Assembly: GCF_963378095.1 (NCBI RefSeq)
Contig: NZ_OY726397.1
Location: 620,001 to 684,000 of the forward strand
Direction: 5' to 3'
Origin: Mycolicibacterium sp. MU0053
GTDB taxonomy: Bacteria > Actinomycetota > Actinomycetes > Mycobacteriales > Mycobacteriaceae
DNA: 64,000 nucleotides
The notes beneath the pieces were generated by a model. The model was not told where the DNA came from. It searched no databases and saw only the letters and a list, made by a program, of their open reading frames with translations. This document shows positions 1-64,000 of the stretch, piece after piece (positions within the stretch are counted from its first letter, which is position 1; each line of letters starts with the position of its first letter). Position numbers and translations under genes: made by a program.

Positions 1-351
1 CTCGTGGATGCGTTGTCGCAACGCAAAGTCGACGTGGCGAATTCACTGGCTCACCTCGACGGCGCGACCGCCACTCTCGGCGACCTGCTTCTGCAGGCGC
101 GTCCGTCCCTGCAAAAGGTGGTCGCAGAGACCGATCGGACAGCGGGGCTTGTCGTGGCCGACCACGACTATTTCACGCATTTTCTCGACGGGCTGCTACC
201 GAGTTATCAGGCGTTGGCACGGCAGGGTCTTTACGGCGATTTCCTGAGCGCCTATATGTGCGAAGGCGTTCTGAAGGTCAACGGTAAGGGTGGCCAGCCT
301 GTCTATGTCCGACTGTTCAACCAGACGACTGGGCGGTGCGCACCGAAGTGA
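1..351 (+). CDS. mceB: MceB-type Mce family protein, C-terminal part (5' end outside window)
   Basis: This is the last ~116 codons of an Mce substrate-binding protein, open from the window edge in frame 1. Its end, with the run YGDFLSAYMC and then VLKVNGKGGQPVYVRLF..TGRCAPK, is the characteristic C-terminus of mycobacterial MceB proteins. Mce proteins form hexameric rings or tubes that carry lipids across the periplasm-like space to the YrbE permease. The stop TGA (349-351) shares its last base with the ATG of the next gene (351), so translation is coupled. The N-terminal membrane anchor and MCE domain lie upstream of the window. The family call is firm; the B assignment rests on the C-terminus and on mceC following. 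Confidence 0.88.
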   Translation, partial: LVDALSQRKVDVANSLAHLDGATATLGDLLLQARPSLQKVVAETDRTAGLVVADHDYFTHFLDGLLPSYQALARQGLYGDFLSAYMCEGVLKVNGKGGQPVYVRLFNQTTGRCAPK

Positions 352-1655
352 TGAAGGCCTTTTCGCAGTACAACCCGAAACGGGTGGGAGCGGTTGGGTG
401 CCTCACCGTGGCGCTCGTTGTCGGCGCTGCGCTGCAGTACGACCGCCTGCCCTTCTTCAATCAGGGCGCGAAGTACACCGCCGACTTTGCCGAGGCGGGC
501 GGTCTGTCTGCCGGCGATCCGGTCCACGTCGCCGGGTACCGCGTCGGCCAGGTGTCCGACATCGCCCTGGACGGCCCCCGAGTACGGGTTAACTTCAGCG
601 TGGACAAGGGCATTCGGCTGGGCGATCGCACCGAAGCGGCGATCAAGACCGAAACGCTACTCGGTTCCCGACTGCTCGAGGTTTCGCCCCGGGGGGAGAC
701 GCCGCTGTCGGGGGCGATCCCCCTGGATCGAACCACTTCACCGTATGAGCTCCCCGAGGCGCTGGGCACCCTGAGCGACACCATCGAAGGGCTCGACACT
801 GCACAGCTCAACGACTCATTGACGACCCTGGCGGAGACCTTCAAGGACACCCCGGCCAACCTCCAGCTCGCGGTGAACGGCATTGGGCGGTTCTCGGAGA
901 CGATGAATAAGCGCGATACTCAGCTGCGCAGTCTGCTCTCAGATGCCAACAACGTCACCGGGGTTCTTCGGGAGCGCAGCGACGAGATCGTCAAACTCAT
1001 CGCCGACAGCAATGGGCTACTGGCGCAGTTGCGGACCGAAAGCGGCGCACTCAGCGGTATCGCGTCGAATGTTTCCCTGCTGGCACAACAGGTCACCGGG
1101 GTGGTCGCCGAGAACAAGGACCAATTGCGGCCGGCGCTCGAGAAGCTGAACGGGGTGCTCGCCATGGTCGACGACAGGCAAGAGGACCTCAGCAAGTCGA
1201 TCGGCCTGGTCAGCAAGTTCTCGCTCTCACTCGGCGAATCCGTCTCCGGTGGACCGTTTTTCAAGGAGTACATCGCCAACCTCGTTCCCGGGCAATTCAT
1301 GCAGCCCTTCGTCGAGGCGGCCTTCTCCGACCTGGGTCTGGATCCGAGCGTCTTGCTCCCCTCGGAGCTCACCGACCCGCAAGTAGGGCAGCCTGCAACC
1401 CCTGCGCTGCCCGTTCCGTTCCCGCGCACCGGTCAAGGCGGCGAGCCACGACAGACCCTGCCCGACGCCATCACCGGGAATCCGGACGATCCACGCTACC
1501 CACTCAGGCCGGAGCCGGCCCAGCCCGCTCCAGGGGGGCCGGCACCAGGTCCACCGGAAGGTTACGACCCGCACGCCGTGCCGACGGCAGTGCCCACGTT
1601 GGTGGAACCCACGCCGCGACAGCTCGTTCCGCCTATGCCAGGGGAAACGCAATGA
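351..1655 (+). CDS. mceC: MceC-type Mce family protein
   Basis: 434-aa Mce protein. It has an N-terminal hydrophobic anchor (about residues 12-28), an MCE/MlaD domain (about 38-115, with AGGLSAGDPVHVAGYRVGQV), a long helical region with repeated LxxL-type spacing (about 145-310) and a proline-rich tail (about 345-434) typical of MceC. Such proteins are exported and assemble with the other Mce subunits as a lipid conduit. I chose ATG 351, coupled to the mceB stop; GTG 348 is an in-frame alternative. The 3' end overlaps mceD by 4 nt (ATGA), placing it firmly in one operon. Confidence 0.9.
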   Translation: MKAFSQYNPKRVGAVGCLTVALVVGAALQYDRLPFFNQGAKYTADFAEAGGLSAGDPVHVAGYRVGQVSDIALDGPRVRVNFSVDKGIRLGDRTEAAIKTETLLGSRLLEVSPRGETPLSGAIPLDRTTSPYELPEALGTLSDTIEGLDTAQLNDSLTTLAETFKDTPANLQLAVNGIGRFSETMNKRDTQLRSLLSDANNVTGVLRERSDEIVKLIADSNGLLAQLRTESGALSGIASNVSLLAQQVTGVVAENKDQLRPALEKLNGVLAMVDDRQEDLSKSIGLVSKFSLSLGESVSGGPFFKEYIANLVPGQFMQPFVEAAFSDLGLDPSVLLPSELTDPQVGQPATPALPVPFPRTGQGGEPRQTLPDAITGNPDDPRYPLRPEPAQPAPGGPAPGPPEGYDPHAVPTAVPTLVEPTPRQLVPPMPGETQ

Positions 1656-2917
1656 CCACACGTAAGGGCCGAACGCTGCTGGCCGCTGGTTTGGCGTGCT
1701 TGATGCTGCTCGGCGCCGTCGTGGCATTCGGCGTGGTGGAACGCATTGAGCGGGTCCGTGTGACTGCGTACTTCGCGAACACCAACGGCCTGTACGCGGG
1801 TGACCAGGTTCGGATTCTGGGAGTCCCGGTGGGCGAGGTCGAGACCATCACCCCGGGACGCGACAACGCCAAGGTAACGTTCTGGTTCAACGGCAAATAC
1901 ACCGTTCCGGCCGACGCGGAAGCGGCGATCCTGGCGCCGGGCCTGGTCAGCGCTCGGGTCATCCAGTTGACACCCGCCTATACGGGTGGTCCAGCGCTGG
2001 CCGATGCTGCCGTGATTCCGCAACAGCGGACCGCGGTTCCCGCTGAGTACGACGACTTGCGCGTGCAACTGGAGAAACTGAACGAAAGCCTGCAGCCGAC
2101 GACTCCCGGCGGGGTGGCACCGGCCGGTGCGCTGATCAACACCGGCGCGGCCAACCTGCGCGGCCGCGGTGCCGATGTGCGGCGCTCCCTCATCGAACTG
2201 TCCCAGGCATTGTCGGCGCTCGGCGATCACAGCGGCGACATCAGCGGAACCGTCAAGAACTTGTCAGTCCTGGTGACAGCGTTGGGATCCAGCGCCGACC
2301 TGCTCGAAGAACTCAACACCAACATGGCCGCGGTAACCAGCCTGATGAATCGGAAACCGCAGGCATTGGCGACAATGGTGCGCGACCTGGACCTCGCGGT
2401 GCGCGACGTCAATGGCTTCGTCGCGGACAACCGAGAGACGTTGGGAACCACCTCCGAAAAACTGGGGTCGATCACCACGATGCTGCACGAGCGGCTACCC
2501 GAGCTCAAGCAGATCCTGCACGTATCGCCGAACTCGCTGGCCAACTTCGCCAACGTCTACCGCCCGGCAACGGCCTCCTTCGCCGGAACGTTCGCGGTCA
2601 CCAACTTCGCCAATCCGCTACAGTTCATCTGCAGCAGCATCCAAGCGGCCTCGCGCCTGAATTACGAACGGGCGGCGAAACTCTGCGTGCAATACCTGGC
2701 GCCGATCTTCAAGAACCGCGAGTACAACTTCCCACCCATCGGCACGACCATGGGTCTGCTGAATGGTCTGCCGGTCGCCGGGGCAATGGCGCGACCCAAC
2801 GAGATCACCTTCAGCGAAGACTGGATGCGGCCCGACCACATCCCCCCGGGCGCAGCTACCACGGACCCGGCCGCCGGACTGTCCGGATTGATGGTTCCCC
2901 AGGGAGGCGGATCATGA
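1652..2917 (+). CDS. mceD: MceD-type Mce family protein
   Basis: 421-aa Mce subunit. An N-terminal membrane segment (about residues 8-28) is followed by the MCE domain (about 35-115; NTNGLYAGDQVRILGVPVGEV), a helical tube-forming region (about 130-290), and the conserved MceD end LQFICSSIQAASRLNYERAA..CVQYLAPIFKNREYNFP..PNEITFSEDWMRPD. It starts with ATG overlapping the mceC stop and ends overlapping the mceE start (both ATGA). In Mce complexes this subunit forms part of the hexameric lipid-transport channel. The C-terminal signature makes the D assignment strong. Confidence 0.9.
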   Translation: MTTRKGRTLLAAGLACLMLLGAVVAFGVVERIERVRVTAYFANTNGLYAGDQVRILGVPVGEVETITPGRDNAKVTFWFNGKYTVPADAEAAILAPGLVSARVIQLTPAYTGGPALADAAVIPQQRTAVPAEYDDLRVQLEKLNESLQPTTPGGVAPAGALINTGAANLRGRGADVRRSLIELSQALSALGDHSGDISGTVKNLSVLVTALGSSADLLEELNTNMAAVTSLMNRKPQALATMVRDLDLAVRDVNGFVADNRETLGTTSEKLGSITTMLHERLPELKQILHVSPNSLANFANVYRPATASFAGTFAVTNFANPLQFICSSIQAASRLNYERAAKLCVQYLAPIFKNREYNFPPIGTTMGLLNGLPVAGAMARPNEITFSEDWMRPDHIPPGAATTDPAAGLSGLMVPQGGGS

Positions 2918-4053
2918 ACCCACGACAGCGATTTCGGGCCGTCACCGCAGTTCTGATCTGCGCCGCGACGATGACGTCGGGTTGTGGATGGCAAGGACTC
3001 AATTCACTGGCTCTGCCCGGGACCGCGGGCAACGGACCCGGGGCGTACGAGGTCAAGGCCGAGATTCCGGACATCACCAACATCGAACGCAACTCGCGGG
3101 TGCGGGTCGGTGACGTCACCGTCGGCAACGTCACCGATATCGACCTGCGGGGGTGGCATGCCCTAGTGACGATGAAGGTCGACAGCGATGTGGTGTTGCC
3201 GGCCAATGCCACCGCAACGGTGGGGCAGACCAGCTTGCTGGGGTCGCTGCACATCGAACTGGCGGCACCGAAAGACGCCGAACCGCAGGGACGACTGACG
3301 AACGGCGCACTGATATCGTTGGCTTCGACGGGGAGCTATCCCACCACGGAGCAGACGCTGGCCGCGGTCTCGTTCCTGCTCAACGGCGGTGGTTTGGGTC
3401 AGATCGGCGACATCACCGAATCGCTGACCACCGCGCTCGGGGACAATCGAGACCAGGATCTGCGCCAACTGGTCGAACACCTCGCCACCTTCACGGCGCG
3501 CCTCAACGAGCAGACCCAGGACATCATCGGCGCCGCCGAAAGTCTGAACAACCTCAGTGGCCAGCTCGCCGCGCAGCGACCCGTCATCGACGAGGCGCTG
3601 CACACCATTCCGCGTGCGGCCGCGGTACTTGCCGACGAGCGAGACAACCTGGTGGAGACCCTTGCCAAGACCGGCCAGCTGGCCGCGCTGACCAACGCCA
3701 CCGTCGGTCCGACCAAAGATGCTCTGGTCCAACAGCTCAACGACCTGGGGCCGGTACTGGAGTCGCTGGCCAACGCCGGACCGGCGCTCACTCGTGCGCT
3801 CAGCCTGCTGGGGACCTTCCCGTTCCCGATGGAGAAGATCCGCCACTCCATCCGGGGCGACTACAACAACCTCACCCTCGTCTTCGACCTGACGCTGAGC
3901 CGCATCGATGGCGCGCTGCTGACCGGCACGCGGTTCGAAGGCAGCCTTACCGAGCTGGAACTGCAATGGGGCCGCACCATCGGACAGACCCCCAGCCCGT
4001 ATACCGCCGGCAATCCGCTGATCGTGCCCTACAACTCGAATCAGGGATCTTGA
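2914..4053 (+). CDS. mceE: MceE-type lipoprotein (Lpr family)
   Basis: 379-aa Mce-family lipoprotein. The signal peptide ends in a lipobox TSGC with the acylated cysteine at residue 24, the mark of the E-position subunit in mycobacterial mce operons. The MCE domain follows (about 45-125; NIERNSRVRVGDVTVGNV), then a helical region rich in Asn/Leu heptads (about 150-300). The lipid anchor should hold it to the outer face of the inner membrane, next to the YrbE/Mce complex. ATG 2914 overlaps the mceD stop by 4 nt. mceF begins 1 nt after its stop. Confidence 0.91.
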   Translation: MNPRQRFRAVTAVLICAATMTSGCGWQGLNSLALPGTAGNGPGAYEVKAEIPDITNIERNSRVRVGDVTVGNVTDIDLRGWHALVTMKVDSDVVLPANATATVGQTSLLGSLHIELAAPKDAEPQGRLTNGALISLASTGSYPTTEQTLAAVSFLLNGGGLGQIGDITESLTTALGDNRDQDLRQLVEHLATFTARLNEQTQDIIGAAESLNNLSGQLAAQRPVIDEALHTIPRAAAVLADERDNLVETLAKTGQLAALTNATVGPTKDALVQQLNDLGPVLESLANAGPALTRALSLLGTFPFPMEKIRHSIRGDYNNLTLVFDLTLSRIDGALLTGTRFEGSLTELELQWGRTIGQTPSPYTAGNPLIVPYNSNQGS

Positions 4054-4054
4054 C

Positions 4055-5545
4055 ATGCATCTGCAACGACGAATCAAGATCCAGTTCGTTGTCTTCACGG
4101 TGATCGCCGTTGTGTCGATGACCGCCCTCGCCTTCGGGTACGGCGGCCTGGGTGCCGCGTGGTTCGGGAGCGGACACCACACGGTGACGGTCGGGTTGCC
4201 CGAATCCGCTGGCCTCTACAGTCGGGCAAACGTCACGTACCGGGGCACCACCGTGGGCCGAGTCACCGATGTGCGACTCAGCAGCGACGGAGTGCAGGCG
4301 GTGCTGGCCTTGGACGCGGATGTCGAGATTCCGGCCGACGTCATCGCCGAGGTCCACAGCCAATCGGCGGTCGGCGAACAATTCGTGGCTCTGACGCCAG
4401 GCGGTACTACCGACCAGCCGTTGCGAAACGGCGATGTGATTCCGGTCGACCGCACCACGGTACCCCCGGATATCAACGACCAACTGGACATGACTTCGAC
4501 TGCACTGCAAGCGATTCCCCAGGGCAACCTCAAGACCGTGATCGACGAGAGTTACACGGCCTTCGGCGGCCTCGGCCCCGAACTGGGCCGGATGGTCGAC
4601 GGGATCACCGCACTGGCGATCGAATCCAGAGACACTCTGCACGATCTGACCAATGTCATCGACAACTCGGCGCCCATCCTCGACTCTCAGGTCAACACCT
4701 CGGATCAGGTGACTGATTGGGCACGTCACCTCGCCGGTCTCACCGGGCAGGTGCAGAGCGAGAACGATTCCGTATCAAGTCTTCTCGACAATGCCGGTCC
4801 AGCGGCCGAGGAGGCCCGCGCAATGCTCGACCGGTTGCAGCCGTCGGTGCCGATCCTGCTCGCCAATCTCGTCAGTTTTGCTGACGTGGGTCTGGTCTAC
4901 AACGCCAACCTCGAGCAGATGCTGGTCCTCATGCCACAGACGGTGGCGCAGATGGGTGCTGCGACGGTGACGAACCTGACTAACACCATTCAGGACTACC
5001 GCGGTTCCACCCAGCAATTCGCACTGAATCTGAACCTTCCGCCGCCGTGCTTGACCGGGTATCTGCCGCCCAGCCAGCGCCGCTCGCCCTCCTTCGAGGA
5101 CTACCCGGAGCGCCCCGAAGGTGACTTCTACTGCCGAATCCCTCAAGATTCCCAGTTCAACGTGCGCGGCGCCCGGAACATCCCCTGTGCCGGCAAGCCC
5201 GAGAAACGCGCACCGCTGGTGTGGATGTGTGAGAGCGACACCGACTATGTGCCGCTCAACGAGGGGAACAACTGGAAGGGCGACCCTAACGCGACGCTAT
5301 CGGGTCAGGACGTACCCCAACTTCCACCCGGGCAACGACGTTCGCCGAGGCAGGTGCCGGCATCACCCGATGGACTACCTCCGGCGTCCACGCCGCCCGC
5401 GCTACTGGGCGTCACCGACTACAACCCGGTGGATGGCACCTACCTTGGGTCAGACGGCGAGACATACACCCAGAGCAACCTGGTCGCCGACGGCGAGATT
5501 CCGACGCTGAAGTCGATGTTGCTGCCCCCGGTGCCCGGCCAGTGA
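4055..5545 (+). CDS. mceF: MceF-type Mce family protein
   Basis: 496-aa Mce subunit following the lipoprotein gene, the standard F position. It has an N-terminal transmembrane helix (about residues 8-30), the MCE domain (about 40-120; ESAGLYSRANVTYRGTTVGRV), a helical region (to about 320) and a long C-terminal extension with paired cysteines and the motif NPVDGTYLGSDGETYTQSNL common to MceF-type tails. It starts 1 nt after the mceE stop. Unlike known mce operons, two yrbE genes follow directly downstream. Confidence 0.88.
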   Translation: MHLQRRIKIQFVVFTVIAVVSMTALAFGYGGLGAAWFGSGHHTVTVGLPESAGLYSRANVTYRGTTVGRVTDVRLSSDGVQAVLALDADVEIPADVIAEVHSQSAVGEQFVALTPGGTTDQPLRNGDVIPVDRTTVPPDINDQLDMTSTALQAIPQGNLKTVIDESYTAFGGLGPELGRMVDGITALAIESRDTLHDLTNVIDNSAPILDSQVNTSDQVTDWARHLAGLTGQVQSENDSVSSLLDNAGPAAEEARAMLDRLQPSVPILLANLVSFADVGLVYNANLEQMLVLMPQTVAQMGAATVTNLTNTIQDYRGSTQQFALNLNLPPPCLTGYLPPSQRRSPSFEDYPERPEGDFYCRIPQDSQFNVRGARNIPCAGKPEKRAPLVWMCESDTDYVPLNEGNNWKGDPNATLSGQDVPQLPPGQRRSPRQVPASPDGLPPASTPPALLGVTDYNPVDGTYLGSDGETYTQSNLVADGEIPTLKSMLLPPVPGQ

Positions 5546-5556
5546 GGAGCCCAGAA

Positions 5557-6351
5557 GTGAAAACCGAATCGACAAAAGGTCCGGCGACCATAGGTCCGGC
5601 GGCTTCCAAACCGCTGATCGGCGTGGGTGAATTCTTCGCGATGGCCGCCGACACCGCCATGGTGATGTTCCGGCCACCGTTCGCATGGCGAGAGCTCATC
5701 GAGCAAGCCTGGTTTCTGATGCGGGTGTCGCTGCTGCCGACCATCATGATGGCGATTCCGTTCACGGTGATGACCGTGTTCGTCATCAATCTGCTCCTGG
5801 TCGAAATCGGTGCCCAGGATGCCGCCGGCAGCGGGGCCGCGCTGGGGGCGGTCACCCAGATTGGTCCGATGGTCACCGTGCTCGTCGTCGCGGGCGCCGG
5901 CGCCACCGCCATGTGTGCCGACTTGGGCGCGCGCACGATCCGCGAGGAGATCGACGCGATGCGCGTGCTGGGGATAGATCCCTTGCAGCGATTGGTGGCC
6001 CCGAGGGTGCTGGCCGCGACTGTGGTCGCGATGCTGCTCTCACCCTTGGTGACGGTGGTGGGACTGCTGGGAGCTTTCGCATTTTCGGTCTTCTTCCAGA
6101 ACGCCACTCCCGGGACCTTCGTGGGCGGTCTGACGTTGCTGGTAGGCCTGCCCGAGGTGGTGATCTCCTTGGTGAAGTCGGCTCTCTTCGGACTTACCGC
6201 CGGCATGATCGCCTGCTATAAGGGGCTCTCGGTTGGCGGAGGCCCGGCGGGTGTCGGCAATGCCGTCAACGAAACCGTGGTGTTCTCGTTCGTCGGGCTG
6301 TTCGTGATCAACGTGATCGTTACGGCCATCGGTGTGAAGGCAACACTGTGA
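5557..6351 (+). CDS. yrbEA: YrbE/MlaE-family permease, first copy (YrbEA-type)
   Basis: 264-aa integral membrane permease of the MlaE/YrbE family, the inner-membrane channel of Mce lipid importers. The conserved cytoplasmic coupling segment IREEIDAMRVLGIDPLQRLVAPR (about residues 133-155) contacts the MceG/Mkl ATPase in the family. About five to six hydrophobic segments are visible, and the C-terminal GGGPAGVGNAVNETVV is a family signature. I chose GTG 5557 because AGGAG (5545-5549) lies 7 nt before it; GTG 5542 is the alternative and would overlap the mceF stop. No ATPase gene is next to it; MceG is normally encoded elsewhere. Its place after mceF is unusual. Confidence 0.9.
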   Translation: MKTESTKGPATIGPAASKPLIGVGEFFAMAADTAMVMFRPPFAWRELIEQAWFLMRVSLLPTIMMAIPFTVMTVFVINLLLVEIGAQDAAGSGAALGAVTQIGPMVTVLVVAGAGATAMCADLGARTIREEIDAMRVLGIDPLQRLVAPRVLAATVVAMLLSPLVTVVGLLGAFAFSVFFQNATPGTFVGGLTLLVGLPEVVISLVKSALFGLTAGMIACYKGLSVGGGPAGVGNAVNETVVFSFVGLFVINVIVTAIGVKATL

Positions 6352-7202
6352 TCACCTCGACTCCCAGCACCCTGCGTCCTCGGATCGACCGGACGAGAAG
6401 CAAGGTCGTGGACGGCTGGACCAAACTGGGGGACCAGGCCGCGTTCTACGGCAAGTCGCTTGTTTCGATCGGCGACGTGCTGCGCAACTACCGCCTCGAA
6501 TTGGTCCGCATCATCGCCCAAATGAGCATGGGTTCAGGCGCATTGGCGGTAGTCGGCGGCACCGTCGCGATCATCGGGTTTCTCACCCTCTCAGCCGGAG
6601 CGCTCATCGCCGTCCAGGGGTACCACTCGCTGTCCAACATCGGCATCGAGGCTCTGACTGGATTCGTCTCCGCCTACCTCAACGTGCGCCTCATTGCGCC
6701 CCTCATAGCTGGTGTGGGATTGGCGGCGACCATCGGCGCCGGCGCCACCGCGCAGTTGGGTGCAATGCGGATCAACGAAGAAATCGATGCCATGGAGGTC
6801 ATCGGCATCCGAAGCGTCGCCTATCTCGCTTCCAGCCGGGTCATCGCCGGCGTCATCGTCGTGATCCCGCTCTACAGCATCGCAGTGCTGATGTCGTTCT
6901 TTGCTGCGCGGTTCGGCACCACTGCGATCTACGGACAGTCCCGCGGCGTCTATGACCACTACTTCAACACCTTCTTGAACCCGTCGGACATGCTGTGGTC
7001 GTGCTTGACCGCTGTCGTCATGGCCATTGTGATCATGCTCGTTCACACCTACTACGGGTTCACCGCAACCGGCGGTCCCGCGGGCGTGGGTGAGGCGGTG
7101 GGGCGGGCGGTCCGCACATCCCTGGTTACCTCGGTCTTCGTAGTGCTGGGTCTGACCCTGGCCATCTACGGCCAGTCCCCTGACGTCAATCTGTCGGGTT
7201 AG
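6348..7202 (+). CDS. yrbEB: YrbE/MlaE-family permease, second copy (YrbEB-type)
   Basis: 284-aa MlaE/YrbE permease, the second half of the permease pair of an Mce importer. It shows the coupling segment INEEIDAMEVIGIRSVAYLASSR (about residues 142-165) and the C-terminal signature ATGGPAGVGEAVGRAVRTSL. The first ~55 residues are a soluble, partly amphipathic lead-in, as in other YrbEB proteins. GTG 6348 overlaps the yrbEA stop by 4 nt (GTGA). It is the last gene of the operon; paired inverted repeats follow at 7263-7300. Confidence 0.9.
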   Translation: MITSTPSTLRPRIDRTRSKVVDGWTKLGDQAAFYGKSLVSIGDVLRNYRLELVRIIAQMSMGSGALAVVGGTVAIIGFLTLSAGALIAVQGYHSLSNIGIEALTGFVSAYLNVRLIAPLIAGVGLAATIGAGATAQLGAMRINEEIDAMEVIGIRSVAYLASSRVIAGVIVVIPLYSIAVLMSFFAARFGTTAIYGQSRGVYDHYFNTFLNPSDMLWSCLTAVVMAIVIMLVHTYYGFTATGGPAGVGEAVGRAVRTSLVTSVFVVLGLTLAIYGQSPDVNLSG

Positions 7203-7262
7203 CGGTGGCCGTCAGCACCGGTCGTCCGGTCTTAGGGGAGCAGCCGGACCTTTCCCATCCCG

Positions 7263-7300
7263 GTTCCCAGGAACTTGGCAAACTTTGGTCCCCGGGGACC
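7263..7300. terminator. Two adjacent perfect palindromes after the mce operon
   Basis: GTTCCCAGGAAC (7263-7274) and GGTCCCCGGGGACC (7287-7300) are each perfect inverted repeats, lying 60-100 nt past the yrbEB stop and about 65 nt before the TetR gene. They could form a GC-rich, U-tract-free terminator of the actinobacterial kind, or be binding sites for a dimeric regulator. Sequence alone does not decide between these. Confidence 0.4.
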
Positions 7301-7343
7301 GCTCGCGTCCGGTCGGTGAGACACAGCGCCGAGGACGATCTTC

Positions 7344-7366
7344 GTTATCCGCTACGGTCTAAGCAA
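7344..7366 (-). promoter_or_regulatory. Weak copy of the shared TTAC/GTA promoter element before the TetR gene
   Basis: Read on the minus strand, bases just upstream of the TetR start contain ACCGTAGCGG followed by ATAACGA. This resembles the left half of the 23-nt element found at four other promoters of the cluster (about 12 of 23 positions match the 11980 copy). It lies immediately upstream of the start codon, where a self-repressing TetR would bind. It is the weakest of the copies. Confidence 0.3.
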
Positions 7367-7944
7367 TGGCGCAGGGCAGGGTCGTAGAGTCAGCGCGCCG
7401 GCGATATACAGGCCGGCGCGCCGATACCATGCTGCGGTTGACCGACGCCGCGATGGAAGTTCTGCGTGAGGTTGGCTTTCACGAGTTGACGCTGCAAATG
7501 GTCGGTGAGCGTGCCGGCATGACCCGGGCCACCGCGTACACCTACTTCGCGTCGAAGGACCACCTCGTTGCAGAGGTTTTTCGCCGGCGCATGGTGGCGA
7601 CAACCGTGTCCATCCCCGACTCGTCGGATGTCGTCGAACGGGTCCTGGCGACGCTTCGGCATATCGCTTTGATCGTCGCGGACGAACCCGAACTGGCCGA
7701 CGCGATCACGGGGGTCTTCAACAGCTCGGATCCCGAGATAGAAGCCATCCGCATCCAACTGTATGAGTACGTACACACAGTTACCGTCGCGGCGGTCGGT
7801 GACGACGGCGACGAGGAAACCGTGTCGATGCTGGAGATGGCCTACCTCGGCGCGATGATGCGAGCGGTGTTCGTACCGGGATTCAAGAAAACCGTGACCC
7901 AGGACGTCGAGAAGTTGGCGCGTCGCATCCTCGCAGCGGATTGA
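7366..7944 (+). CDS. TetR/AcrR family transcriptional regulator
   Basis: 192-aa TetR-type repressor. The N-terminal HTH (about residues 20-65) includes the recognition-helix run TLQMVGERAGMTRATAYTYFASKDHLVAEVF. The C-terminal ligand-binding domain is short and lacks a recognisable ligand motif. It stands between the mce operon and the catabolic cluster and converges on the aldehyde dehydrogenase gene, with 16 nt between stops. Since several cluster promoters share one putative operator, this is the best local candidate for the cluster regulator (inference). Start ATG 7366; no strong ribosome-binding site, so it may be leaderless. Confidence 0.85.
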   Translation: MAQGRVVESARRRYTGRRADTMLRLTDAAMEVLREVGFHELTLQMVGERAGMTRATAYTYFASKDHLVAEVFRRRMVATTVSIPDSSDVVERVLATLRHIALIVADEPELADAITGVFNSSDPEIEAIRIQLYEYVHTVTVAAVGDDGDEETVSMLEMAYLGAMMRAVFVPGFKKTVTQDVEKLARRILAAD

Positions 7945-7960
7945 CACTTGCGGGCGTTCC

Positions 7961-9445
7961 TCACCCGGGATGCCCGATGGTCTTGATCTCCAGATATTCC
8001 TTGAAGCCTTCGGCTCCGTTGCGCCGGCCGAGACCACTTTGCTTGGTACCGCCAAAGGGACTGGTGATACCGAAGTGGCTTCGGCCGTTGACCGTCACGT
8101 TACCGGTACGCAGCCGCCGGGCGATACAAAAGGCTCGTTCAGTGTCAACCCCGGTGACTTCGCCGGAGAGCCCGTAGATGGAGTTGTTGGCGATCGCGAC
8201 GGCCTCGTCGTCGGTGTCATACGGGATCACCGAGAGCACCGGGCCGAAGATTTCCTCTTGGGCCACTTGAGAATTCGGATCCACGTCGACGAGCAGTGTG
8301 GGCTGCGTGTAGTACCCGACCGGCAGGTGCTCCGGAACGCCGCCGCCGGTGACCAGCCGGGCACCGGAGTCGATTCCGCTCTGGATCAGCCCGAGCACCT
8401 TCTGCCGCTGGGCCTCGCTGATCTGCGGACCCTGCAGCACGCCCGGGTCCCAGGGGTCGCCGACGGCGGTGGCGGCCATGGCGGCCCGCAGGATCTCGAT
8501 GCCCTCGTCATAGCGGCTTCGGGGCAGCAGGATCCGGCTGGCCATGATGCAGGCCTGACCGGACATCACGCACGCGATCATGGCCGCCATCGGCAGGCAC
8601 TTCTCGAACTTCGCGTCGTCGAGCACGATGTGGGCGGACTTGCCGCCGAGTTCCATCATGGTGCGCTTGACGGTTGGCGCGGCCGCGGCCAAGATGGCCC
8701 GGCCGGTGGCCGTCGACCCGGTGAAGGTGATCATGTCGACCCGCGGGTCGGCTGAGAGCGCCGCGCCCACCTCGTTGGCGTTCGAGCTGACGACGTTGAA
8801 CACCCCGGCCGGGATGTCGGTCTCCTCGGCGACGATGCGCCCCAGCTCATTGCCCGACCACGGGGTCAGCTGCGCGGGTTTGAGTACGACGGTGTTGCCG
8901 GCCATCAGCGCCGGGACGGTCTCGGCGATGTTGAGGTAGAACGGCACGTTCCACGGGGTGATCGCGCCGACCACGCCGACCGGGTCGTAGGCGATGGAAC
9001 GCCGGGCGGTGCCCATCGGGGCCTTGTGGATGCCGGTGTCGACCAGGTACTCGAAATCCCGGCCGTGTTCGGCCCAGTGCCGGACCTCGTCGATGGGATC
9101 CTCGATCTGGCTGCCGGTCACGCTGACCGGACATCCCACCTCGGTGACCACGATGCGACGCAACCGCTCCTTGTTGCGCTCCAGCGCCCGATGCAGCTGC
9201 ATCAGGCAGTGGAAACGGAAGTCGACGTCGCGGGACCATTCGGTGGTGTCGAAGGCGCGCCGCGCCGCGGCGATGGCGTCGTCCATGTCGGCGACGGTGC
9301 CGTCGGCGGCCTGCCCGACCACCTGCTCGTTGGCCGGATGCACCACATCGAACAGCGCGCCGTCGGCAGTGTGCCGCAGTTCGCCGTCGACGAGCATGCG
9401 CGCTTCGCCGGCCAGAATGCCGGTCTCACCGGTGGTTTGGGTCAT
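7961..9445 (-). CDS. NAD(P)-dependent aldehyde dehydrogenase
   Basis: 494-aa ALDH superfamily enzyme oxidising an aldehyde to the acid. Visible landmarks: the GVVGAITPWNVPFYLN nucleotide-fold segment (about 157-172), FTGSTATGR (about 241-249), the general-base segment ELGGKS (about 265-270), the catalytic cysteine in SGQAC (about 295-299) and the EEIFGPVLSV loop (about 395-404). Length is normal for the family. It is the last gene of a leftward operon after the thiolase-like and amidohydrolase genes (1 nt from the latter). Substrate unknown; probably an aldehyde formed by the cluster's oxygenases or lyases. Confidence 0.9.
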   Translation of the reverse strand: MTQTTGETGILAGEARMLVDGELRHTADGALFDVVHPANEQVVGQAADGTVADMDDAIAAARRAFDTTEWSRDVDFRFHCLMQLHRALERNKERLRRIVVTEVGCPVSVTGSQIEDPIDEVRHWAEHGRDFEYLVDTGIHKAPMGTARRSIAYDPVGVVGAITPWNVPFYLNIAETVPALMAGNTVVLKPAQLTPWSGNELGRIVAEETDIPAGVFNVVSSNANEVGAALSADPRVDMITFTGSTATGRAILAAAAPTVKRTMMELGGKSAHIVLDDAKFEKCLPMAAMIACVMSGQACIMASRILLPRSRYDEGIEILRAAMAATAVGDPWDPGVLQGPQISEAQRQKVLGLIQSGIDSGARLVTGGGVPEHLPVGYYTQPTLLVDVDPNSQVAQEEIFGPVLSVIPYDTDDEAVAIANNSIYGLSGEVTGVDTERAFCIARRLRTGNVTVNGRSHFGITSPFGGTKQSGLGRRNGAEGFKEYLEIKTIGHPG

Positions 9446-9446
9446 C

Positions 9447-10694
9447 TCAGCTTCCGGGGGCGACGAGTTGGGGCGGGTGTACCGCGTCGGGGTCGGGGTT
9501 GGCGATCGGCAGGCCCATGAAGCGGCGGGCGTTGTCGCCCATGAAGTCGTAGGTCCGGCGGATGTCCATGCCTTCGGCGTAGCGCCAGAAGGCTTTCGGT
9601 TCGGCCAGTCCCTCCGGGTGCGGATAGTCCGAGCCGAACAGCACCTTGTCCCAGCCGACGGTGTTGACGACGTCGGCGACGCAGCCCTCCCAGAACGGGC
9701 TGACCCAGATGTTGCGGCGGAAGACGTCGTGCGGATGCTCCGGGAAGTTCTGCGGCATCTTCTTGACCAGCTCGTCGAAGTCGTTGAACAGCGGGAAGAT
9801 CCAGCTGCTGCCGTTCTCGACGCTGGCGATCCGCAACTTGGGGAAGCGGGTCAGGGTGCCGTGGCAGATCAGGCTCGTGAGCATGTCGGCGATCTCGCGG
9901 TGGCCGAGCACCATCCAGCGGAAGGCGCTCTGCGCCATGAAGTTCTGGGTGTGTGGCGGTTCCCAGCTGTTCACGTAGTCATCCAGTGGCGGGTAGCTGG
10001 CGTGCAGCACGATCGGCAGGCCCGCGGCTTCGACGTCGCGCCAGAACGGATCGAACTCCGGCAGTGCCGGTGAGCGCCAACCGTGCAAGCCGTTGACCGG
10101 ACCCGGCTTGATCAGCGCGACCTGGGCGCCGTGATCGAGGATGTAGGCCAGTTCGCGCTGGGCGGCGTCGACCTCGGAGAGGTTGATGATCGGTGTGGAG
10201 AACACCCGGTCCTCATAGCTGAACGACCAGTGTTCGACCATCCACTGGTTCAGGGCGTGGATGATCGCCAGCGTCAGCTGTGGGTCCTCGGCGCTGGAGT
10301 GTTCGACCAGGCTGGCCAGCGTCGGATAGTTGAGCGCCTCGACGACACCTTGCCGGTCGAGCTCTTTGACCCGATCGTCGGGATTGCGGGTCGCCGCGGG
10401 CGCCTCGATGGCCTTGCCCTGCATCTCGCGCAGGGTCAGGCCCTCGGTGTTCTTGCCGGCGAAGAACTTCTCGTGCGCCCCGGGCGCGGCCACCCTCTCG
10501 AAGGTGGGGTTGGGGATGAAGTCGGTGACCTTGCCATTGATGATGATCCGGGTCTGCTTGCCGATCTGGGCGTACTGGACCGCGTGGCGGTAGCGCTCCG
10601 GCAGGAACTTCGTCAGCGCCTCGGGGGTCTCGTACATGTGTTGGTCGGCATCGAAGATCGGAGCCGACCGAAACTGTTCGCTGGGGGTGCTCAT
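9447..10694 (-). CDS. Amidohydrolase-2 family metal-dependent hydrolase/decarboxylase
   Basis: 415-aa TIM-barrel protein of the amidohydrolase-2 family (the fold of ACMSD and gamma-resorcylate decarboxylase). The opening metal-ligand motif appears as IFDADQHMYE (about 14-23), a variant of the usual DxHxH. Later His (VLHASYPPLDD; LICHGTL) and Asp residues (VLFGSDYPHPEG, about 360-371) fit the remaining metal ligands. Members act on C-C or C-N bonds of ring-cleavage products. It sits between the thiolase-like gene (84 nt upstream) and the aldehyde dehydrogenase (1 nt downstream), pointing to a joint catabolic step. Substrate unassigned. Confidence 0.82.
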   Translation of the reverse strand: MSTPSEQFRSAPIFDADQHMYETPEALTKFLPERYRHAVQYAQIGKQTRIIINGKVTDFIPNPTFERVAAPGAHEKFFAGKNTEGLTLREMQGKAIEAPAATRNPDDRVKELDRQGVVEALNYPTLASLVEHSSAEDPQLTLAIIHALNQWMVEHWSFSYEDRVFSTPIINLSEVDAAQRELAYILDHGAQVALIKPGPVNGLHGWRSPALPEFDPFWRDVEAAGLPIVLHASYPPLDDYVNSWEPPHTQNFMAQSAFRWMVLGHREIADMLTSLICHGTLTRFPKLRIASVENGSSWIFPLFNDFDELVKKMPQNFPEHPHDVFRRNIWVSPFWEGCVADVVNTVGWDKVLFGSDYPHPEGLAEPKAFWRYAEGMDIRRTYDFMGDNARRFMGLPIANPDPDAVHPPQLVAPGS

Positions 10695-10712
10695 GAGCTC
10701 GCCTTCCCGCCG

Positions 10713-10770
10713 CGAGCAGACGCAAACTCACCCGAGATGCAGTGAAATTGGGCAAGTTTGTGTCTGCTCG
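10713..10770. repeat. Imperfect 21-nt inverted repeat between thiolase and amidohydrolase genes
   Basis: The left arm 10713-10733 (starting CGAGCAGACGCAAACT) and right arm 10750-10770 (ending AGTTTGTGTCTGCTCG) pair at 18 of 21 positions around a 16-nt loop. The structure fills most of the 84-nt gap between two leftward genes, so it could attenuate transcription or protect one mRNA segment in the operon. I saw no second copy in this window. Confidence 0.65.
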
Positions 10771-10778
10771 GCATGGTT

Positions 10779-11924
10779 TTAGGTGGTGAGGATGGTGGCG
10801 GCGGCGGTGCCCGGCGCGCCGTAGAGCTGGGTGAAACCGACCTTCGGGGAGCCGGGGACCTGCCGGTCGCCGGCCTCCCCGCGCAGCTGCCGCACGATCT
10901 CGTGGATCTGGCGCAGACCCGAGGCGCCGATCGGCTCGCCGTTGGCGATCAAACCGCCGTCGGTGTTGATCGGCATGGCGCCGCCGATCTCGGTGGCCCC
11001 GTCGGCGAGCAGCCGCTCCTGGTCGCCGTCGGCGCAGAAGCCGCACTCGGCCATGTGGATGATCTCCGCGCCGGCGTCGGTGTCCTGCAACTGGATGACG
11101 TCGACTTCCTCGGGGCCGATTCCGGCCTTCTCGAACGCGGCGCGCGCGGCGTACACGGTGGGCGCGACGTCCTCGTCCACCGGGGCGAAGGTGGTGTTGA
11201 CCTCGTAGGCCCCGTAGGTGCGGGTGCGGACCTCGACGGCCTTGAGGTAGACCGGCTTGTCGGTGTAGCGGTGCGCAATGTCGGCGCGGCACATCACGAC
11301 CGCCGCCGCACCCTCGTCGGGCGCGCAGAACATGTACTGCGTCAGGGGATAGTTCAGCATCGTCGAGTTGAGGATGTCTTCCTCGGAGATGGCCTTGCGG
11401 CGGAAGGCGTTCGGATTGAGCACGCCGTTGCGGAAGTTCTTGGCCGCGACCTTGGCCAGCGTCGCCTGGGAAACGCCGTGGGTGTGCAGGTAGCGGTTGG
11501 CCTTCATGCCGAAGAACTGGGTGGTGAGGTATTGGCCGTTCTCGGCGTACCAGCGCGGCATCCCGACCAGGGCGGGGTCCTCGGTGAAGGCGCCCTTGGG
11601 GTGCTTGTCGAGACCGACCGCGATACCGATGTCGTAGTCGCCGAGCCGGATACCGTCGGCGCAGGTCTTGGCCGCGCTGGCCGCCGTCGCGCAGGCGTTG
11701 AACACATTGGTGAACGGGATGCCGGTCAGGCCGACCATGCCGACGATCGCGTCCGGGTTGGCCACCGTCCAGCTGCCGCCGGCAGCGGCCTGGATGTCCG
11801 ACCATTGCACGCCGGCGTCGGCGACGGCCGCCAGGATGGCGTCGACTCCCATCTGCATGGCGGACTTGCCTTCGAATCGGCCGAAGGGGTGCAACCCCAC
11901 GCCGATGATGGCCACCTCGTTCAC
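10779..11924 (-). CDS. Thiolase-superfamily protein (SCP-x/Ltp-like thiolase or aldolase)
   Basis: 381-aa thiolase-fold protein of the SCP-x/lipid-transfer type. It keeps the N-terminal nucleophile loop NACATA (about 92-97) and the INTDGGLIANGEPIGASGLRQ stretch. The usual HDxF loop is replaced by QDTDAGAE, and the C-terminal CGGG-type motif by LYGAPGT. In the Ltp2 steroid side-chain aldolase, tyrosines replace thiolase cysteines, so this may be a retro-aldolase-type rather than a classical thiolase; that is inference. I chose GTG 11924, which has AGAAGGG about 7 nt upstream; GTG 11930 is the alternative. First gene of the leftward operon. Confidence 0.82.
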   Translation of the reverse strand: MNEVAIIGVGLHPFGRFEGKSAMQMGVDAILAAVADAGVQWSDIQAAAGGSWTVANPDAIVGMVGLTGIPFTNVFNACATAASAAKTCADGIRLGDYDIGIAVGLDKHPKGAFTEDPALVGMPRWYAENGQYLTTQFFGMKANRYLHTHGVSQATLAKVAAKNFRNGVLNPNAFRRKAISEEDILNSTMLNYPLTQYMFCAPDEGAAAVVMCRADIAHRYTDKPVYLKAVEVRTRTYGAYEVNTTFAPVDEDVAPTVYAARAAFEKAGIGPEEVDVIQLQDTDAGAEIIHMAECGFCADGDQERLLADGATEIGGAMPINTDGGLIANGEPIGASGLRQIHEIVRQLRGEAGDRQVPGSPKVGFTQLYGAPGTAAATILTT

Positions 11925-11979
11925 ATTCACCCCTTCTGAAGCGCCGCACCGCACCGTTGAGCCGCCCATTGGACCGCCC

Positions 11980-12002
11980 AACCGTAACACTTACAGTAAC
12001 TT
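11980..12002 (+). promoter_or_regulatory. Shared 23-nt promoter element, copy 1
   Basis: Copy with TTACAGTA core (11991-11998) preceded by ACCGTAACAC. Its reverse complement supplies TACTGT, a plausible mycobacterial -10 box for the leftward thiolase operon. It matches copy 2 (12033-12055, opposite strand) at 18 of 23 positions. It could be a repressor operator overlapping the promoter. Confidence 0.6.
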
Positions 12003-12032
12003 GGCGGGCGCGGTGGCGCGGGACGTCTGGCG

Positions 12033-12055
12033 AAGATACTGTAACCTTTACCGTT
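12033..12055 (-). promoter_or_regulatory. Shared 23-nt promoter element, copy 2
   Basis: On the minus strand this reads ACGGTAAAGG, then TTACAGTA. On the plus strand it supplies TACTGT (12037-12042), a likely -10 for the rightward ALDH/P450 operon. With copy 1 it forms a face-to-face pair in the divergent promoter region. Confidence 0.6.
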
Positions 12056-12131
12056 GATCGTCCCGAAGTTCGCTGTAGTCGTGATTGTGGAGCTGTACGC
12101 CGGGGGTTCGGCAGGAAGGCGTAGGCATCAG

Positions 12132-13631
12132 ATGAGCAGTTCGGAGCGAGACGAGCTGTGCGCGCTGTTGCAACGGCAGCGCGACGACTTCCTCGCGCAG
12201 GGACCGCCGGATCCGGGGGTGCGGCGGAACCGGATCGACCGGCTGCAGGCCCTGGTGTTGGACAACACCGACGCCCTGGTGGAAGCGATGGGCGCCGACT
12301 TCGGCACGCGCTCGCGGTCGGCGTCGCTGTTCACCGAGGTGGTCGGGATGATCCCGGTGATAGAGCACACCCGAAAGCAGCTGGCGCGCTGGATGAAGTC
12401 CACCAAGCTGCTGCGGCTGGCCCGGCCGTTGGGTCTGCGTGCCGAGGTCGAGCCCACACCGCTGGGCGTGGTCGGCATCATCGGCCCGTGGAACTTCCCG
12501 CTCAACCTGGTGGTGTTGCCGGCCACCGCGGCCTTCGCCGCGGGCAACCGGGTGATGATCAAGATGTCCGAGGTCACCCCGCGCACCGCGGCCCTGTTGA
12601 AAGAGTTGGCGCCCAAGTACTTCGACCCCGCCGAGTTGACCGTCGTCACCGGCGGGCCCGACGTCGCGGCGACGTTCACCACGCTGCCCTTCGATCATCT
12701 GTTCTTCACCGGATCTCCCGAGATCGGGGTCAGGGTGCAACAGGCCGCGGCACAGCACCTGGTTCCGGTGACGCTGGAACTCGGCGGCAAGAACCCGGTG
12801 GTCGTCGCTCCCCGCGGCAGCCACGCCGACATCGCCAAGGCGGCCGCGCGCATCGCGTCGGCGCGGATGGTCAACGGCGGGCAGGTCTGCGTGTGTCCGG
12901 ATTACGTGCTGGTGCCCGAGGCCGGCGTCGAGGTGTTCGTCGACACCGCGCGGCGCACCTGGCAGGGCATGTTCCCGACGATCATCGCCAACGGCGACTA
13001 CTGCTCCAGCGTCAACGAAGCCAACTTCGATCGGGTGCTGGGCCTGCTCGACGACGCCCGCGGCAAGGGTGCGGCGGTGGAATCGGTGACCCCGGCCGGA
13101 GAGCAACTGCCGGACCGGACCAGCCGCAAGATCGGCCCGACGTTGGTGCGCGGTGTCGACGACGCGATGCGGATCGCGCATGAGGAGATCTTCGGACCGG
13201 TGCTGGTGGTGCTGCCGTACTCCGGACTGGTCGAGGCCGTCGACTACATCAACGCGCGGCCCGCCCCGCTGGTGGCCTACTGGTACGGGCCGGCGGACGA
13301 CGACTTCCGGACCTTCGTCCGCGGCACCCGCAGCGGCGGTGTGGCACGCAATGACTTTGCCGCCCAGATGATCCCGTCGGCCGCTCCCTTCGGCGGGGTG
13401 GGGCGCAGCGGCATGGGCGCCTATCACGGCAAGGCGGGCTTCGACACGTTCAGTCATCACCGGACGGTGGTCGGTTCGGATCTGCCGTTCAGCATCACCG
13501 GCACCGCGGCGCCACCGTTCACCGCGCCGATGAAGCTGTATGCCGACGCCGCACTTCGGCGGGCCCGCAACAAGACTCGTCGCCGGCTGGCCCGTCCCGG
13601 TTCGCCCTCGAGTTCAGGAGAAAGCCGATGA
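12132..13631 (+). CDS. Coniferyl-aldehyde-dehydrogenase-like ALDH
   Basis: 499-aa aldehyde dehydrogenase of the class-3/coniferyl aldehyde group: short N-terminus, GVVGIIGPWNFPLNL (about 115-129), FFTGSPEIG (about 194-202), LELGGKNPVVVAP (about 217-229), catalytic Cys in GGQVCVCPDY (about 253-262) and EEIFGPVLVV. I chose ATG 12132 because AGGAAGG (12114-12120) precedes it and the family's N-terminus begins here, although the frame stays open to a TTG at 12054. It overlaps the following P450 start by 4 nt (ATGA), suggesting the pair oxidises an alcohol or alkyl group stepwise to an acid. Confidence 0.88.
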   Translation: MSSSERDELCALLQRQRDDFLAQGPPDPGVRRNRIDRLQALVLDNTDALVEAMGADFGTRSRSASLFTEVVGMIPVIEHTRKQLARWMKSTKLLRLARPLGLRAEVEPTPLGVVGIIGPWNFPLNLVVLPATAAFAAGNRVMIKMSEVTPRTAALLKELAPKYFDPAELTVVTGGPDVAATFTTLPFDHLFFTGSPEIGVRVQQAAAQHLVPVTLELGGKNPVVVAPRGSHADIAKAAARIASARMVNGGQVCVCPDYVLVPEAGVEVFVDTARRTWQGMFPTIIANGDYCSSVNEANFDRVLGLLDDARGKGAAVESVTPAGEQLPDRTSRKIGPTLVRGVDDAMRIAHEEIFGPVLVVLPYSGLVEAVDYINARPAPLVAYWYGPADDDFRTFVRGTRSGGVARNDFAAQMIPSAAPFGGVGRSGMGAYHGKAGFDTFSHHRTVVGSDLPFSITGTAAPPFTAPMKLYADAALRRARNKTRRRLARPGSPSSSGESR

Positions 13632-14833
13632 GCACGGCCACCGTAGTGTTCGACCCGTTCTCGGAGGACTTCTTCACCAGTCCCTACGAGATCTACCGGC
13701 GGATGCGTGAAGAAGCACCGGTGTACTACAGCGAGCAGTACGACTTCTACGCGCTGACCCGGCACGCGGACGTCGCGGCCGCCTTCAAGGACCACGAGAC
13801 GTACTCGTCGGCCTACGGCGTGGACCTCGCGCAGGTACGGAAGGGCCATGTGACCGAGCACGGTTCCATCATCGCCATGGACCCGCCGGCGCACCGTCGG
13901 ATGCGCAGCCTGCTGAACCGGGTGTTCACGCCGCGCGCGATCCAGGACAAGCGCGACCTGGTCACCGAGAGCATCGACAAGCACCTCTCGGCGGTCGATC
14001 CGGCCGGCTTCGACTTCGTGCAGGACTTCTCCGCGCGGTTCCCCGTGGACGTGATGACGACCATGCAGGGCGTGCCGGAAGAGGACCGCCAGCAGATCCG
14101 GGTGTGGATCGATGACTTCCTGCATCGCGATCCCGGCCAGGTGGACATGAGTGAAGAGGGCCTGAAATCGGCGATCGACATGGCCGTCTACTACTTCCGG
14201 TTGGTCAAGAAGCGGCGCACCGAACTCGGTGACGACCTGCTGAGCAAGCTGATCGAGGCGGAAATCGAGCGGGACAACGGCGAGATGGAACCGCTCGACA
14301 ATGTGGAGATCACCGAATTCGCCACGCTGCTCGGTGGTGCCGGCGCCGAGACGGTGACCAAGCTACTCGGCACCGCGGCCGTGGTGTTCGCGCAGAATCC
14401 CGACCAGTGGCAGCTGTTGCTGGACGACCGCAGCAAGGTTCCGCTCGCCGTCGAGGAGTTGCTGCGCTACGAGGCGCCGGCGCAGTACAACGTGCGCCGC
14501 TCGATGCGCGAGGTCACCCTGCACGGGGTCACCATTCCCGCGGGCAAACCGGTGTTCCTGGTGGGTGGTTCGGCCAACCGCGACCCCGAGGCCTGGACCG
14601 ATCCGGACACCTTCGACGTCGACCGCGATCGCACCGAGGCGCAGAACCTGGGCCTGGGTTACGGCATCCACAGCTGCCTGGGTGCCGCGCTGGCCAGGCT
14701 GGAAAGCGCGATCGCGCTGGACCGGATGCTGGACTTCATGCCCCGCTACGAGGTGGACTGGAGCGGCTGCAAGCGGGTCAACATGCAAAACGTCGCCGGT
14801 TGGAGCAACGTCCCGGTGCGGGTGCTGCCGTGA
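13628..14833 (+). CDS. Cytochrome P450
   Basis: 401-aa soluble bacterial P450. Oxygen-activating I-helix GGAGAETV (about 237-244; Val replaces the usual second Thr), the ExxR motif in EELLR (about 276-280) and the haem-binding loop LGYGIHSCLGAALAR with Cys at about residue 350. It should hydroxylate a hydrophobic substrate using a ferredoxin encoded elsewhere, since none is adjacent. Translationally coupled to the ALDH upstream. CYP family not assigned. Confidence 0.9.
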   Translation: MSTATVVFDPFSEDFFTSPYEIYRRMREEAPVYYSEQYDFYALTRHADVAAAFKDHETYSSAYGVDLAQVRKGHVTEHGSIIAMDPPAHRRMRSLLNRVFTPRAIQDKRDLVTESIDKHLSAVDPAGFDFVQDFSARFPVDVMTTMQGVPEEDRQQIRVWIDDFLHRDPGQVDMSEEGLKSAIDMAVYYFRLVKKRRTELGDDLLSKLIEAEIERDNGEMEPLDNVEITEFATLLGGAGAETVTKLLGTAAVVFAQNPDQWQLLLDDRSKVPLAVEELLRYEAPAQYNVRRSMREVTLHGVTIPAGKPVFLVGGSANRDPEAWTDPDTFDVDRDRTEAQNLGLGYGIHSCLGAALARLESAIALDRMLDFMPRYEVDWSGCKRVNMQNVAGWSNVPVRVLP

Positions 14834-14836
14834 TCG

Positions 14837-15724
14837 TCAGGGATTGGCGGGGGAGAGTTCCGGTGCGCTCCAACGCAGCGGACCGGGCCCGTCACGTTCG
14901 ACCACCTCGGAGAGGTTGAATTCGACGAAGCACTGGGCGGCATCGGTGAAAGTATCCGGCTCCCAGACCAGTTGGGCGACGCCGGTCAGTTGGAGGGTGG
15001 CGCCGGACGCCCAGTCCATTACGAGAAGCCCGCAGTGCGGGTTCACCTCGATGTTGCCGAGCGTCATGAACAGCGAGTTACCTCGGTAGTCCGGCCAGCG
15101 CAACCGGTTGGCCGAGAGTACCTGCACGAAGCCGGGATTGCCGCCGCGGTGGGAGGCGTCGGCGTTGCCGTCGGCGTCCGCGGTGGCGACGAAGAACGTG
15201 TCGGCCTCGGCGATCATCCGCCGCTGCCGCTCGTCCAACCCGGCGGCGCGCCGGGGCGCGGACCGCTCGACTTCCGGGGTGAATGATTCGAGGTGCCTGC
15301 GCGAGATGTACTTCGGGCAGTTGGAGTACACCTGATCAACGGTGACGAGCAGGCCGTCACCGCGGGCAGCGACGGCGCCGTTGGCCCGCATCCGCCGTCG
15401 CCGCTGCGGTTGTAAGGCGATCATCCCGATCCGGGTGGGCCGGGTCAGGGCGGCCGCCAGCGGATCGCCCGGGGCGGGGTGGGCGGCCACGGCGATCGTC
15501 CGCTGGTCGACGGCACGCACGAAGCCCGGCGGCCCGACGAGTTCGCTCGCCCACAGCCGGCCGCCCGCGTCGGCGGCGCCGACCACCACCATCGGCTGTT
15601 CGGCGAGGAAGTTCGCGGCAGCCTCGGGAATGTCGCGGTGGATGCCGTTGCCGACCTTCGCGGCGATATCCGATTGACCCATGCGTTGCTGTACGGCGAG
15701 CTCACCCGCGTGGAAATGATTCAT
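14837..15724 (-). CDS. Pyridoxamine 5'-phosphate oxidase-fold flavin/F420-type protein
   Basis: 295-aa protein of the PNPOx-like split-barrel superfamily. The N-terminal half has the AANFLAEQPMVVVGAAD strand pattern, and the C-terminal half the typical RRMIAEADTFFVATADADGNADASHRGGNPGFV with YRGNSLFMTLGNIEVNP. Members bind FMN, F420 or haem and act as oxidoreductases or flavin-binding proteins. ATG 15724 is coupled to the upstream VOC gene (10-nt gap). The first ~110 residues resemble a second, degenerate barrel. Role unknown; probably redox or detoxification, given its VOC partner. Confidence 0.75.
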   Translation of the reverse strand: MNHFHAGELAVQQRMGQSDIAAKVGNGIHRDIPEAAANFLAEQPMVVVGAADAGGRLWASELVGPPGFVRAVDQRTIAVAAHPAPGDPLAAALTRPTRIGMIALQPQRRRRMRANGAVAARGDGLLVTVDQVYSNCPKYISRRHLESFTPEVERSAPRRAAGLDERQRRMIAEADTFFVATADADGNADASHRGGNPGFVQVLSANRLRWPDYRGNSLFMTLGNIEVNPHCGLLVMDWASGATLQLTGVAQLVWEPDTFTDAAQCFVEFNLSEVVERDGPGPLRWSAPELSPANP

Positions 15725-15734
15725 CGGCCGGGGT

Positions 15735-16193
15735 TCAGAAGAAGCCACACGTCGGTGCCGCACCGTTCGGCGCGGGTGCCGACTCGGCGCCGGTGGGTGC
15801 ATAGACCTCGAGCCGGATTCCGTCCGGATCGGTGAAGAAGATGCCGCCCGATGGCAGCCCCTCGCCGTGGGCGACCACCCCGTCGTGGGCGAAGTCGACG
15901 GCGAGCTCGCGCAGCGCCGATTCCACGGCCCGCACCTGCTCGACGCTGTCGACCTGGAACGACAGGTGGTGCAGGCCGGGCGTGTCGGTGGCGAACGCGC
16001 CGCTGCTCTGCTGCCAGAGCGTGAGCACCAGCGTGCCGTCGTGACCGAGGAAGGCCCACTGTTTCGACTCGTCGGAACTTGCGGCCAATTGCTCGAAGCC
16101 GAGGGCGCGGCGGTAGAAGTCGGCCGACTGTTGCAGGTCCGACACGTTGAGCCCGACGTGTCCGGTCGCGAGCTGGGGTGCGGTGGTGGTCAT
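15735..16193 (-). CDS. VOC (glyoxalase/dioxygenase superfamily) protein
   Basis: 152-aa vicinal-oxygen-chelate fold protein with two beta-alpha-beta-beta-beta modules. Probable metal ligands are His in HVGLNV (about residue 12), His in HHLSFQV (about 75) and Glu in RLEVYAP (about 127). Such proteins are glyoxalases, isomerases, extradiol dioxygenases or resistance proteins. It heads a two-gene operon with the PNPOx-like gene and is divergent from the CGNR regulator at 16313, which probably controls it. Confidence 0.8.
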   Translation of the reverse strand: MTTTAPQLATGHVGLNVSDLQQSADFYRRALGFEQLAASSDESKQWAFLGHDGTLVLTLWQQSSGAFATDTPGLHHLSFQVDSVEQVRAVESALRELAVDFAHDGVVAHGEGLPSGGIFFTDPDGIRLEVYAPTGAESAPAPNGAAPTCGFF

Positions 16194-16212
16194 GGCAGTC
16201 CTCCTGAGATGT

Positions 16213-16237
16213 AACCGGTGTAGTCATTTCACTGGTT
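16213..16237. promoter_or_regulatory. Inverted repeat in the VOC / CGNR-regulator divergent promoter
   Basis: AACCGGTG (16213-16220) and CACTGGTT (16230-16237) form an inverted repeat separated by 9 nt. A third half-site, AACCGGTA, lies at 16267-16274. The spacing suits a dimeric DNA-binding protein, and the divergent CGNR-type regulator is the obvious candidate. Confidence 0.55.
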
Positions 16238-16312
16238 AGACGATAACCCGGCTGCGGCGGCGACGCAACCGGTAAAGTGAAGATTGATGGTTAGGGAGGG
16301 GAGGCGGTCACG

Positions 16313-16861
16313 GTGCCGGACCCTGCGCGCTCGTTAAGCTCAGTCGTGCGCGATCCACGGCCCCACGTCGGCGAACCGCTGGCGTTGGACCTGCTGAACA
16401 CCCAATGGGTGGACGACGGCCCACGCGATCTGCTCACCGACGTGGCCGGGCTGCGGATCTGGCTGACGTCGGCGGGTCTGTCCGGCCGCGCGACCGCCGA
16501 CACCCGGACGCTCGAGGCTCTGCTGACCGCACGCACCGCGATCCTGGACGCGGTCCGGCACGGCGGCCAGGACGCGCTCAACGAGGTCCTCGACCACGGC
16601 CGGATCCGCAGGCGCCTGACCGACGACGGTCCCGTCGACCTGCCGGACGTTGCCGACCCCGCCTGGCTGCCCGCCTGGGTCGCCGCGGACAACCTGCTGC
16701 ACTTGCTCGCGACCGCGCCCGACCGGATCCGGCAGTGTGCCCACCCCGATTGCGTGCTGTATTTCCTCGACACGTCCAAGAACGCCACGCGCCGTTGGCA
16801 TTCCATGGCCATCTGCGGTAACCGCGCAAAGGCTGCCCGGCACTACGCCAGGCGGTCGTAA
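16313..16861 (+). CDS. ABATE-domain / CGNR zinc-finger transcriptional regulator
   Basis: 182-aa protein with an N-terminal ABATE domain (about 15-125; EPLALDLLNTQWVDDGPRDLL) and a C-terminal CGNR zinc finger (about 138-180): CAHPDC near residue 140, then WHSMAICGNRAKAARHYARR, the diagnostic CGNR box. Family members are thought to be stress- or ligand-linked transcription regulators. GTG 16313 follows a GGGAGGGGAGG stretch. It is divergent from the VOC/PNPOx operon, with an inverted repeat between. Its stop is 6 nt before repeat A1. Confidence 0.85.
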   Translation: MPDPARSLSSVVRDPRPHVGEPLALDLLNTQWVDDGPRDLLTDVAGLRIWLTSAGLSGRATADTRTLEALLTARTAILDAVRHGGQDALNEVLDHGRIRRRLTDDGPVDLPDVADPAWLPAWVAADNLLHLLATAPDRIRQCAHPDCVLYFLDTSKNATRRWHSMAICGNRAKAARHYARRS

Positions 16862-16866
16862 CCGGG

Positions 16867-16915
16867 GATTTCGGCGTGATCACGCACGGTGAGCGTGTGG
16901 GATCACGCCGAAATC
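16867..16915. repeat. Repeat family A, copy 1: bidirectional terminator-like palindrome
   Basis: 49-nt near-palindrome whose outer arms GATTTCGGCGTGATC and GATCACGCCGAAATC are perfectly complementary over 15 bp, with GGTGAGC in the centre. It lies between convergent genes: 5 nt after the CGNR stop, and overlapping the last two bases of the fadD stop. Further copies are at 46636 and 47571. It most likely acts as a two-way terminator. Confidence 0.85.
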
Positions 16916-18548
16916 ACCCCTGGGCGGCCTGTTCCTTGGCCCAGCGGTAGTCGGCCTTGCCGGCCGGGCTGCGCTCGATGACGGGACGGAACACCACCGC
17001 CTTGGGCAGCTTGTAGCGGGCCAGCGTGGTCCCGGCGTGCGCGATGAGTTCGTCGGCCGCGACCGCCTCGCCCGGTGCCAGCGCGACCACGGCCACCACC
17101 TCCTGGCCCCACCGGTCACTGGGGCGGCCGGCGACCACCACATCGAGCACCGCGGGGTGCGACGCCAGCGCGGTCTCGACCTCCTCGGCGAAGATCTTCT
17201 CGCCGCCGGAGTTGATGGTCACCGAATCGCCGAGCAGATGGACGTTGCCGTCGGCGAGGTGACGCGCCCGGTCACCCGGAATGGCGTACCGCAGGCCGTC
17301 GACCACCGGGAACGTGCGGGCGGTCTTCTCCGGGTCCCCCTTGTACCCCAACGGGACCGGTCCGCGCTGGGCCAGCCAGCCGTTGCCGTCATGGCCGGGG
17401 GCCAGCACGCCGCTGAAATCCTCGGCGATGACGCAGGTATCGGGTCCCGGCTTGAAGGTGCCGGTGGACACCGCGCCCGGCGCCGACATGTGCGTCATCT
17501 GCGCGCCGGTCTCCGACGAGCCGACGCCGTCGATCACGATCAGCCCCGGCTTGAGGTCGATCAGCCGCTGCTTGGTGGTCGGGGTCAGCAACGCGCCGCC
17601 GTTGGCGACGACGTTGAGCGAGGAGACATCGACCCCGCCGCGTTCGATGGCATCGGCAAGCGGGCGGGCCATCGCATCGCCGACCACGGTGATCACCCCC
17701 GCCCGGTGGCGGGCGATCTCACCGAGCACGACGTCGGCATCCAGGCGGTTCGGCACTTGCGAGAACAGCACCGTCTGGCCGGTGGTCAACGCGGTCATCA
17801 CCCCCCATTGTGCGGCCCCGTGCATCAGCGGCGGCAGGATCAGCAACGTCATGCCGGGGTTGGCGCGGGCCTTCTCGACGATCTCCTCGATCGATTCGCA
17901 GGTGTGCCCGCTGTAGAGGTCGCGCCCGCCGAACGAGGCCACGAAGATGTCATGTTGCCGCCACAGCACGCCCTTGGGCATCCCGGTCGTGCCGCCGGTA
18001 TAGAGCACGTACAGATCGTCCGGGTCGGCGTGTACGGGTGGGGCCGCGGACGGCACCGAGGCCAGCGCCTCGTTGTAATCCACTGCGCCGTCCAGCAGTT
18101 CGTTGCCGGACTGGTCGGGGATCTGGATGAGCACGCGCAGCCGAGGCAGCTCGGACCGGATCTCGGCGACCCGCGGCGCGAACTCGGCGTGGTAGAGCAG
18201 CGCGGTGGCGCCGGCATCGGCGAGCAGGTATTGCAGTTCGTTCTTGACGTAGCGGAAGTTGACGTTGAACGGGGCGACCCGGGCCCGGAACGCGCCGAGC
18301 ATGCCCTCGACGTACTCGGGCCCGTTGTGGGCGTAGATGCCGAGCAGGTCCTGGCCGGCCTGGTGTCCGGCGAGTTCAGGCCGCGGCGTATGGCAACCCA
18401 GGCCCTGCGCGTGCAGATAGGAGGCCAACCGATTGGAGCGCTGCGCCACCTCGGCGTGGGTGTAGCTGCGATCGCCCTGGATGAGCAGGGGCCGGTCCGG
18501 GATCGCCGCCGCGATCGCATCGGCCACTGCGGGAACTGTGAATTGCAT
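16914..18548 (-). CDS. fadD: FadD-type acyl-CoA synthetase/ligase
   Basis: 544-aa ATP-dependent acyl-CoA (AMP-forming) ligase. Landmarks: the phosphate-binding loop LYTGGTTGMPKG (about 178-189), the adenine motif VDGVGSSETGAQM (about 340), the hinge region DRARHLADGNVHLLGDSV and the C-terminal catalytic lysine context SPAGKADYRWAKE. The N-terminal run APFNVNFRYVKNELQYLLADAGA resembles steroid/cyclic-acid-activating FadD19/FadD3-type enzymes (recalled, not searched). ATG 18548 has GGAG about 6 nt upstream. Last gene of the Rieske operon, 25 nt after the isochorismatase-like gene. It would activate an acid product for beta-oxidation. Confidence 0.88.
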   Translation of the reverse strand: MQFTVPAVADAIAAAIPDRPLLIQGDRSYTHAEVAQRSNRLASYLHAQGLGCHTPRPELAGHQAGQDLLGIYAHNGPEYVEGMLGAFRARVAPFNVNFRYVKNELQYLLADAGATALLYHAEFAPRVAEIRSELPRLRVLIQIPDQSGNELLDGAVDYNEALASVPSAAPPVHADPDDLYVLYTGGTTGMPKGVLWRQHDIFVASFGGRDLYSGHTCESIEEIVEKARANPGMTLLILPPLMHGAAQWGVMTALTTGQTVLFSQVPNRLDADVVLGEIARHRAGVITVVGDAMARPLADAIERGGVDVSSLNVVANGGALLTPTTKQRLIDLKPGLIVIDGVGSSETGAQMTHMSAPGAVSTGTFKPGPDTCVIAEDFSGVLAPGHDGNGWLAQRGPVPLGYKGDPEKTARTFPVVDGLRYAIPGDRARHLADGNVHLLGDSVTINSGGEKIFAEEVETALASHPAVLDVVVAGRPSDRWGQEVVAVVALAPGEAVAADELIAHAGTTLARYKLPKAVVFRPVIERSPAGKADYRWAKEQAAQG

Positions 18549-18573
18549 CGGTGCTCCGTACAAGTCGGGCTGG

Positions 18574-19197
18574 TCAGTAACGCTGCCAGCTATCGATCAG
18601 GGCATCGGTGGTGGTCACCGTGGACAGCAGGGACAAGGTGTTGTCGATGATCGCCGCGCCGTACTCGGTCGGGATGCCGGCCACCGCGTCGCGGGGCAGC
18701 ACCACCCGGTAGCCGGCGTTGACGGCGTCCATCACCAGGTTGGGGATGGCGACGTTGAGCGAGACGCCGACCGCGACAATGGTGCGCACCCCGAGGTTGC
18801 GCAGGATCGCGTCGAGATCGGTGCCGCCCATCGGACCCAGCCCGTGCCAGCGCTGCAACACCAGATCGGTTGGCTCCGGCCCGAACTCGTCGAGCAGGGC
18901 GGCGCCGGCGCTGCCCGGGGCGATGTCGACGTCGTTGCGGCCGAGCGCGAACAGCTTCGCGTTGTGGTTGGAACCCCGTCCGTCGGCGCGGCGTTGCACC
19001 AGGCAGTGCACCACCTCGGCGCCCGCGGCGCGCGCCACCGGCAACAGCCGGGCGATGTTGGGCAGCGCCTCGCGACGGGCCTCCTCGGCCAGCATGGCCA
19101 GACCGGCCGCCGGCCCGACCACCGCACCCTGCAATTCCTGGGTGATGACCGCGGTGTGACCGGGCGCGACGAGATCCGCGAGCGGTTCGCGGGTCAT
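18574..19197 (-). CDS. Isochorismatase-like cysteine hydrolase homologue lacking the catalytic residues
   Basis: 207-aa isochorismatase-fold protein (LGPMGGTDLDAILRNLGVRTIVAVGVSLNVAI, about 118-150). The family's Asp-Lys-Cys triad appears to be changed: the DxQ strand reads TQELQG (Glu21), the Lys position reads LQRWHG (Arg115), and the TxxC motif reads VSLNVAI with Asn147 where Cys should be. It is therefore probably not a cysteine hydrolase; a binding role or other chemistry is possible. ATG 19197 overlaps the Rieske stop (ATGA), so it is made together with the oxygenase. Confidence 0.78.
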   Translation of the reverse strand: MTREPLADLVAPGHTAVITQELQGAVVGPAAGLAMLAEEARREALPNIARLLPVARAAGAEVVHCLVQRRADGRGSNHNAKLFALGRNDVDIAPGSAGAALLDEFGPEPTDLVLQRWHGLGPMGGTDLDAILRNLGVRTIVAVGVSLNVAIPNLVMDAVNAGYRVVLPRDAVAGIPTEYGAAIIDNTLSLLSTVTTTDALIDSWQRY

Positions 19198-20186
19198 GCG
19201 GGGGCGTCGTAGAACTGTTTTGCCCACTTGCGCATGGCCATATAGGGTTTGGCGTCGATCTTGGCCAGCGGCGGATTCTCGACGTACTTCTGATGGCGCC
19301 AGATGTCGCAGTCCTCCCACACGGTCTTGAGGTACTGCCGCTCGACCTTGGCGCGGACGTGCTCGGGCGGGACGTCAGAGGTCTCGCCGGGTTCCTTGGG
19401 CCACCAGATGGAGTAGAACATGTCGGAAACCTCGTCGTCGACCGGCGTGCACGCGAAGATCAGCCGGTGATTGGACGAGCCCTCGAATGCGCTCATCGCG
19501 AAGCCGAGTCCGGAGAAGTGGCTGTGGATGCGCAGCGCCATCGCGTCCGGGTCGTCGCTGCGCGCATCGGGCCAGCCGGTGAGGAACCGCCATTCTTGAT
19601 CCTCGTGCTCCCAATGGAGACAGACCGGAGTCACCGTGGCCTTGTGCACATAGCGGAAATGTGAACTGTCGGGACCGTTCTCGGCGACGATCTGCGGGTG
19701 CACCGGGATGGCGTCGGCGCGGCTGGAGAACTCCGGGTACGGGCGGTAGTAGGCCTCCGGGTCGGTCTCGAACTGCGGGAACTTGTGAAAGATGTCGGGC
19801 AGTTCCCACCGCGGCGGCTCACCTTGGGGCTGGTACCACATGAAGATGCAGCCGTACTGTTCCCGGACCGGGTACGAGCGCAGCTTCAGGCCGCGGTTGG
19901 GCCGGTCGGGCTGATACGGAATGTAGGTGTTGTCGCCCTGCGGGCCCCACCGCCAGCCATGGAACGGGCACTCGACGCAGTCGCCGACCACCTTGCCGCC
20001 GTGACCGATGTGCGCACCCAGATGTTTGCAGTGCGCCTCCAGCAGGTGCAACTCGCCGGATTCGTCGCGGTAGGCCGCCAGATCCTCCCCGAAGAACTTC
20101 AGTGCCTTGACGTCGCCGACTTCGAATTCGGCCGACCACCCGATCATGAACCACCCGGTGACTTTCCAGGTGAACGGCACTTTCAT
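19194..20186 (-). CDS. Rieske non-haem iron oxygenase (KshA-like terminal oxygenase)
   Basis: 330-aa oxygenase. The Rieske [2Fe-2S] ligands are C53-x-H55 and C73-x2-H76 (AHCKHLGAH, CPFHGW). The mononuclear iron site is suggested by N170-GPD173-SSH176-FRYVH181. Overall length and architecture match 3-ketosteroid 9-alpha-hydroxylase (KshA) and related mono-oxygenases that open rings or hydroxylate alicycles. No reductase (KshB-type) is next to it, so it must borrow one. It heads an operon with the isochorismatase-like and fadD genes. AAGAAGGGG precedes ATG 20186, and a shared promoter element lies 29 nt further upstream. Confidence 0.9.
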   Translation of the reverse strand: MKVPFTWKVTGWFMIGWSAEFEVGDVKALKFFGEDLAAYRDESGELHLLEAHCKHLGAHIGHGGKVVGDCVECPFHGWRWGPQGDNTYIPYQPDRPNRGLKLRSYPVREQYGCIFMWYQPQGEPPRWELPDIFHKFPQFETDPEAYYRPYPEFSSRADAIPVHPQIVAENGPDSSHFRYVHKATVTPVCLHWEHEDQEWRFLTGWPDARSDDPDAMALRIHSHFSGLGFAMSAFEGSSNHRLIFACTPVDDEVSDMFYSIWWPKEPGETSDVPPEHVRAKVERQYLKTVWEDCDIWRHQKYVENPPLAKIDAKPYMAMRKWAKQFYDAPA

Positions 20187-20214
20187 CGGGGCACCCCTTC
20201 TTACGCACGGAAGT

Positions 20215-20237
20215 TACGGAATAGATTACAGTAGCTG
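20215..20237 (+). promoter_or_regulatory. Shared 23-nt promoter element, copy 3
   Basis: TTACAGTA (20226-20233) preceded by ACGGAATAGA, matching copy 2 at 17 of 23 positions. The self-complementary TAC(A/T)GTA core offers TACAGT rightward (SnoaL/BVMO operon, start 20270) and TACTGT leftward (Rieske operon, start 20186), so one protein bound here could shut both promoters. Confidence 0.6.
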
Positions 20238-20269
20238 TTTCCGGAGGTCTATCAAGGAGGCAGCGCAGG

Positions 20270-20728
20270 ATGACCGAACCGCAAGCCACGGACCCGCGTG
20301 ACGAGATCGAGGCGATCCGCCGACTCAAGGCGCAATACTGCCGCTTCCTCGACACCCGCGATATCCCGGCCTGGCGTGGGCTTTTCGCCCCCGATGTCGT
20401 CGTCACCCTGGATCTGGCGGTGTCCACCGGGGGTGCCGATCCGCAGACGATGCCGCCGCTGGAAGGCCTCGAGGCGTTCGAACCGGTGGTGCTCGGTGGC
20501 ATCGCCGACGCCGCGACCGTGCACCACTGCCACACCCCCGAGATCGACCTGACCTCCGCGACCACCGCCACCGGCATCTGGGCCATGGCGGACCTGCTGG
20601 TGTGGGAAGGACGGGAACTGCACGGGGCCGGGCACTACCACGAGACTTATGAAAAGCGCGACGGCCGATGGCTGATCAAAACCCTGCACCTGACCCGGAC
20701 GATGCTCAAGTTCACGGAGTCGGCATGA
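20270..20728 (+). CDS. SnoaL-like (NTF2-fold) protein
   Basis: 152-aa nuclear-transport-factor-2-fold protein of the SnoaL_4 group: EIEAIRRLKAQYCRFLDTRDIPAWRGLFAPDVV at the N-terminus and HYHETYEKRDGRWLIKTLHLTRT near the end are the standard ends of the cone-shaped fold. Members are isomerases, hydrolases, dehydratases or small subunits; Asp/His pairs in the cavity (HHCHTPEID) suggest catalysis. AAGGAGG (20254-20260) precedes ATG 20270. First gene of an operon continuing with BVMO (ATGA overlap). Confidence 0.8.
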   Translation: MTEPQATDPRDEIEAIRRLKAQYCRFLDTRDIPAWRGLFAPDVVVTLDLAVSTGGADPQTMPPLEGLEAFEPVVLGGIADAATVHHCHTPEIDLTSATTATGIWAMADLLVWEGRELHGAGHYHETYEKRDGRWLIKTLHLTRTMLKFTESA

Positions 20729-22341
20729 GCGAGCAACGCTACGACGCGCTGGTCATCGGTGCCGGCTTCTCCGGGCTGTACATGCTGCACAGGCTGCGCG
20801 GCCTCGGACTCTCGGTGATCGCGGTGGAGGCCGGGGAAAACGTCGGCGGCACTTGGTTGTTCAACCGCTATCCTGGGGCGCGCTGCGACATCGAGAGCAT
20901 CGAGTACTCCTACAGCTTCTCCGAGGAGATCCAGCAGGAGTGGGTGTGGACCGAAACCATGCCCGCCCAAAAGGAGATCGAGGCCTACCTGAACTTCGTC
21001 GCCGACAGACTCGACCTGCGCGGCGACATCCGGATGGACACCCGGGTGACCGCGATGGCCTTCGACGCCGAGGACGCCGCGTGGCGGATCGACACCGACA
21101 CCGGCGCCCGTTTCGTCGCCTCCTACGTGGTGGCGGCCTCGGGCATCCTGTCGGTCCCGCTGGAACCGGACTACCCCGGCATGGACTCGTTCGACGGCGC
21201 GTCGCTGTACACCGCGAGTTGGCCCAAGGCCGGCTTCGACCTGACCGGTAAGCGCGTCGGGGTCATCGGCACCGGATCCACCGGCGTGCAACTGATCCCG
21301 ACCGTTGCTCGAGAGGCCGCGCACCTCACGGTGTTTCAGCGCTCGGCGGCCTACACCCTGCCCTGGGCGGTGCGCCGACTCGACGCCGGTGAACTCGATG
21401 CGCTCAAGGCGTCCTATCCCGAGATCCGCGCCGCGCAGCGCGAACATCCCGTCGGTGCGGCCCGGTTGAGCGCCTTCTCGCTGCTGCTCGACATGCTGGC
21501 CCGCCCGCCGATCAAGTCCGCGACCCGCGCGGAACAACTGCGCGCCATCGACGAGCACGGCGTCATGGGGGCGCTCAACTGGGGCGACGTGTTCTTCGAT
21601 ATCGAGGCCAATCAGATGGCCGCCCGGCTCTACGGCGAAGCGATCGCGCGCATCGTGCAGGATCCGACGACCGCGGCCGCGCTGGTACCCACCCACCCGT
21701 TCGGCTGCAAGCGCCCGATCATCGACCAGGGCTACTACGAGACCTTCAACCGCGACAACGTCACGCTGGTGGACCTGCGCTCCGACCCGATCCGGGCGTT
21801 GACGCCGACCGGGATCGCGACTGCGCGCGTTGAGCACGAACTCGACGTGATCATCTATGCCACCGGTTTCGACGCCATGACCGGAGCCTTGAGCCGGATC
21901 GACATCACCGGCCGCGACGGCGCCTCGTTGCGGCAGGTCTGGCAGGACGACGGCCCCACGTCGTATCTCGGGTTGGCGGTCGCGGGATTTCCCAACCTGT
22001 TCATCATCCAGGCGCCCGGCAGCCCGTCGGCCGCGACGAATTTCGTTGCGGCGCTGGAGCAACACGTCGAATGGATCGGCGAGTGCATCGACTACCTACG
22101 GGTCAACGGCCACCGCACGATCGAGGCCCGGCCGGAGGCGCAACGGGACTGGATCGAGCACACCACCTCGCTGGTGGAGCCGACGGTGCTGGCCCACCCG
22201 AGCTGCAACTCGTGGTACAACGGTGCGAATGTGCCCGGCAAGAGGCGCCGTTACATGGCCTACACCGCAGGGATTCCCGAGTACCGGCGGCGCTGCGACG
22301 AGATCGCCGCCACCGGCTATCCCGGCTTCGAACTGGCCTGA
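20725..22341 (+). CDS. Flavin-containing (Baeyer-Villiger-type) monooxygenase
   Basis: 538-aa class-B flavoprotein monooxygenase. Two Rossmann motifs bind FAD (GAGFSG, residues 12-17) and NADPH (GTGSTG, about 182-187). The BVMO motif GGTWLFNRYPGARCD (41-55) is intact. The family fingerprint reads F156-x-G158-x3-Y162-x3-WP, with Tyr where most BVMOs have His. The reaction would insert oxygen into a ketone to give an ester or lactone. The alpha/beta hydrolase encoded 4 nt downstream could then cleave it. ATG 20725 overlaps the SnoaL stop. Confidence 0.88.
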   Translation: MSEQRYDALVIGAGFSGLYMLHRLRGLGLSVIAVEAGENVGGTWLFNRYPGARCDIESIEYSYSFSEEIQQEWVWTETMPAQKEIEAYLNFVADRLDLRGDIRMDTRVTAMAFDAEDAAWRIDTDTGARFVASYVVAASGILSVPLEPDYPGMDSFDGASLYTASWPKAGFDLTGKRVGVIGTGSTGVQLIPTVAREAAHLTVFQRSAAYTLPWAVRRLDAGELDALKASYPEIRAAQREHPVGAARLSAFSLLLDMLARPPIKSATRAEQLRAIDEHGVMGALNWGDVFFDIEANQMAARLYGEAIARIVQDPTTAAALVPTHPFGCKRPIIDQGYYETFNRDNVTLVDLRSDPIRALTPTGIATARVEHELDVIIYATGFDAMTGALSRIDITGRDGASLRQVWQDDGPTSYLGLAVAGFPNLFIIQAPGSPSAATNFVAALEQHVEWIGECIDYLRVNGHRTIEARPEAQRDWIEHTTSLVEPTVLAHPSCNSWYNGANVPGKRRRYMAYTAGIPEYRRRCDEIAATGYPGFELA

Positions 22342-22345
22342 CCGC

Positions 22346-23455
22346 ATGCGACCCCAGGAACGCCTCACGACCATCGTCCGGGAACTCGCGCGCGTGCTGC
22401 CCCGATCGGTGGCGGTGCTTTCGGACGCCGAGGGCCCCTCGACGCTCTCGCCGCGGGGGCTGCGCCAACTCGGCGAGGTCGCCTTGGATGAACTCGTGGT
22501 CACCGGGATGACGCTGACCGCGGCGCCGCCGGGCGTGCCGGCCGGGGTGTCCAGCTATGCGGCAACCGCCGCGGAACTGACCGCGCTCGGCCGGGCGGAT
22601 TCCTACCTGAAGCCAAATCCGTTGCTGGTGAGCGCGATCAGGCGTCGGCTGGCCGGACGATTCGCGTTCGAGGAACTGAGCTATGACCACGACCCGCGGC
22701 TGCCGCAGTGCCTGAGCCACATTGGCGGGTCCGCGACCGCGGTGTGCCATCTGGTGCGCCACCGCGGTGGTCCGCGGCCCTGGCTGGTGTGGGTGCACGG
22801 TGCCGGGCAGGGCGGGCTGTCGGACTTCGCGGTCGCGCGGGTCGGCCGGATCCATCGCGAGCTCGGCTACAACGTCGCATTGCCCGTTCAACCCGGTCAT
22901 GGCAGCCGTCGGCACCGGTGGCCGACCTACCCCGACACCGATCCGGTGGCCAATGTCGCGGGCATGATGCGCACGGTCTCCGAGGTTCGCGCGTTGATCC
23001 GGTGGCTCCAGCCGCAGGCCACCACGATCGCGCTGGCCGGGCTGTCGCTGGGCAGCGGGGTCGCCGCGCTGGTGGCGGGCCTGGAGGAGGTGGACGGCGT
23101 CGCGCTGTACACGCCGATCCTGGGCCTCAACGCGATGATCGCCAACCATCTGCACCGCTGGGGCGGCGCGGCCGACGAGGTCGGCACGGTACTGGGGTCG
23201 CCGGCGGTCACGGAGCTGACCGCGGTGATCGATCCGCTGACGGCCGACCCGCTGCCGCCGCCGCAGCGGCGCTTGATCGTCGGTGCCTGGCATGACCAGA
23301 TGGCGATGCGAGCGCCCGCGTTGGCGATGCACGAACGCTGGGGCGGCGAATTATATTGGCACGACGGCGGTCACGTCGGGCACCTGTTCTCCGGGAAGGT
23401 GCAGCGAGTGACCGAACGGTTCCTGCGCGCAGTGGCCGCGGGTGAGTCACGGTGA
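22346..23455 (+). CDS. Alpha/beta hydrolase, probable ester/lactone hydrolase
   Basis: 369-aa alpha/beta hydrolase with oxyanion segment WVHGAGQGG (about 149-157), nucleophile elbow GLSLGS (about 232-237, Ser in the middle) and a C-terminal DGGHVGHLF likely to supply the catalytic His. The first ~110 residues form an additional helical domain. It directly follows the BVMO gene (4 nt), the classical arrangement for hydrolysing the ester or lactone that a BVMO makes. The start was set at ATG 22346, just after the BVMO stop. Confidence 0.82.
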   Translation: MRPQERLTTIVRELARVLPRSVAVLSDAEGPSTLSPRGLRQLGEVALDELVVTGMTLTAAPPGVPAGVSSYAATAAELTALGRADSYLKPNPLLVSAIRRRLAGRFAFEELSYDHDPRLPQCLSHIGGSATAVCHLVRHRGGPRPWLVWVHGAGQGGLSDFAVARVGRIHRELGYNVALPVQPGHGSRRHRWPTYPDTDPVANVAGMMRTVSEVRALIRWLQPQATTIALAGLSLGSGVAALVAGLEEVDGVALYTPILGLNAMIANHLHRWGGAADEVGTVLGSPAVTELTAVIDPLTADPLPPPQRRLIVGAWHDQMAMRAPALAMHERWGGELYWHDGGHVGHLFSGKVQRVTERFLRAVAAGESR

Positions 23456-23465
23456 GGGTGATCGC

Positions 23466-23837
23466 ATGAGGACCGCGCGCGAGGTGGTGGAGCTCTACAA
23501 CCTGGAACTGTGGAACAACGCCCGGTTCGAGTTGGCCGACGAGATCATCGCCGACACCATGGTGCGCCACGAGGTCGGCGCCTCCCGCATCCTGACCCGG
23601 GCCGAGGCGCGCCAACGCGTCGAGGACACCTGGGCCATGTTCGACAACCTCACCTTCGTGCTGAACACCGTGATCGCCAGCGACGACGGCGAGCATGTCT
23701 CGATCGTGTACGACTCCACGCTGACCAATAAGGACGGGTCGACGATCGAGATCGCCAGCATCGAGGTGTTCAAGGTGGTCGAGGGGCGGATCACCGATGT
23801 GTGGAACTGTGGCTACGGACAAGGAGTGTGGGCATGA
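23466..23837 (+). CDS. SnoaL-like polyketide-cyclase-family protein
   Basis: 123-aa NTF2-fold protein (MRTAREVVELYNLELWNNARFELADEIIADTMVRHE... through ITDVWNCGYGQGVWA), a small SnoaL/ketosteroid-isomerase-like fold different from the one at 20270. ATG 23466 follows a GAGGGTGATCGC spacer; GTG 23442 is a longer alternative overlapping the hydrolase end. It overlaps the next gene by 4 nt (ATGA). Probably an isomerase, hydratase or accessory subunit in the same pathway. Confidence 0.75.
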   Translation: MRTAREVVELYNLELWNNARFELADEIIADTMVRHEVGASRILTRAEARQRVEDTWAMFDNLTFVLNTVIASDDGEHVSIVYDSTLTNKDGSTIEIASIEVFKVVEGRITDVWNCGYGQGVWA

Positions 23838-24877
23838 CCGAACGCGTGCTGGACGAACTGGGTTACTACCTGCTGGCCGGCGCCGGCGGCGAGGGGCCGG
23901 CCACCCTGATGGACGAGGCCCGCCAGGGTGAGGAGATGGGTTTCGGGACGGCATTCATCTCGGAGCGGTGGAACGTCAAGGAGGCGTCCTCGCTGACCGG
24001 TGCCGCGTGCGCGGTGACCACCCGGATGCAGATCGCCACCGCCGCCACCAACCACAACACCCGTCATCCGCTGATCACCGGGTCGTGGGCGACCACCATG
24101 CACCGGCTGTCGCGGGGTCGCTTCACGTTGGGCCTCGGGCGCGGCATCGCGGCGATGTACAACGCCTTCGGGGTGCCGGCGGTGACCACCGCGCAGCTGG
24201 AGGACTTCGCCCAGGTGATGCGCCGGCTCTGGCACGGCGAGCTGATCTTCAACCACGACGGACCGATCGGGAAGTATCCGGTGCTGTTCCTGGACCCCGA
24301 CTTCGACGAGGACATCCGGCTGGCCTTGGTGGCGTTCGGCCCGCAGACGCTCGCGCTCGGCGGCCGGGAGTTCGACGACGTCATCCTGCACACCTATTTC
24401 ACGCCGGAGACCCTGCAGCGCTGCGTCAAGACGGTCAAGGACGCCGCCGAACAGGCCGGCCGCGACCCGGACAGCGTCAAGGTGTGGTCCTGCTTCGCCA
24501 CCGTCGGTGACCACCTGCCCGAGGAACTGCGGCTGAAGAAGACCGTCGCCCGGCTGGCGACCTACCTGCAGGGTTACGGGGATCTGCTGGTGCAGACCAA
24601 CGGTTGGGATCCGGCTGTGCTGGCACGATTCCGCGCCGATTCGGTGGTGACCTCGATTCCCGGCGGCATCGACCACAAGGCCAGCGCCGAGCAGATTGAA
24701 CACATCGCGACGTTGCTTCCCGACGAGTGGCTCGAGCCCGCGGCCACCGGCAGCGCCCGCCAATGCGTCGACCGGATCCGCCAGGAGTTCGACTACGGCG
24801 CCGACGCCCTGATCATGCACGGTGCCACACCGGAGGAACTCGCCCCGGTGGTGGCCGAGTACCGCGCCACCGGGTAA
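23834..24877 (+). CDS. LLM-class (F420-dependent) oxidoreductase, TIGR03857-like
   Basis: 347-aa bacterial-luciferase-like TIM-barrel oxidoreductase. Landmarks are GFGTAFISERWNVKEASSLTGAACAVTTR (about 36-64), HPLITGSWATTMHRLSRGRFTLGLGRG (about 76-102) and a C-terminal segment closing the barrel (DYGADALIMHGATPEEL). In mycobacteria these enzymes mostly use F420 to reduce or oxidise C=C, C=O or alcohols. It is the last gene of the five-gene operon that begins at 20270, and ATG 23834 overlaps the SnoaL stop. Confidence 0.85.
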   Translation: MTERVLDELGYYLLAGAGGEGPATLMDEARQGEEMGFGTAFISERWNVKEASSLTGAACAVTTRMQIATAATNHNTRHPLITGSWATTMHRLSRGRFTLGLGRGIAAMYNAFGVPAVTTAQLEDFAQVMRRLWHGELIFNHDGPIGKYPVLFLDPDFDEDIRLALVAFGPQTLALGGREFDDVILHTYFTPETLQRCVKTVKDAAEQAGRDPDSVKVWSCFATVGDHLPEELRLKKTVARLATYLQGYGDLLVQTNGWDPAVLARFRADSVVTSIPGGIDHKASAEQIEHIATLLPDEWLEPAATGSARQCVDRIRQEFDYGADALIMHGATPEELAPVVAEYRATG

Positions 24878-24996
24878 CGCGTCCGCGGTAGCCGGGCAAA
24901 CGTCACGTTCCGGACACAAACCGCCGAGATGCGCCGGGACGCAGGTGGATTACTGAGATTCTGTGGTGGTCGGGGGGCATTAGCGAAGGAGCTTTG

Positions 24997-25788
24997 ATGT
25001 CCCCACCCACGATGTTCCACCGGCTCAGCGCCGAGTTCGTCGGCACGTTCTGGCTGGTGCTCGGTGGTTGCGGCAGCGCCGTGTTCGCCGCCAAGTTCAT
25101 GTCCGACGACATCTCCGTCGGCATCGGATTCCTGGGGGTGGCACTGGCGTTCGGGCTCACGGTACTCACCGGGGTGTACGCCTTCGGCACGATCTCGGGT
25201 GGGCACTTCAATCCCGCGGTCACCCTCGGCGCCGCGCTCGCCGGCCGGGTCGAATGGAAAGCGGTTCCCGGCTATTGGATTGTGCAGGTGATCGGCGGTC
25301 TGGTCGGCGGTCTCGTCATCTACCTGATCGCGTCGGGCCGGGAGGGCTTCGATCCGGTGGGCAACATGGCTGCCAACGGTTACGGCGACAACTCGCCGGG
25401 TGGCTACTCGTTGGTCGCGGTGCTCATCGCCGAGGTCGTGCTCACCGCGATCTTCCTGCTGGTGATCCTCGGCTCCACCGACGATCGCGCCCCGAAAGGG
25501 TTCGCCGGCCTGTCGATCGGTTTGTCACTGACCCTGATTCACCTGATCTCCATTCCGATCTCCAACACCTCGGTCAACCCGGCCCGCAGTACGGGCGTGG
25601 CGTTCTTCAACGCCGACGGCGCACCCGGTCAGCTCTGGGTGTTCTGGCTCGCCCCGCTGGTGGGCGCCGCCGTCGCCGGAATCGCCTACCCGTACCTCTT
25701 CGGCCGCGCCGAGAAGCTCGCGGACCGGCCGGTGCGCGATGATGCGCTCGAAGCGGCTAAGCCCCAAACTGATACGACGCGGCGGTGA
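24997..25788 (+). CDS. aqpZ: Aquaporin Z-type water channel
   Basis: 263-aa major intrinsic protein with six membrane segments and two NPA boxes (HFNPAVT about 69-75; TSVNPARST about 189-197). The selectivity-filter residues expected for AqpZ are visible: Phe in ALAFGLTV, His in [13 protein letters not shown], Thr in NTS and Arg in NPARS. This predicts a narrow water-selective pore, not a glycerol facilitator. GAAGGAG (24985-24991) lies 5 nt before ATG 24997. Its 3' end overlaps the convergent thioesterase-like gene by 32 nt. The link to the catabolic genes is unclear. Confidence 0.93.
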
Positions 25789-26608
25789 CGAGCCGATTGC
25801 CGTTGCCCTCGTCATAGAGCAGCACCCGCGCCAGTAGCGCGGACTGCCCGGCGCTGGCCTCGGCCTCGGCGCGAAACGGTCCGACCTTGCCCCGAGCCAT
25901 GAACATCACATGGGAGGACACGGCGGCAAGGCGGTCCGTGCCGGCCAGGGCGCCGGCGGCGGCGCGGGCCGCGGTCTCCAGAATCACGAACTGCGGGCCG
26001 ATGTGCAGCGCGGCGTCCGGGGACGCGACCTCCACCGCCAGCTCGGGCAGACCCCAATGGCCGTCCGGGCGACGGGCACCGCCGAACACCTGCCACAGCG
26101 GCGGCAGGTCTGGGGAGTCGACGACCACGATCGGGTCCACCGGCATCCTCGCCAAACCCGGTGGCGGGGTGCCGATGCTGATGCCCTGCCCCTCGGTCAC
26201 GGCCAACACCCGCTCGGGCCGGTCGGCGTCGACGAGCATCGATCTGCTGTAACCCAGCTGGCGACCCTGCTTCAGCGTCTCACCACGCACCTCGAAGCGG
26301 GTGACGTCGCATCCGGGATCGAGAACCTGGCAGGAATGCACGACGGGGTTGGGGACGGCCTTGAGGTCCGACATGCCGCCGCCCTCGGGCGAGGCGATGC
26401 CGAGCACGGCGAGCAACAGTCCGCCGGTGGCGTCGCGCATGTCGCGGCGGACCGCGACGGTGTTGTCGGTGGGCCCCAGATCCATGGTGTCGTAGGTACG
26501 ACCGATGTAGCGGTAGCTGAGCAAACCGCCCCAACGCGAGCGTAATTCGGCCGCGTAGGCCGCCGGATCATCGGTCAGGTCGCGAATGTCTTTCGGCATG
26601 TCGGTCAC
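25757..26608 (-). CDS. Double-hotdog, acyl-CoA thioesterase-like protein
   Basis: 283-aa protein with two hotdog-like halves. The first contains [27 protein letters not shown] (about 52-78). The second is clearer: [67 protein letters not shown] (about 180-245), the PaaI/MaoC-type fold with a long central helix. It may be a thioesterase, hydratase or acyl-CoA-binding protein. GTG 26608 overlaps the stop of the lipocalin-like gene; ATG 26599 is an alternative. Last gene of the leftward carboxyltransferase operon. Confidence 0.68.
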
Positions 26609-26997
26609 CGCCTCCAGATCAGGGTGCTGTGGGTGGCGACGCCGTCATCGCCGGTCATGCCGGCCGACAGCGTCAGCACGTCGCCCTCGATCCGATAGTG
26701 CCGCAGCTGCGGCCGGGCCAGCAGTTCGGGCATCGTGGACATGACGACGTCGTGGCGGACCGTGGCTGCCGGTACGTCCAGCTGGAATCTGCCGCCGTAG
26801 GCGAGGTACTCGGCGATCTCCACGTCATGGCCGGCGGGATCCGGCGCCAACTGTGCCGACATCCAGCCGTCGGCGGTGTAGAGGATCAGCCCCCGCGGGT
26901 GCCGGCCCAGCGGGCGACGGAGCCCGCCGTCGTCATCGCGTGCGGTGAACGATTCCAGCTGCCAACCGCCGTGAATGGCGTGGTGCGATAGGGACAT
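26605..26997 (-). CDS. Lipocalin-like domain protein
   Basis: 130-aa small beta-barrel protein with the bacterial lipocalin-like pattern: GGWQLESFTARDDDGG.RRPLGRHPRGLILYTADGWMSAQL at the start and HYRIEGDVLTLSAGM near the end. No signal peptide, so cytoplasmic. Proteins of this group are found in hydroxylated-lipid or aromatic catabolic clusters, probably binding or isomerising an intermediate. The start is ATG 26997, 26 nt after the carboxyltransferase stop. Confidence 0.72.
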   Translation of the reverse strand: MSLSHHAIHGGWQLESFTARDDDGGLRRPLGRHPRGLILYTADGWMSAQLAPDPAGHDVEIAEYLAYGGRFQLDVPAATVRHDVVMSTMPELLARPQLRHYRIEGDVLTLSAGMTGDDGVATHSTLIWRR

Positions 26998-27023
26998 TGG
27001 ATCGTCGGCCTCCGGTCGGTTTG

Positions 27024-28547
27024 TCAAGGCAGGATCGCGGTGCGCGTGACCGGTGCGGCCGCGATCTGTCGGCGGTGCAGCCCCCGCTGCAGCGCACCGA
27101 GCAATGCGGTGCGGGTTTCGCGGGGGTCGATGAGTTCGTCGAAGCCGAGGTTCTCGGCCGAGTTGAACGAGGCCTGCAATTCGGCGTCGTGCAGTTGGTC
27201 GGACAGCGCGGCGTCCGTCTTGGCGGCCCGGGTAAGAGCGCCGGCGCTCATTGCGCCCATCGTCGCCCCGGGATAGCCGAACGTCGCGACCTGACCGTCG
27301 AATACCAACAGCGACATCACCATCGAGCCGAACCCATACGCCTTGCGCAGGGTCAGGTGCAGCTTGACGGTGGTTGCCGTGGTCTGCGCGGTGAACATCC
27401 GTGCGCCGCTGAGTAATACGCCATCGCGCTCGGACCGGCTGCCGGGCAGCATGCCAGGATTGTCGGCCAGGAAGATGATCGGGAGGTGGAACGCGTCGGC
27501 GACCATGATGAAGTGAGTGGCCTTGTCGGCGGCTTCGGCATCGATCGAGCCCGCCATCACCTGCGGTTGATTCGCCACCACCGCAACGGGATGCCCGCCC
27601 AGATGTGCCAGCGCGCACACGATTCCGCGGCCGAAGCCCGGCTGCACCTCGAACCAGTCCGGGTCGTCGAAGACCGCGTCGAGCACCGAGCGCATGTCGT
27701 AGACGCGGCGGTTGTCGCGGGGAACGATCTCGAGCAACTCCGGGGTGGTCCGCGGGGCGGTGTCGTCGCCCGTCGGCCGGGACGGGGGATAGGACCAGGC
27801 GCTGGACGGGAAATAGGACAGGTACCGCCGAATGGCGTCCAGCGCCGAGGCGTCGTCGTCGACGAGGTTGTGGACCACGCCGCTGGGCAGCGCCACCTCA
27901 GGACCGCCGAGGTCCTCCTTGGAGATCGCTTCGCCGGTGGCCTCCTTGACCACCGGCGGGCCCGCGGTGAAGATCGCGCCGTGCCGGCTCATGATCCGGA
28001 AGTCGCAGACCGGGGCGACGAGGGCGCCGTGGCCGGCCGAGGGGCCCAGCACGGCTGCCGCGGTCGGGACCAGGCCCGAGCATTGGGCCTGGGCCAGCAG
28101 GTCCGTCGGTGATCTGCCGCCGTGCTTGCCGGGCCGGAAACCGGCGCCCTCCAGCAGCATCACCAACGGAATCCTGTTGCGCAGCGCCAACTCCGCGATC
28201 CGATGACGCTTGGAGTTGCTGCCCGCGCCGATGGTGCCGGCCACCGTGGTGAAGTCTTCGGCGCCGACCATGATCGGGGCGCCATTGACCTCCCCCGACC
28301 CGACGACGATGCCGTCGGCGGCGACCTCGCCGCCCGCCAGCGTCCCGAGTTCCTGAAAGCTGCCCGGGTCCAGCAGGTGCCGGATGCGCGTGCGGGCATC
28401 GAGCTTGCCCGCGCCGCGGTGCGCGGCGAGCCGGTCGGGTCCGCCCATCGCGCGGGAGCGCTCGCGGCGCCGCTCGAGGTCGGCCAGCGTTTCGTCCCAG
28501 GCCGCCGAGTTCGCGGGCGTCGCCGGGGCACGCCGTTTTTCGGTCAT
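27024..28547 (-). CDS. accD: Acyl-CoA carboxylase carboxyltransferase (beta) subunit
   Basis: 507-aa carboxyltransferase of the AccD/PccB type. It carries the two crotonase-like halves: an N-terminal part (GGEVAADGIVVGSGEVNGAPIMVGAEDFTTVAGTIGAGSNSKRHRIAELALRNRIPLVMLLEGAG, about 75-140) and a C-terminal part (FLADNPGMLPGSRSERDGVLLSGARMF; GYPGATMGAMSAGA). It should transfer CO2 from biotin to an acyl- or enoyl-CoA. No biotin carboxylase/BCCP gene is in the window, so the alpha partner must come from elsewhere. GGAGGAGA precedes ATG 28547. First gene of a leftward three-gene operon. Confidence 0.87.
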   Translation of the reverse strand: MTEKRRAPATPANSAAWDETLADLERRRERSRAMGGPDRLAAHRGAGKLDARTRIRHLLDPGSFQELGTLAGGEVAADGIVVGSGEVNGAPIMVGAEDFTTVAGTIGAGSNSKRHRIAELALRNRIPLVMLLEGAGFRPGKHGGRSPTDLLAQAQCSGLVPTAAAVLGPSAGHGALVAPVCDFRIMSRHGAIFTAGPPVVKEATGEAISKEDLGGPEVALPSGVVHNLVDDDASALDAIRRYLSYFPSSAWSYPPSRPTGDDTAPRTTPELLEIVPRDNRRVYDMRSVLDAVFDDPDWFEVQPGFGRGIVCALAHLGGHPVAVVANQPQVMAGSIDAEAADKATHFIMVADAFHLPIIFLADNPGMLPGSRSERDGVLLSGARMFTAQTTATTVKLHLTLRKAYGFGSMVMSLLVFDGQVATFGYPGATMGAMSAGALTRAAKTDAALSDQLHDAELQASFNSAENLGFDELIDPRETRTALLGALQRGLHRRQIAAAPVTRTAILP

Positions 28548-28580
28548 GCGTCTCCTCCGTGCCGACGGTGGCATTGACCC

Positions 28581-28603
28581 TACCGAATGACTTACTGTAG
28601 CGT
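28581..28603 (+). promoter_or_regulatory. Shared 23-nt promoter element, copy 4
   Basis: TTACTGTA (28592-28599) preceded by ACCGAATGAC, matching copy 1 at 16 of 23 positions. TACTGT (28593-28598) lies 13 nt before the rightward start at 28612, so that mRNA would be nearly leaderless. The reverse strand gives TACAGT for the leftward carboxyltransferase operon. Confidence 0.6.
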
Positions 28604-28611
28604 CCCCGACC

Positions 28612-29667
28612 ATGCCGGGGCGCCTGAAGATCGACCGCGGAATCCCCAGCCAACTCGACCGCGTAGCCGATGTCGCACGCGCACATGAGCAGGCTGGCTA
28701 CGACGGCTGCTGGACCGGCGAGATCAACCACGACCCGTTCCTGCCGTTGACGCTGGCCGCCGAGCACACCACCTCGCTCGAGTTGGGCACCAGCATTGCC
28801 GTCGCGTTCGCGCGCAACCCGATGACCGTCGCCAACGTGGGCTGGGATCTGCAGACCTATTCCCGCGGCCGGTTCATCCTCGGGCTGGGCGCCCAGGTGC
28901 AGGCCCACATCGAGAAGCGGTTCGGCATGCCGTGGAGTCGACCGGTCGCGCGGATGGCGGAATTCGTTGCGGCGCTGCACGCCATCTGGTCGTGCTGGCA
29001 CACCGGGGAGCGACTCAGCTTCGAGGGCGAGTTCTACACGCACAAGCTGATGACGCCGATGTTCACCCCCGAGCCGTCGCAGCATCCGATCCCCAAGGTG
29101 TTCATCGCCGCCGTCGGCGCCGCGATGACGGAATTGACCGGGGCTGTCGCCGACGGTCTGTTGGTGCATGCCTTCACCACCCGCCGGTACCTCGAGGAGA
29201 TCACCGAACCGGCGCTGACCCGCGGCCTGCAGCGGAGCGGCAGGAGCCGCTCCGAGTTCGAGGTGTCCAGCCCCGTCTTCGTCGTCACCGGCCGCGACGA
29301 CGCCGAAATGACGGCGGCCGCATCGGCATTCCGCAAGCAGATCGCGTTCTACGGGTCCACGCCGGCCTACTGGAAGGTGCTGGACCTGCACGGCTGGGGG
29401 GACCTGCAGCCCGAACTGCGGCGACTCTCGCTGGCCGGGCAGTGGGACGCGATGGCCGACGTCGTCGACGACGAGGTGCTCAGCGCGTTCGCCGTGGTCG
29501 CGCCGATCGACTCGGTCGGCGCGGTGTTGGCGCAGCGCTGCAGCGGTGTGATCGACCGGGTGCTGCCGGGATTTCCGGCCGGCACCCCGGAGCCGGTGAT
29601 CGCGGCGGTTCTCGACGAGGTGCGCGCAACCTGTCAGCGCACACCCGTTGCCCAGCACGGTGATTGA
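28612..29667 (+). CDS. LLM-class (F420-dependent) oxidoreductase, TIGR03617-like
   Basis: 351-aa luciferase-like oxidoreductase. The run AHEQAGYDGCWTGEINHDPFLPLTLAAEHTTSLELGTSIAVAFARNPMTVA (about 24-74) and GRFILGLGAQVQAHIEKRFGMPWSRPVARM (about 86-115) are typical of the TIGR03617 F420 group. Start ATG 28612 has no ribosome-binding site and lies 13 nt past a probable -10 box, so it is probably a leaderless or very short-leader message. It heads an operon with the SDR 10 nt downstream; the two may act on an alcohol/ketone pair. Confidence 0.85.
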   Translation: MPGRLKIDRGIPSQLDRVADVARAHEQAGYDGCWTGEINHDPFLPLTLAAEHTTSLELGTSIAVAFARNPMTVANVGWDLQTYSRGRFILGLGAQVQAHIEKRFGMPWSRPVARMAEFVAALHAIWSCWHTGERLSFEGEFYTHKLMTPMFTPEPSQHPIPKVFIAAVGAAMTELTGAVADGLLVHAFTTRRYLEEITEPALTRGLQRSGRSRSEFEVSSPVFVVTGRDDAEMTAAASAFRKQIAFYGSTPAYWKVLDLHGWGDLQPELRRLSLAGQWDAMADVVDDEVLSAFAVVAPIDSVGAVLAQRCSGVIDRVLPGFPAGTPEPVIAAVLDEVRATCQRTPVAQHGD

Positions 29668-29677
29668 GGAGCGCGCA

Positions 29678-30541
29678 GTGGATGCAGTTCGTGGTAGGGC
29701 CATCGTCGTCACCGGCGCGGCCCGCGGCATCGGGTTCGCCACCGCCCGGGCCCTGCTGGAGCGCGGCGCCCGGGTGATCATCGGCGACCGCGATGTCCCG
29801 GCGTTGGAAACGGCGGTGACCGCGTTGGCCGACGCGGGCCGGGTTTTCGGGCATCCGCTGGACGTCAGCGATGTTGAATCGTTCACCGGATTCCTGGACC
29901 GGGCCCGTGCCGATGCGGGTGGAGCGATCGACGTCCTGATCAACAACGCCGGGGTGATGCCGGTCGGGCCGTTCCTGGAGCAGTCGGAGCAGGCCATGCG
30001 CGCCGCGATCGAGGTGAACTTCTACGGCGTGCTCAACGGTTGCCGGTTGGTGTTGCCCGAGATGGCGGCCCGCGGCCACGGCCACATCATCAACATCGCC
30101 TCGCTGGCCGGCGTGGTCGCGGTGCCCGGGCAGGTGGTCTACGCGGGCACCAAGTTTGCGGTGGTGGGCCTCTCCACGGCACTGGCCGACGAGTTCGCGT
30201 CGCGGGGAGTCCAGGTCAGCGTGGTGATGCCGCCGTTCACCCGGACCGAGTTGATCGCCGGCACCAAGGCCACCGGCGCCAGCCGGCCCGTCGAGCCCGC
30301 GGTGATCGCGGCCGCGATCGTCCGAACCTTGAGCAAACCGAAAACCCATGTGGCCGTGCCCTATCCGATGCGTTTCGTCTCACCGATTCTGGCGATGCTC
30401 GGGCCCCGGAGTCGACGACGGCTGCACGCGGCGATGGGATCGGACCGGCTGTTCCTGGACTTCGACGAGAAGTCCCGGCGCTCCTACGCCCGGCGCGCGG
30501 AGTCGGCCACCGGGATGGTTTCCGGTGGCAGCGAATCCTAG
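29678..30541 (+). CDS. Short-chain dehydrogenase/reductase (SDR)
   Basis: 287-aa classical SDR: cofactor loop TGAARGIG (about 12-19), NNAGVMPVG (about 89-97), catalytic Ser in NIASLAG and the Y-x3-K motif VYAGTKFA (about 155-162). The C-terminus has an extra ~40 residues, partly hydrophobic (YPMRFVSPILAML) and basic, as in membrane-associated steroid/acylglycerol SDRs. GTG 29678 was chosen because GAGGAG (29666-29671) lies 6 nt upstream. It follows the LLM gene by 10 nt. Confidence 0.85.
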   Translation: MDAVRGRAIVVTGAARGIGFATARALLERGARVIIGDRDVPALETAVTALADAGRVFGHPLDVSDVESFTGFLDRARADAGGAIDVLINNAGVMPVGPFLEQSEQAMRAAIEVNFYGVLNGCRLVLPEMAARGHGHIINIASLAGVVAVPGQVVYAGTKFAVVGLSTALADEFASRGVQVSVVMPPFTRTELIAGTKATGASRPVEPAVIAAAIVRTLSKPKTHVAVPYPMRFVSPILAMLGPRSRRRLHAAMGSDRLFLDFDEKSRRSYARRAESATGMVSGGSES

Positions 30542-30559
30542 TGCGGCTGCCGTCTCCCC

Positions 30560-30582
30560 TACTGAAAGTCTTACCGCAACTG
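30560..30582 (+). promoter_or_regulatory. Shared 23-nt promoter element, divergent copy 5
   Basis: TTACCGCA (30571-30578) preceded by ACTGAAAGTC; about 15 of 23 positions match copy 1. It lies between the SDR stop and the P450 start (30642), so the P450 may have its own promoter in the same regulon. The core departs from TTAC(A/T)GTA, so this copy is less certain. Confidence 0.4.
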
Positions 30583-30641
30583 CTACGGTGGATGCACCCA
30601 TTAGGTGTTCCCCCGCGGTGGGGAGGTAGGCGGGAGCTGTG

Positions 30642-31880
30642 ATGAGCGATTCGACCACGATCGATGGGGACGCGGCGCTGCTCGCCGACCCGCAGGCATA
30701 CACGAACGAGGAACGACTGCACTCCGCGCTGACGCGCTTGCGCGCCACCGCCCCGGTCTCCTACGTCGAAGTGCCCGACTACGCGCCGTTCTGGGCCATC
30801 ACCAAGCACGCCGACATCATGGAGATCGAGCGGGCCAACGACATCTTCACCAACTCGCCCCGACCGGTGCTCATCACCAGGGAGGGCGACGAGCAGCAGG
30901 CCGCGGTGGGGATCCGGACCCTGATCCATATGGATGACCCGGAGCACCGCGACTTCCGTGCCATCGGGGCCAATTGGTTTCGGCCCAAGGCGATGCGGGC
31001 GCTGCAGGATCGTGCCGACGAGTTGGCCAAGCGGTTCGTGGACCAGATGGTCGAGGCGGGCCCGGAGTGCGACTTCGTCCAGCAGGTCGCGGTGAACTAT
31101 CCGCTGTACATGATCATGTCGCTGCTTGGGGTGCCCGAGCAGGACTTCGCCTCGATGCTGCGCTGGACCCAGGAGATGTTCGGCAACGACGACGACGAGT
31201 TCAAGCGTGGTGAGTCCAAGGAAGAACAGATGGTGGCGCTGCTGGAGATGTTCCAGTACTTCACCGAGTTGACCGCGTCCCGGCGGGCGAAGCCCACCGA
31301 AGATCTGGGCTCGGCGATCGCCAACGCGACCATCAACGGCGAACCGCTCTCCGACATCGAGACCGTGTCCTACTTCGCGATCGTGGCCGCCGCCGGCCAC
31401 GACACCACCAGCGCCAGCATCTCCGGGGGCATGCACGCGCTGATCGAAAACCCGGACCAGATGGCGAAACTCAAGGCCGATCCGGGCCTGATGCCATTGG
31501 CCGTCGAGGAAATGATCCGCTGGACCACGCCGGTCAAGGAGTTCATGCGCACTGCGCAGCAGGACTATGAGATCCGCGGGGTGCGCATCCCCGCCGGGGA
31601 TTCGGTGCTGTTGTCCTATGTCTCCGGCAACCGGGACGAGGAGATCTTCGACGAGCCCTTCGTTTTCGATGTGGCCCGAGACCCGAACAAGCACATCTCG
31701 TTTGGGTACGGCGTGCACTTCTGTCTCGGCGCTGCGCTGGCCCGGATGGAGGTCAACAGCTTCTTCACCGAACTGCTGCCGCGGCTGAAGTCCGTGCAAC
31801 TGACCGGGCCGGCTGAACACGTCGCCACCACGTTCGTCGGCGGCCTCAAGCACCTGCCGCTGCGCTACGACCTGGCCTGA
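30642..31880 (+). CDS. Cytochrome P450
   Basis: 412-aa P450. The I-helix is AAGHDTTSAS (about 250-259), ExxR is in EEMIRW, and the haem loop is FGYGVHFCLGAALAR with Cys at about residue 361. The C-terminal VGGLKHLPLRY and the AGHDTT I-helix resemble CYP124/linalool-8-monooxygenase-like P450s (recalled similarity), which fit branched-chain, terpenoid or sterol substrates. ATG 30642 has GGGAG 6 nt upstream; GTG 30639 is also possible. Last gene of the catabolic region, followed by repeat B1 before the convergent esterase gene. Confidence 0.9.
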   Translation: MSDSTTIDGDAALLADPQAYTNEERLHSALTRLRATAPVSYVEVPDYAPFWAITKHADIMEIERANDIFTNSPRPVLITREGDEQQAAVGIRTLIHMDDPEHRDFRAIGANWFRPKAMRALQDRADELAKRFVDQMVEAGPECDFVQQVAVNYPLYMIMSLLGVPEQDFASMLRWTQEMFGNDDDEFKRGESKEEQMVALLEMFQYFTELTASRRAKPTEDLGSAIANATINGEPLSDIETVSYFAIVAAAGHDTTSASISGGMHALIENPDQMAKLKADPGLMPLAVEEMIRWTTPVKEFMRTAQQDYEIRGVRIPAGDSVLLSYVSGNRDEEIFDEPFVFDVARDPNKHISFGYGVHFCLGAALARMEVNSFFTELLPRLKSVQLTGPAEHVATTFVGGLKHLPLRYDLA

Positions 31881-31885
31881 CCCGT

Positions 31886-31949
31886 CGCCGAGATTGACGA
31901 ATTGCCGGAAGCTACTCGCACAAAAGCGGCCCAAAGGTGAGTTTGGGCG
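31886..31949. repeat. Repeat family B, copy 1, with terminal hairpin
   Basis: About 60-nt dispersed element (CGCCGAGAT ... GCCGGAAGC ... CTCGCACAAA) ending in the hairpin GCCCAAA-GGTGAG-TTTGGGC (31929-31948). It lies between the convergent P450 and esterase genes. Further copies at 52609 and 54322 are highly similar. Likely a bidirectional terminator. Confidence 0.8.
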
Positions 31950-31952
31950 GTT

Positions 31953-32840
31953 TCAGGCGGTGAGCAAGGGGGCCAGCCACGAAAGCTGCGCGGGCAGTTG
32001 GGCATTCCAGAACGACGCGTTGTGGCCGCCGGGGGAGAAGCCGCCGGCGGGCGGGTTCGGTAGCTGGGCGACGAAGTCCTGGGTGGCCGCGTAGAACGGG
32101 TCCGAGGTGCCGCAGTCGACGCGGATCGGGATCGAACCCAGGGCCGGCAACCCGAACACGCTGTTGGCGGCGAAGTCCTCGGGGCCGTCGAACGCACCGG
32201 GGGCGGCCGCGCCGGCCGATCGCCATAGTGCCGGGCTGACGGCCGCGATCGCCGCGGTCCGCGCCGGTCCCAGCCGGGCACCGAGCAACAGCGCACCGTA
32301 GCCGCCCATGGACCAGCCCAGGAAGGCCACCCGCGCGGTGTCCAGGCCCTGGGAGTCCAGCAGGGGGATCAACTCGTCGAGCACCATCGCACCGGCGTCC
32401 TCGCCCGAGGCGCGCCGGTGCCAGTAGCTGTCGCCGCCGTCGACCGCGACCACCGCGAACGGCGGCAGGCCGGCGTCGACCGCCTGGGCCAACCCCTGCT
32501 CGACCCCGCCGGCCATCACCGACGCCGCACTGCTGTCCTTGCCGTGCAGCGCGATGACGGGCCGCAGCGGGATGGTCTGACCCGGCGGCCGGGCGATCGC
32601 CCAAGTGGTGGTGACCCCGCGCGCGGCCGACGCAAACGACCCGGTCACCATGGTCGGAGCGGCAGCCGGGGCAACGGGCGGGGCCAGCGGTGCGGCTGGT
32701 GCCAGCGGGGCTGACGGTGCGCCGATCGTCGCGTGCGATGGGGCAGAAGTGGCGGCGTGCCCGACGGTGTAGGCGCCGGCAGCGCCCGCGGCAGCACCCA
32801 TCGCGAGGCGCAGAACGGCCCGGCGGGTCAACTCTGCCAT
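31953..32840 (-). CDS. Tat-exported alpha/beta hydrolase (Rv0774c-like esterase)
   Basis: 295-aa exported esterase. The N-terminus has a twin-arginine signal (LTRRAVLRLAMGAAAGAAGAY, residues 4-24), then an Ala/Pro-rich linker to about residue 60, then an alpha/beta hydrolase domain of the antigen-85/esterase-D type with nucleophile GWSMGGYGA (about 176-184) and a late His in PGGHNASFW (about 270-278). It corresponds in position and neighbours to M. tuberculosis Rv0774c, a reported extracellular esterase (from memory). ATG 32840 was chosen because the Tat signal starts there. Divergent from a TetR gene 67 nt away. Confidence 0.85.
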   Translation of the reverse strand: MAELTRRAVLRLAMGAAAGAAGAYTVGHAATSAPSHATIGAPSAPLAPAAPLAPPVAPAAAPTMVTGSFASAARGVTTTWAIARPPGQTIPLRPVIALHGKDSSAASVMAGGVEQGLAQAVDAGLPPFAVVAVDGGDSYWHRRASGEDAGAMVLDELIPLLDSQGLDTARVAFLGWSMGGYGALLLGARLGPARTAAIAAVSPALWRSAGAAAPGAFDGPEDFAANSVFGLPALGSIPIRVDCGTSDPFYAATQDFVAQLPNPPAGGFSPGGHNASFWNAQLPAQLSWLAPLLTA

Positions 32841-32907
32841 GGGGTCATCTTGCCACCGGCTGTGTGTTTGCCCGAAACGCCCAGCGTGGCCAGCACAAAC
32901 TGGCAGC

Positions 32908-33540
32908 ATGCTATTCGTGACGGCAGCAGTGACTCCCAAGGGGGAGCGTCGACGGTGTGCACTGGTGAGTGCCGCCGCCGAATTGCTCTGTGCGGGGGGA
33001 TTCGAGGCGGTGCGGCATCGCGCCGTCGCGCGTCGGGCCGGTCTACCGCTGGCGTCGACCACCTACTACTTCTCCTCACTCGACGACCTGATCGCGGCCG
33101 CAGTCGAATACATCGTCATGCGAGAGGCCGCTGAACTGCGCACTCGGGTGGCCGCACTGTCGCGGCGCCGGCGCGGGGCCGAATCCACCTCCGATGTGCT
33201 CATCGAGTTGTTGATCGACGACGACGGCCCCGAAAGCCAGGCGCATGAGCAGTTGATCTCCCGCTACGAGCGGTACATCGCCTGTGCGCGACATCCGGCG
33301 CTCCGCGAGATTCAACGCCGCATGATGGAGCAACGTGCGGAGGCCGTCGCCGAAGCGGTGCAGCGGTCCGGCCGCGCGATGCGCACCGAGTTGATCTCCA
33401 CGCTGCTGTTTGCCGTCGACGGGGCGGTGGTCTCCTCGCTCGTCGACGCCTCGGGCACGCCGCGGGCCAAGGCGCGCGCCACGCTCGTCGAAGTTATCGA
33501 CGCGCTGGCGCCCTACGACCGCCGTCCCGCCAAGGTGTGA
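32908..33540 (+). CDS. TetR family transcriptional regulator (Rv0775-like)
   Basis: 210-aa TetR regulator with the N-terminal HTH LVSAAAELLCAGGFEAVRHRAVARRAGLPLASTTYYFSSLDDLIAAAVEY (about 17-67) and a helical ligand domain. It is divergent from the exported esterase gene, as are Rv0774c/Rv0775 in M. tuberculosis, and probably represses that gene and itself. ATG 32908 has no ribosome-binding site; GTG 32917 is an alternative. Confidence 0.85.
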   Translation: MLFVTAAVTPKGERRRCALVSAAAELLCAGGFEAVRHRAVARRAGLPLASTTYYFSSLDDLIAAAVEYIVMREAAELRTRVAALSRRRRGAESTSDVLIELLIDDDGPESQAHEQLISRYERYIACARHPALREIQRRMMEQRAEAVAEAVQRSGRAMRTELISTLLFAVDGAVVSSLVDASGTPRAKARATLVEVIDALAPYDRRPAKV

Positions 33541-33629
33541 CACGTCGGCGATTCGCAGGCGAATATCACCCTTCGGCACCCCCCGCGGGTTGAAGATGAG
33601 AACCGCATCCGCGGATCTAGGGAGACGAG

Positions 33630-35057
33630 ATGGCCGAGAAGGTAGCAGTCGAAGAGGAACCCCAGCTCAAACGGGTACTGGGGCCTGGGCTGCTGCTGCT
33701 CTTCGTGGTCGGCGACATCCTGGGAACCGGAGTTTACGCCCTCACCGGTGATGTCGCCGGGGAGGTGGGCGGTGCGGCGTGGCTACCGTTCCTCATCGCG
33801 TTCCTGATCGCGACCGTCACGGCGTTCAGTTATCTCGAGCTGGTCACCAAGTACCCGCAGGCAGCGGGTGCAGCACTCTACGCGCACAAGGCATTTGGCG
33901 TCCAATTCGTGACCTTCATCGTGGCGTTCATCGTGATGAGTTCGGGGATCACCTCGGCGGCCACGGCATCGCGGTTCTTCGCGGCCAACTTCTTCGTGGC
34001 CTTCGACTTCGACTGGGGCAAGTTCGGTGTCGTGATCGTCGCGCTGCTGTTCATGGGACTGCTGGCGGTGGTGAACTTCCGCGGCGTGGGGGAGAGCGTC
34101 AAACTCAACGTGGTGCTGACGATCGTCGAGATCAGCGGCCTGCTGCTGGTGATCTTCGTCGGACTGTGGGCGTTCACCGGCGGCGGTGCGGATGTCGACT
34201 TCTCCCGCGTGGTCGCCTTCGAGACCCACGAGGACAAGAACGTCTTCCTCGCGATCACCACGGCGACGTCGCTGGCCTTCTTCGCGATGGTGGGATTCGA
34301 GGATTCGGTCAACATGGCCGAGGAGACCAAGGATCCGGTGCGGACCTTCCCGAAGGTGTTGCTCACCGGTCTGGGGATCGCCGGGGTGGTGTACGTGATC
34401 GTCGCGGTCGTCGCGGTCGCACTGGTTCCCGTCGGCACCCTGGAAGCCAGCGATACCCCGCTGGTGGAGGTGGTCAAGCTGGGCGCTCCGGACCTGCCCA
34501 TCGAAACCCTCCTGCCGTTCATCTCGATGTTCGCCGTCGCGAACACCGCGCTGATCAACATGCTGATGGCCAGCCGGTTGATCTACGGCATGGCCCGCCA
34601 GCGGGTGCTGCCGCGGGCGCTCGGCGTCGTGCATCCGACTCGTCGTTCACCCTGGGCGGCAATCATTTTCACCACCATCATCGCGTTCGGCCTGATCTTC
34701 TACGTCACCGCGTTCGCCAACAGCAACGCGATCGCGATGTTGGGCGGCACCACGTCGCTGCTGCTGTTGGCGGTGTTCGCGATGGTCAACATCGCGGTAT
34801 TGGTGCTGCGCCGGGACGTGCAGGCCGTCGGCGGGCACTTCACCACCCCGACCGCGCTGCCCATCATCGGCTTCATCACGTCGCTGTATCTGGTCACGCC
34901 GCTGTCGGGTCGGCCCGCGCAGCAGTATCTGCTCGCCGGCATCCTCGTCGCGATCGGGGTGGGGTTGTTCTTCCTCACCATGGCGATCAATCGGCAGTTG
35001 GGCATCCGCGAAGCCGGCATCATCGATCCGACGCGGCTGGGCGAGCCGCCGGAGTAG
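33630..35057 (+). CDS. APC-superfamily amino acid permease
   Basis: 475-aa membrane transporter with about 12 predicted helices. The first helix has the unwound GDILGTGVYALTG (about 28-40) motif of the APC fold; the helix-5/6 region FFAMVGFEDSVNMAEETKDPVRTFPK (about 210-235) is a hallmark of APC amino-acid/polyamine transporters. Probably a proton-coupled amino acid or amine importer. AGGGAGACGAG precedes ATG 33630. It stands alone and converges with the sigma-factor gene, 10 nt apart. Confidence 0.88.
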   Translation: MAEKVAVEEEPQLKRVLGPGLLLLFVVGDILGTGVYALTGDVAGEVGGAAWLPFLIAFLIATVTAFSYLELVTKYPQAAGAALYAHKAFGVQFVTFIVAFIVMSSGITSAATASRFFAANFFVAFDFDWGKFGVVIVALLFMGLLAVVNFRGVGESVKLNVVLTIVEISGLLLVIFVGLWAFTGGGADVDFSRVVAFETHEDKNVFLAITTATSLAFFAMVGFEDSVNMAEETKDPVRTFPKVLLTGLGIAGVVYVIVAVVAVALVPVGTLEASDTPLVEVVKLGAPDLPIETLLPFISMFAVANTALINMLMASRLIYGMARQRVLPRALGVVHPTRRSPWAAIIFTTIIAFGLIFYVTAFANSNAIAMLGGTTSLLLLAVFAMVNIAVLVLRRDVQAVGGHFTTPTALPIIGFITSLYLVTPLSGRPAQQYLLAGILVAIGVGLFFLTMAINRQLGIREAGIIDPTRLGEPPE

Positions 35058-35067
35058 CGGCGCAATC

Positions 35068-35676
35068 TCAGGCCGCCTGCCGCGAGGTGGTTGCGAAACG
35101 ACCGCGCGCGCAGGCACTGTCGGCGAGCGCCCGGCGCAGCTGGACCCGTGCCCGCGAGATCCGAGACATCACGGTACCGATCGGGATACCCATCAATACG
35201 GCGGTCTCGGCGTAGGTGTAGCCCTCCACATCGGCGTAGTACAGCACCGTCCGGAAGCCCTCGGAAAGCTGCTCCATCGCCGAGCGGACGTCATCGTCGG
35301 GAAAGGATTCGAGCACCTCGGACTCGGTGGAGCGCCCCCCGCTCGACAGGTGCGCACCGTGGCCGGCCAGCTCGCGGTCGGTGATCCCACCCGACAGCAC
35401 TTCCGCGGGCCGGCATTGCTTCCACCGGTAGGCGCTGGCCCACTGGTTGTACTGGATCCGGAACAGCCACGCCTGCAGATTGGTGCCCGGCTGGAACTTG
35501 CGGAATCCGGTGAAGGCGCGGACCAGCGTCTCCTGCAGCAGATCGTCGGCGTCGGCGTCGTTGTGGGTGAGGCGACGCGCACCCCGGTGCAGGACAGGTA
35601 CCAACGGCCAGACGTCAGCGGTGTAGCGGGCCTTCAGCTCGTCGTCGGATTCGATGTCGGGGACGATGACCTTCAT
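35068..35676 (-). CDS. ECF-type RNA polymerase sigma factor (SigH/SigR-like)
   Basis: 202-aa extracytoplasmic-function sigma factor. Region 2 covers about residues 25-92 (HNDADADDLLQETLVRAFTGFRKFQPGTNLQAWLFRIQYNQWASAYR) and region 4 about 130-185 (LSEGFRTVLYYADVEGYTYAETAVLMGIPIGTVMSRISRARVQLRRAL). The linker with GGITDRELAGHGAHLSSG resembles SigH/SigR-type factors of the thiol-stress response. Unlike sigH, no zinc-binding anti-sigma gene follows: the stop is 10 nt from the convergent permease. GGAGGTACTCCC precedes ATG 35676. It lies 113 nt downstream of the LuxR-type gene on the same strand. Confidence 0.9.
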   Translation of the reverse strand: MKVIVPDIESDDELKARYTADVWPLVPVLHRGARRLTHNDADADDLLQETLVRAFTGFRKFQPGTNLQAWLFRIQYNQWASAYRWKQCRPAEVLSGGITDRELAGHGAHLSSGGRSTESEVLESFPDDDVRSAMEQLSEGFRTVLYYADVEGYTYAETAVLMGIPIGTVMSRISRARVQLRRALADSACARGRFATTSRQAA

Positions 35677-35789
35677 GGGAGTACCTCCGGTTGATTCCTC
35701 CGAGCCCGGTCGGGCCGTGAAATCAGACTGGCGGCCCGAAGCCCGCAGGGGACCCTTGGTCATCCGTGGTCGATGATCCGTAGTGGCCC

Positions 35790-38585
35790 CTAGTGGGACC
35801 ACGCCACGGTGCGCAACTGCCGGCGCGAGGTGATCCCCAGCTTCACGAACACCTTGCGCAAATGCCATTCGACGGTGTGCACACTGATGAACAGCTGGTC
35901 GCCGATCTCCTGGTTGGTCAGGCCGTCGGCCGCCAACCGCGCGATCTGCGCCTCCTGCGCGGTCAGCTCGTCACCGGAGCTCAACTGTTGTTTTCGGACC
36001 TTCGCGCCGACGGCGATGAGTTCCTTGCGCGCCCGCTCGGCGTAGGCCTGCGCGCCCATCCGGACGAACAACTCGTGGGCCTCATTCAGCTGACGGCGGG
36101 CATCGCCGCGCCGATTCGCGCGCCGGAGCCACTCGCCGTAGCTGAGGCGCGCGCGGGCCTGGTGCACCACCACGCGAGACCGGCCCAGGTGGTCGAGCGC
36201 CTCGGTGAACAACCGGTCGGCCTCGTCGTTGTCGGCCAACATGGCCCGCGCACTGGCCACCGCGCCGAGTCCCCAGGGGCTGCCAGTGGCACCGACGCGC
36301 TCTTCGATGTGGCCGACGGCGCGCTGCGCCGCATCCGTTTGGCCGAGGTGTGCGGCGGCCTCCACCAGTTCGTACAGACACCACCCGTGGAAGCCCAGAT
36401 CCTCGTACGCGCAGGCGTGGCGGGCAGCGGTGAACGCTTCCTCGTAGCGGCCGAGACCGTTGTACAACACCGCGGTGGCGTACCCGGTCAGCCCGATCAC
36501 GCGGCCCTCACCGCGGGCCGCGCCGTCGGCGGCGGCCGCGTCGATCTCCCGCATCGCCGCCACGGCATCTCCTCGCCAGGCGGCGATCAACAGGGAGTGG
36601 TACCGGACCGGACCGTGGTGGGTGGTCGCGGCCGTGATGGAGTTCGCCTCGGCGATCAACGTTGCCGCCGTGTTCAACTCGCCGAACATCACATGAAGGC
36701 CCGCTCGATACACCAGCGCCTGCGGGAGGCCCGCCAAGGCGCCGACATCGCGTGCCTGCCGGACGACAGCGGCCGACAATGCGTCGACGAGGTCTTCGTC
36801 CCACAGTTCGTGGGCGGCCGATTCCTGCAGGATCGGGAAGGCCGGGACAAGCCATCGCAGCAGCTGGCCGGGATCCTCGGACGCCAGCACGCGCATCGCG
36901 TCCAGCGCGGTGCGCAGGTGCTCGGCGCCGGCCCGGATTCCGCCGCAGATGCGCGCCGTCATCCCGCGGAAGAACAGGTCCACCGCACGCGGCAACTCCG
37001 AGGTCTGTTCCATCGCCGAAGCCGCCGCCTCGGCGGCAAGGAGGAGCGCACCCGGCCGCCCCAGCCGACCGGCGTAGATCAGGGCCGCGAACGCCTCGAG
37101 GTAGCTCTCGCGCGACGCGAAGTCGTCGAGACCCTCCAACTGTTTTGCGGCGTCCAACAAGGCGGCTGCGGTCTCCCCGACCGTCGGGGCGCCGATCTCC
37201 CCGGCTCGGCTGCTCGCGAACTCCATCTGGGCGCGCAGGCGGGCGGCCCGGGCCCGTTGAAGTTCTGACAGCGGAGCCATCTCGGCGATGGTCAGGAGTT
37301 CGTAGGCGGTCGCGGTCGCGGCGGAGTCCTGTTTGGCCTGCGCGGCGGCCAGAGCCCGGTCCCCGCGGAGTTCGGGGTCGGCGGTGAGCACCGCAGCGCG
37401 CTCCAGGAAGGCCGCCGCGGCCGCGATCCCGCCCCGGTTCTGCGCCCGGCTCGCCGAGGCCTCGAGTTCCGCGGCAACCGAATCGTCGGTGGAGGCCACC
37501 GCGTTGGCGGCGTGCCAGGCCCGCCGATCAGGGTCGGATTCGACGTCGGTGGCCGAAGCCAGTGCCGCATGGATCGCGCGACGATCGGTCAGGTCGGCGG
37601 CGCGGTAGGCGGCCGCGCGCATCAAGGGGTGATGGAAACGCATGCGGGGACCGAACTCGATGACGCCGGCGCTTTCGGCGGGCGCCAGCGCATCCACGGC
37701 GATGCCCAGCAGCGCGGCGGCACGCAGGAACAGCGCCGAGTCGCCGACGGGTTCGGCGGCGGCGAGCAGCAGCAGCCGGCGGGTTTGGTCCGGCAGCAGC
37801 TGGATACGCCGGAGGTAGCTTTCCTCGATCCGGCTCTGCGATGTCTGCGCGCCGACGATCCAGAACCCACCGGCGAGTTCGGCCGTGGAGTACGAACGCG
37901 GCACTTCGAGCAGCGCCAATGGATTGCCGCGGGTTTCGGCCACCACCCGGTCGCGGACTCTCGGATCCAAGCCACCGATCATTGCGTGGTCCAACAGTTT
38001 CCGCGCATCGGCGTCGGACAGGCCGTGGACCGGGAGTTCGGGCAGTCCCGTCAGCGCATCGGGGCCCTCGGTGCGCGCGGCGAGCACCAACGCGATCGGT
38101 TCGGCCACCAGCCGGCGGGCGACGAAGCCGAGCGTCTGCACCGACACCTGGTCCAGCCATTGGGCGTCGTCGACCACGCACAGCAGGGGTTGTTCGTGCA
38201 CCGCGGCGGCGAGCAGGCCCAGCACTGCCAACCCGACGAGAAAGCGCTGGGGCGGCGGACCGACGCCGCGCCCGAACGCGACGGCGAGCGCGTCGCGCTG
38301 CGGGGCGGGCAGGTCGTCGAGGTGACCCAACAGCGGGCTACACAACTGGTGTAGGCCGGCATAGGCCAGTTCCATATCGGATTCCACGCCGGAGACGTGC
38401 ACACAGCGCCAGCCCTCGGCCTCCTCGACCAGGAATTCGAGCAGGGCGGTCTTACCGACGCCGGCCTCGCCGCGCAGCACGAGCACCTGCGACCGACCCG
38501 TCCGCACCGTCGAGATCACCTCGCGCAGCGCCGCGGTCTCGGCGACGCGACCGTGCAGCGGCCGTCCTCGCCCTTGGCTCGCCAT
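35790..38585 (-). CDS. LuxR family large ATP-binding (LAL) transcriptional regulator
   Basis: 931-aa MalT/LAL-type regulator. The N-terminal STAND/AAA ATPase has Walker A GEAGVGKT (about 39-46) and Walker B LLCVVDDAQWLD (about 133-144). The middle ~550 residues are alpha-helical repeats with TPR-like spacing (sensor). The C-terminal LuxR HTH is at about 872-925 (LTAQEAQIARLAADGLTNQEIGDQLFISVHTVEWHLRKVFVKLG). Such proteins activate transcription when an inducer permits ATP-driven assembly. ATG 38585 has GAG 5 nt upstream. The NmrA-like gene lies upstream and the sigma gene downstream on the same strand. Confidence 0.92.
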   Translation of the reverse strand: MASQGRGRPLHGRVAETAALREVISTVRTGRSQVLVLRGEAGVGKTALLEFLVEEAEGWRCVHVSGVESDMELAYAGLHQLCSPLLGHLDDLPAPQRDALAVAFGRGVGPPPQRFLVGLAVLGLLAAAVHEQPLLCVVDDAQWLDQVSVQTLGFVARRLVAEPIALVLAARTEGPDALTGLPELPVHGLSDADARKLLDHAMIGGLDPRVRDRVVAETRGNPLALLEVPRSYSTAELAGGFWIVGAQTSQSRIEESYLRRIQLLPDQTRRLLLLAAAEPVGDSALFLRAAALLGIAVDALAPAESAGVIEFGPRMRFHHPLMRAAAYRAADLTDRRAIHAALASATDVESDPDRRAWHAANAVASTDDSVAAELEASASRAQNRGGIAAAAAFLERAAVLTADPELRGDRALAAAQAKQDSAATATAYELLTIAEMAPLSELQRARAARLRAQMEFASSRAGEIGAPTVGETAAALLDAAKQLEGLDDFASRESYLEAFAALIYAGRLGRPGALLLAAEAAASAMEQTSELPRAVDLFFRGMTARICGGIRAGAEHLRTALDAMRVLASEDPGQLLRWLVPAFPILQESAAHELWDEDLVDALSAAVVRQARDVGALAGLPQALVYRAGLHVMFGELNTAATLIAEANSITAATTHHGPVRYHSLLIAAWRGDAVAAMREIDAAAADGAARGEGRVIGLTGYATAVLYNGLGRYEEAFTAARHACAYEDLGFHGWCLYELVEAAAHLGQTDAAQRAVGHIEERVGATGSPWGLGAVASARAMLADNDEADRLFTEALDHLGRSRVVVHQARARLSYGEWLRRANRRGDARRQLNEAHELFVRMGAQAYAERARKELIAVGAKVRKQQLSSGDELTAQEAQIARLAADGLTNQEIGDQLFISVHTVEWHLRKVFVKLGITSRRQLRTVAWSH

Positions 38586-38731
38586 CTGGCTCCACACCGT
38601 CCGCCCTGCTGGGCCCACAGGTCTTACCTGGTCACGGCCCGATCCGGGTGGATGGTAGCGAGTTGACGTACCCGCGGTCTAGGTGTTGGCGAGGAATGTG
38701 ACCGTTCGGACAACTGCGCGGCCGGTACTCG

Positions 38732-39490
38732 TCAACTCCTGGCCGCCGTCTCCAGGATCCAGTCTTCGAAGCGGAGGTCGAACAGCGCCGCCTCATCGCC
38801 GGGAACCAGCGTGTGCTCGGCGATGGCGACACCCCAGTAGCGGGCGTCGGGGTCGGCCAGCACCGTACGGCTGTCGCCACGAGCGGTCAGCGCGGTGCGG
38901 ATCAGGTCCGGAAGTCGGAACCGTTGCGGCCCACCCACTTCGGTGATCCCATTGACCGGCACGTTCGCCGCGGCGATGACAACCGCTTCGGCGACATCCG
39001 CGGAGGCCATCGGCTGAATCAGCGCAGCCGGCAACCGCACGACGCCGTCCACGGAAGCGGAATCGGCGATCGTGGCCAGGAATTCGAAGAACTGGGTGGC
39101 GCGCACGATGGTGTACGGGATCGGCCCGCTGCCGATCAGCGTCTCCTGCGCCAGTTTCGCCTTGAAGTAGCCACTCTCGCGAGCCAACAACTCGGTCCCG
39201 ACCACCGAGAGCGCCACATGATGGGAGACGCCGGCCGCTGCCTCGGCGGTCAGCAGGTTGGTGGTCGCCACGTTGAAGAAGTCCTGGGCTGCCGCCTCTT
39301 CGAACGACGGCGAGTTGGTGACGTCCACCACCACCTGCGCGCCGGCCAGCACGTCGGCCAGTCCCTCGCCGGTGAAGGCGTTGACGCCGGTCGACGGTGC
39401 GGCGGCCACGGCGTCGTGGCCGTGCTCGGTCAGTCGCTGCACGACCTTCGATCCGATCCGTCCTGTGCCGCCGATGACGACGATCCTCAT
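38732..39490 (-). CDS. NmrA-like NAD(P)-binding protein (atypical SDR)
   Basis: 252-aa Rossmann protein with the N-terminal GGTGRIG (7-13) and the atypical-SDR layout (SVVGTELLARESGYFKAKLAQETLIGSGPIPYTIVRATQFFEF, about 93-135). The Y-x3-K motif occurs as YFKAK. Members are NADPH-dependent reductases or redox-sensing regulators. It precedes the LAL regulator gene by 146 nt on the same strand, so it may be co-regulated. It is divergent from the SDR at 39651; the 160-nt gap between shows no clear repeat. Substrate unknown. Confidence 0.82.
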   Translation of the reverse strand: MRIVVIGGTGRIGSKVVQRLTEHGHDAVAAAPSTGVNAFTGEGLADVLAGAQVVVDVTNSPSFEEAAAQDFFNVATTNLLTAEAAAGVSHHVALSVVGTELLARESGYFKAKLAQETLIGSGPIPYTIVRATQFFEFLATIADSASVDGVVRLPAALIQPMASADVAEAVVIAAANVPVNGITEVGGPQRFRLPDLIRTALTARGDSRTVLADPDARYWGVAIAEHTLVPGDEAALFDLRFEDWILETAARS

Positions 39491-39650
39491 GATGGCCCCT
39501 TTCCTCGGGTTCGCGGAGGCCGCGTGATCACTGCCTCTGGGCGCCAGAACCCGCGACCCGGCGACGATTCATCCCGTGGCCGTCGTCACTGTCGGATGAC
39601 TGGGCGGGGTCACGGCAGTTCTGGGCGGTAGACCACCAGAAAGGACTGTC

Positions 39651-40370
39651 ATGGAACTGCATACCTACCGCGCGGTCGTCACCGGCGGAACCGCCGGAAT
39701 CGGCCTGGCGTGCGCTCGTCTGCTCGCCGCGGCCGGCGCCGAGGTGATCATCTCCGGCCGCGACCAGGGCCGCGGCGAGACCGCTGCCGCCACCCACGAA
39801 CGCATCCGCTTCATCGGAGCCGATATGGCCGATCTGGCCGCCGTCGAATCGCTGGTGCAACAGGCCGGCGACATCGACGTGTTGATCAACAACGCGGCGA
39901 GTTTCCCGGGCGCGATGACCCTCGAGCAGGACGCGGCGTCGTTCGCGCAGACCTTCGCCACCAATGTCCGCGGATCGTACTTCCTGACCGCCGGGTTGGT
40001 GCCCGGGATGCTCGAGCGGAAGCGCGGCAGCATCGTCAACATCACGTCGATGGTGGCGGCCAAGGGCGTGCCCGCCGCGTCGGTCTACAGCGCGTCGAAA
40101 GCGGCGGTGGAGTCGCTGACCCGCACGTGGGCGGCCGAGTTCGGCAGCCGCGGCGTCCGCGTCAACGCCGTCGCGCCGGGGCCGACGAGAACCGAAGGCG
40201 TGCAAGCCGAATGGGGCGATGTCAACGACGATCTCGGCCGTGCGCTGCCGTTGGGTCGCGTCGCCGAAGCCGAGGAGATCGCCCACGCCGCGGTGTTCCT
40301 GGCCTCACCGCGCGCGAGTTTCATCACCGGTGCGGTCCTGCATGTCGACGGCGGCGGCACCGCGATCTGA
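39651..40370 (+). CDS. Short-chain dehydrogenase/reductase (SDR)
   Basis: 239-aa classical SDR: TGGTAGIG cofactor loop (about 11-18), NNAASFPG (about 81-88), catalytic Ser in NITSMVA and Y-x3-K in VYSASKAA (about 144-151), with the C-terminal ITGAVLHVDGGGTA. It resembles FabG/3-oxoacyl-reductase-like enzymes using NADP(H). CAGAAAGGAC lies just before ATG 39651. Single gene, divergent from the NmrA-like gene; convergent with the cutinase gene 24 nt away. Confidence 0.86.
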   Translation: MELHTYRAVVTGGTAGIGLACARLLAAAGAEVIISGRDQGRGETAAATHERIRFIGADMADLAAVESLVQQAGDIDVLINNAASFPGAMTLEQDAASFAQTFATNVRGSYFLTAGLVPGMLERKRGSIVNITSMVAAKGVPAASVYSASKAAVESLTRTWAAEFGSRGVRVNAVAPGPTRTEGVQAEWGDVNDDLGRALPLGRVAEAEEIAHAAVFLASPRASFITGAVLHVDGGGTAI

Positions 40371-40394
40371 GCATCCGATCGCCGGCTGACTGGA

Positions 40395-41216
40395 TCAGGC
40401 GCCGGCGGCGCTGAGATGGGTCGCGCGCGCGGGAGCGGCGCCCACCACGAGGTGATACAGCGGTGCACCCCAGGCGTGCGCACCGTTGGCCGCCGGCGTG
40501 TACGCGGTGTGAATCGCGATCGAGGCGGGGGACACGGCCTCCTGCTCGGGGTCGTAGTCGCACACCGGGTCGCCCACATCGCAGACGCTGACCGTGCGCG
40601 CACCGATGGCCGGCGGCAGCGGCGACGTGTTCGTCGATGCCAGGAACGAATGTTCTTGGGCCACACCCTTGCCCACGCTCGGCCACACCGCCGTCGACCC
40701 CATGTTGATGGTGGTGTCGGCGGGCAGCCGGTCCCCGTCGGCGATCAGCAGCGCGGCCACCACGGGCGCGTCGTCGGCCAGATCGTGCAGGTTGCGGTGG
40801 ATCACCATGGCGCCCTGGGAGTAGCCGGCAAGCACCACCTTGGTCTGCGGGCACTGCTCGGTGAACGCCTCGAGTTGCGCTGCGGTCGCCTCGGTCCCGT
40901 CCTCGACGCTGTCCATGAAGTCCATCCAGCCGCCCAGCCCGCCGTCGACCGGAACCGGCGCCGCGGGGTACTGGACGGCCTCGGCGGTGATGCTCTGCCC
41001 GTCGGCCGCCAAGTCGGAGCGCAGTTGCTGGTAGGACTGGTAGACCACGTCGCCCATGCCGCCGTTGGCCGTCAGCCTCGCGCCGTCGCGCTGCCCCGAA
41101 CCCGCGGCACCGATCCAGTGCACGTCGGCGCACGCCGGTGCGGCCGCCGCGGTACCGGTGGTCAGCGCCGACAACGACGTGGCCACCACCACCGCCGCCA
41201 ACCCCAGGCGACCCAT
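40395..41216 (-). CDS. Secreted cutinase-family esterase/lipase
   Basis: 273-aa exported serine esterase. A Sec signal peptide (about 1-27, ending AAAAPA) precedes a cutinase fold: Cys29 opening the mature domain, nucleophile GYSQG (Ser133), the CDVGDPVCDYD loop with paired Cys and Asp (about 211-221), and a His in AHAWGAPLYH near the end. Mycobacterial cutinase-like proteins hydrolyse esters, triacylglycerols or phospholipids outside the cell. It is about 50 aa longer than classical cutinases. ATG 41216 is the start given; GTG 41219 has better spacing to AAGGAG. Convergent with the SDR. Confidence 0.87.
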   Translation of the reverse strand: MGRLGLAAVVVATSLSALTTGTAAAAPACADVHWIGAAGSGQRDGARLTANGGMGDVVYQSYQQLRSDLAADGQSITAEAVQYPAAPVPVDGGLGGWMDFMDSVEDGTEATAAQLEAFTEQCPQTKVVLAGYSQGAMVIHRNLHDLADDAPVVAALLIADGDRLPADTTINMGSTAVWPSVGKGVAQEHSFLASTNTSPLPPAIGARTVSVCDVGDPVCDYDPEQEAVSPASIAIHTAYTPAANGAHAWGAPLYHLVVGAAPARATHLSAAGA

Positions 41217-41294
41217 CACGGTGAACTCCTTCCCGACCAGCCCACTCGGCGCTGCTCGCACTACCGAGTTGATCGGTTCTCGGGCTGCCGGGTG

Positions 41295-43025
41295 TTACGT
41301 CGCCAGTCCGGCCTCGCGCAGCCGCTCGAGCCGCGTCGCCAGCCGCGCGGTGCGGTGACCATTGCCGCTGAGCCCCACATAGCGGTCACCGAAGGCCGCC
41401 AGCAGCACGTCGTCGAGACGGCGCACCGCGCCCGCGGGATAGCGGTAGGCCAGCGCCGTGTTGACGGCAGCGCTGTCGACCCCTGCCAGCGCGAGGTCCA
41501 ACGCATCCAGCGAATCGATGCCCAACTCGAGCAGCAGTCCGGAGATCCAGCCGTAGTGCTCGGTGCGCGACCAACCGGCGTCGGGGTAGCGGTTGCCCAG
41601 ATAGGTCGCCAGCACCGCCGTCGCGATCCGCGGGTCGCTGTCGGACTCGGGCGCGCGGTCCACCGCAGGCGTCGACCGCAACCGTTCGCGGATGGCGGAG
41701 AACTCCCGGTCGGCGAGTTCGAGCAGCCCCGCGGCCAACGTGAAGCGGCGGTCGAGGTCGGGTGCGTCCTCGTCGGGAATCGAGCCCTTGTACCGGATGT
41801 CGTGCTCGAACTCGGCCCACGCGTGCTGCAGGATGGTGCGGACCTGCACCGAGGCGGGCTGCTGCTCACCTTCGGCCGCGATCAGCAGATGCCGACTCGA
41901 ATAGCCCCAGCGCCCGGTGCTGGCGGTCTCCACGCCCATGTCCCGGTCGTCGAGCAACCGCATCTCGTCGCCGAGCAGATTGGCCACCGCACTCACGTCG
42001 TCACGCAGGTAGGTGATGACCCGCAGGCCCACCTGATCTGTGATCTCCGACAGCGGATCGGTGTAGAGCACCCGGCCGTCGATGCTGCGCTCGGCCTTCT
42101 CGGCGAACGACGCCACCGACTTGGTGCGCGCGGTGATGCTCAGATAGTTGATGCCCGCCTCGTCCAGCAGCGCGCGCACCTGGTCGAGGTAGTGGCTGGT
42201 GGCCTCCTTGAGCGCGGGCCGACGCTCGGCGTAGGTGGCGATGGCGTCGTGCACGGCCGGCGAGGTCGCCCGGCGCGGGGTGGGTTCGAGATCCTCGGGC
42301 AGTGTCGGGGTGACGATGTAGCCGGTGTCGCCATCGCCGTAGATCGTGACATCGCCGGGCCGCGCGGTTGCGTACATCGCCACGTAGGCGCACAGCACCG
42401 CGTCGACCGGATCCTCGGCGTGGCGCAGTTCGCTTTTGCGCTCGGCGGTTTCGACGCGCTCCCGCAGTTCGACCCAGTCGTCGTGGTCGGCCACCCGCAG
42501 CGCCGGGTCCCGGCGCGCCAGGTTCTCGATGTGATCCATCAACAGCTGCAACTCCGCGCGCAACTGCGGCAGCCCGCGGCCCGGTTTGGCCTTGTACTTC
42601 AGGGTGCGGCCGAGCCGGAACAACGCGATGGTCGCGGGATGCGGGTACACCTCGATGGCCCGCCGGCCGGCGGTGGAATGCGGATCCATGTCCAGCCCCA
42701 ACGCCCGGACGATGCGCGCGCCGCGCGGGGTCTCGGCGAATTCGGGCTTGCCCGTGTTGGCGGGGTGCGCGCCGGCCTGGAAGCGGCCGAAGTCCGCGTT
42801 GAGCTGCCGCTCGCAGTCGCGCTGCCCGACCGGGTTGACCACGATCAGTGGCGCATCGACCGCCACCACGCAGTCGCCCTCGACATAGGGCGCCAGCGCC
42901 GCGCAGATGCTCGCATCGTCGGAGGCGACCCCGACATAGCTCAGCCGGCCGCTGTCACCGTCGACCACCGCGATCCCGGTGGGCTTACGTTCCCCCCACG
43001 CCAAGTCCAGACCGACGAAGTACAC
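41295..43025 (-). CDS. relZ: RelZ-type fusion: DUF429/RNase-H-like domain plus (p)ppGpp synthetase
   Basis: 576-aa two-domain protein. Residues 1 to about 235 form a DUF429 (RNase-H-like) domain with acidic candidates D7 (GLDLAWG), D57 (AVDAPL) and D206/D209 (EDPVDAVLCAY). Residues about 255-415 form a RelA/SpoT synthetase: R300-K302 (ITARTKS), D330 (ITDQVGLRV), Y375 (GYSSRHL), then VQVRTILQHAWAEFEHDIRYK. No HD hydrolase is seen. A helical C-terminal part follows. M. smegmatis RelZ (RHII-RSD) is known to combine RNase HII-type activity with alarmone synthesis, matching this layout. Start GTG 43025, divergent from purB, linking alarmone and purine synthesis in position. Confidence 0.88.
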   Translation of the reverse strand: MYFVGLDLAWGERKPTGIAVVDGDSGRLSYVGVASDDASICAALAPYVEGDCVVAVDAPLIVVNPVGQRDCERQLNADFGRFQAGAHPANTGKPEFAETPRGARIVRALGLDMDPHSTAGRRAIEVYPHPATIALFRLGRTLKYKAKPGRGLPQLRAELQLLMDHIENLARRDPALRVADHDDWVELRERVETAERKSELRHAEDPVDAVLCAYVAMYATARPGDVTIYGDGDTGYIVTPTLPEDLEPTPRRATSPAVHDAIATYAERRPALKEATSHYLDQVRALLDEAGINYLSITARTKSVASFAEKAERSIDGRVLYTDPLSEITDQVGLRVITYLRDDVSAVANLLGDEMRLLDDRDMGVETASTGRWGYSSRHLLIAAEGEQQPASVQVRTILQHAWAEFEHDIRYKGSIPDEDAPDLDRRFTLAAGLLELADREFSAIRERLRSTPAVDRAPESDSDPRIATAVLATYLGNRYPDAGWSRTEHYGWISGLLLELGIDSLDALDLALAGVDSAAVNTALAYRYPAGAVRRLDDVLLAAFGDRYVGLSGNGHRTARLATRLERLREAGLAT

Positions 43026-43084
43026 CGGTCCACTGTGCCCTATCGAGGCCCAACTCCGACCTCATGGGGCCCGATCCGGGGCCG

Positions 43085-43101
43085 TAAGCTGTGTCTTCGT
43101 G
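43085..43101 (+). promoter_or_regulatory. Probable leaderless purB promoter
   Basis: TAAGCT (43085-43090) matches the mycobacterial -10 TANNNT and lies 8 nt before the purB GTG start (43099), with no ribosome-binding site between. Transcription would begin at or next to the start codon, giving a leaderless message. Confidence 0.55.
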
Positions 43102-44517
43102 AGCATCCCCAATGTCTTGGCCGACCGTTACGCCAGCGCTGAAATGGTGGCGATCTGGTCGCCGGAAGCCAAGATCGTGGCCGAGCGGCGGCTGTGGCTC
43201 GCGGTGCTGCGGGCCCAGGCCGAACTCGGCATCGCGGTCCCCAACGGGGTGATCGACGATTACGAACGCGTGCTCGAGAACGTGGACCTGGCCTCCATCG
43301 CGGCGCGCGAGCGCATCACCCGCCACGACGTGAAGGCCCGCATCGAGGAATTCAACGCGCTGGCCGGCCACGAGCATGTCCACAAGGGGATGACCAGCCG
43401 CGACCTCACCGAGAACGTCGAGCAGCTGCAGACCCGGCGCGCCCTGGAACTGGTGTTCGCCCGCGGCGTCGCGGTGGTGGCGCGGCTGGCGGCGGCGGCC
43501 GTGACTTACCGGGATCTGGTGATGGCCGGCCGGTCCCACAACGTGGCCGCGCAGGCCACCACGTTGGGGAAGCGATTCGCCTCGGCGGCGCAGGAGACGT
43601 TGCTGGCGCTGAATCGGGTCGGCGACCTGCTGCAGCGCTACCCGCTGCGCGGCGTGAAGGGCCCGATGGGCACCGCGCAGGACATGCTCGACCTGTTCGA
43701 CGGCGACGCCGCGCGGCTGGCCGACCTCGAGTCCCGGGTCGCGGAGTTCCTGGGGTTCTCCCGCGTGCTCGACAGCGTCGGGCAGGTGTACCCGCGGTCG
43801 CTGGACCACGACGTGCTGTCCGCGCTGGTGCAACTCGGTGCCGGTCCGTCGTCGTTTGCCCACACCGTGCGGCTGATGGCGGGCCACGAACTGGTCACCG
43901 AGGGCTTCGCGCCCGGCCAGGTGGGGTCGTCGGCGATGCCGCACAAGATGAACACCCGCTCCTGCGAGCGGGTCAACGGGCTGCAGGTGGTGCTGCGGGG
44001 CTACGCCGCGATGGCCTCGGAATTGGCCGGCGCGCAATGGAATGAGGGCGACGTGTTCTGCTCGGTGGTGCGCCGGGTGGCGCTGCCGGATGCGTTCTTC
44101 GCGATCGACGGGCAGATCGAGACGTTCCTGACGGTGCTCGACGAGTTCGGCGCCTATCCCGCCGTCGTCCAGCGCGAATTGGACCGGTACCTACCGTTTT
44201 TGGCGACCACCCGCATCCTGATGGCGGCGGTCCGCGCCGGGGTGGGCCGGGAGACCGCGCACGAGGTGATCAAGGAACACGCGGTGGCCGTCGCGCTGGC
44301 GATGCGCGAACAGGGTCGCGAACCGGACCTGCTGGACCGGCTGGCCGCCGATCCGCGGCTCCCGCTGGACCGTTCGGCGCTCGACGCCGCGCTGGCCGAC
44401 AAGTCGGCGTTCACCGGGGCGGCCGGTGATCAGGTGGACGCGGTGGTGGCCGCGGTAGCGGAGTTGGTGCGGCTGCATCCGTCGGCCGCCGAGTACACCC
44501 CCGGCGCCATTCTTTGA
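43099..44517 (+). CDS. purB: Adenylosuccinate lyase
   Basis: 472-aa PurB, converting SAICAR to AICAR and adenylosuccinate to AMP in purine synthesis. The protein closely follows mycobacterial PurB from [24 protein letters not shown] to the end AEYTPGAIL. The fumarase-superfamily signature [10 protein letters not shown] is present (about 278-287), with His in [18 protein letters not shown] and Ser/His catalytic elements in [13 protein letters not shown] 43099 fits the conserved N-terminus and a leaderless promoter. It is followed 4 nt later by the cyp126-like gene, as in M. tuberculosis. Confidence 0.96.
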
Positions 44518-44521
44518 TGAG

Positions 44522-45748
44522 ATGACGCTGGCGGGAATCGATTTCACGGATCTGGACAACTTCGCGTCCGGGTTCCCGCATGCGCTGTTCGAGCTCCACC
44601 GCCGGGTCGCGCCGGTGTACTGGCACGAACCCACGGAGCACACCCCGGACGGGGAGGGGTTCTGGTCGGTGGCCACCCACGCCGAGACGTTGGCGGTGCT
44701 GCGCGATCCGGTGACGTTCTCCTCGGTGACCGGCGGCGGGCGCGAGTTCGGCGGCACGCTGCTGCAGGATCTGCCGATCGCCGGGCAGGTGCTCAACATG
44801 ATGGACGATCCGCGGCACGCGCAGATCCGCCGCCTGGTGAGTTCGGGACTGACACCACGGATGATCGGCCGGGTCACCGATGACCTGCGGTTGCGGACCC
44901 GCCGGCTGCTCGACGGGATCCAGGGCGGGGCCGAGTTCGATTTCGTGGTCGAGGTGGCCGCCGAGATCCCCATGCAGATGATCTGCCTGCTGTTGGGAGT
45001 GCCCGAATCCGAACGGCATTGGCTGTTCGAGGCCATCGAACCGAATTTCGACTTCGGCGGTTCGCGGGCCGCGTCCATCACCCGGATGTCGGTCGAGGAG
45101 GCGGGCTCTCGGATCTACGCCTACGGTCAGGAGCTCATCGCCGCCAAGCGCGCACAGCCCACCGACGACATGCTGTCGGCCGTGGTCAACGCCCGTCTCG
45201 AGGACCCGGAAGCGCCGACCCTGTCCGAGTTGGAGCTGTACCTGTTCTTCAATCTGCTGTTCTCCGCCGGCGCGGAAACCACCCGCAACGCAGCGGCCGG
45301 GGCGATGCTGGCGCTGGCCGAACACCCCGCGCAGTGGGAGCTGTTGCGGGCCGACCCTGCCAAGCTGGCGACGGCGGTCGAAGAGGTCATCCGCTGGACC
45401 TCGCCGTCGCCGTCCAAGCGCCGCACGGCCACCCGCGACGTCGAACTCGGCGGGCAGGCGATCGCCGCGGGGCACAAGGCCGTGGTCTGGGAAGGATCGG
45501 CGAATCGGGACCCGCTGGCATTTGCGGCCCCGGACCGCTTCGACATCACCCGAACACCGAACCCGCACTTGGGTTTCGGGCATGGCATTCATTACTGCCT
45601 GGGAGCGAATCTGGCGCGCCTCGAACTGCGGGTGTTGCTTGAGGAGATGCTGTCCAGGTTCGCCGCCCTCGAGGTGGTGCGGCCGGTCGAATGGACCCGC
45701 AGTAACCGCCACACCGGAATCAGACACCTCGTTGTCCGGGCCGACTGA
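44522..45748 (+). CDS. Cytochrome P450, CYP126-like
   Basis: 408-aa P450 with I-helix [14 protein letters not shown] (about 249-262), ExxR in EEVIRW (about 286-291) and haem loop [15 protein letters not shown] with Cys at about residue 359. It directly follows purB (4 nt), the position of cyp126 (Rv0778) in M. tuberculosis, and the I-helix/haem loop pattern is compatible. The natural substrate of CYP126 is not settled to my knowledge. The following membrane-protein frame overlaps its end. Confidence 0.86.
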
Positions 45749-46661
45749 ATTGCGGCCGCCGCCGGATGTCTTCGCGGTGGTGATGGCCGCGGGCATCGTG
45801 TCGATCGCGGCGCTGGACCACACCCACCGGTGGGTCAGCGCCGGCCTGGCGCTGTTCGCGGCGGGCGCGCTGCCGGTCCTGATGGTCCTGGCGGCCCACG
45901 GGTGGCGCCACCGCGCGCTCGACCTCGCCGATGTGGACGTCGTGCTGCGACTCTTCACGTTCGTGGCCGCCGGCGCGGTGCTGGCGACCAGGTTCGGCGG
46001 ATCGTGGGTCGTGTGGCCGCTGGCCGCGATGGCGCTGTCGGCGTGGATGTCGCTGCTGCCGGTGCTGCTGCGCCGGATGCGACGCGTGGGCTGGCCGGGC
46101 CTGCGGGACCGCGCCCGGGGCGCCTGGGAGTTGGCCAGCGTGGGGACCTCGGCCCTGGCGATCGTCTTCGCCGATCTGCGCATGATGTTCCCGGCACTGC
46201 TGTTCTGGGTGCTGGCGCTGCTGATCTACGGATTCATGACCGCGCTGATCCTGCTGCGCACCGGGCATGAACGGCTGGACCGGGAGGGCTTCCAACCCGA
46301 CAGCTGGATCTTGATGGGCGCGTTGGCCATTGCCACCGTCGCCGGGGTGCACATCCACGCGCAGTGGCCGACCGAGGTGGTACAGCACGCGACGGTGGTG
46401 ACCTGGCTGGTGGCCACGCTGTGGATACCGGCCCTGATGCTGTTCGCGGTGCGCGGCGTGCGCACCCAGGTCCCGGTCCCGTCGGCCTGGTGGGCGATGG
46501 TCTTTCCGCTCGGGATGTACTCCTCGGCGACGTTCGCGCTGTGGAAGGAGGTCGGCTGGGGGTGGCTGCATCCCGTCTCCCAGGCCTTCTTCTGGACCGC
46601 GCTGGCGGCGTGGCTCACCGTCGCGGCCCTCTGGGGATTTCGGCGTGTTCTCACACGGTGA
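45732..46661 (+). CDS. TDT-family membrane transporter (tellurite-resistance/dicarboxylate type)
   Basis: 309-aa membrane protein with about ten hydrophobic helices. The opening [18 protein letters not shown] and the later [20 protein letters not shown] (about 255-275) are marks of the TDT family (TehA, Mae1, SLAC1-like anion or acid exporters). The start is uncertain: TTG 45732 overlaps the P450 end by 17 nt, and TTG 45750 or GTG 45777 are possible. Its last codons (RRVLTR-stop) lie inside repeat A2, whose loop supplies the TGA. Not part of the M. tuberculosis order as I recall it. Confidence 0.75.
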
Positions 46662-46684
46662 GCGTGTGGGATCACGCCGAAATC
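46636..46684. repeat. Repeat family A, copy 2, containing both convergent stop codons
   Basis: 49-nt near-palindrome starting GATTTCGGCGTG and ending GATCACGCCGAAATC. The rightward TDT gene stops at TGA 46659-46661 and the leftward DUF559 gene at TGA 46674-46672, both inside the repeat. The element therefore encodes the C-terminal ends of two proteins and is the only sequence available to terminate both transcripts. Confidence 0.85.
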
Positions 46685-47526
46685 GCTTGGCGGATGACGG
46701 CAATGACGCGTTCGGGATGCTCGGTGAGGTCCCACCAGGTGAATCGCAGCACCTGCCAACCGAGCAGCGCGAGCTTGTTCTGGCGCTTGCGATCGGCAAC
46801 GAAGTCGTCGACGTCGCTGTGAAACGCCCAGCCGTCGATTTCGATCGCCACCTTGTGCTGCGGGAACGCCACATCGACGAGGTAGCCCCCAACGGGATAG
46901 TTCGCCACCCAACCGGTGATGTGGGCCGCGTTCAACAGCGCAATGTGCCGGCGTTCAGCCGTCGAGCGCGCACCGTCCTCGGCGGCTTGCAGCAGCATGC
47001 GAGCCCGCGGAGAACCGTAGCGGCCCTTGTTGCGTACCTGCGCGCGCCACAGTTCGGGTAGCTCGGTGGCGCGCTGCAACGCCCGATCCATGATCGGCGT
47101 GCCCCCACTGTGGACGGCCGCTTCGAGCACGGTCAGCGGCAACGACGTGACCCGCAGCCCACGTCGCTCGACGACGTCGGTCTGGGGAAGATCACGCCTG
47201 CGCAGGGTCGATCCGGGCCTGCCGCGGCCGTTGGCTACTCGGGGAACGGTGACCTCGACCAGATCGGGTGCGGTGCTGATGAGGCGATGCCACCAGGCCG
47301 CCGCGGTCCCGCTGGCCGTTGCGTTGGCGCCATAACCCCAAACCAGGGCGCGTATTCGCGCCGCATTGGTGAACGGGCGGTCGTCGGCGAAGAAGACGCC
47401 CGGTGACAACCGGCGCCAGCGGCCGGACACCACCCGTCGTCGGACTGCCTCACGGTGCATGCCTGCCGCGGCAGCCTGGGCAAGTGTGATCACGCCGTCG
47501 TGGCGGCGGAGGTAATCATCGACCAT
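46672..47526 (-). CDS. AbiEi-like N-terminal domain plus DUF559 (endonuclease-fold) protein
   Basis: 284-aa protein. An N-terminal winged-helix of the AbiEi_4 antitoxin type (DDYLRRHDGVITLAQAAAAGMHREAVRRRVVSGRWRRL, about 2-39) leads to a C-terminal DUF559/Vsr-like domain with PD-(D/E)xK-type residues: YLVDVAFPQHKVAIEIDGWAFH (about 220-241), then FVADRKRQNKLALLGWQVLRFTWWDL (about 246-271). Such proteins are common orphans in mycobacteria with no proven function. The AbiEii-type toxin partner is absent here. ATG 47526 was chosen because the domain starts there; the frame is open further upstream through repeat A3. Confidence 0.8.
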   Translation of the reverse strand: MVDDYLRRHDGVITLAQAAAAGMHREAVRRRVVSGRWRRLSPGVFFADDRPFTNAARIRALVWGYGANATASGTAAAWWHRLISTAPDLVEVTVPRVANGRGRPGSTLRRRDLPQTDVVERRGLRVTSLPLTVLEAAVHSGGTPIMDRALQRATELPELWRAQVRNKGRYGSPRARMLLQAAEDGARSTAERRHIALLNAAHITGWVANYPVGGYLVDVAFPQHKVAIEIDGWAFHSDVDDFVADRKRQNKLALLGWQVLRFTWWDLTEHPERVIAVIRQAISA

Positions 47527-47570
47527 GCCTATTAGGAGGTAAAACGGTCCGCTTCGGTTCCCTCGGTCGC

Positions 47571-47619
47571 GAATTTGGCGTGATTTCGCACGGTGAGCGT
47601 GCGAAATCACGCCGAAATC
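47571..47619. repeat. Repeat family A, copy 3
   Basis: Third copy of the 49-nt element. GGCGTGATTTCGCAC pairs perfectly with GTGCGAAATCACGCC around a 7-nt GGTGAGC loop, giving the most stable hairpin of the three. It ends 2 nt before the stop codon of the leftward membrane-protein gene (47622) and lies upstream of the DUF559 gene, so here it separates two genes of the same direction. Confidence 0.85.
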
Positions 47620-47621
47620 CC

Positions 47622-48230
47622 TCAGCGCAGGCCCGCGGAGCGCAGTTCGAGGGCGGCCAGGCCGCGCAGCGCGATCGGATCCTCGCGCCGCCACGCGCCC
47701 ACCGGGTCCACGCTGACCGCGGTGAGCTTGCGCAGCGGTCGGTTGGCCAGGGCGCGCAGCGCCAGCAGTTGCTCACCAGCCGGGGTGGCCGCCAACGCGA
47801 TCGCGGTCCACTTGCGCCGGAAGAACCGGATGCGCAGATACAGCCACGGGCCGCCGACCGCCAGGATCGGGGTGGCTGCCACCGCCAGCGCCAGCACCCA
47901 GGCCAACCAGGTCGCGGTGCTGTTGAGATTGGCGCCGGCCCCGGCCAGGTCCAGGGCCGCCTCGCTGGCCGCGGTCAGGGGCTTGCTCAGCTGGTCCCCG
48001 ATGAACGGCACCCCGTCGACGCTGTTGCCGGCGGAGTCGAGATTGCGGGAAATGCCGTTGGCCCCGCTTTCCACCTGCCGTCCCACGGCCGCGATCGAGG
48101 AGACCGCGTCGTGGACGAGCAACCCGACCAGCACCCAGATCACCGTCCAGGTGCTCACCACGACATCGCTGAGGACCTGCGCCAGGAACCGGTGCGGTCG
48201 GGTGGCGTAGGGCACAAAACGCGAACTCAT
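47622..48230 (-). CDS. Conserved membrane protein (Rv0779c-like)
   Basis: 202-aa protein with two clear hydrophobic segments (about residues 18-40, [17 protein letters not shown], and about 107-132, [31 protein letters not shown]) separated by a Ser/Asn/Gly-rich loop that should lie outside the membrane. The basic C-terminal ~70 residues should be cytoplasmic. No enzyme motif seen. Its place between cyp126 and purC on the minus strand matches M. tuberculosis Rv0779c, a conserved membrane protein of unknown role. Start ATG 48230. Confidence 0.78.
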
Positions 48231-48313
48231 GGCTTGATCCCAGCACGTCGCGCCCCGCTCGGGGGCCGATACCACCAGCCGGGCGGAGGCGGTGGGGCCC
48301 CGGGTCGCCCCGC

Positions 48314-48328
48314 TACGCTGGCCGGATG
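48314..48328 (+). promoter_or_regulatory. Probable leaderless purC promoter
   Basis: TACGCT (48314-48319) is a TANNNT -10 box exactly 6 nt before ATG 48326, with no ribosome-binding site. Same geometry as at gpx, the FAD dehydrogenase and purL. Confidence 0.55.
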
Positions 48329-49219
48329 CGACCCTCCCTGTCCGACTATCCGCATCTGTCCAGCGGCAAGGTCCGCGAGCTCTACGGCATCGACGACGAC
48401 ACCCTGCTGTTCGTGGCCTCCGACCGGATCTCGGCCTATGACCACATCCTGGATTCCGAGATCCCGGACAAGGGCCGCATCCTCACCGCGATGAGCGTGT
48501 TCTTCTTCGATCTGATCGCCGCCCCCAACCATCTGGCCGGCGCGCCCGACGACCCCCGCATCCCCGCGGAGGTGCTGGGCCGGGCGTTGGTGGTGCAGAA
48601 GCTGGACATGCTCCCGGTGGAGTGCGTCGCCCGCGGCTACCTCAGCGGATCGGGACTGCTGGACTATCAGCAGACCGGCCAGGTGTGCGGCATCCCGCTG
48701 CCGTCGGGTCTGACCGAGGCCAGCAAGTTCGACGAGCCGATCTTCACGCCCGCGACCAAGGCGGACATCGGCGACCACGACGAGAACGTCGACTACGCCG
48801 CGGTGGTCGAACTGGTGGGCGCGCAGCGGGCCGAGCGGTTGCGGGCCCAGACGCTGCAGATCTACCGGCAGGCCGCCGAGCACGCGCTGGCCAAGGGCAT
48901 CATCATCGCCGACACCAAGTTCGAATTCGGGGTGGACGCGGACGGCGGTCTGCGGCTGGCCGATGAGGTGTTCACCCCCGACTCGTCGCGCTACTGGCCG
49001 GCCGAGCGTTATCGGGCCGGTGTCGTGCAGCCCAGCTTCGACAAGCAGTTTGTCCGCAACTGGCTCACCTCCGAGGAGTCCGGGTGGGACCGGCACGGCA
49101 TGCAACCGCCGCCGCCGCTGCCGCCGGACATCGTGGCCGCCACCCGTGCGCGTTATATCGAGGCCTACGAACGGATTTCGGGTCTTCGTTTCGCCGACTG
49201 GATTGGAGCGCAGGGATGA
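48326..49219 (+). CDS. purC: Phosphoribosylaminoimidazole-succinocarboxamide synthase (SAICAR synthetase)
   Basis: 297-aa PurC, joining CAIR with aspartate using ATP. Conserved runs: [29 protein letters not shown] (ATP-binding start, about 11-39), [30 protein letters not shown] (about 88-117), [15 protein letters not shown] and [24 protein letters not shown] (about 192-220). Length and ends agree with mycobacterial PurC. Its stop overlaps the ptrB start (ATGA), so the two are co-translated. Confidence 0.96.
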
Positions 49220-51327
49220 GCGCCAAGTTCGAACCGCCCGTCGCCAAGCGCGTTGAAACCCGTCGGGAGTTCCACGGCGACGTGTTCATCGACCCCTACG
49301 AGTGGCTGCGGGACAAGGCCGCCCCGGCGGTCATCGGCCACCTGGAGGCCGAGAACGCCTACACCGACGCGATGACCGAGCACCTCGAACCGCTCGAGCA
49401 ACGCATCTTCGACGAGATCAAGGCGCGGACCAAGGAAACCGACCTGTCGGTACCGACGCGACGCGGCGACTATTGGTATTACGGACGCAGTTTCGAGGGC
49501 AAGCAGTACGGCGTGCACTGCCGCTGCCCGGTGCGCGATTCGCAGGACTGGAACCCGCCGGTGTTCGATGAGCACACCGAGGTGCCCGGTGAGCAGGTCC
49601 TGCTCGACGAGAACCTCGAAGCCGAGGGGCACGAGTTCTTTTCGCTCGGCGCGGCCACCATCAGCCGGGATGGCACGGTGCTGGCGTACTCGGTCGATGT
49701 GGTCGGCGACGAGCGATACACGCTGCGGTTCAAGGACCTGCAGACCGGCACGATGTTGCCCGACGAGATCCCCGGCATCGCGGCCGGCGCCACCTGGGCC
49801 GCCGACAACACCACGATCTACTACACCACCGTCGACGACGCCTGGCGCACCGACACCGTGTGGCGGCACCGACTCGGCAGCGGCGCGCCGGCCGAGCGGG
49901 TCTATCACGAACCCGATGAACGGTTCTGGCTCGGCGTCGGGCGCAGTCGCAGCGATGCCTACGTGATGATCGGCGCCGGATCGGGGATCACCTCCGAGGT
50001 CTTCGTCGCCGACGCCGCCGACCCGAATGCGCAGTTCCGCAGCGTGCTGTCGCGCCGCGAGGGCGTGGAGTACTCGGTTGAGCACGCGGTGGTGGGCGGT
50101 GCGGACCGGTTCCTGATCCTGCACAACGACGGCGCGGTCAACTTCACCCTGGTGGAGGCGCCCGTCGACGACCCGGGCGATCAGCGCACCCTGGTGCCGC
50201 ACGACGACAACGTCCGTCTCGAGGCCGTCGACGCGTTCGCCGGGCATCTGGTGCTCAGCTATCGGCGGGCCGCGCTACCGCGAATCCAGCTGTGGCCCAT
50301 CACTTCCGACGGTCAGTACGCGCCGCCGGAGGAGCTCGAGTTCGAATCCGAGCTGATGTCCTCGGGGCTGGGCGGGAACCCGAACTGGGACGCCCCGCGG
50401 CTGCGGATCGCCGCGACGTCGTTTGTGATCCCGCTGCGGGTCTACGATCTGGATCTGCGCACCGGGGAGCGCATTCTGCTGCGGGAGCAGCCGGTGCTGG
50501 GCGAATACCGCCCGGAGGACTACGTGGAGCGCCGGGACTGGGCGCAAGCCCCGGACGGCGCCCGTGTGCCGGTGTCGTTGATCTACCGCAAGGGCATCGA
50601 ATTCCCGTCGCCGGCACTGCTTTACGGCTACGGCGCCTACGAATCCTGCGAGGATCCGCGGTTCTCGATTGCGCGGCTGTCGTTGCTGGATCGCGGCATG
50701 GTGTTCGCGGTGGCCCACGTCCGCGGTGGCGGTGAGCTCGGCCGGCTCTGGTACGAGAACGGCAAGCTGCTCAAGAAGAAGAACACCTTCACCGACTTCA
50801 TCGCGGTGGCCCAGCACCTGGTCGACACCGGCGTCACCCGGCCGGAGCAACTCGTCGCGCTCGGCGGCAGCGCGGGCGGCCTGCTCGTGGGCGCGGTGGC
50901 CAACATGGCCCCGCAGCTGTTCGCCGGGATCCTGGCGCAGGTCCCGTTCGTCGACCCGCTGACCAGCATCCTGGACCCCTCGCTGCCGCTGACCATCACC
51001 GAATGGGACGAGTGGGGAAATCCGTTGCACGACAGTGACGTCTACGCCTACATGAAGTCCTACACGCCGTATGAGAACGTGGCGGCGGTCGACTACCCGG
51101 CCATCTTGGCGATGACGTCGCTGCATGACACCCGGGTGCTCTACGTCGAACCGGCGAAGTGGGTCGCGGCGCTGCGCCACACCAAAACCGACGATCACCC
51201 GGTGCTGCTGAAAACCCAAATGAGTGCCGGCCACGGCGGTATCAGCGGCCGGTACGAACGTTGGAAGGAAGTCGCCTTCCAGTACGCGTGGCTGCTGACG
51301 ACCGCGGATGTTAGCGTCGGGCCATGA
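49216..51327 (+). CDS. ptrB: Oligopeptidase B / prolyl oligopeptidase family peptidase (S9A)
   Basis: 703-aa cytosolic serine peptidase. The N-terminal ~400 residues form the beta-propeller that limits access to short peptides. The C-terminal alpha/beta hydrolase has the nucleophile GGSAGG (about 552-557), Asp in [14 protein letters not shown] (about 637) and His in [16 protein letters not shown] (about 673). It cleaves after basic residues in known oligopeptidase B. ATG 49216 overlaps the purC stop. In M. tuberculosis H37Rv this locus is split into ptrBa and ptrBb; here the frame is intact. Confidence 0.93.
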
Positions 51328-51812
51328 GCCTCAACGATATTGCGCTGACCACCCTCGACGGCCAGTCGACGTCCCTGGCCAACTACGCCGACCGTGCCGT
51401 CTTGGTGGTCAACGTCGCCTCCAAATGCGGACTGACACCCCAGTACAGCGGCCTCGAGCAGTTGGCGCGCGACTACGCCGAGCGTGGCCTGACGGTGATC
51501 GGCGTGCCGTGCAACCAGTTCATGGGGCAGGAACCCGGCACCGCCGAGGAGATCCAGACGTTCTGCTCGACCACCTACGGCGTCACGTTTCCGCTGCTGG
51601 CCAAGACCGACGTCAACGGCGCGCAGCGGCATCCGCTCTTCGCCGAGCTCACCAAAACCGCCGACGCCGACGGCGAGGCCGGCGATGTGCAGTGGAACTT
51701 CGAGAAGTTCCTGATCGCCCCCGGCGGTGCCGTCGTCAACCGGTTCCGGCCGCGCACCGCGCCGGATGCGCCCGAGGTGGTCAGCGCCATCGAGGCCGTC
51801 CTGCCCGGCTGA
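51324..51812 (+). CDS. Glutathione-peroxidase-family thiol peroxidase
   Basis: 162-aa GPx-fold peroxidase. The peroxidatic Cys is in VASKCGLTPQY (about residue 36), WNFEKFLI holds the conserved Trp/Asn, and CNQFMGQEPG carries Gln. A further Cys in FCSTTYG (about 83) is the likely resolving residue. Mycobacteria lack glutathione, so the reductant is probably thioredoxin. ATG 51324 overlaps the ptrB stop (ATGA). TAGCGT (51312-51317) 6 nt before the ATG could also drive a leaderless message from inside ptrB. Confidence 0.88.
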   Translation: MSLNDIALTTLDGQSTSLANYADRAVLVVNVASKCGLTPQYSGLEQLARDYAERGLTVIGVPCNQFMGQEPGTAEEIQTFCSTTYGVTFPLLAKTDVNGAQRHPLFAELTKTADADGEAGDVQWNFEKFLIAPGGAVVNRFRPRTAPDAPEVVSAIEAVLPG

Positions 51813-51880
51813 CCCGGATGGCCACCTGACGTCCGGATGTCTGACACCGACTGGACACCTGAGGTTGCGACACTGGCCGC

Positions 51881-52585
51881 ATGACGGGGCAGTTGATCGT
51901 GTCGGTGTCGGGTATCAGCGCGCGGACAGTGTCCGCGGTGGACGAGTTCTGCGGGCAGCTCGACGCCCGCGGCGTGCCGGTGTCGCTGCTGGTGGCACCG
52001 CGGCTCAAGGGCGGGTACCGCCTCGACGAGGACCCGGGCACCGTGGACTGGCTTGTGCAGCGGCGGGCCCGCGGCGCCGCGGTGGTCCTGCACGGCTACG
52101 ACGACGCCGCGACCAAACGCCGTCGCGCCGAGTTCGCCGTCCTGCCCGCCCATGAGGCCAACCTGCGGCTGACGGCGGCCGACCGGATTCTGGACCACCT
52201 GGGATTGCGCACCCGCCTGTTTGCCGCGCCGGGCTGGTCGGTCTCCGAGGGCGCGACAAGGGTGCTGCCGCGCAACGGGTTTCGGCTATTGGTCGGGGCT
52301 GCCGGAACGACCGACTTGGTCCGCGGCGGGACCGAGCGGGCGCGCGTGCTGGGCATCGGCGCCGGGTATCTGGCCGAGGCGTGGTGGTGCCGGACGCTGG
52401 TGCTCTCCGCGCAACGCACCGCCCGTCGGGGCGGCATCGTGCGGCTGGCGGTGTCGGCGCCGCAGCTGCGTAAGCCCGGCCCGCAGCAGGCCGCGCTCGA
52501 CGTCGTCGACCTGGCGTTGCTGCACGGGTGCGCCCCCGGCGTCTACCGGTGGCGGTCCCGGTCGGCACTGGCGGACGCGGCCTGA
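51881..52585 (+). CDS. DUF2334 (polysaccharide-deacetylase-like) protein (Rv0784-like)
   Basis: 234-aa protein of the DUF2334 group, related to NodB-type deacetylases: LIVSVSGISARTVSAVDEFCGQLDARGVPVSLLVAP (about 5-40), VLHGYDD (about 69-75, a probable metal-ligand His/Asp region) and FAAPGWSVSEGA (about 113-124). The usual NodB start TFDD is absent (VSVSGIS), so catalysis is uncertain. Position matches M. tuberculosis Rv0784. No signal peptide. It stands 68 nt after the peroxidase gene. Confidence 0.78.
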   Translation: MTGQLIVSVSGISARTVSAVDEFCGQLDARGVPVSLLVAPRLKGGYRLDEDPGTVDWLVQRRARGAAVVLHGYDDAATKRRRAEFAVLPAHEANLRLTAADRILDHLGLRTRLFAAPGWSVSEGATRVLPRNGFRLLVGAAGTTDLVRGGTERARVLGIGAGYLAEAWWCRTLVLSAQRTARRGGIVRLAVSAPQLRKPGPQQAALDVVDLALLHGCAPGVYRWRSRSALADAA

Positions 52586-52608
52586 CGCGCCGGGCGCCGG
52601 GTGCGCCC

Positions 52609-52666
52609 AGATCGGCGAAATGCCGGAAGCTTCTCGCACAAAGTGGCCCAAAGGTGAGGTTGGGCG
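52609..52666. repeat. Repeat family B, copy 2, with terminal hairpin
   Basis: Copy of the family seen at 31886 and 54322, ending in the hairpin GCCCAA-AGGTGAGG-TTGGGC (52646-52665). Here it lies between two genes of the same direction, directly in front of the -10 box of the FAD dehydrogenase gene, and would insulate that promoter from upstream reading. Confidence 0.78.
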
Positions 52667-52671
52667 TGGGT

Positions 52672-52683
52672 TAGCGTGTCGGG

Positions 52684-52686
<3 letters not shown>
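52672..52686 (+). promoter_or_regulatory. Probable leaderless promoter of the FAD dehydrogenase gene
   Basis: TAGCGT (52672-52677) lies exactly 6 nt before ATG 52684. The 15-nt stretch is nearly the same as at the gpx start (TAGCGT, then GTCGGG or CGGGCC, then ATG). No ribosome-binding site. Confidence 0.5.
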
Positions 52687-54312
<1,626 letters not shown>

Positions 54313-54321
54313 CCCACCGGC

Positions 54322-54384
54322 CGCCGAGATCGACGCGAGGCCGGAAACCACTCGCACAAAGTGGCCCAAAGGTGAGTTTGGGCG
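54322..54384. repeat. Repeat family B, copy 3, with terminal hairpin
   Basis: Copy closest to B1, ending in GCCCAAA-GGTGAG-TTTGGGC (54364-54383). It lies between the convergent FAD dehydrogenase (stop 54312) and P450 (stop 54399) genes, consistent with a bidirectional terminator. Confidence 0.8.
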
Positions 54385-54398
54385 TACTGGGGGCGGGG

Positions 54399-55604
54399 TC
54401 AGAAGGTGATGCGGAGGTGTTCCCAGCCGCGGACGGTGGAGGTCGGGGCCAGGCGCGCGGTGTCGTAGTCGATGCCCCACTCGGGCCAGCGGTTCAGCAG
54501 CTCGTCGAGCGCCACCCGGCCCTCCAGCCGGGCCAGGTTGGCGCCCAGGCAGTAGTGCAAGCCCTTGCCGAAGGTCAGATGGCTGATGTTGTCCCGACGA
54601 ATGTCGAACGTGTCCGGGTCGGGGAACCGGCGCGGGTCCCGGTTGGCCGCACCGAACAGCAACAGCATCGCGCTGCCGGCCGGCACCGTGGTGCCGTAGC
54701 AGTCGAAATCCCTTGCCAGGTACCGGGCTACGTGGGGCCCGGTGGGTTCGAAGCGAAGCGTCTCGTCAATGGTGCGGTTGAGTAGGCCGCGATCCTCGGC
54801 GACCTGCCGACGCTGCTCGGGATGCTCGGCGAGCACTTTGGCCAACCAGCCGATCAGCCGGCCGGTGGTCTCGTTGCCGGCGCCGGCCACCACCTGGGTG
54901 TAGTGCAGCACCTCCTTGCGGGTCAGCTTGCGGTGCGCACCGGTCTCGTCGGTGAACTCCACGTTCAGCAGCGCCGTCATCAGGTCGTCCGAGGGGTTCT
55001 GGGACCGCCACTGCACGTAGTCGGCGTAGATCCGGCCGTCGGCGATCCGGTCGGCGCGGGCGACCTTCATCGGGGCGCCCGGCTTGGTTCGCAGGTTGGC
55101 GTCGTTTGCGTCGCGCACCGAAACCTGTTCGGACTCCGGTATTCCCAACAGCATTCCGATGACCCGCATCGGCATCATGGCCGCCAGTTCGGCGATGATG
55201 TCGAAGCCGTCGGAGCCGACGTGCGGGTCCAGGCAGCTGATGCAGTACTGCCGGATCTGCTCCTCGATGGCGGCCATCCGCCGCGGCGTGAACACCCGCG
55301 ACATCAACCCGCGCAGCATCGAGTGGATGGGCGGATCCTCGAACATCATGACGCCCTTGGGCATATCGAAATCCGACTGGATCAGTTCGAGGATGTCGCT
55401 GCGCGAATTGGAGAAGGTCTCCCAGTTCGACAGCGCCTTGTCGACGTCGGCGTGCCGTGACAACGCCCAGAAGTCGTAACGGTCGTTGCAATAGATCGGC
55501 GCCTCGGCACGCAGTCGCGCGTAGACGGGATACGGGTCGGCGACGATCCCGACGTCGTAAGGGTCGTAGTAGACCGCTGCGTCCGTGGTGGTTCCCGTGC
55601 TCAT
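54399..55604 (-). CDS. Cytochrome P450
   Basis: 401-aa P450 with I-helix GAGNETTGR (about 239-247; Asn before ETT), ExxR in DETLRF (about 278-283) and haem loop [15 protein letters not shown] with Cys at about residue 352. The N-terminal segment YYDPYDVGIVADPYPVYARLRAEAPIYCNDRYDFWALSRHADV is typical of soluble actinobacterial P450s. ATG 55604 follows GGAGACAGG. A perfect 14-nt palindrome 30 nt upstream suggests TetR-type control. No ferredoxin or reductase is adjacent. Family number not assigned. Confidence 0.9.
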   Translation of the reverse strand: MSTGTTTDAAVYYDPYDVGIVADPYPVYARLRAEAPIYCNDRYDFWALSRHADVDKALSNWETFSNSRSDILELIQSDFDMPKGVMMFEDPPIHSMLRGLMSRVFTPRRMAAIEEQIRQYCISCLDPHVGSDGFDIIAELAAMMPMRVIGMLLGIPESEQVSVRDANDANLRTKPGAPMKVARADRIADGRIYADYVQWRSQNPSDDLMTALLNVEFTDETGAHRKLTRKEVLHYTQVVAGAGNETTGRLIGWLAKVLAEHPEQRRQVAEDRGLLNRTIDETLRFEPTGPHVARYLARDFDCYGTTVPAGSAMLLLFGAANRDPRRFPDPDTFDIRRDNISHLTFGKGLHYCLGANLARLEGRVALDELLNRWPEWGIDYDTARLAPTSTVRGWEHLRITF

Positions 55605-55634
55605 GGGCTGCCTGTCTCCGTTCCCGCGCCGTGC

Positions 55635-55648
55635 TGAGCGATCGCTCA
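55635..55648. promoter_or_regulatory. TetR-type operator palindrome before the P450 gene
   Basis: TGAGCGATCGCTCA is a perfect 14-nt palindrome located 31 nt upstream of the P450 start codon (55604). The form TGAnCGnnCGnTCA is typical of TetR-family operators. No TetR gene is adjacent, so the regulator would act in trans. Confidence 0.6.
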
Positions 55649-55673
55649 AACAATAGTGCGGCCCGCCCTCCGA

Positions 55674-56324
55674 TCAGAGCGAAACGGCGCGTTCCTCGGG
55701 CAGCACCCGAAAGTCGGTGTCGGTCATCTCCGACAGCCGGCCGTAGTAGATGCCGCGCGCCGCCGGGGCGATGATGCCCTGGTGGATCGGCACGGCGTGG
55801 GTGGGCGCGACGGCCCGCAGGTAGTCGACCGCCTCGGAGATCTTCAGCCACGGCGCGGCCGCCGGGGTGGCCAGCACCTCGACCGGCTCATCGGGCACGA
55901 ACAGCGCGTCGCCGGGGTGCATCAACTTGGCCGGATGCTCGTCGTCGCCGATCAGATACGAGATGTTGTCGATCACCGGGATCTCCGGATGGATCACCGC
56001 GTGCCGGCCGCCGACGCCGCGAACCCGCAGGCCCCCGACGCTGAGTTCATCGCCCACGTGGACCGCGCGCCAGTCGCCACCGAGTTGGGCGGCGGTCTGC
56101 GGGTCCGCGTACAGCGCGGCGCCCGGATTGGCCGCCACCAGGGCGGGCAGCCGCGCCGGATCGGCGTGATCCGGGTGCTGATGGGTGATCAGGATCGCCG
56201 TCAGGCCGGTGATGCCCTCGAAACCGTGGGAGAAGGTGCCCGGATCGAAGAGGATTGTCGTATCGGCGCCGGTGTCGGGAAAGCTCGCGAGAAGGCACGA
56301 ATGCCCGAAATGCGTCAGTTCCAT
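55674..56324 (-). CDS. Metallo-beta-lactamase-fold hydrolase (UlaG/L-ascorbate-lactonase-like)
   Basis: 216-aa MBL-fold protein. Metal motif ILITHQHPDHADPARLP (about 59-75), preceded by the DPGTFS strand and followed by HAVIHPEIP and FVPDEPVEVLATPAAAPW. The opening LTHFGHSCLLASF is shared with UlaG-type and N-acyl-hydrolase-like MBL proteins. Predicted cytoplasmic zinc or manganese hydrolase, substrate unknown. Single gene, divergent from the secreted protein at 56366. Confidence 0.82.
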   Translation of the reverse strand: MELTHFGHSCLLASFPDTGADTTILFDPGTFSHGFEGITGLTAILITHQHPDHADPARLPALVAANPGAALYADPQTAAQLGGDWRAVHVGDELSVGGLRVRGVGGRHAVIHPEIPVIDNISYLIGDDEHPAKLMHPGDALFVPDEPVEVLATPAAAPWLKISEAVDYLRAVAPTHAVPIHQGIIAPAARGIYYGRLSEMTDTDFRVLPEERAVSL

Positions 56325-56365
56325 GCCTACGATTGTGCAGCGCGGTGCCGGACCGGGGAGGTTGA

Positions 56366-57034
56366 GTGCTTCGAGTGATGCTGGCGGGACTGCTGTTGGG
56401 GGTCGGCACCGTCGCGGTGCCGGTCGCTGCCGCCGATCCGCAGACCTGCCCGCCGATCTGCGACCAGATCCCCGATTCGGCCTGGCCGGCGCCCTGGACG
56501 ATCCCGCTCAACGGCCGCTACCGCTGGCCCGTCCTCGCCGCAGTGGCCCGACCCGTGCAGGACAGCGGCTTCAAATTCGAGGAGCTGTGCCACACCCCGC
56601 GGGACCCCGAGGACCCGCGGAATTACGCGGTGGCCGCCAAGGCCGTGGTCCGCCAACCCGAGGGCCAGTGGCAGCTGCAGGTCCAGGTGCTGCACTGGCG
56701 CGGTGCGACGTGGCACGGCGGTGAGCTGGCCAACCAGGTGTTCGCCGCGGCGGTGGCGGCGCTGCGGACCTGTCAGGCCGGCGCCCCGGAGTTCTCGCCG
56801 TCCATCACCACCGCGGCCGTCGACCGCGTCGCCGCGGTGATCAGCGGTCCGCAGGTGGTGCACCAGTATCTGGTGGTCAATCCCGCCAACAGTTCGATCA
56901 GCGAACTGGTGCTGTGGAGCGCCCCGGGGGCCACCGGGGTGCCGCAGGTGCGCTGGCCGATGGTCCCCGACGAGCGGGTGCTCGAGGCCATCGACGCCCC
57001 GCTGTGCGGGGCCTACCTGGGGTCGTGTGGGTAG
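56366..57034 (+). CDS. Secreted protein of unknown function
   Basis: 222-aa protein with a Sec signal peptide (LAGLLLGVGTVAVPVAAA, cleavage about residue 23). The mature part starts DPQTCPPICDQIPDSAWPAPWTIPLNGRYRWPVLA and has six cysteines, suggesting disulphides outside the cytoplasm. No enzyme motif seen. GGGAGG (56356-56361) lies 4 nt before GTG 56366; GTG 56375 or ATG 56378 are alternatives. It precedes purS by 63 nt. Not recognised beyond being a conserved-looking exported mycobacterial protein. Confidence 0.7.
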   Translation: MLRVMLAGLLLGVGTVAVPVAAADPQTCPPICDQIPDSAWPAPWTIPLNGRYRWPVLAAVARPVQDSGFKFEELCHTPRDPEDPRNYAVAAKAVVRQPEGQWQLQVQVLHWRGATWHGGELANQVFAAAVAALRTCQAGAPEFSPSITTAAVDRVAAVISGPQVVHQYLVVNPANSSISELVLWSAPGATGVPQVRWPMVPDERVLEAIDAPLCGAYLGSCG

Positions 57035-57097
57035 AGTTGAGCCGTTCTCAGCCGCTGGCTGGGCTCGTACTTATCCCGAAGAATCTAGGAGTCGCGC

Positions 57098-57337
57098 GTG
57101 GCCCGGGTGGTTGTGCACGTGATGCCCAAGGCTGAGATCCTCGACCCGCAGGGCCAGGCGATCGTCGGCGCGCTCGGCCGCCTCGGCCACACCGGGGTCT
57201 CGGACGTCCGGCAAGGCAAGCGGTTCGAGTTGGAGGTCGACGACAGTGTCGACGACGAGACGCTGGCCCAGATCGCCGAGTCGTTGCTCGCCAACACCGT
57301 GATCGAGGACTGGACAGTCAGCCGGGAGTCCCAGTGA
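57098..57337 (+). CDS. purS: Phosphoribosylformylglycinamidine synthase subunit PurS
   Basis: 79-aa PurS, the small dimeric subunit that bridges PurL and PurQ in FGAM synthesis. Landmarks: [44 protein letters not shown], ending [22 protein letters not shown] precedes GTG 57098. Its stop overlaps the purQ start (GTGA), so the two subunits are co-translated. Confidence 0.95.
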
Positions 57338-58011
57338 GCGCCCGGGTCGGGGTGATCACGTTCCCCGGCTCGCTCGACGACGTCGACGCGGCGCGTGCGG
57401 TGCGCGCGGTCGGTGCCGAACCGGTCAGCCTCTGGCATGCCGACGCCGACCTCAAGGGTGTCGACGCGGTGATCGTGCCCGGCGGCTTCTCCTACGGCGA
57501 CTACCTGCGCGCCGGGGCCATCGCCCGGTTCGCGCCGGTGCTCGGCGAGGTCATTGCCGGCGCCGAGCGTGGACTGCCGGTGCTCGGTATCTGCAACGGC
57601 TTCCAGGTGCTGTGTGAGGCGGGCCTGCTGCCCGGCGCCCTGACCCGGAACATCGGCCTGCACTTCATCTGCCGCGACGTGTGGCTGCGGGTCGAGTCGA
57701 CCGGCACCGCCTGGAGTTCACGCTACGAACCGGACGCGGAGATCCTGGTGCCGTTGAAATCCGGCGAGGGCCGCTACGTGGCCGACGACGCGGTGCTCGA
57801 CGAACTCGAGGGCGAGGGCCGCGTGGTCTTCCGCTACGCGGCGGAAAACCCCAACGGGTCGCTGCGCGACATCGCCGGGATCGCCTCGGCCAACGGTCGG
57901 GTCGTCGGCCTGATGCCGCACCCCGAACACGCCACCGAGGCGCTGACCGGACCGTCCGACGACGGACTGGGCATCTTCTACTCCGCGCTCGACGCGGTGC
58001 TGACCGCCTGA
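57334..58011 (+). CDS. purQ: Phosphoribosylformylglycinamidine synthase subunit PurQ (glutaminase)
   Basis: 225-aa class-I glutamine amidotransferase releasing ammonia for PurL. The catalytic Cys is in [14 protein letters not shown] (about residue 87), with oxyanion [13 protein letters not shown] (about 51-63) and the His-Glu pair in [10 protein letters not shown] (about 193-202). GTG 57334 overlaps the purS stop. The large subunit PurL is encoded 3.6 kb downstream, not next to it. The stop is 3 nt from the convergent encapsulin stop. Confidence 0.96.
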
Positions 58012-58014
58012 GCC

Positions 58015-58812
58015 CTACGGGCTGAGCGCGACCGACGCCTCGGCGGTGTAGCACAGGAACGTCATGGTCTCCTGCAGGTACAGCTGCACCGTCTCGGCGT
58101 CGTGCGACAGGTAGCCGATCGCCACGTCGGTGCCCAGCTGCAGATCGAAATCGCCGCCGCGGGTTGACAATACAATGGCCCCGTCAATGGCGGGCGCCCA
58201 GATGATGTCGCCGTCGACCAGCCGACTCAGGTGCTCGCGGACCGGGTAACCGTTGACCGTGGTCTCACTGACCAGGGTGTAGTTGTCCGCCGAAAGCAGC
58301 ACCGAATAGGGGCCGTCCACGCCGGCCAGCCGCAACTCGGTGAGCGCCTGCGAGATCGCGTCGGGCATTTCGCGCGGATCGGCGGGCAGCGCCAGCGACG
58401 GGTTGGAACTGCTATTGCGGATGCCGCTGATCGAGGCCGCCTCGTAGCCTTCGAAGATCGCGCGGTCCTCGACGAACGCCAACTTGGTGGCCGCGTCCTT
58501 GACCGGGTCCCAGTCCGAATCCTGCGATCCGCGTTCGACATCGTCGATGTCCACACGCCGCAAGGTGAACGGCACCCGCAGGCGCACCAGGGGTTGGGCC
58601 TGGCGCAGGTGTGCCTGCACGCCCTCGGTGGGCGCGGCCACGTCGAGCAGGTGGCCGGTGCTCACCGCCGCCGTCGTCGGCCCGCCCGGCCCGGTGACGT
58701 CCACGACGCGTCGGCCCGCGAGATTGCGCTTGAAGGTACGGCTGGCCTCCAATTCGATCTCCGCCCAGGCGACCTCGGTGACCGGGGCCAGTTCGCGGTA
58801 CAGGTTGTTCAT
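58015..58812 (-). CDS. enc: Type 1 encapsulin shell protein (Cfp29/linocin-like)
   Basis: 265-aa HK97-fold shell protein. The sequence [44 protein letters not shown] through GDFDLQLGTDVAIGYLSHDAETVQLYLQETMTFLCYT.EASVAL is the conserved family 1 encapsulin pattern, with the expected length for a T=1 cage. It overlaps the upstream peroxidase gene by 4 nt (ATGA), so cargo and shell are co-translated. M. tuberculosis Cfp29 (Rv0798c) occupies the same position. No ferritin-like cargo gene is adjacent. Confidence 0.95.
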   Translation of the reverse strand: MNNLYRELAPVTEVAWAEIELEASRTFKRNLAGRRVVDVTGPGGPTTAAVSTGHLLDVAAPTEGVQAHLRQAQPLVRLRVPFTLRRVDIDDVERGSQDSDWDPVKDAATKLAFVEDRAIFEGYEAASISGIRNSSSNPSLALPADPREMPDAISQALTELRLAGVDGPYSVLLSADNYTLVSETTVNGYPVREHLSRLVDGDIIWAPAIDGAIVLSTRGGDFDLQLGTDVAIGYLSHDAETVQLYLQETMTFLCYTAEASVALSP

Positions 58813-59864
58813 GAGGAGTGTCCTTTCAAGCTGCCGATCGCCAAGGTGCCGTTGTAGTGCGATGCAAGGTCTGGAATTTCTTCTGCCGCAGCCTCTTCGG
58901 CCGCGGAGTCGGTGTCGGGCAGCGGCGGGGGCTCGTCGAGGAAGTCGGCGCTGGGAACGAAGAACAGGGTGCCGGTGCGGGCGGTGGAGAACTCCAGGAT
59001 CCGGTCGGTGTTGCCCGGCGGGTCGCCGATGAACATGTGGGTCAACATCTGCTCGGTGACGCCGGGGTCGGCGGCGTAGGCGATGAAATAGGTGCCCGAT
59101 TCGCCGTTGCCGAGCGTGCCGAAGGGCATGTTGCCGCGCACGATCTGCAGCTCATTGCCCTCCTCGTCGTGCAGGGTGTTCAGTGCGACATGGGAATTGG
59201 CCGGCTTGACCGCATCGTCGAGTTCGATGTCGTCGAGCTTGGTGCGCCCGATGATCAACTCTTGTTCGGTGGTGCTCAACGCATTCCAGCCGACCATGTC
59301 GTGGATATAGCGCTGCACATGAACATAGCTGGATCCCAGGAACGCCGGATCCTCGCCGCTTTCGGGGCCGATCAGGGCGGCTGCCACCGCGTCGGCGCCG
59401 CCGGGGTTCTCGGTGCCGTCGACGAAGCCGAGCAGATCGCGCATCTCGAAGAACCGGAAGCCGTGCACCTCGTCGACCACCGTCACCGCGCCGGACATCG
59501 CCGCCAGGATGCGTCCGCCGACCTCGTAGCACACGTCCATCGACTCACCGCGGATGTGGAACAGCAGATCCCCCGGCGTGGCGGGGGCCTGATGCTGCCC
59601 GCCATCGAGCGCGATGAACGGATGCAGCTTGGCCGGCCGGGGCCCGTCGAACAGCCGGTCCCAGGCCGCCGAGCCAATCCCAATGACCAGGTTGAGATTC
59701 GACGACGGAACCCGAAAGCCGATGGCGGGGGCCAGTCCCAGGATCTCCCCGAGCGCGTCGTGAACCCGTGCTGCGGCCTCGGCGCCGTCGTGGATCGTGG
59801 CTACCAGGAAGATCGCGGCTGGGGTGAGGGGAGTGAGGACGGGCTGCGGTCTGGGGTGGGCCAC
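58809..59864 (-). CDS. Dye-decolourising peroxidase (DyP), encapsulin cargo
   Basis: 351-aa haem peroxidase of the DyP family: catalytic Asp149 in GFVDGTENP, proximal haem ligand His225 (NSHVALN) and Arg243 (IVRGNMPFG). The C-terminus carries an Asp/Glu/Ala-rich linker and then [11 protein letters not shown], which matches the encapsulin cargo-loading peptide pattern (x-G-S/T-L-x-I-G-S-L-K). The enzyme should therefore be packed inside the shell encoded next to it and act in oxidative defence. Position matches M. tuberculosis Rv0799c. Confidence 0.94.
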
Positions 59865-59960
59865 GGATTGACCCTATCGTCAGCGGCCCTCTCGCGCGGG
59901 GCGAGTGGCGGAAAGCAGACCCACCTCGTCCCGTCGGCGCCCAGCGGCCAAGATGGAGCC

Positions 59961-61229
59961 ATGTCCGCCAGTGCACAAGGTCTCGCCGATTTCATCGACG
60001 CCTCGCCCTCGCCGTTCCATGTCTGCAGGACCGCCGCGGCCCGGCTGACCGCGGCCGGCTACACCGAGTTGGCCGAGGCCGACCCCTGGCCGGCCGCGGG
60101 CCGGTTCTTCACGGTGCGCGCCGGCTCGCTGATCGCGTGGGACAGCACCGGTGCGCCCGACCGACCGTTCCGGGTGATCGGCGGCCACACCGACAGCCCG
60201 AATCTGCGGGTCAAGCAGAACCCCGATCGGGTGGTCGCCGGGTGGCGCGTGGTGGCGTTGCAGCCCTACGGCGGGGTCTGGCTCAACTCCTGGCTGGATC
60301 GTGACCTGGGGATCAGCGGCCGGCTGTCGGTCCGGTCCGGCGCGGGCATCGAGCATCGGCTGGTCCGCGTCGACGAGCCGATTCTGCGGGTGCCGCAGTT
60401 GGCCATCCACCTGGCCGAGGACCGCGCCGCGCTGAAGCTGGATCCCCAACGCCACGTCAACGCGGTGTGGGCGCTCGGCGATGCACCGCGCTCGTTTGTC
60501 GGCTTCGTCGCCGAGCGCGCCGACATCGACCCCGCCGACGTGCTGGGCTTCGATCTGATGACGCACGACCTGACGCCGTCCCTGGTGTGGGGTGCCGAGG
60601 GCGAGTTTCTCAGCGCCGCGCGGCTGGACAACCAGGCCACCTGCTACGCCGGGCTGGAGGCGCTGCTGGCCGCCCCGACCGGGGCGCAGGCCGGCCCCCA
60701 GGTGCCGGTACTGGCGTTGTTCGACCACGAGGAGGTGGGTTCGACCTCGGATCACGGCGCACAGTCCGACCTACTGATCACCGTGCTGGAACGCATCGTG
60801 CTGGCCGCCGGCGGCGGGCGGGAGGACTTCCTGCGGCGCACCGCGGCCTCGATGGTGGCCTCCGGCGACATGGCGCACGCCACCCACCCCAACTACGCCG
60901 ACCGGCACGAGCCGAACCACCCGATCGTCGTCAACGCCGGACCGGTGCTCAAGGTGCAGCCGAACCTGCGGTACGCCACCGACGGCCGGACCGCCGCCGC
61001 ATTCGAATTGGCCTGCCGCCAGGCCGGGGTGCGGTTGCAACGCTACGAGCATCGCGCCGACCTGCCGTGCGGTTCGACGATCGGGCCGATGACCTCGGCC
61101 CGCACCGGCATTCCCACGGTCGACGTGGGCGCGCCGCAGCTGGCCATGCACTCGGCGCGCGAGCTGATGGGCGCCGAGGACGTCGGTGCGTACGCGGCCG
61201 CGCTGCGGGCCTTCCTGGTGCCGGGCTGA
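59961..61229 (+). CDS. apeB: M18 family aminopeptidase
   Basis: 422-aa zinc aminopeptidase (aspartyl aminopeptidase family, PepC in M. tuberculosis). Metal and catalytic motifs: [12 protein letters not shown] (His near residue 75), [14 protein letters not shown] (Asp near 223), [19 protein letters not shown] (Glu-Glu near 256) and the final His in QLAMHSARE (near 398). Length is standard; such enzymes form dodecameric cytosolic assemblies. ATG 59961; CAAGAT lies 6 nt upstream, reminiscent of the leaderless -10 spacing, while GGAG also lies very close. Divergent from the DyP gene. Confidence 0.9.
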
Positions 61230-61251
61230 CCACCGGCGTTAAAGTCGGCTC

Positions 61252-61602
61252 ATGGCGCTTGGCGTGGAGATGATCACCTTCGACACCCTCGATCCCGACC
61301 GCCTGGCCCGGTGGTGGGCCGCGGCCACCGACGGTGCGGTCGACGAGGTGGTGCCCGGCGAGTTCGTCATGGTCACCCTGGCCTCGGGATTGCGGCTGGG
61401 CTTTCAGCATGTCGACGATCCGACGCCGGGGAAAAACCGGGTGCACGTCGACCTCTCCACCGATGACGACCTGGAAGTTCAGGTCGAGCGGCTGGTGGGG
61501 CTGGGCGCCGTCGAGCAGGGCCGGCACGACTTCGGCGCGGAGTTTCGCTGGGTGGTGTTCGCCGATCCGGACGGGAATTCGTTCTGCCTGGCCGCCGGCT
61601 GA
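61252..61602 (+). CDS. VOC (glyoxalase-like) protein (Rv0801-like)
   Basis: 116-aa single-module VOC protein: EMITFDTLDPDRLARWWAAATDGAVDEVVPGEFVMV at the start, NRVHVDLSTDDDLEVQVERLVGLGA in the middle and FRWVVFADPDGNSFCLAA at the end. It looks like the glyoxalase_6 group, probably dimeric. TAAAGT (61240-61245) is exactly 6 nt before ATG 61252, fitting a leaderless promoter. It lies between the aminopeptidase and purL, as Rv0801 does in M. tuberculosis. Substrate unknown. Confidence 0.82.
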   Translation: MALGVEMITFDTLDPDRLARWWAAATDGAVDEVVPGEFVMVTLASGLRLGFQHVDDPTPGKNRVHVDLSTDDDLEVQVERLVGLGAVEQGRHDFGAEFRWVVFADPDGNSFCLAAG

Positions 61603-61636
61603 CCGTGGGCGGAAAGTGCAGCTCGCCGATGCTTAC

Positions 61637-61651
61637 TAGACTGTGTGCGTG
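61637..61651 (+). promoter_or_regulatory. Probable leaderless purL promoter
   Basis: TAGACT (61637-61642) lies exactly 6 nt before GTG 61649, with no ribosome-binding site. This decides the start: an upstream in-frame GTG at 61643 would fall before the expected transcription start. Confidence 0.5.
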
Positions 61652-63964
61652 AAGTCCGGTCTCAGCCCTGAAATTCCCGCTGTCGATACCGTCGAGCTGG
61701 CCGCCGCCACCCCCGATCAACCACAGCCCTTCCGTGAGCTGGGACTCAAGGACGACGAGTACGAGCGCATCCGGGAGATCCTGGGCCGGCGCCCCACCGA
61801 CGCCGAGCTGGCCATGTACTCGGTGATGTGGAGCGAGCACTGCTCCTACAAGTCCTCCAAGGTGCACCTGCGCTATTTCGGCGAAACCACCACCGACGAG
61901 ATGCGCGCCGACATGCTCGCCGGCATCGGTGAGAACGCCGGTGTCGTCGACATCGGCGACGGCTGGGCCGTCACCTTCAAGGTCGAATCGCACAACCATC
62001 CGTCCTACGTGGAGCCCTATCAGGGCGCGGCCACCGGGGTCGGCGGGATTGTCCGCGACATCATGGCCATGGGTGCGCGCCCGGTCGCGGTCATGGACCA
62101 GCTGCGGTTCGGTGCGGCCGACGCGCCCGACACCCGGCGCGTGGTCGACGGGGTGGTTCGCGGCATCGGCGGTTACGGCAACTCGCTGGGCCTGCCGAAC
62201 ATCGGCGGTGAGACCGTCTTCGACGCGTCCTACGCCGGCAATCCGCTGGTCAACGCGTTGTGCGTGGGGGTGCTGCGCAAGGAGGACCTGCACCTGGCGT
62301 TCGCCTCCGGCACCGGCAACAAGATCATCCTGTTCGGGGCGCGCACCGGCCTCGACGGGATCGGCGGGGTGTCGGTGCTGGCCTCGGAGACCTTCTCGGG
62401 TGATGAATCCGGTTCGGGGCGGAAGAAACTTCCCGCGGTGCAGGTGGGCGACCCGTTCATGGAGAAGGTGCTCATCGAGTGCTGCCTGGAGCTGTATGCC
62501 GCCGGCCTCGTGGTCGGCATCCAGGACCTCGGCGGGGCCGGATTGTCCTGTGCAACCTCGGAATTGGCCTCGGCCGGTGACGGCGGCATGGCCATCGAGC
62601 TGGAGAAGGTGCCGCTGCGCGCGGCGAATATGACCCCGGCCGAGGTGCTTTCCAGCGAATCGCAGGAACGCATGTGCGCGGTGGTCGCCCCCGAGAACGT
62701 CGAGGCCTTCATGGCGGTCTGCCGCAAGTGGGAGGTGCTGGCCACCGTCATCGGCGAGGTCACCGACGGGGACCGGCTGCACATCACCTGGAACGGTGCC
62801 ACCGTGGTGGACGTGCCGCCGCGCACCGTCGCGCACGACGGGCCGGTCTACGAGCGGCCCGTGCAGCGCCCCGAGGGCCAGGACGCGCTGATCGCCGACA
62901 GCTCCAAGAGCCTGCCCCGCCCGCAGACCGGCGCCGAACTGCGCGGGACCCTGCTGGCGCTGCTGGGCAGTCCGCACCTGTGCAGTCGCGGCTTCATCAC
63001 CGAGCAGTACGACCGCTACGTGCGCGGGAACACCGTGCTGGCCGAGTACGCCGACGGCGGAGTGCTGCGCATCGACGAGCAGACCGGCCGCGGCATCGCG
63101 ATCTCGACCGACGCCTCGGGCCGTTACACCCAGCTGGATCCCTACACCGGGGCGCAACTCGCGCTGGCCGAGGCCTATCGCAACGTCGCCGTCACCGGGG
63201 CCACCCCGGTCGCGGTCACCAACTGCCTCAACTTCGGGTCGCCGGAGGACCCGGCCGTGATGTGGCAGTTCTCCCAGGCGGTCCGCGGCCTGGCCGACGG
63301 TTGTGCGGCCCTCGGTATCCCCGTCACCGGCGGCAACGTCAGCTTCTACAACCAGACCGGCTCGACGCCGATCCTGCCCACCCCCGTGGTGGGGGTACTC
63401 GGCGTGATCGACGATGTCGCGCGGCGCATCCCGACCGGGTTCGGAACCGAGCCCGGCGAAACGCTGTTCCTGCTCGGCGACACCGAGGACGAGTTCGACG
63501 GGTCGATCTGGGCGCAGGTCACCGCCGATCACCTCGGCGGTGTGCCGCCCCGGGTGGATCTGGCCCGGGAGCAACTGCTGGCCCAGGTGCTGGCGGCCGC
63601 CTCCCGCGACGGTCTGGTGTCCGCGGCGCACGACCTCAGCGAGGGCGGCCTGATGCAGGCGGTGGTGGAGTCCGCGCTGGCCGGCGAAACCGGCTGCCGC
63701 ATCCTGCTTCCCGAGAATGTGGACCCGTTCGTGATGTTGTTCTCTGAATCGGCCGGCCGGGTGCTGGTCGCGGTGCCGCGCACGGAGGAAAGCCGATTCC
63801 GGGCGATGTGCGAGGCGCGCGGGCTGCCCGCGACCCGGATCGGCGTGGTGGAGAGCGGACCGCACGGCGACGACGCCGCGATCGAGGTTCAGGGACACTT
63901 CACGGTGCCCCTGACCGAGCTCAGGGCTACCTGGGAGGGTGTACTCCCGAGACTGTTCGGGTGA
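61649..63964 (+). CDS. purL: Phosphoribosylformylglycinamidine synthase subunit PurL
   Basis: 771-aa large subunit converting FGAR to FGAM with ATP and ammonia from PurQ. Conserved runs: [24 protein letters not shown] (about 50-73), [32 protein letters not shown] (about 107-138), [27 protein letters not shown] and the second half's [15 protein letters not shown]...[14 protein letters not shown]. This is the short, two-half (duplicated) form that needs separate PurS and PurQ, both encoded at 57098-58011. The gene ends 36 nt before the window end. Confidence 0.96.
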
Positions 63965-64000
63965 CCGTGGCGTAATGATCGCCCCCGTCGAACGCCGAGC

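Follow-up and report, generated by a model that had tools for sequence, protein, structure and literature searches.

Mycobacteria place a large lipid or steroid catabolic gene set under a TetR-family repressor, KstR (Rv3574/MSMEG_6042), whose palindromic operator is found at its own gene and at numerous further promoters. The KstR operator core is given as the 14-bp TnnAACnnGTTnnA (PMC1995591), KstR2 (Rv3557c) is described with the operator AnCAAGnnCTTGnT, three operators in divergent gaps and a proposed 15-gene regulon (PMC3068626), and BkaR (Rv2506) appears as an autoregulated mycobacterial TetR that binds the palindrome GTTAnTnnnnAnTAAC as a dimer and controls adjacent catabolic operons (PMC3920632). 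KstR3 of Mycolicibacterium neoaurum (Mn_4965) is a TetR that acts negatively on a sterol-related operon; it is encoded in an operon with atf1-chsH4-chsE6, its knockout up-regulates four genes, and the word motif is absent from the main text that describes it (PMC10398937). Mce3R carries two TetR domains in one polypeptide and has nonpalindromic 25-bp sites (PMC11667970).

We analyzed a 64,000-nucleotide stretch of the Mycolicibacterium sp. MU0053 genome (the window) together with its surroundings and conclude that it very probably holds part of a new regulon, KstR/KstR2-like in kind, whose repressor is conserved in mycobacteria and little studied. As with KstR, a TetR-family repressor would govern a large catabolic gene set by way of one palindrome repeated at its own promoter and many more; as with KstR2, the regulon would be local; and as with BkaR, autoregulation, a palindrome and neighbouring catabolic operons would go together. 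However, the KstR core (TnnAACnnGTTnnA), the KstR2 operator and the BkaR core differ from the core of the MU0053 element, TACNGTAAnnnTTACNGTA. Within genome 578-652 kb the only occurrences of the stricter KstR form GAACNNGTTC are those at 612971 and 613367, both away from the sites, the looser form AACNNGTT gives 17 matches, none at the nine sites described below, and the KstR2 core has a single match, at 622254, inside an insert of mce-type genes and away from the sites. No copy of the BkaR core was found in 164 kb. These scans rule out the KstR, KstR2 and BkaR operators as the explanation of the sites. In contrast to Mce3R, the TetR encoded at genome position 598149 (Table 1) has one TetR_N domain and a palindromic site, and KstR3 appears to differ from it in its described operon context and in the four genes that its knockout up-regulates. 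The earlier note on this DNA had suggested that the regulon would be previously undescribed, and among the CC-licensed papers searched we found no description of the regulon or its repressor; PMC4482099 shows mycobacterial TetR motifs as logos, one of which may match.

A 19-bp inverted repeat at the starts of predicted operons

The repeated element is a 19-bp inverted repeat, TACNGTAA-NNN-TTACNGTA, more regular than previously described. Both arms are near-palindromic TACNGTA boxes with centres 12 bp apart, and several promoters carry a third, degenerate TACNGTA-like box 12 bp beyond the two-box element. Against TACNGTAANNNTTACNGTA, a pattern of 14 fixed positions derived from the window copies themselves, five window sites score at least 12/14, versus none in forty Markov-simulated windows. 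Owing to that derivation, binomial values computed with the pattern are post hoc. The same five copies score well with a matrix built from four further genomes of the genus, which share ancestry with the MU0053 genome.

Table 1. Candidate regulator, candidate operators and probable operons. Positions are those of the window unless marked genome; x/14, match to TACNGTAANNNTTACNGTA; bits, score with the other-genome matrix.
Feature	Position	Strand	Basis and remarks
TetR_C_1-type repressor, 260 aa	genome 598149-598931, 21 kb left of window	-	Pfam PF00440 + PF02909
Thiolase, Amidohydro_2 protein, ALDH; probable operon under 11980 site	7961..11951	-	Pfam, gene layout
Candidate operator, 13/14	11980..11998	.	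Upstream of thiolase operon (-); 25.7 bits; 14/14 core columns identical in G012
Candidate operator, 13/14	12037..12055	.	Upstream of ALDH-P450 operon (+); earlier 12033 copy; 25.7 bits
ALDH (start may be 12132), P450; probable operon under 12037 site	12054..14833	+	Pfam, layout
Rieske oxygenase (KshA_C), isochorismatase-family protein, acyl-CoA synthetase (PRK07798); probable operon under 20215 site	16914..20186	-	Pfam, NCBIfam
Candidate operator, 12/14, with third TACNGTA-like box, 31 bp	20215..20245	.	Between Rieske operon and SnoaL-BVMO operon; 25.8 bits
SnoaL-like protein, BVMO-like flavoprotein, two further ORFs, luciferase-like monooxygenase; probable operon under 20215 site	20270..24877	+	Pfam, layout
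Carboxyltransferase (start may be 28613), lipocalin-like protein, one further ORF; probable operon under 28581 site	25757..28547	-	Pfam, layout
Candidate operator, 12/14	28581..28599	.	Between carboxyltransferase operon and LLM-SDR operon; 23.0 bits
F420-dependent LLM oxidoreductase (TIGR03617), SDR; probably under 28581 site	28612..30541	+	Pfam, NCBIfam
Candidate operator, 12/14, with third box	30560..30590	.	Upstream of P450, co-directional gap (SDR to P450); 21.5 bits
P450, probably under 30560 site	30642..31880	+	NCBIfam P450 families, none above its cut-off

Pattern and matrix together confirm the copies reported at 11980, 12033 (opposite strand; core 12037-12055), 20215 and 28581, and a count by eye reproduced the 18 of 23 positions at which the first two had been said to agree. 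The copy at 30560, listed before as weaker, exists but is a good copy, and it is an exception to the placement of the copies in divergent gaps. A further copy proposed at 7344 scores -48 bits, the best place in genome 627000-627419 reaching only -3 bits, and that claim falls. Over 164 kb of the MU0053 genome the matrix gives nine sites of at least 14 bits, all nine intergenic and all within genome 578-651 kb, versus 0.1 such sites per run in simulated sequence (top simulated score 17.5). Two of those outside the window are at genome 599148 and 602077, and the weakest are at genome 578375 (18.5 bits) and 597091 (14.7 bits). As the sites span 578-651 kb, the regulon reaches about 42 kb to the left of the window. 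A single cis element does mark promoters across the whole catabolic cluster, as had been claimed. The left half of the regulon, outside the window, had been missed by the earlier reader.

Allowing at most two mismatches, TACNGTAANNNTTACNGTA occurs at nine places in the 5.45-Mb genome, six of them at 599-651 kb, and the reversed-pattern control occurs once. The matches therefore concentrate here and do not run to hundreds, indicating that the element is not a generic -10 motif. With at most three mismatches there are 18 places genome-wide versus 62 for the reversed pattern, and because the control is the higher only the position of these places, not their total, was used; of the 12 in the cluster, three overlap other places at a 12-bp shift and one (615249) is intragenic. 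The composition of the element does agree with the earlier suggestion of a two-way -10 box, since each TACNGT fits TANNNT on either strand, and at seven of the nine sites a hexamer of this kind is preceded, at a distance of 16-19 bp, by a TTGACA match of at least 4/6 (a figure that has no control). That the element is merely a shared -10 hexamer serving both directions is nevertheless very unlikely, as such a reading leaves unexplained the rarity of the sites and the clustering of six of them within 52 kb. Moreover, the paired 19-bp symmetry is conserved, and the distance from site to predicted start codon varies widely (13 to 217 bp in the MU0053 genome, with starts from our own simple gene finder that may be off). 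The candidate operators may overlap -10 boxes.

The sites are conserved. Between the nine MU0053 sites and those of G012, 124 of 126 core bases are identical versus 8-27 of 30 in the flanks, which are underestimates because the alignment was ungapped. In the islands compared in other genomes, a site precedes the Rieske ortholog in five of five, a site of at least 11/14 lies near the ALDH ortholog start in five of five, and the 28581-type site is kept in all four that cover those genes. The 500 bp that precede the thiolase ortholog contain a site in G012, G020, G034 and G065 but not in G082, and the 30560-type site is present only in G012 among four islands, being absent before the P450 in G082, G020 and G034.

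Position relative to operons was surveyed in the best 80 of 288 TetR ortholog loci from named mycobacteria, with a cut-off of at least 14 bits and at most 350 bp upstream. M. vaccae and M. austroafricanum are among the named species that carry an ortholog. Such a site preceded the 598149 TetR ortholog in 77 of these 80 loci (three had no 14-bit site). For the two enoyl-CoA hydratase (ECH) operons the figures were 75 of 76 (602226) and 70 of 71 (596247). In contrast, five other cluster genes (four operon-internal genes and the 597261 gene) had none (0/71, 0/69, 0/72, 0/72 and 0/69). Small samples from the same 80 loci gave 0/2 for 588858, 1/2 for the thiolase and 2/2 for the P450 at 650642. Within this survey the candidate operators lie at the starts of predicted operons and not inside them, and the 1.56 Mb of sequence in these best 80 loci contained 135 matches of at least 12/14 versus none for the reversed pattern.

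The TetR at 598149 as the candidate regulator

The 598149 protein has one TetR_N helix-turn-helix domain (PF00440) and one TetR_C_1 ligand domain (PF02909), an architecture shared with the tetracycline repressors TetR (classes A, B and D). These are also its best relatives of solved structure (59.5 bits to class A). Its predicted fold is all-helical (mean pLDDT 77.6) and matches TetR structures in Foldseek, with TM scores by query of 0.53-0.60 and 20-26% identity among the 50 matches listed. An NCBIfam search at E up to 1e-40 gave no family for this protein, and no resistance gene was seen in the neighbourhood examined. The predicted operator of the regulon is unlike tetO.

Pattern and matrix were applied to 98 genomes of the genus and to the best 80 of 288 loci. 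The 73 genomes with a 598149 TetR hold a mean of 7.4 motif copies versus 0.88 in the 25 without it, the reversed-pattern controls being equal. A site of at least 11/14 was present at all 30 TetR loci among the best 30 of the matches, the MU0053 genome included, and the recognition region HLxVGVTSIYWYFRKK does not vary among 15 selected sequences, even at overall identities as low as 41%. In another genus a TetR of 43% identity has a 24.8-bit site upstream; outside the genus a strong site preceded the TetR in only one of four loci. Some genomes depart from the trend: G070 (73% complete) carries the TetR but shows no site within two mismatches, G075 has six sites and no TetR, but the reversed control there gives nine, and an unlinked conserved site before a P450, which in MU0053 lies at genome 1530120, scores 19.7 bits in G054, which lacks the 598149 TetR. 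Note that co-occurrence alone does not separate binding by this TetR from travel with these genes, because TetR and catabolic cluster are inherited together.

A TetR-type regulon, as proposed in the earlier note, remains the best reading, but the regulator suggested there was the TetR at window 7366..7944 (+), which lies within the cluster in the MU0053 genome. That assignment is almost certainly wrong. The gene is on a 14-kb insert with mce-type genes (63.7% GC versus 67.8-67.9% in the flanks) bordered by duplicated pieces of an ALDH gene, and the insert is missing from G012, which retains all nine sites. Across 97 other genomes the top match to the protein is only 48% identical. The mean motif count is 5.76 in genomes with and 5.73 in genomes without a similar protein, and the promoter of the 7366 gene has no site. 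We therefore exclude it as the regulator; it is probably local to the mce insert. The 598149 TetR passes tests that the 7366 TetR fails, and a plausible but wrong regulator assignment is thereby corrected; the window alone could not have revealed the error.

The GntR/FCD protein at genome 588111 also lies inside the cluster, and the co-occurrence data contradict it: of the 25 genomes without the 598149 TetR, 14 contain a strong match (E of at most 1e-80) and have 0-2 motif copies, whereas in G045, with the 598149 TetR and ten copies, it is split into two partial matches. Its being the regulator thus has next to no probability. Less improbable, although still unlikely, is a division of labour in which a second TetR paralog, 49-56% identical, rules the window-side operons and the 598149 TetR only its own neighbourhood. 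In G020, G034 and G065 such a paralog is about 1.3 kb from a perfect 14/14 site, in the window-homologous portion of the cluster. However, no comparable paralog is listed for G000 and G012 (next matches 28% and 27%), whose window-side sites are among the best, and G050, G055, G088 and G092, in which the best match is a 45-47% relative, have 0-2 motif copies. In genomes that have both TetRs, the two may use common sites.

Two other regulator-like genes were noted. The ortholog of the TetR at window 32965 adjoins the cluster in G012; in the sequence covered from the four remaining islands, which is possibly too short to reach it, no match met the thresholds of 40% identity and E up to 1e-25. A PucR-like gene is located at genome 611219.

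Predicted repression and substrate class

Taken together, the comparisons make it very probable that the element is the operator of the 598149 TetR, an autorepressor of a catabolic set of about 37 genes. A TetR dimer would be expected on the 19-bp inverted repeat, and a second dimer might fit where a third box follows at 12 bp. Repression would cover the promoter of the TetR itself and some 11 further transcription units, a target set of about 37 genes at 578-652 kb (19 in the window) that would include acyl-CoA ligases, enoyl-CoA hydratases, acyl-CoA dehydrogenases, the KshA-like Rieske oxygenase, P450s, BVMO/LLM monooxygenases and the thiolase. A pathway metabolite, probably a CoA thioester or ring-oxidised intermediate, would release the repressor. 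These results tie a widely conserved mycobacterial repressor to a precise predicted operator and a degradation gene set of about 70 kb.

More tentatively, mycobacteria, including many slow growers, may possess a further large KstR-like TetR regulon (about 37 genes here) for an unrecognised polycyclic or isoprenoid substrate, in which two- and three-box operators with 12-bp spacing bind one or two dimers and so grade repression, and in which a paralogous second repressor shares the operators in some species. The predicted operator would offer a ready reporter for substrate finding and should aid the reading of catabolic genes in environmental and slow-growing mycobacteria.

The substrate of the gene set is probably hydrophobic and alicyclic. 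Among the cluster proteins run against NCBIfam none reached the cut-off of a steroid equivalog, and a steroid transcriptome of M. smegmatis (PMC4881515) does not settle the substrate. The cluster does contain PRK07798 ligases (NCBIfam), and the window Rieske oxygenase (KshA_C) scores 116 bits to a 3-ketosteroid 9alpha-hydroxylase in the PDB.

Form, rarity and conservation of the element

The six copies of a 23-nt element proposed in the earlier note were compared, and five share the 19-bp inverted repeat TACNGTAA-NNN-TTACNGTA, whereas the sixth, at 7344, does not match this pattern. At a tolerance of two mismatches the 5.45-Mb genome (a single contig, of which the window is bases 620001-684000) contains the pattern nine times, six of these at 599-651 kb; a tolerance of three raises this to 18, 12 of these at 578-651 kb. 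Both counts rest on a pattern derived from the copies themselves. Three of these 12 places are overlaps of stronger sites shifted by 12 bp, and the place at 615249 is intragenic and scores only 4.7 bits. A position matrix independent of this genome, built from 35 sites of the comparison genomes G082, G020, G034 and G065, scored nine sites at 14 bits or more in a 164-kb scan of this genome. All nine are intergenic and lie within 578-651 kb; simulated sequence of equal length gave 0.1 such sites per run, the top simulated single score (17.5) being above that of the 597091 site (14.7 bits). The element is genuine. The proposal of a single cis element for the whole cluster stands, and the regulon is larger than proposed: four of the nine sites lie left of the window, and therefore only about half of the set had been seen.

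Coordinates of the predicted operators and other features (fixed positions are the 14 of the 19-bp pattern)
Feature	Genome	Window	Remarks
Site of at least 14 bits	578375		left of window
Site of at least 14 bits	597091		left of window
Site of at least 14 bits	599148		left of window
Site of at least 14 bits	602077		left of window
Site of at least 14 bits	631980	11980-11998	one fixed position off pattern
Site of at least 14 bits	632037	12037-12055	one fixed position off pattern
Site of at least 14 bits	640215	20215-20233	two fixed positions off pattern
Site of at least 14 bits	648581	28581-28599	two fixed positions off pattern
Site of at least 14 bits	650560	30560-30578	two fixed positions off pattern
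Main TetR	598149-598931		transcribed away from the 599148 site; 260 aa, TetR_N and TetR_C_1
538-aa gene	600114-601730		between two operators
Insert	613.7-627.96 kb		14 kb, TetR 7366 at its end
Duplicated ALDH piece	613.75-613.88 kb		insert edge
Duplicated ALDH piece	627.97-628.17 kb	about 7966-8165	insert edge
Apparent mce operon	617980-627202	1-7202	
TetR 7366		7366-7944 (+)	
Further TetR		32965-33540	TetR_C_31, adjoining the cluster
Unlinked site, P450	1531367-1531385		48 bp upstream of gene
Unlinked site	2141131		
Unlinked site	3656068		

The box TACNGTA is nearly palindromic by itself, and the box spacing is 12 bp. When 41 sites drawn from six genomes were pooled, the mean score of a third box was 2.05 of 6 at an offset of 12 bp versus 1.15-1.60 for 21 other offsets; a score of at least 4 was reached by 18% of flanks versus about 1.9% of background positions, giving modest support to an optional third box in the operator. 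We infer that two dimers may occupy a single operator. The mycobacterial -10 form is TANNNT. As every TACNGT also matches it, several predicted operators probably overlap promoters.

Each of the nine sites has a one-to-one partner in the comparison genome G012, with 124 of 126 core positions identical and 8-27 of 30 positions identical (ungapped) in the 30-bp flanks. In the counterpart clusters of other genomes (islands), the thiolase start has a site within 500 bp in four of five (the exception being G082). All five have one near the ALDH start and one preceding the Rieske gene, as do all four islands that span the carboxyltransferase/LLM gap in that gap. A site of the 30560 type preceding the P450 was found only in G012; in G082, G020 and G034 the P450 comes after LLM or SDR genes without a site of its own.

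The probable regulator

The regulator is likely the conserved main TetR left of the window. Its orthologs (E <1e-100) are present in 73 of 98 genus genomes, which hold a mean of 7.4 motif copies (up to two mismatches) versus 0.88 in the 25 genomes lacking it; a reversed-pattern control was alike in both groups (4.3 vs 4.6). Two exceptions are G070, which has the TetR and no site (this genome is 73% complete), and G075, which has six sites and no TetR (it also gave nine control matches). Sites of at least 14 bits within 350 bp upstream were sought in the best 80 of 288 loci, titled Mycobacterium, Mycolicibacterium, Mycolicibacter or Mycobacteriaceae. They precede the main TetR in 77/80, the 602226 and 596247 ECH operons in 75/76 and 70/71, and the SDR in 50/68; five further genes in these clusters gave 0/71, 0/69, 0/72, 0/72 and 0/69. 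Three genes with just two usable orthologs each gave 0, 1 and 2, and reversed-sequence controls gave 0 or 1, but 7/72 for one gene.

The recognition region HLxVGVTSIYWYFRKK is unvarying in 15 chosen sequences, the most distant of which has 41% identity. The scan also took in four loci from beyond the genus: a 43% identical TetR (G174) has a 24.8-bit site upstream, a 65% TetR (G117) lies about 1.3 kb from a 29.4-bit site on its downstream side, a second G117 TetR (59%) has no site at the scanned locus, and a 41% TetR (G262) has a 14.8-bit match downstream and only 8.8 bits upstream. The predicted structure of the main TetR (mean pLDDT 77.6) is similar to tetracycline repressors. The names of the 120 relatives listed of 1392, some incomplete, were no more specific than TetR/AcrR family or transcriptional regulator.

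The earlier note had put forward TetR 7366 as a possible single regulator, an assignment that we judge wrong. The gene lies at the end of a stretch carrying mce-type genes, of 63.7% GC versus 67.8-67.9% in the flanks; in G012 the genes flanking this insert are directly adjacent, yet all nine sites are kept. Mean motif counts were 5.76 with and 5.73 without a 7366-like protein, and a search of 97 other genomes gave no homolog exceeding 48% identity. The GntR at 588111 was also rejected: 14 genomes having it and lacking the main TetR have 0-2 sites.

The insert edges carry duplicated ALDH gene-end pieces (56 and 81 bp) with 90-95% identity, which suggest the insert's mode of entry. In the apparent mce operon (Pfam was run on four of its eight genes) mce-type (MlaD) genes stand ahead of a YrbE-type (MlaE) gene; such operons usually have the opposite order. 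A further TetR adjoins the cluster. In G020 (1725978), G034 (4441644) and G065 (1791595), a second TetR that shares 49-56% identity with the main one lies near perfect 14/14 sites; no close counterpart was among the matches listed for this genome.

Proposed regulon content and unlinked sites

With operons assigned by gene spacing, the nine sites lead to about 12 transcription units and about 37 genes, 19 of them in the window. The products are P450s, a KshA-type Rieske oxygenase, LLM oxidoreductases, a BVMO-like flavoprotein, aldehyde dehydrogenases, acyl-CoA ligases, acyl-CoA dehydrogenases, enoyl-CoA hydratases, a thiolase, a carboxyltransferase and amidohydrolases. This enzyme set suggests that a hydrophobic alicyclic compound would be broken down via ring oxidation and beta-oxidation. 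The top PDB relatives of the Rieske protein are 3-ketosteroid 9alpha-hydroxylases; for the proteins compared with NCBIfam, however, none of the steroid equivalogs gave a score up to its cut-off. The 538-aa gene, which gave no Pfam match at E ≤1e-4, is 45% identical in G012, versus 87% and 91% for its neighbours.

KstR, KstR2 and BkaR work in the mode proposed here but have different operators, which do not mark the nine-site promoters; Mce3R has another number of domains and another symmetry of its sites, and KstR3 of M. neoaurum another gene context. PMC4482099 shows mycobacterial TetR motifs as logos, one of which may match the element. A search of CC-licensed papers found no account of this regulon. 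Within that scope the regulon is new, of an already known kind.

The matrix gives 18.0-25.2 bits to three unlinked sites, in stretches picked for holding pattern matches. The site upstream of the unlinked P450 (25.2 bits) reaches at least 14 bits, as best site, in 18 of 30 ortholog loci. It may point to a remote part of the regulon or be the target of a different regulator: of three ortholog loci in genomes without the main TetR, one (G054) keeps 19.7 bits. Far from the cluster, the 2141131 site scores 18.5 bits, and two ORFs near it gave no Pfam match at E ≤0.001. The 3656068 site (18.0 bits), also far from the cluster, has an enoyl-CoA hydratase gene on one side and an acyl-CoA thioesterase gene on the other.
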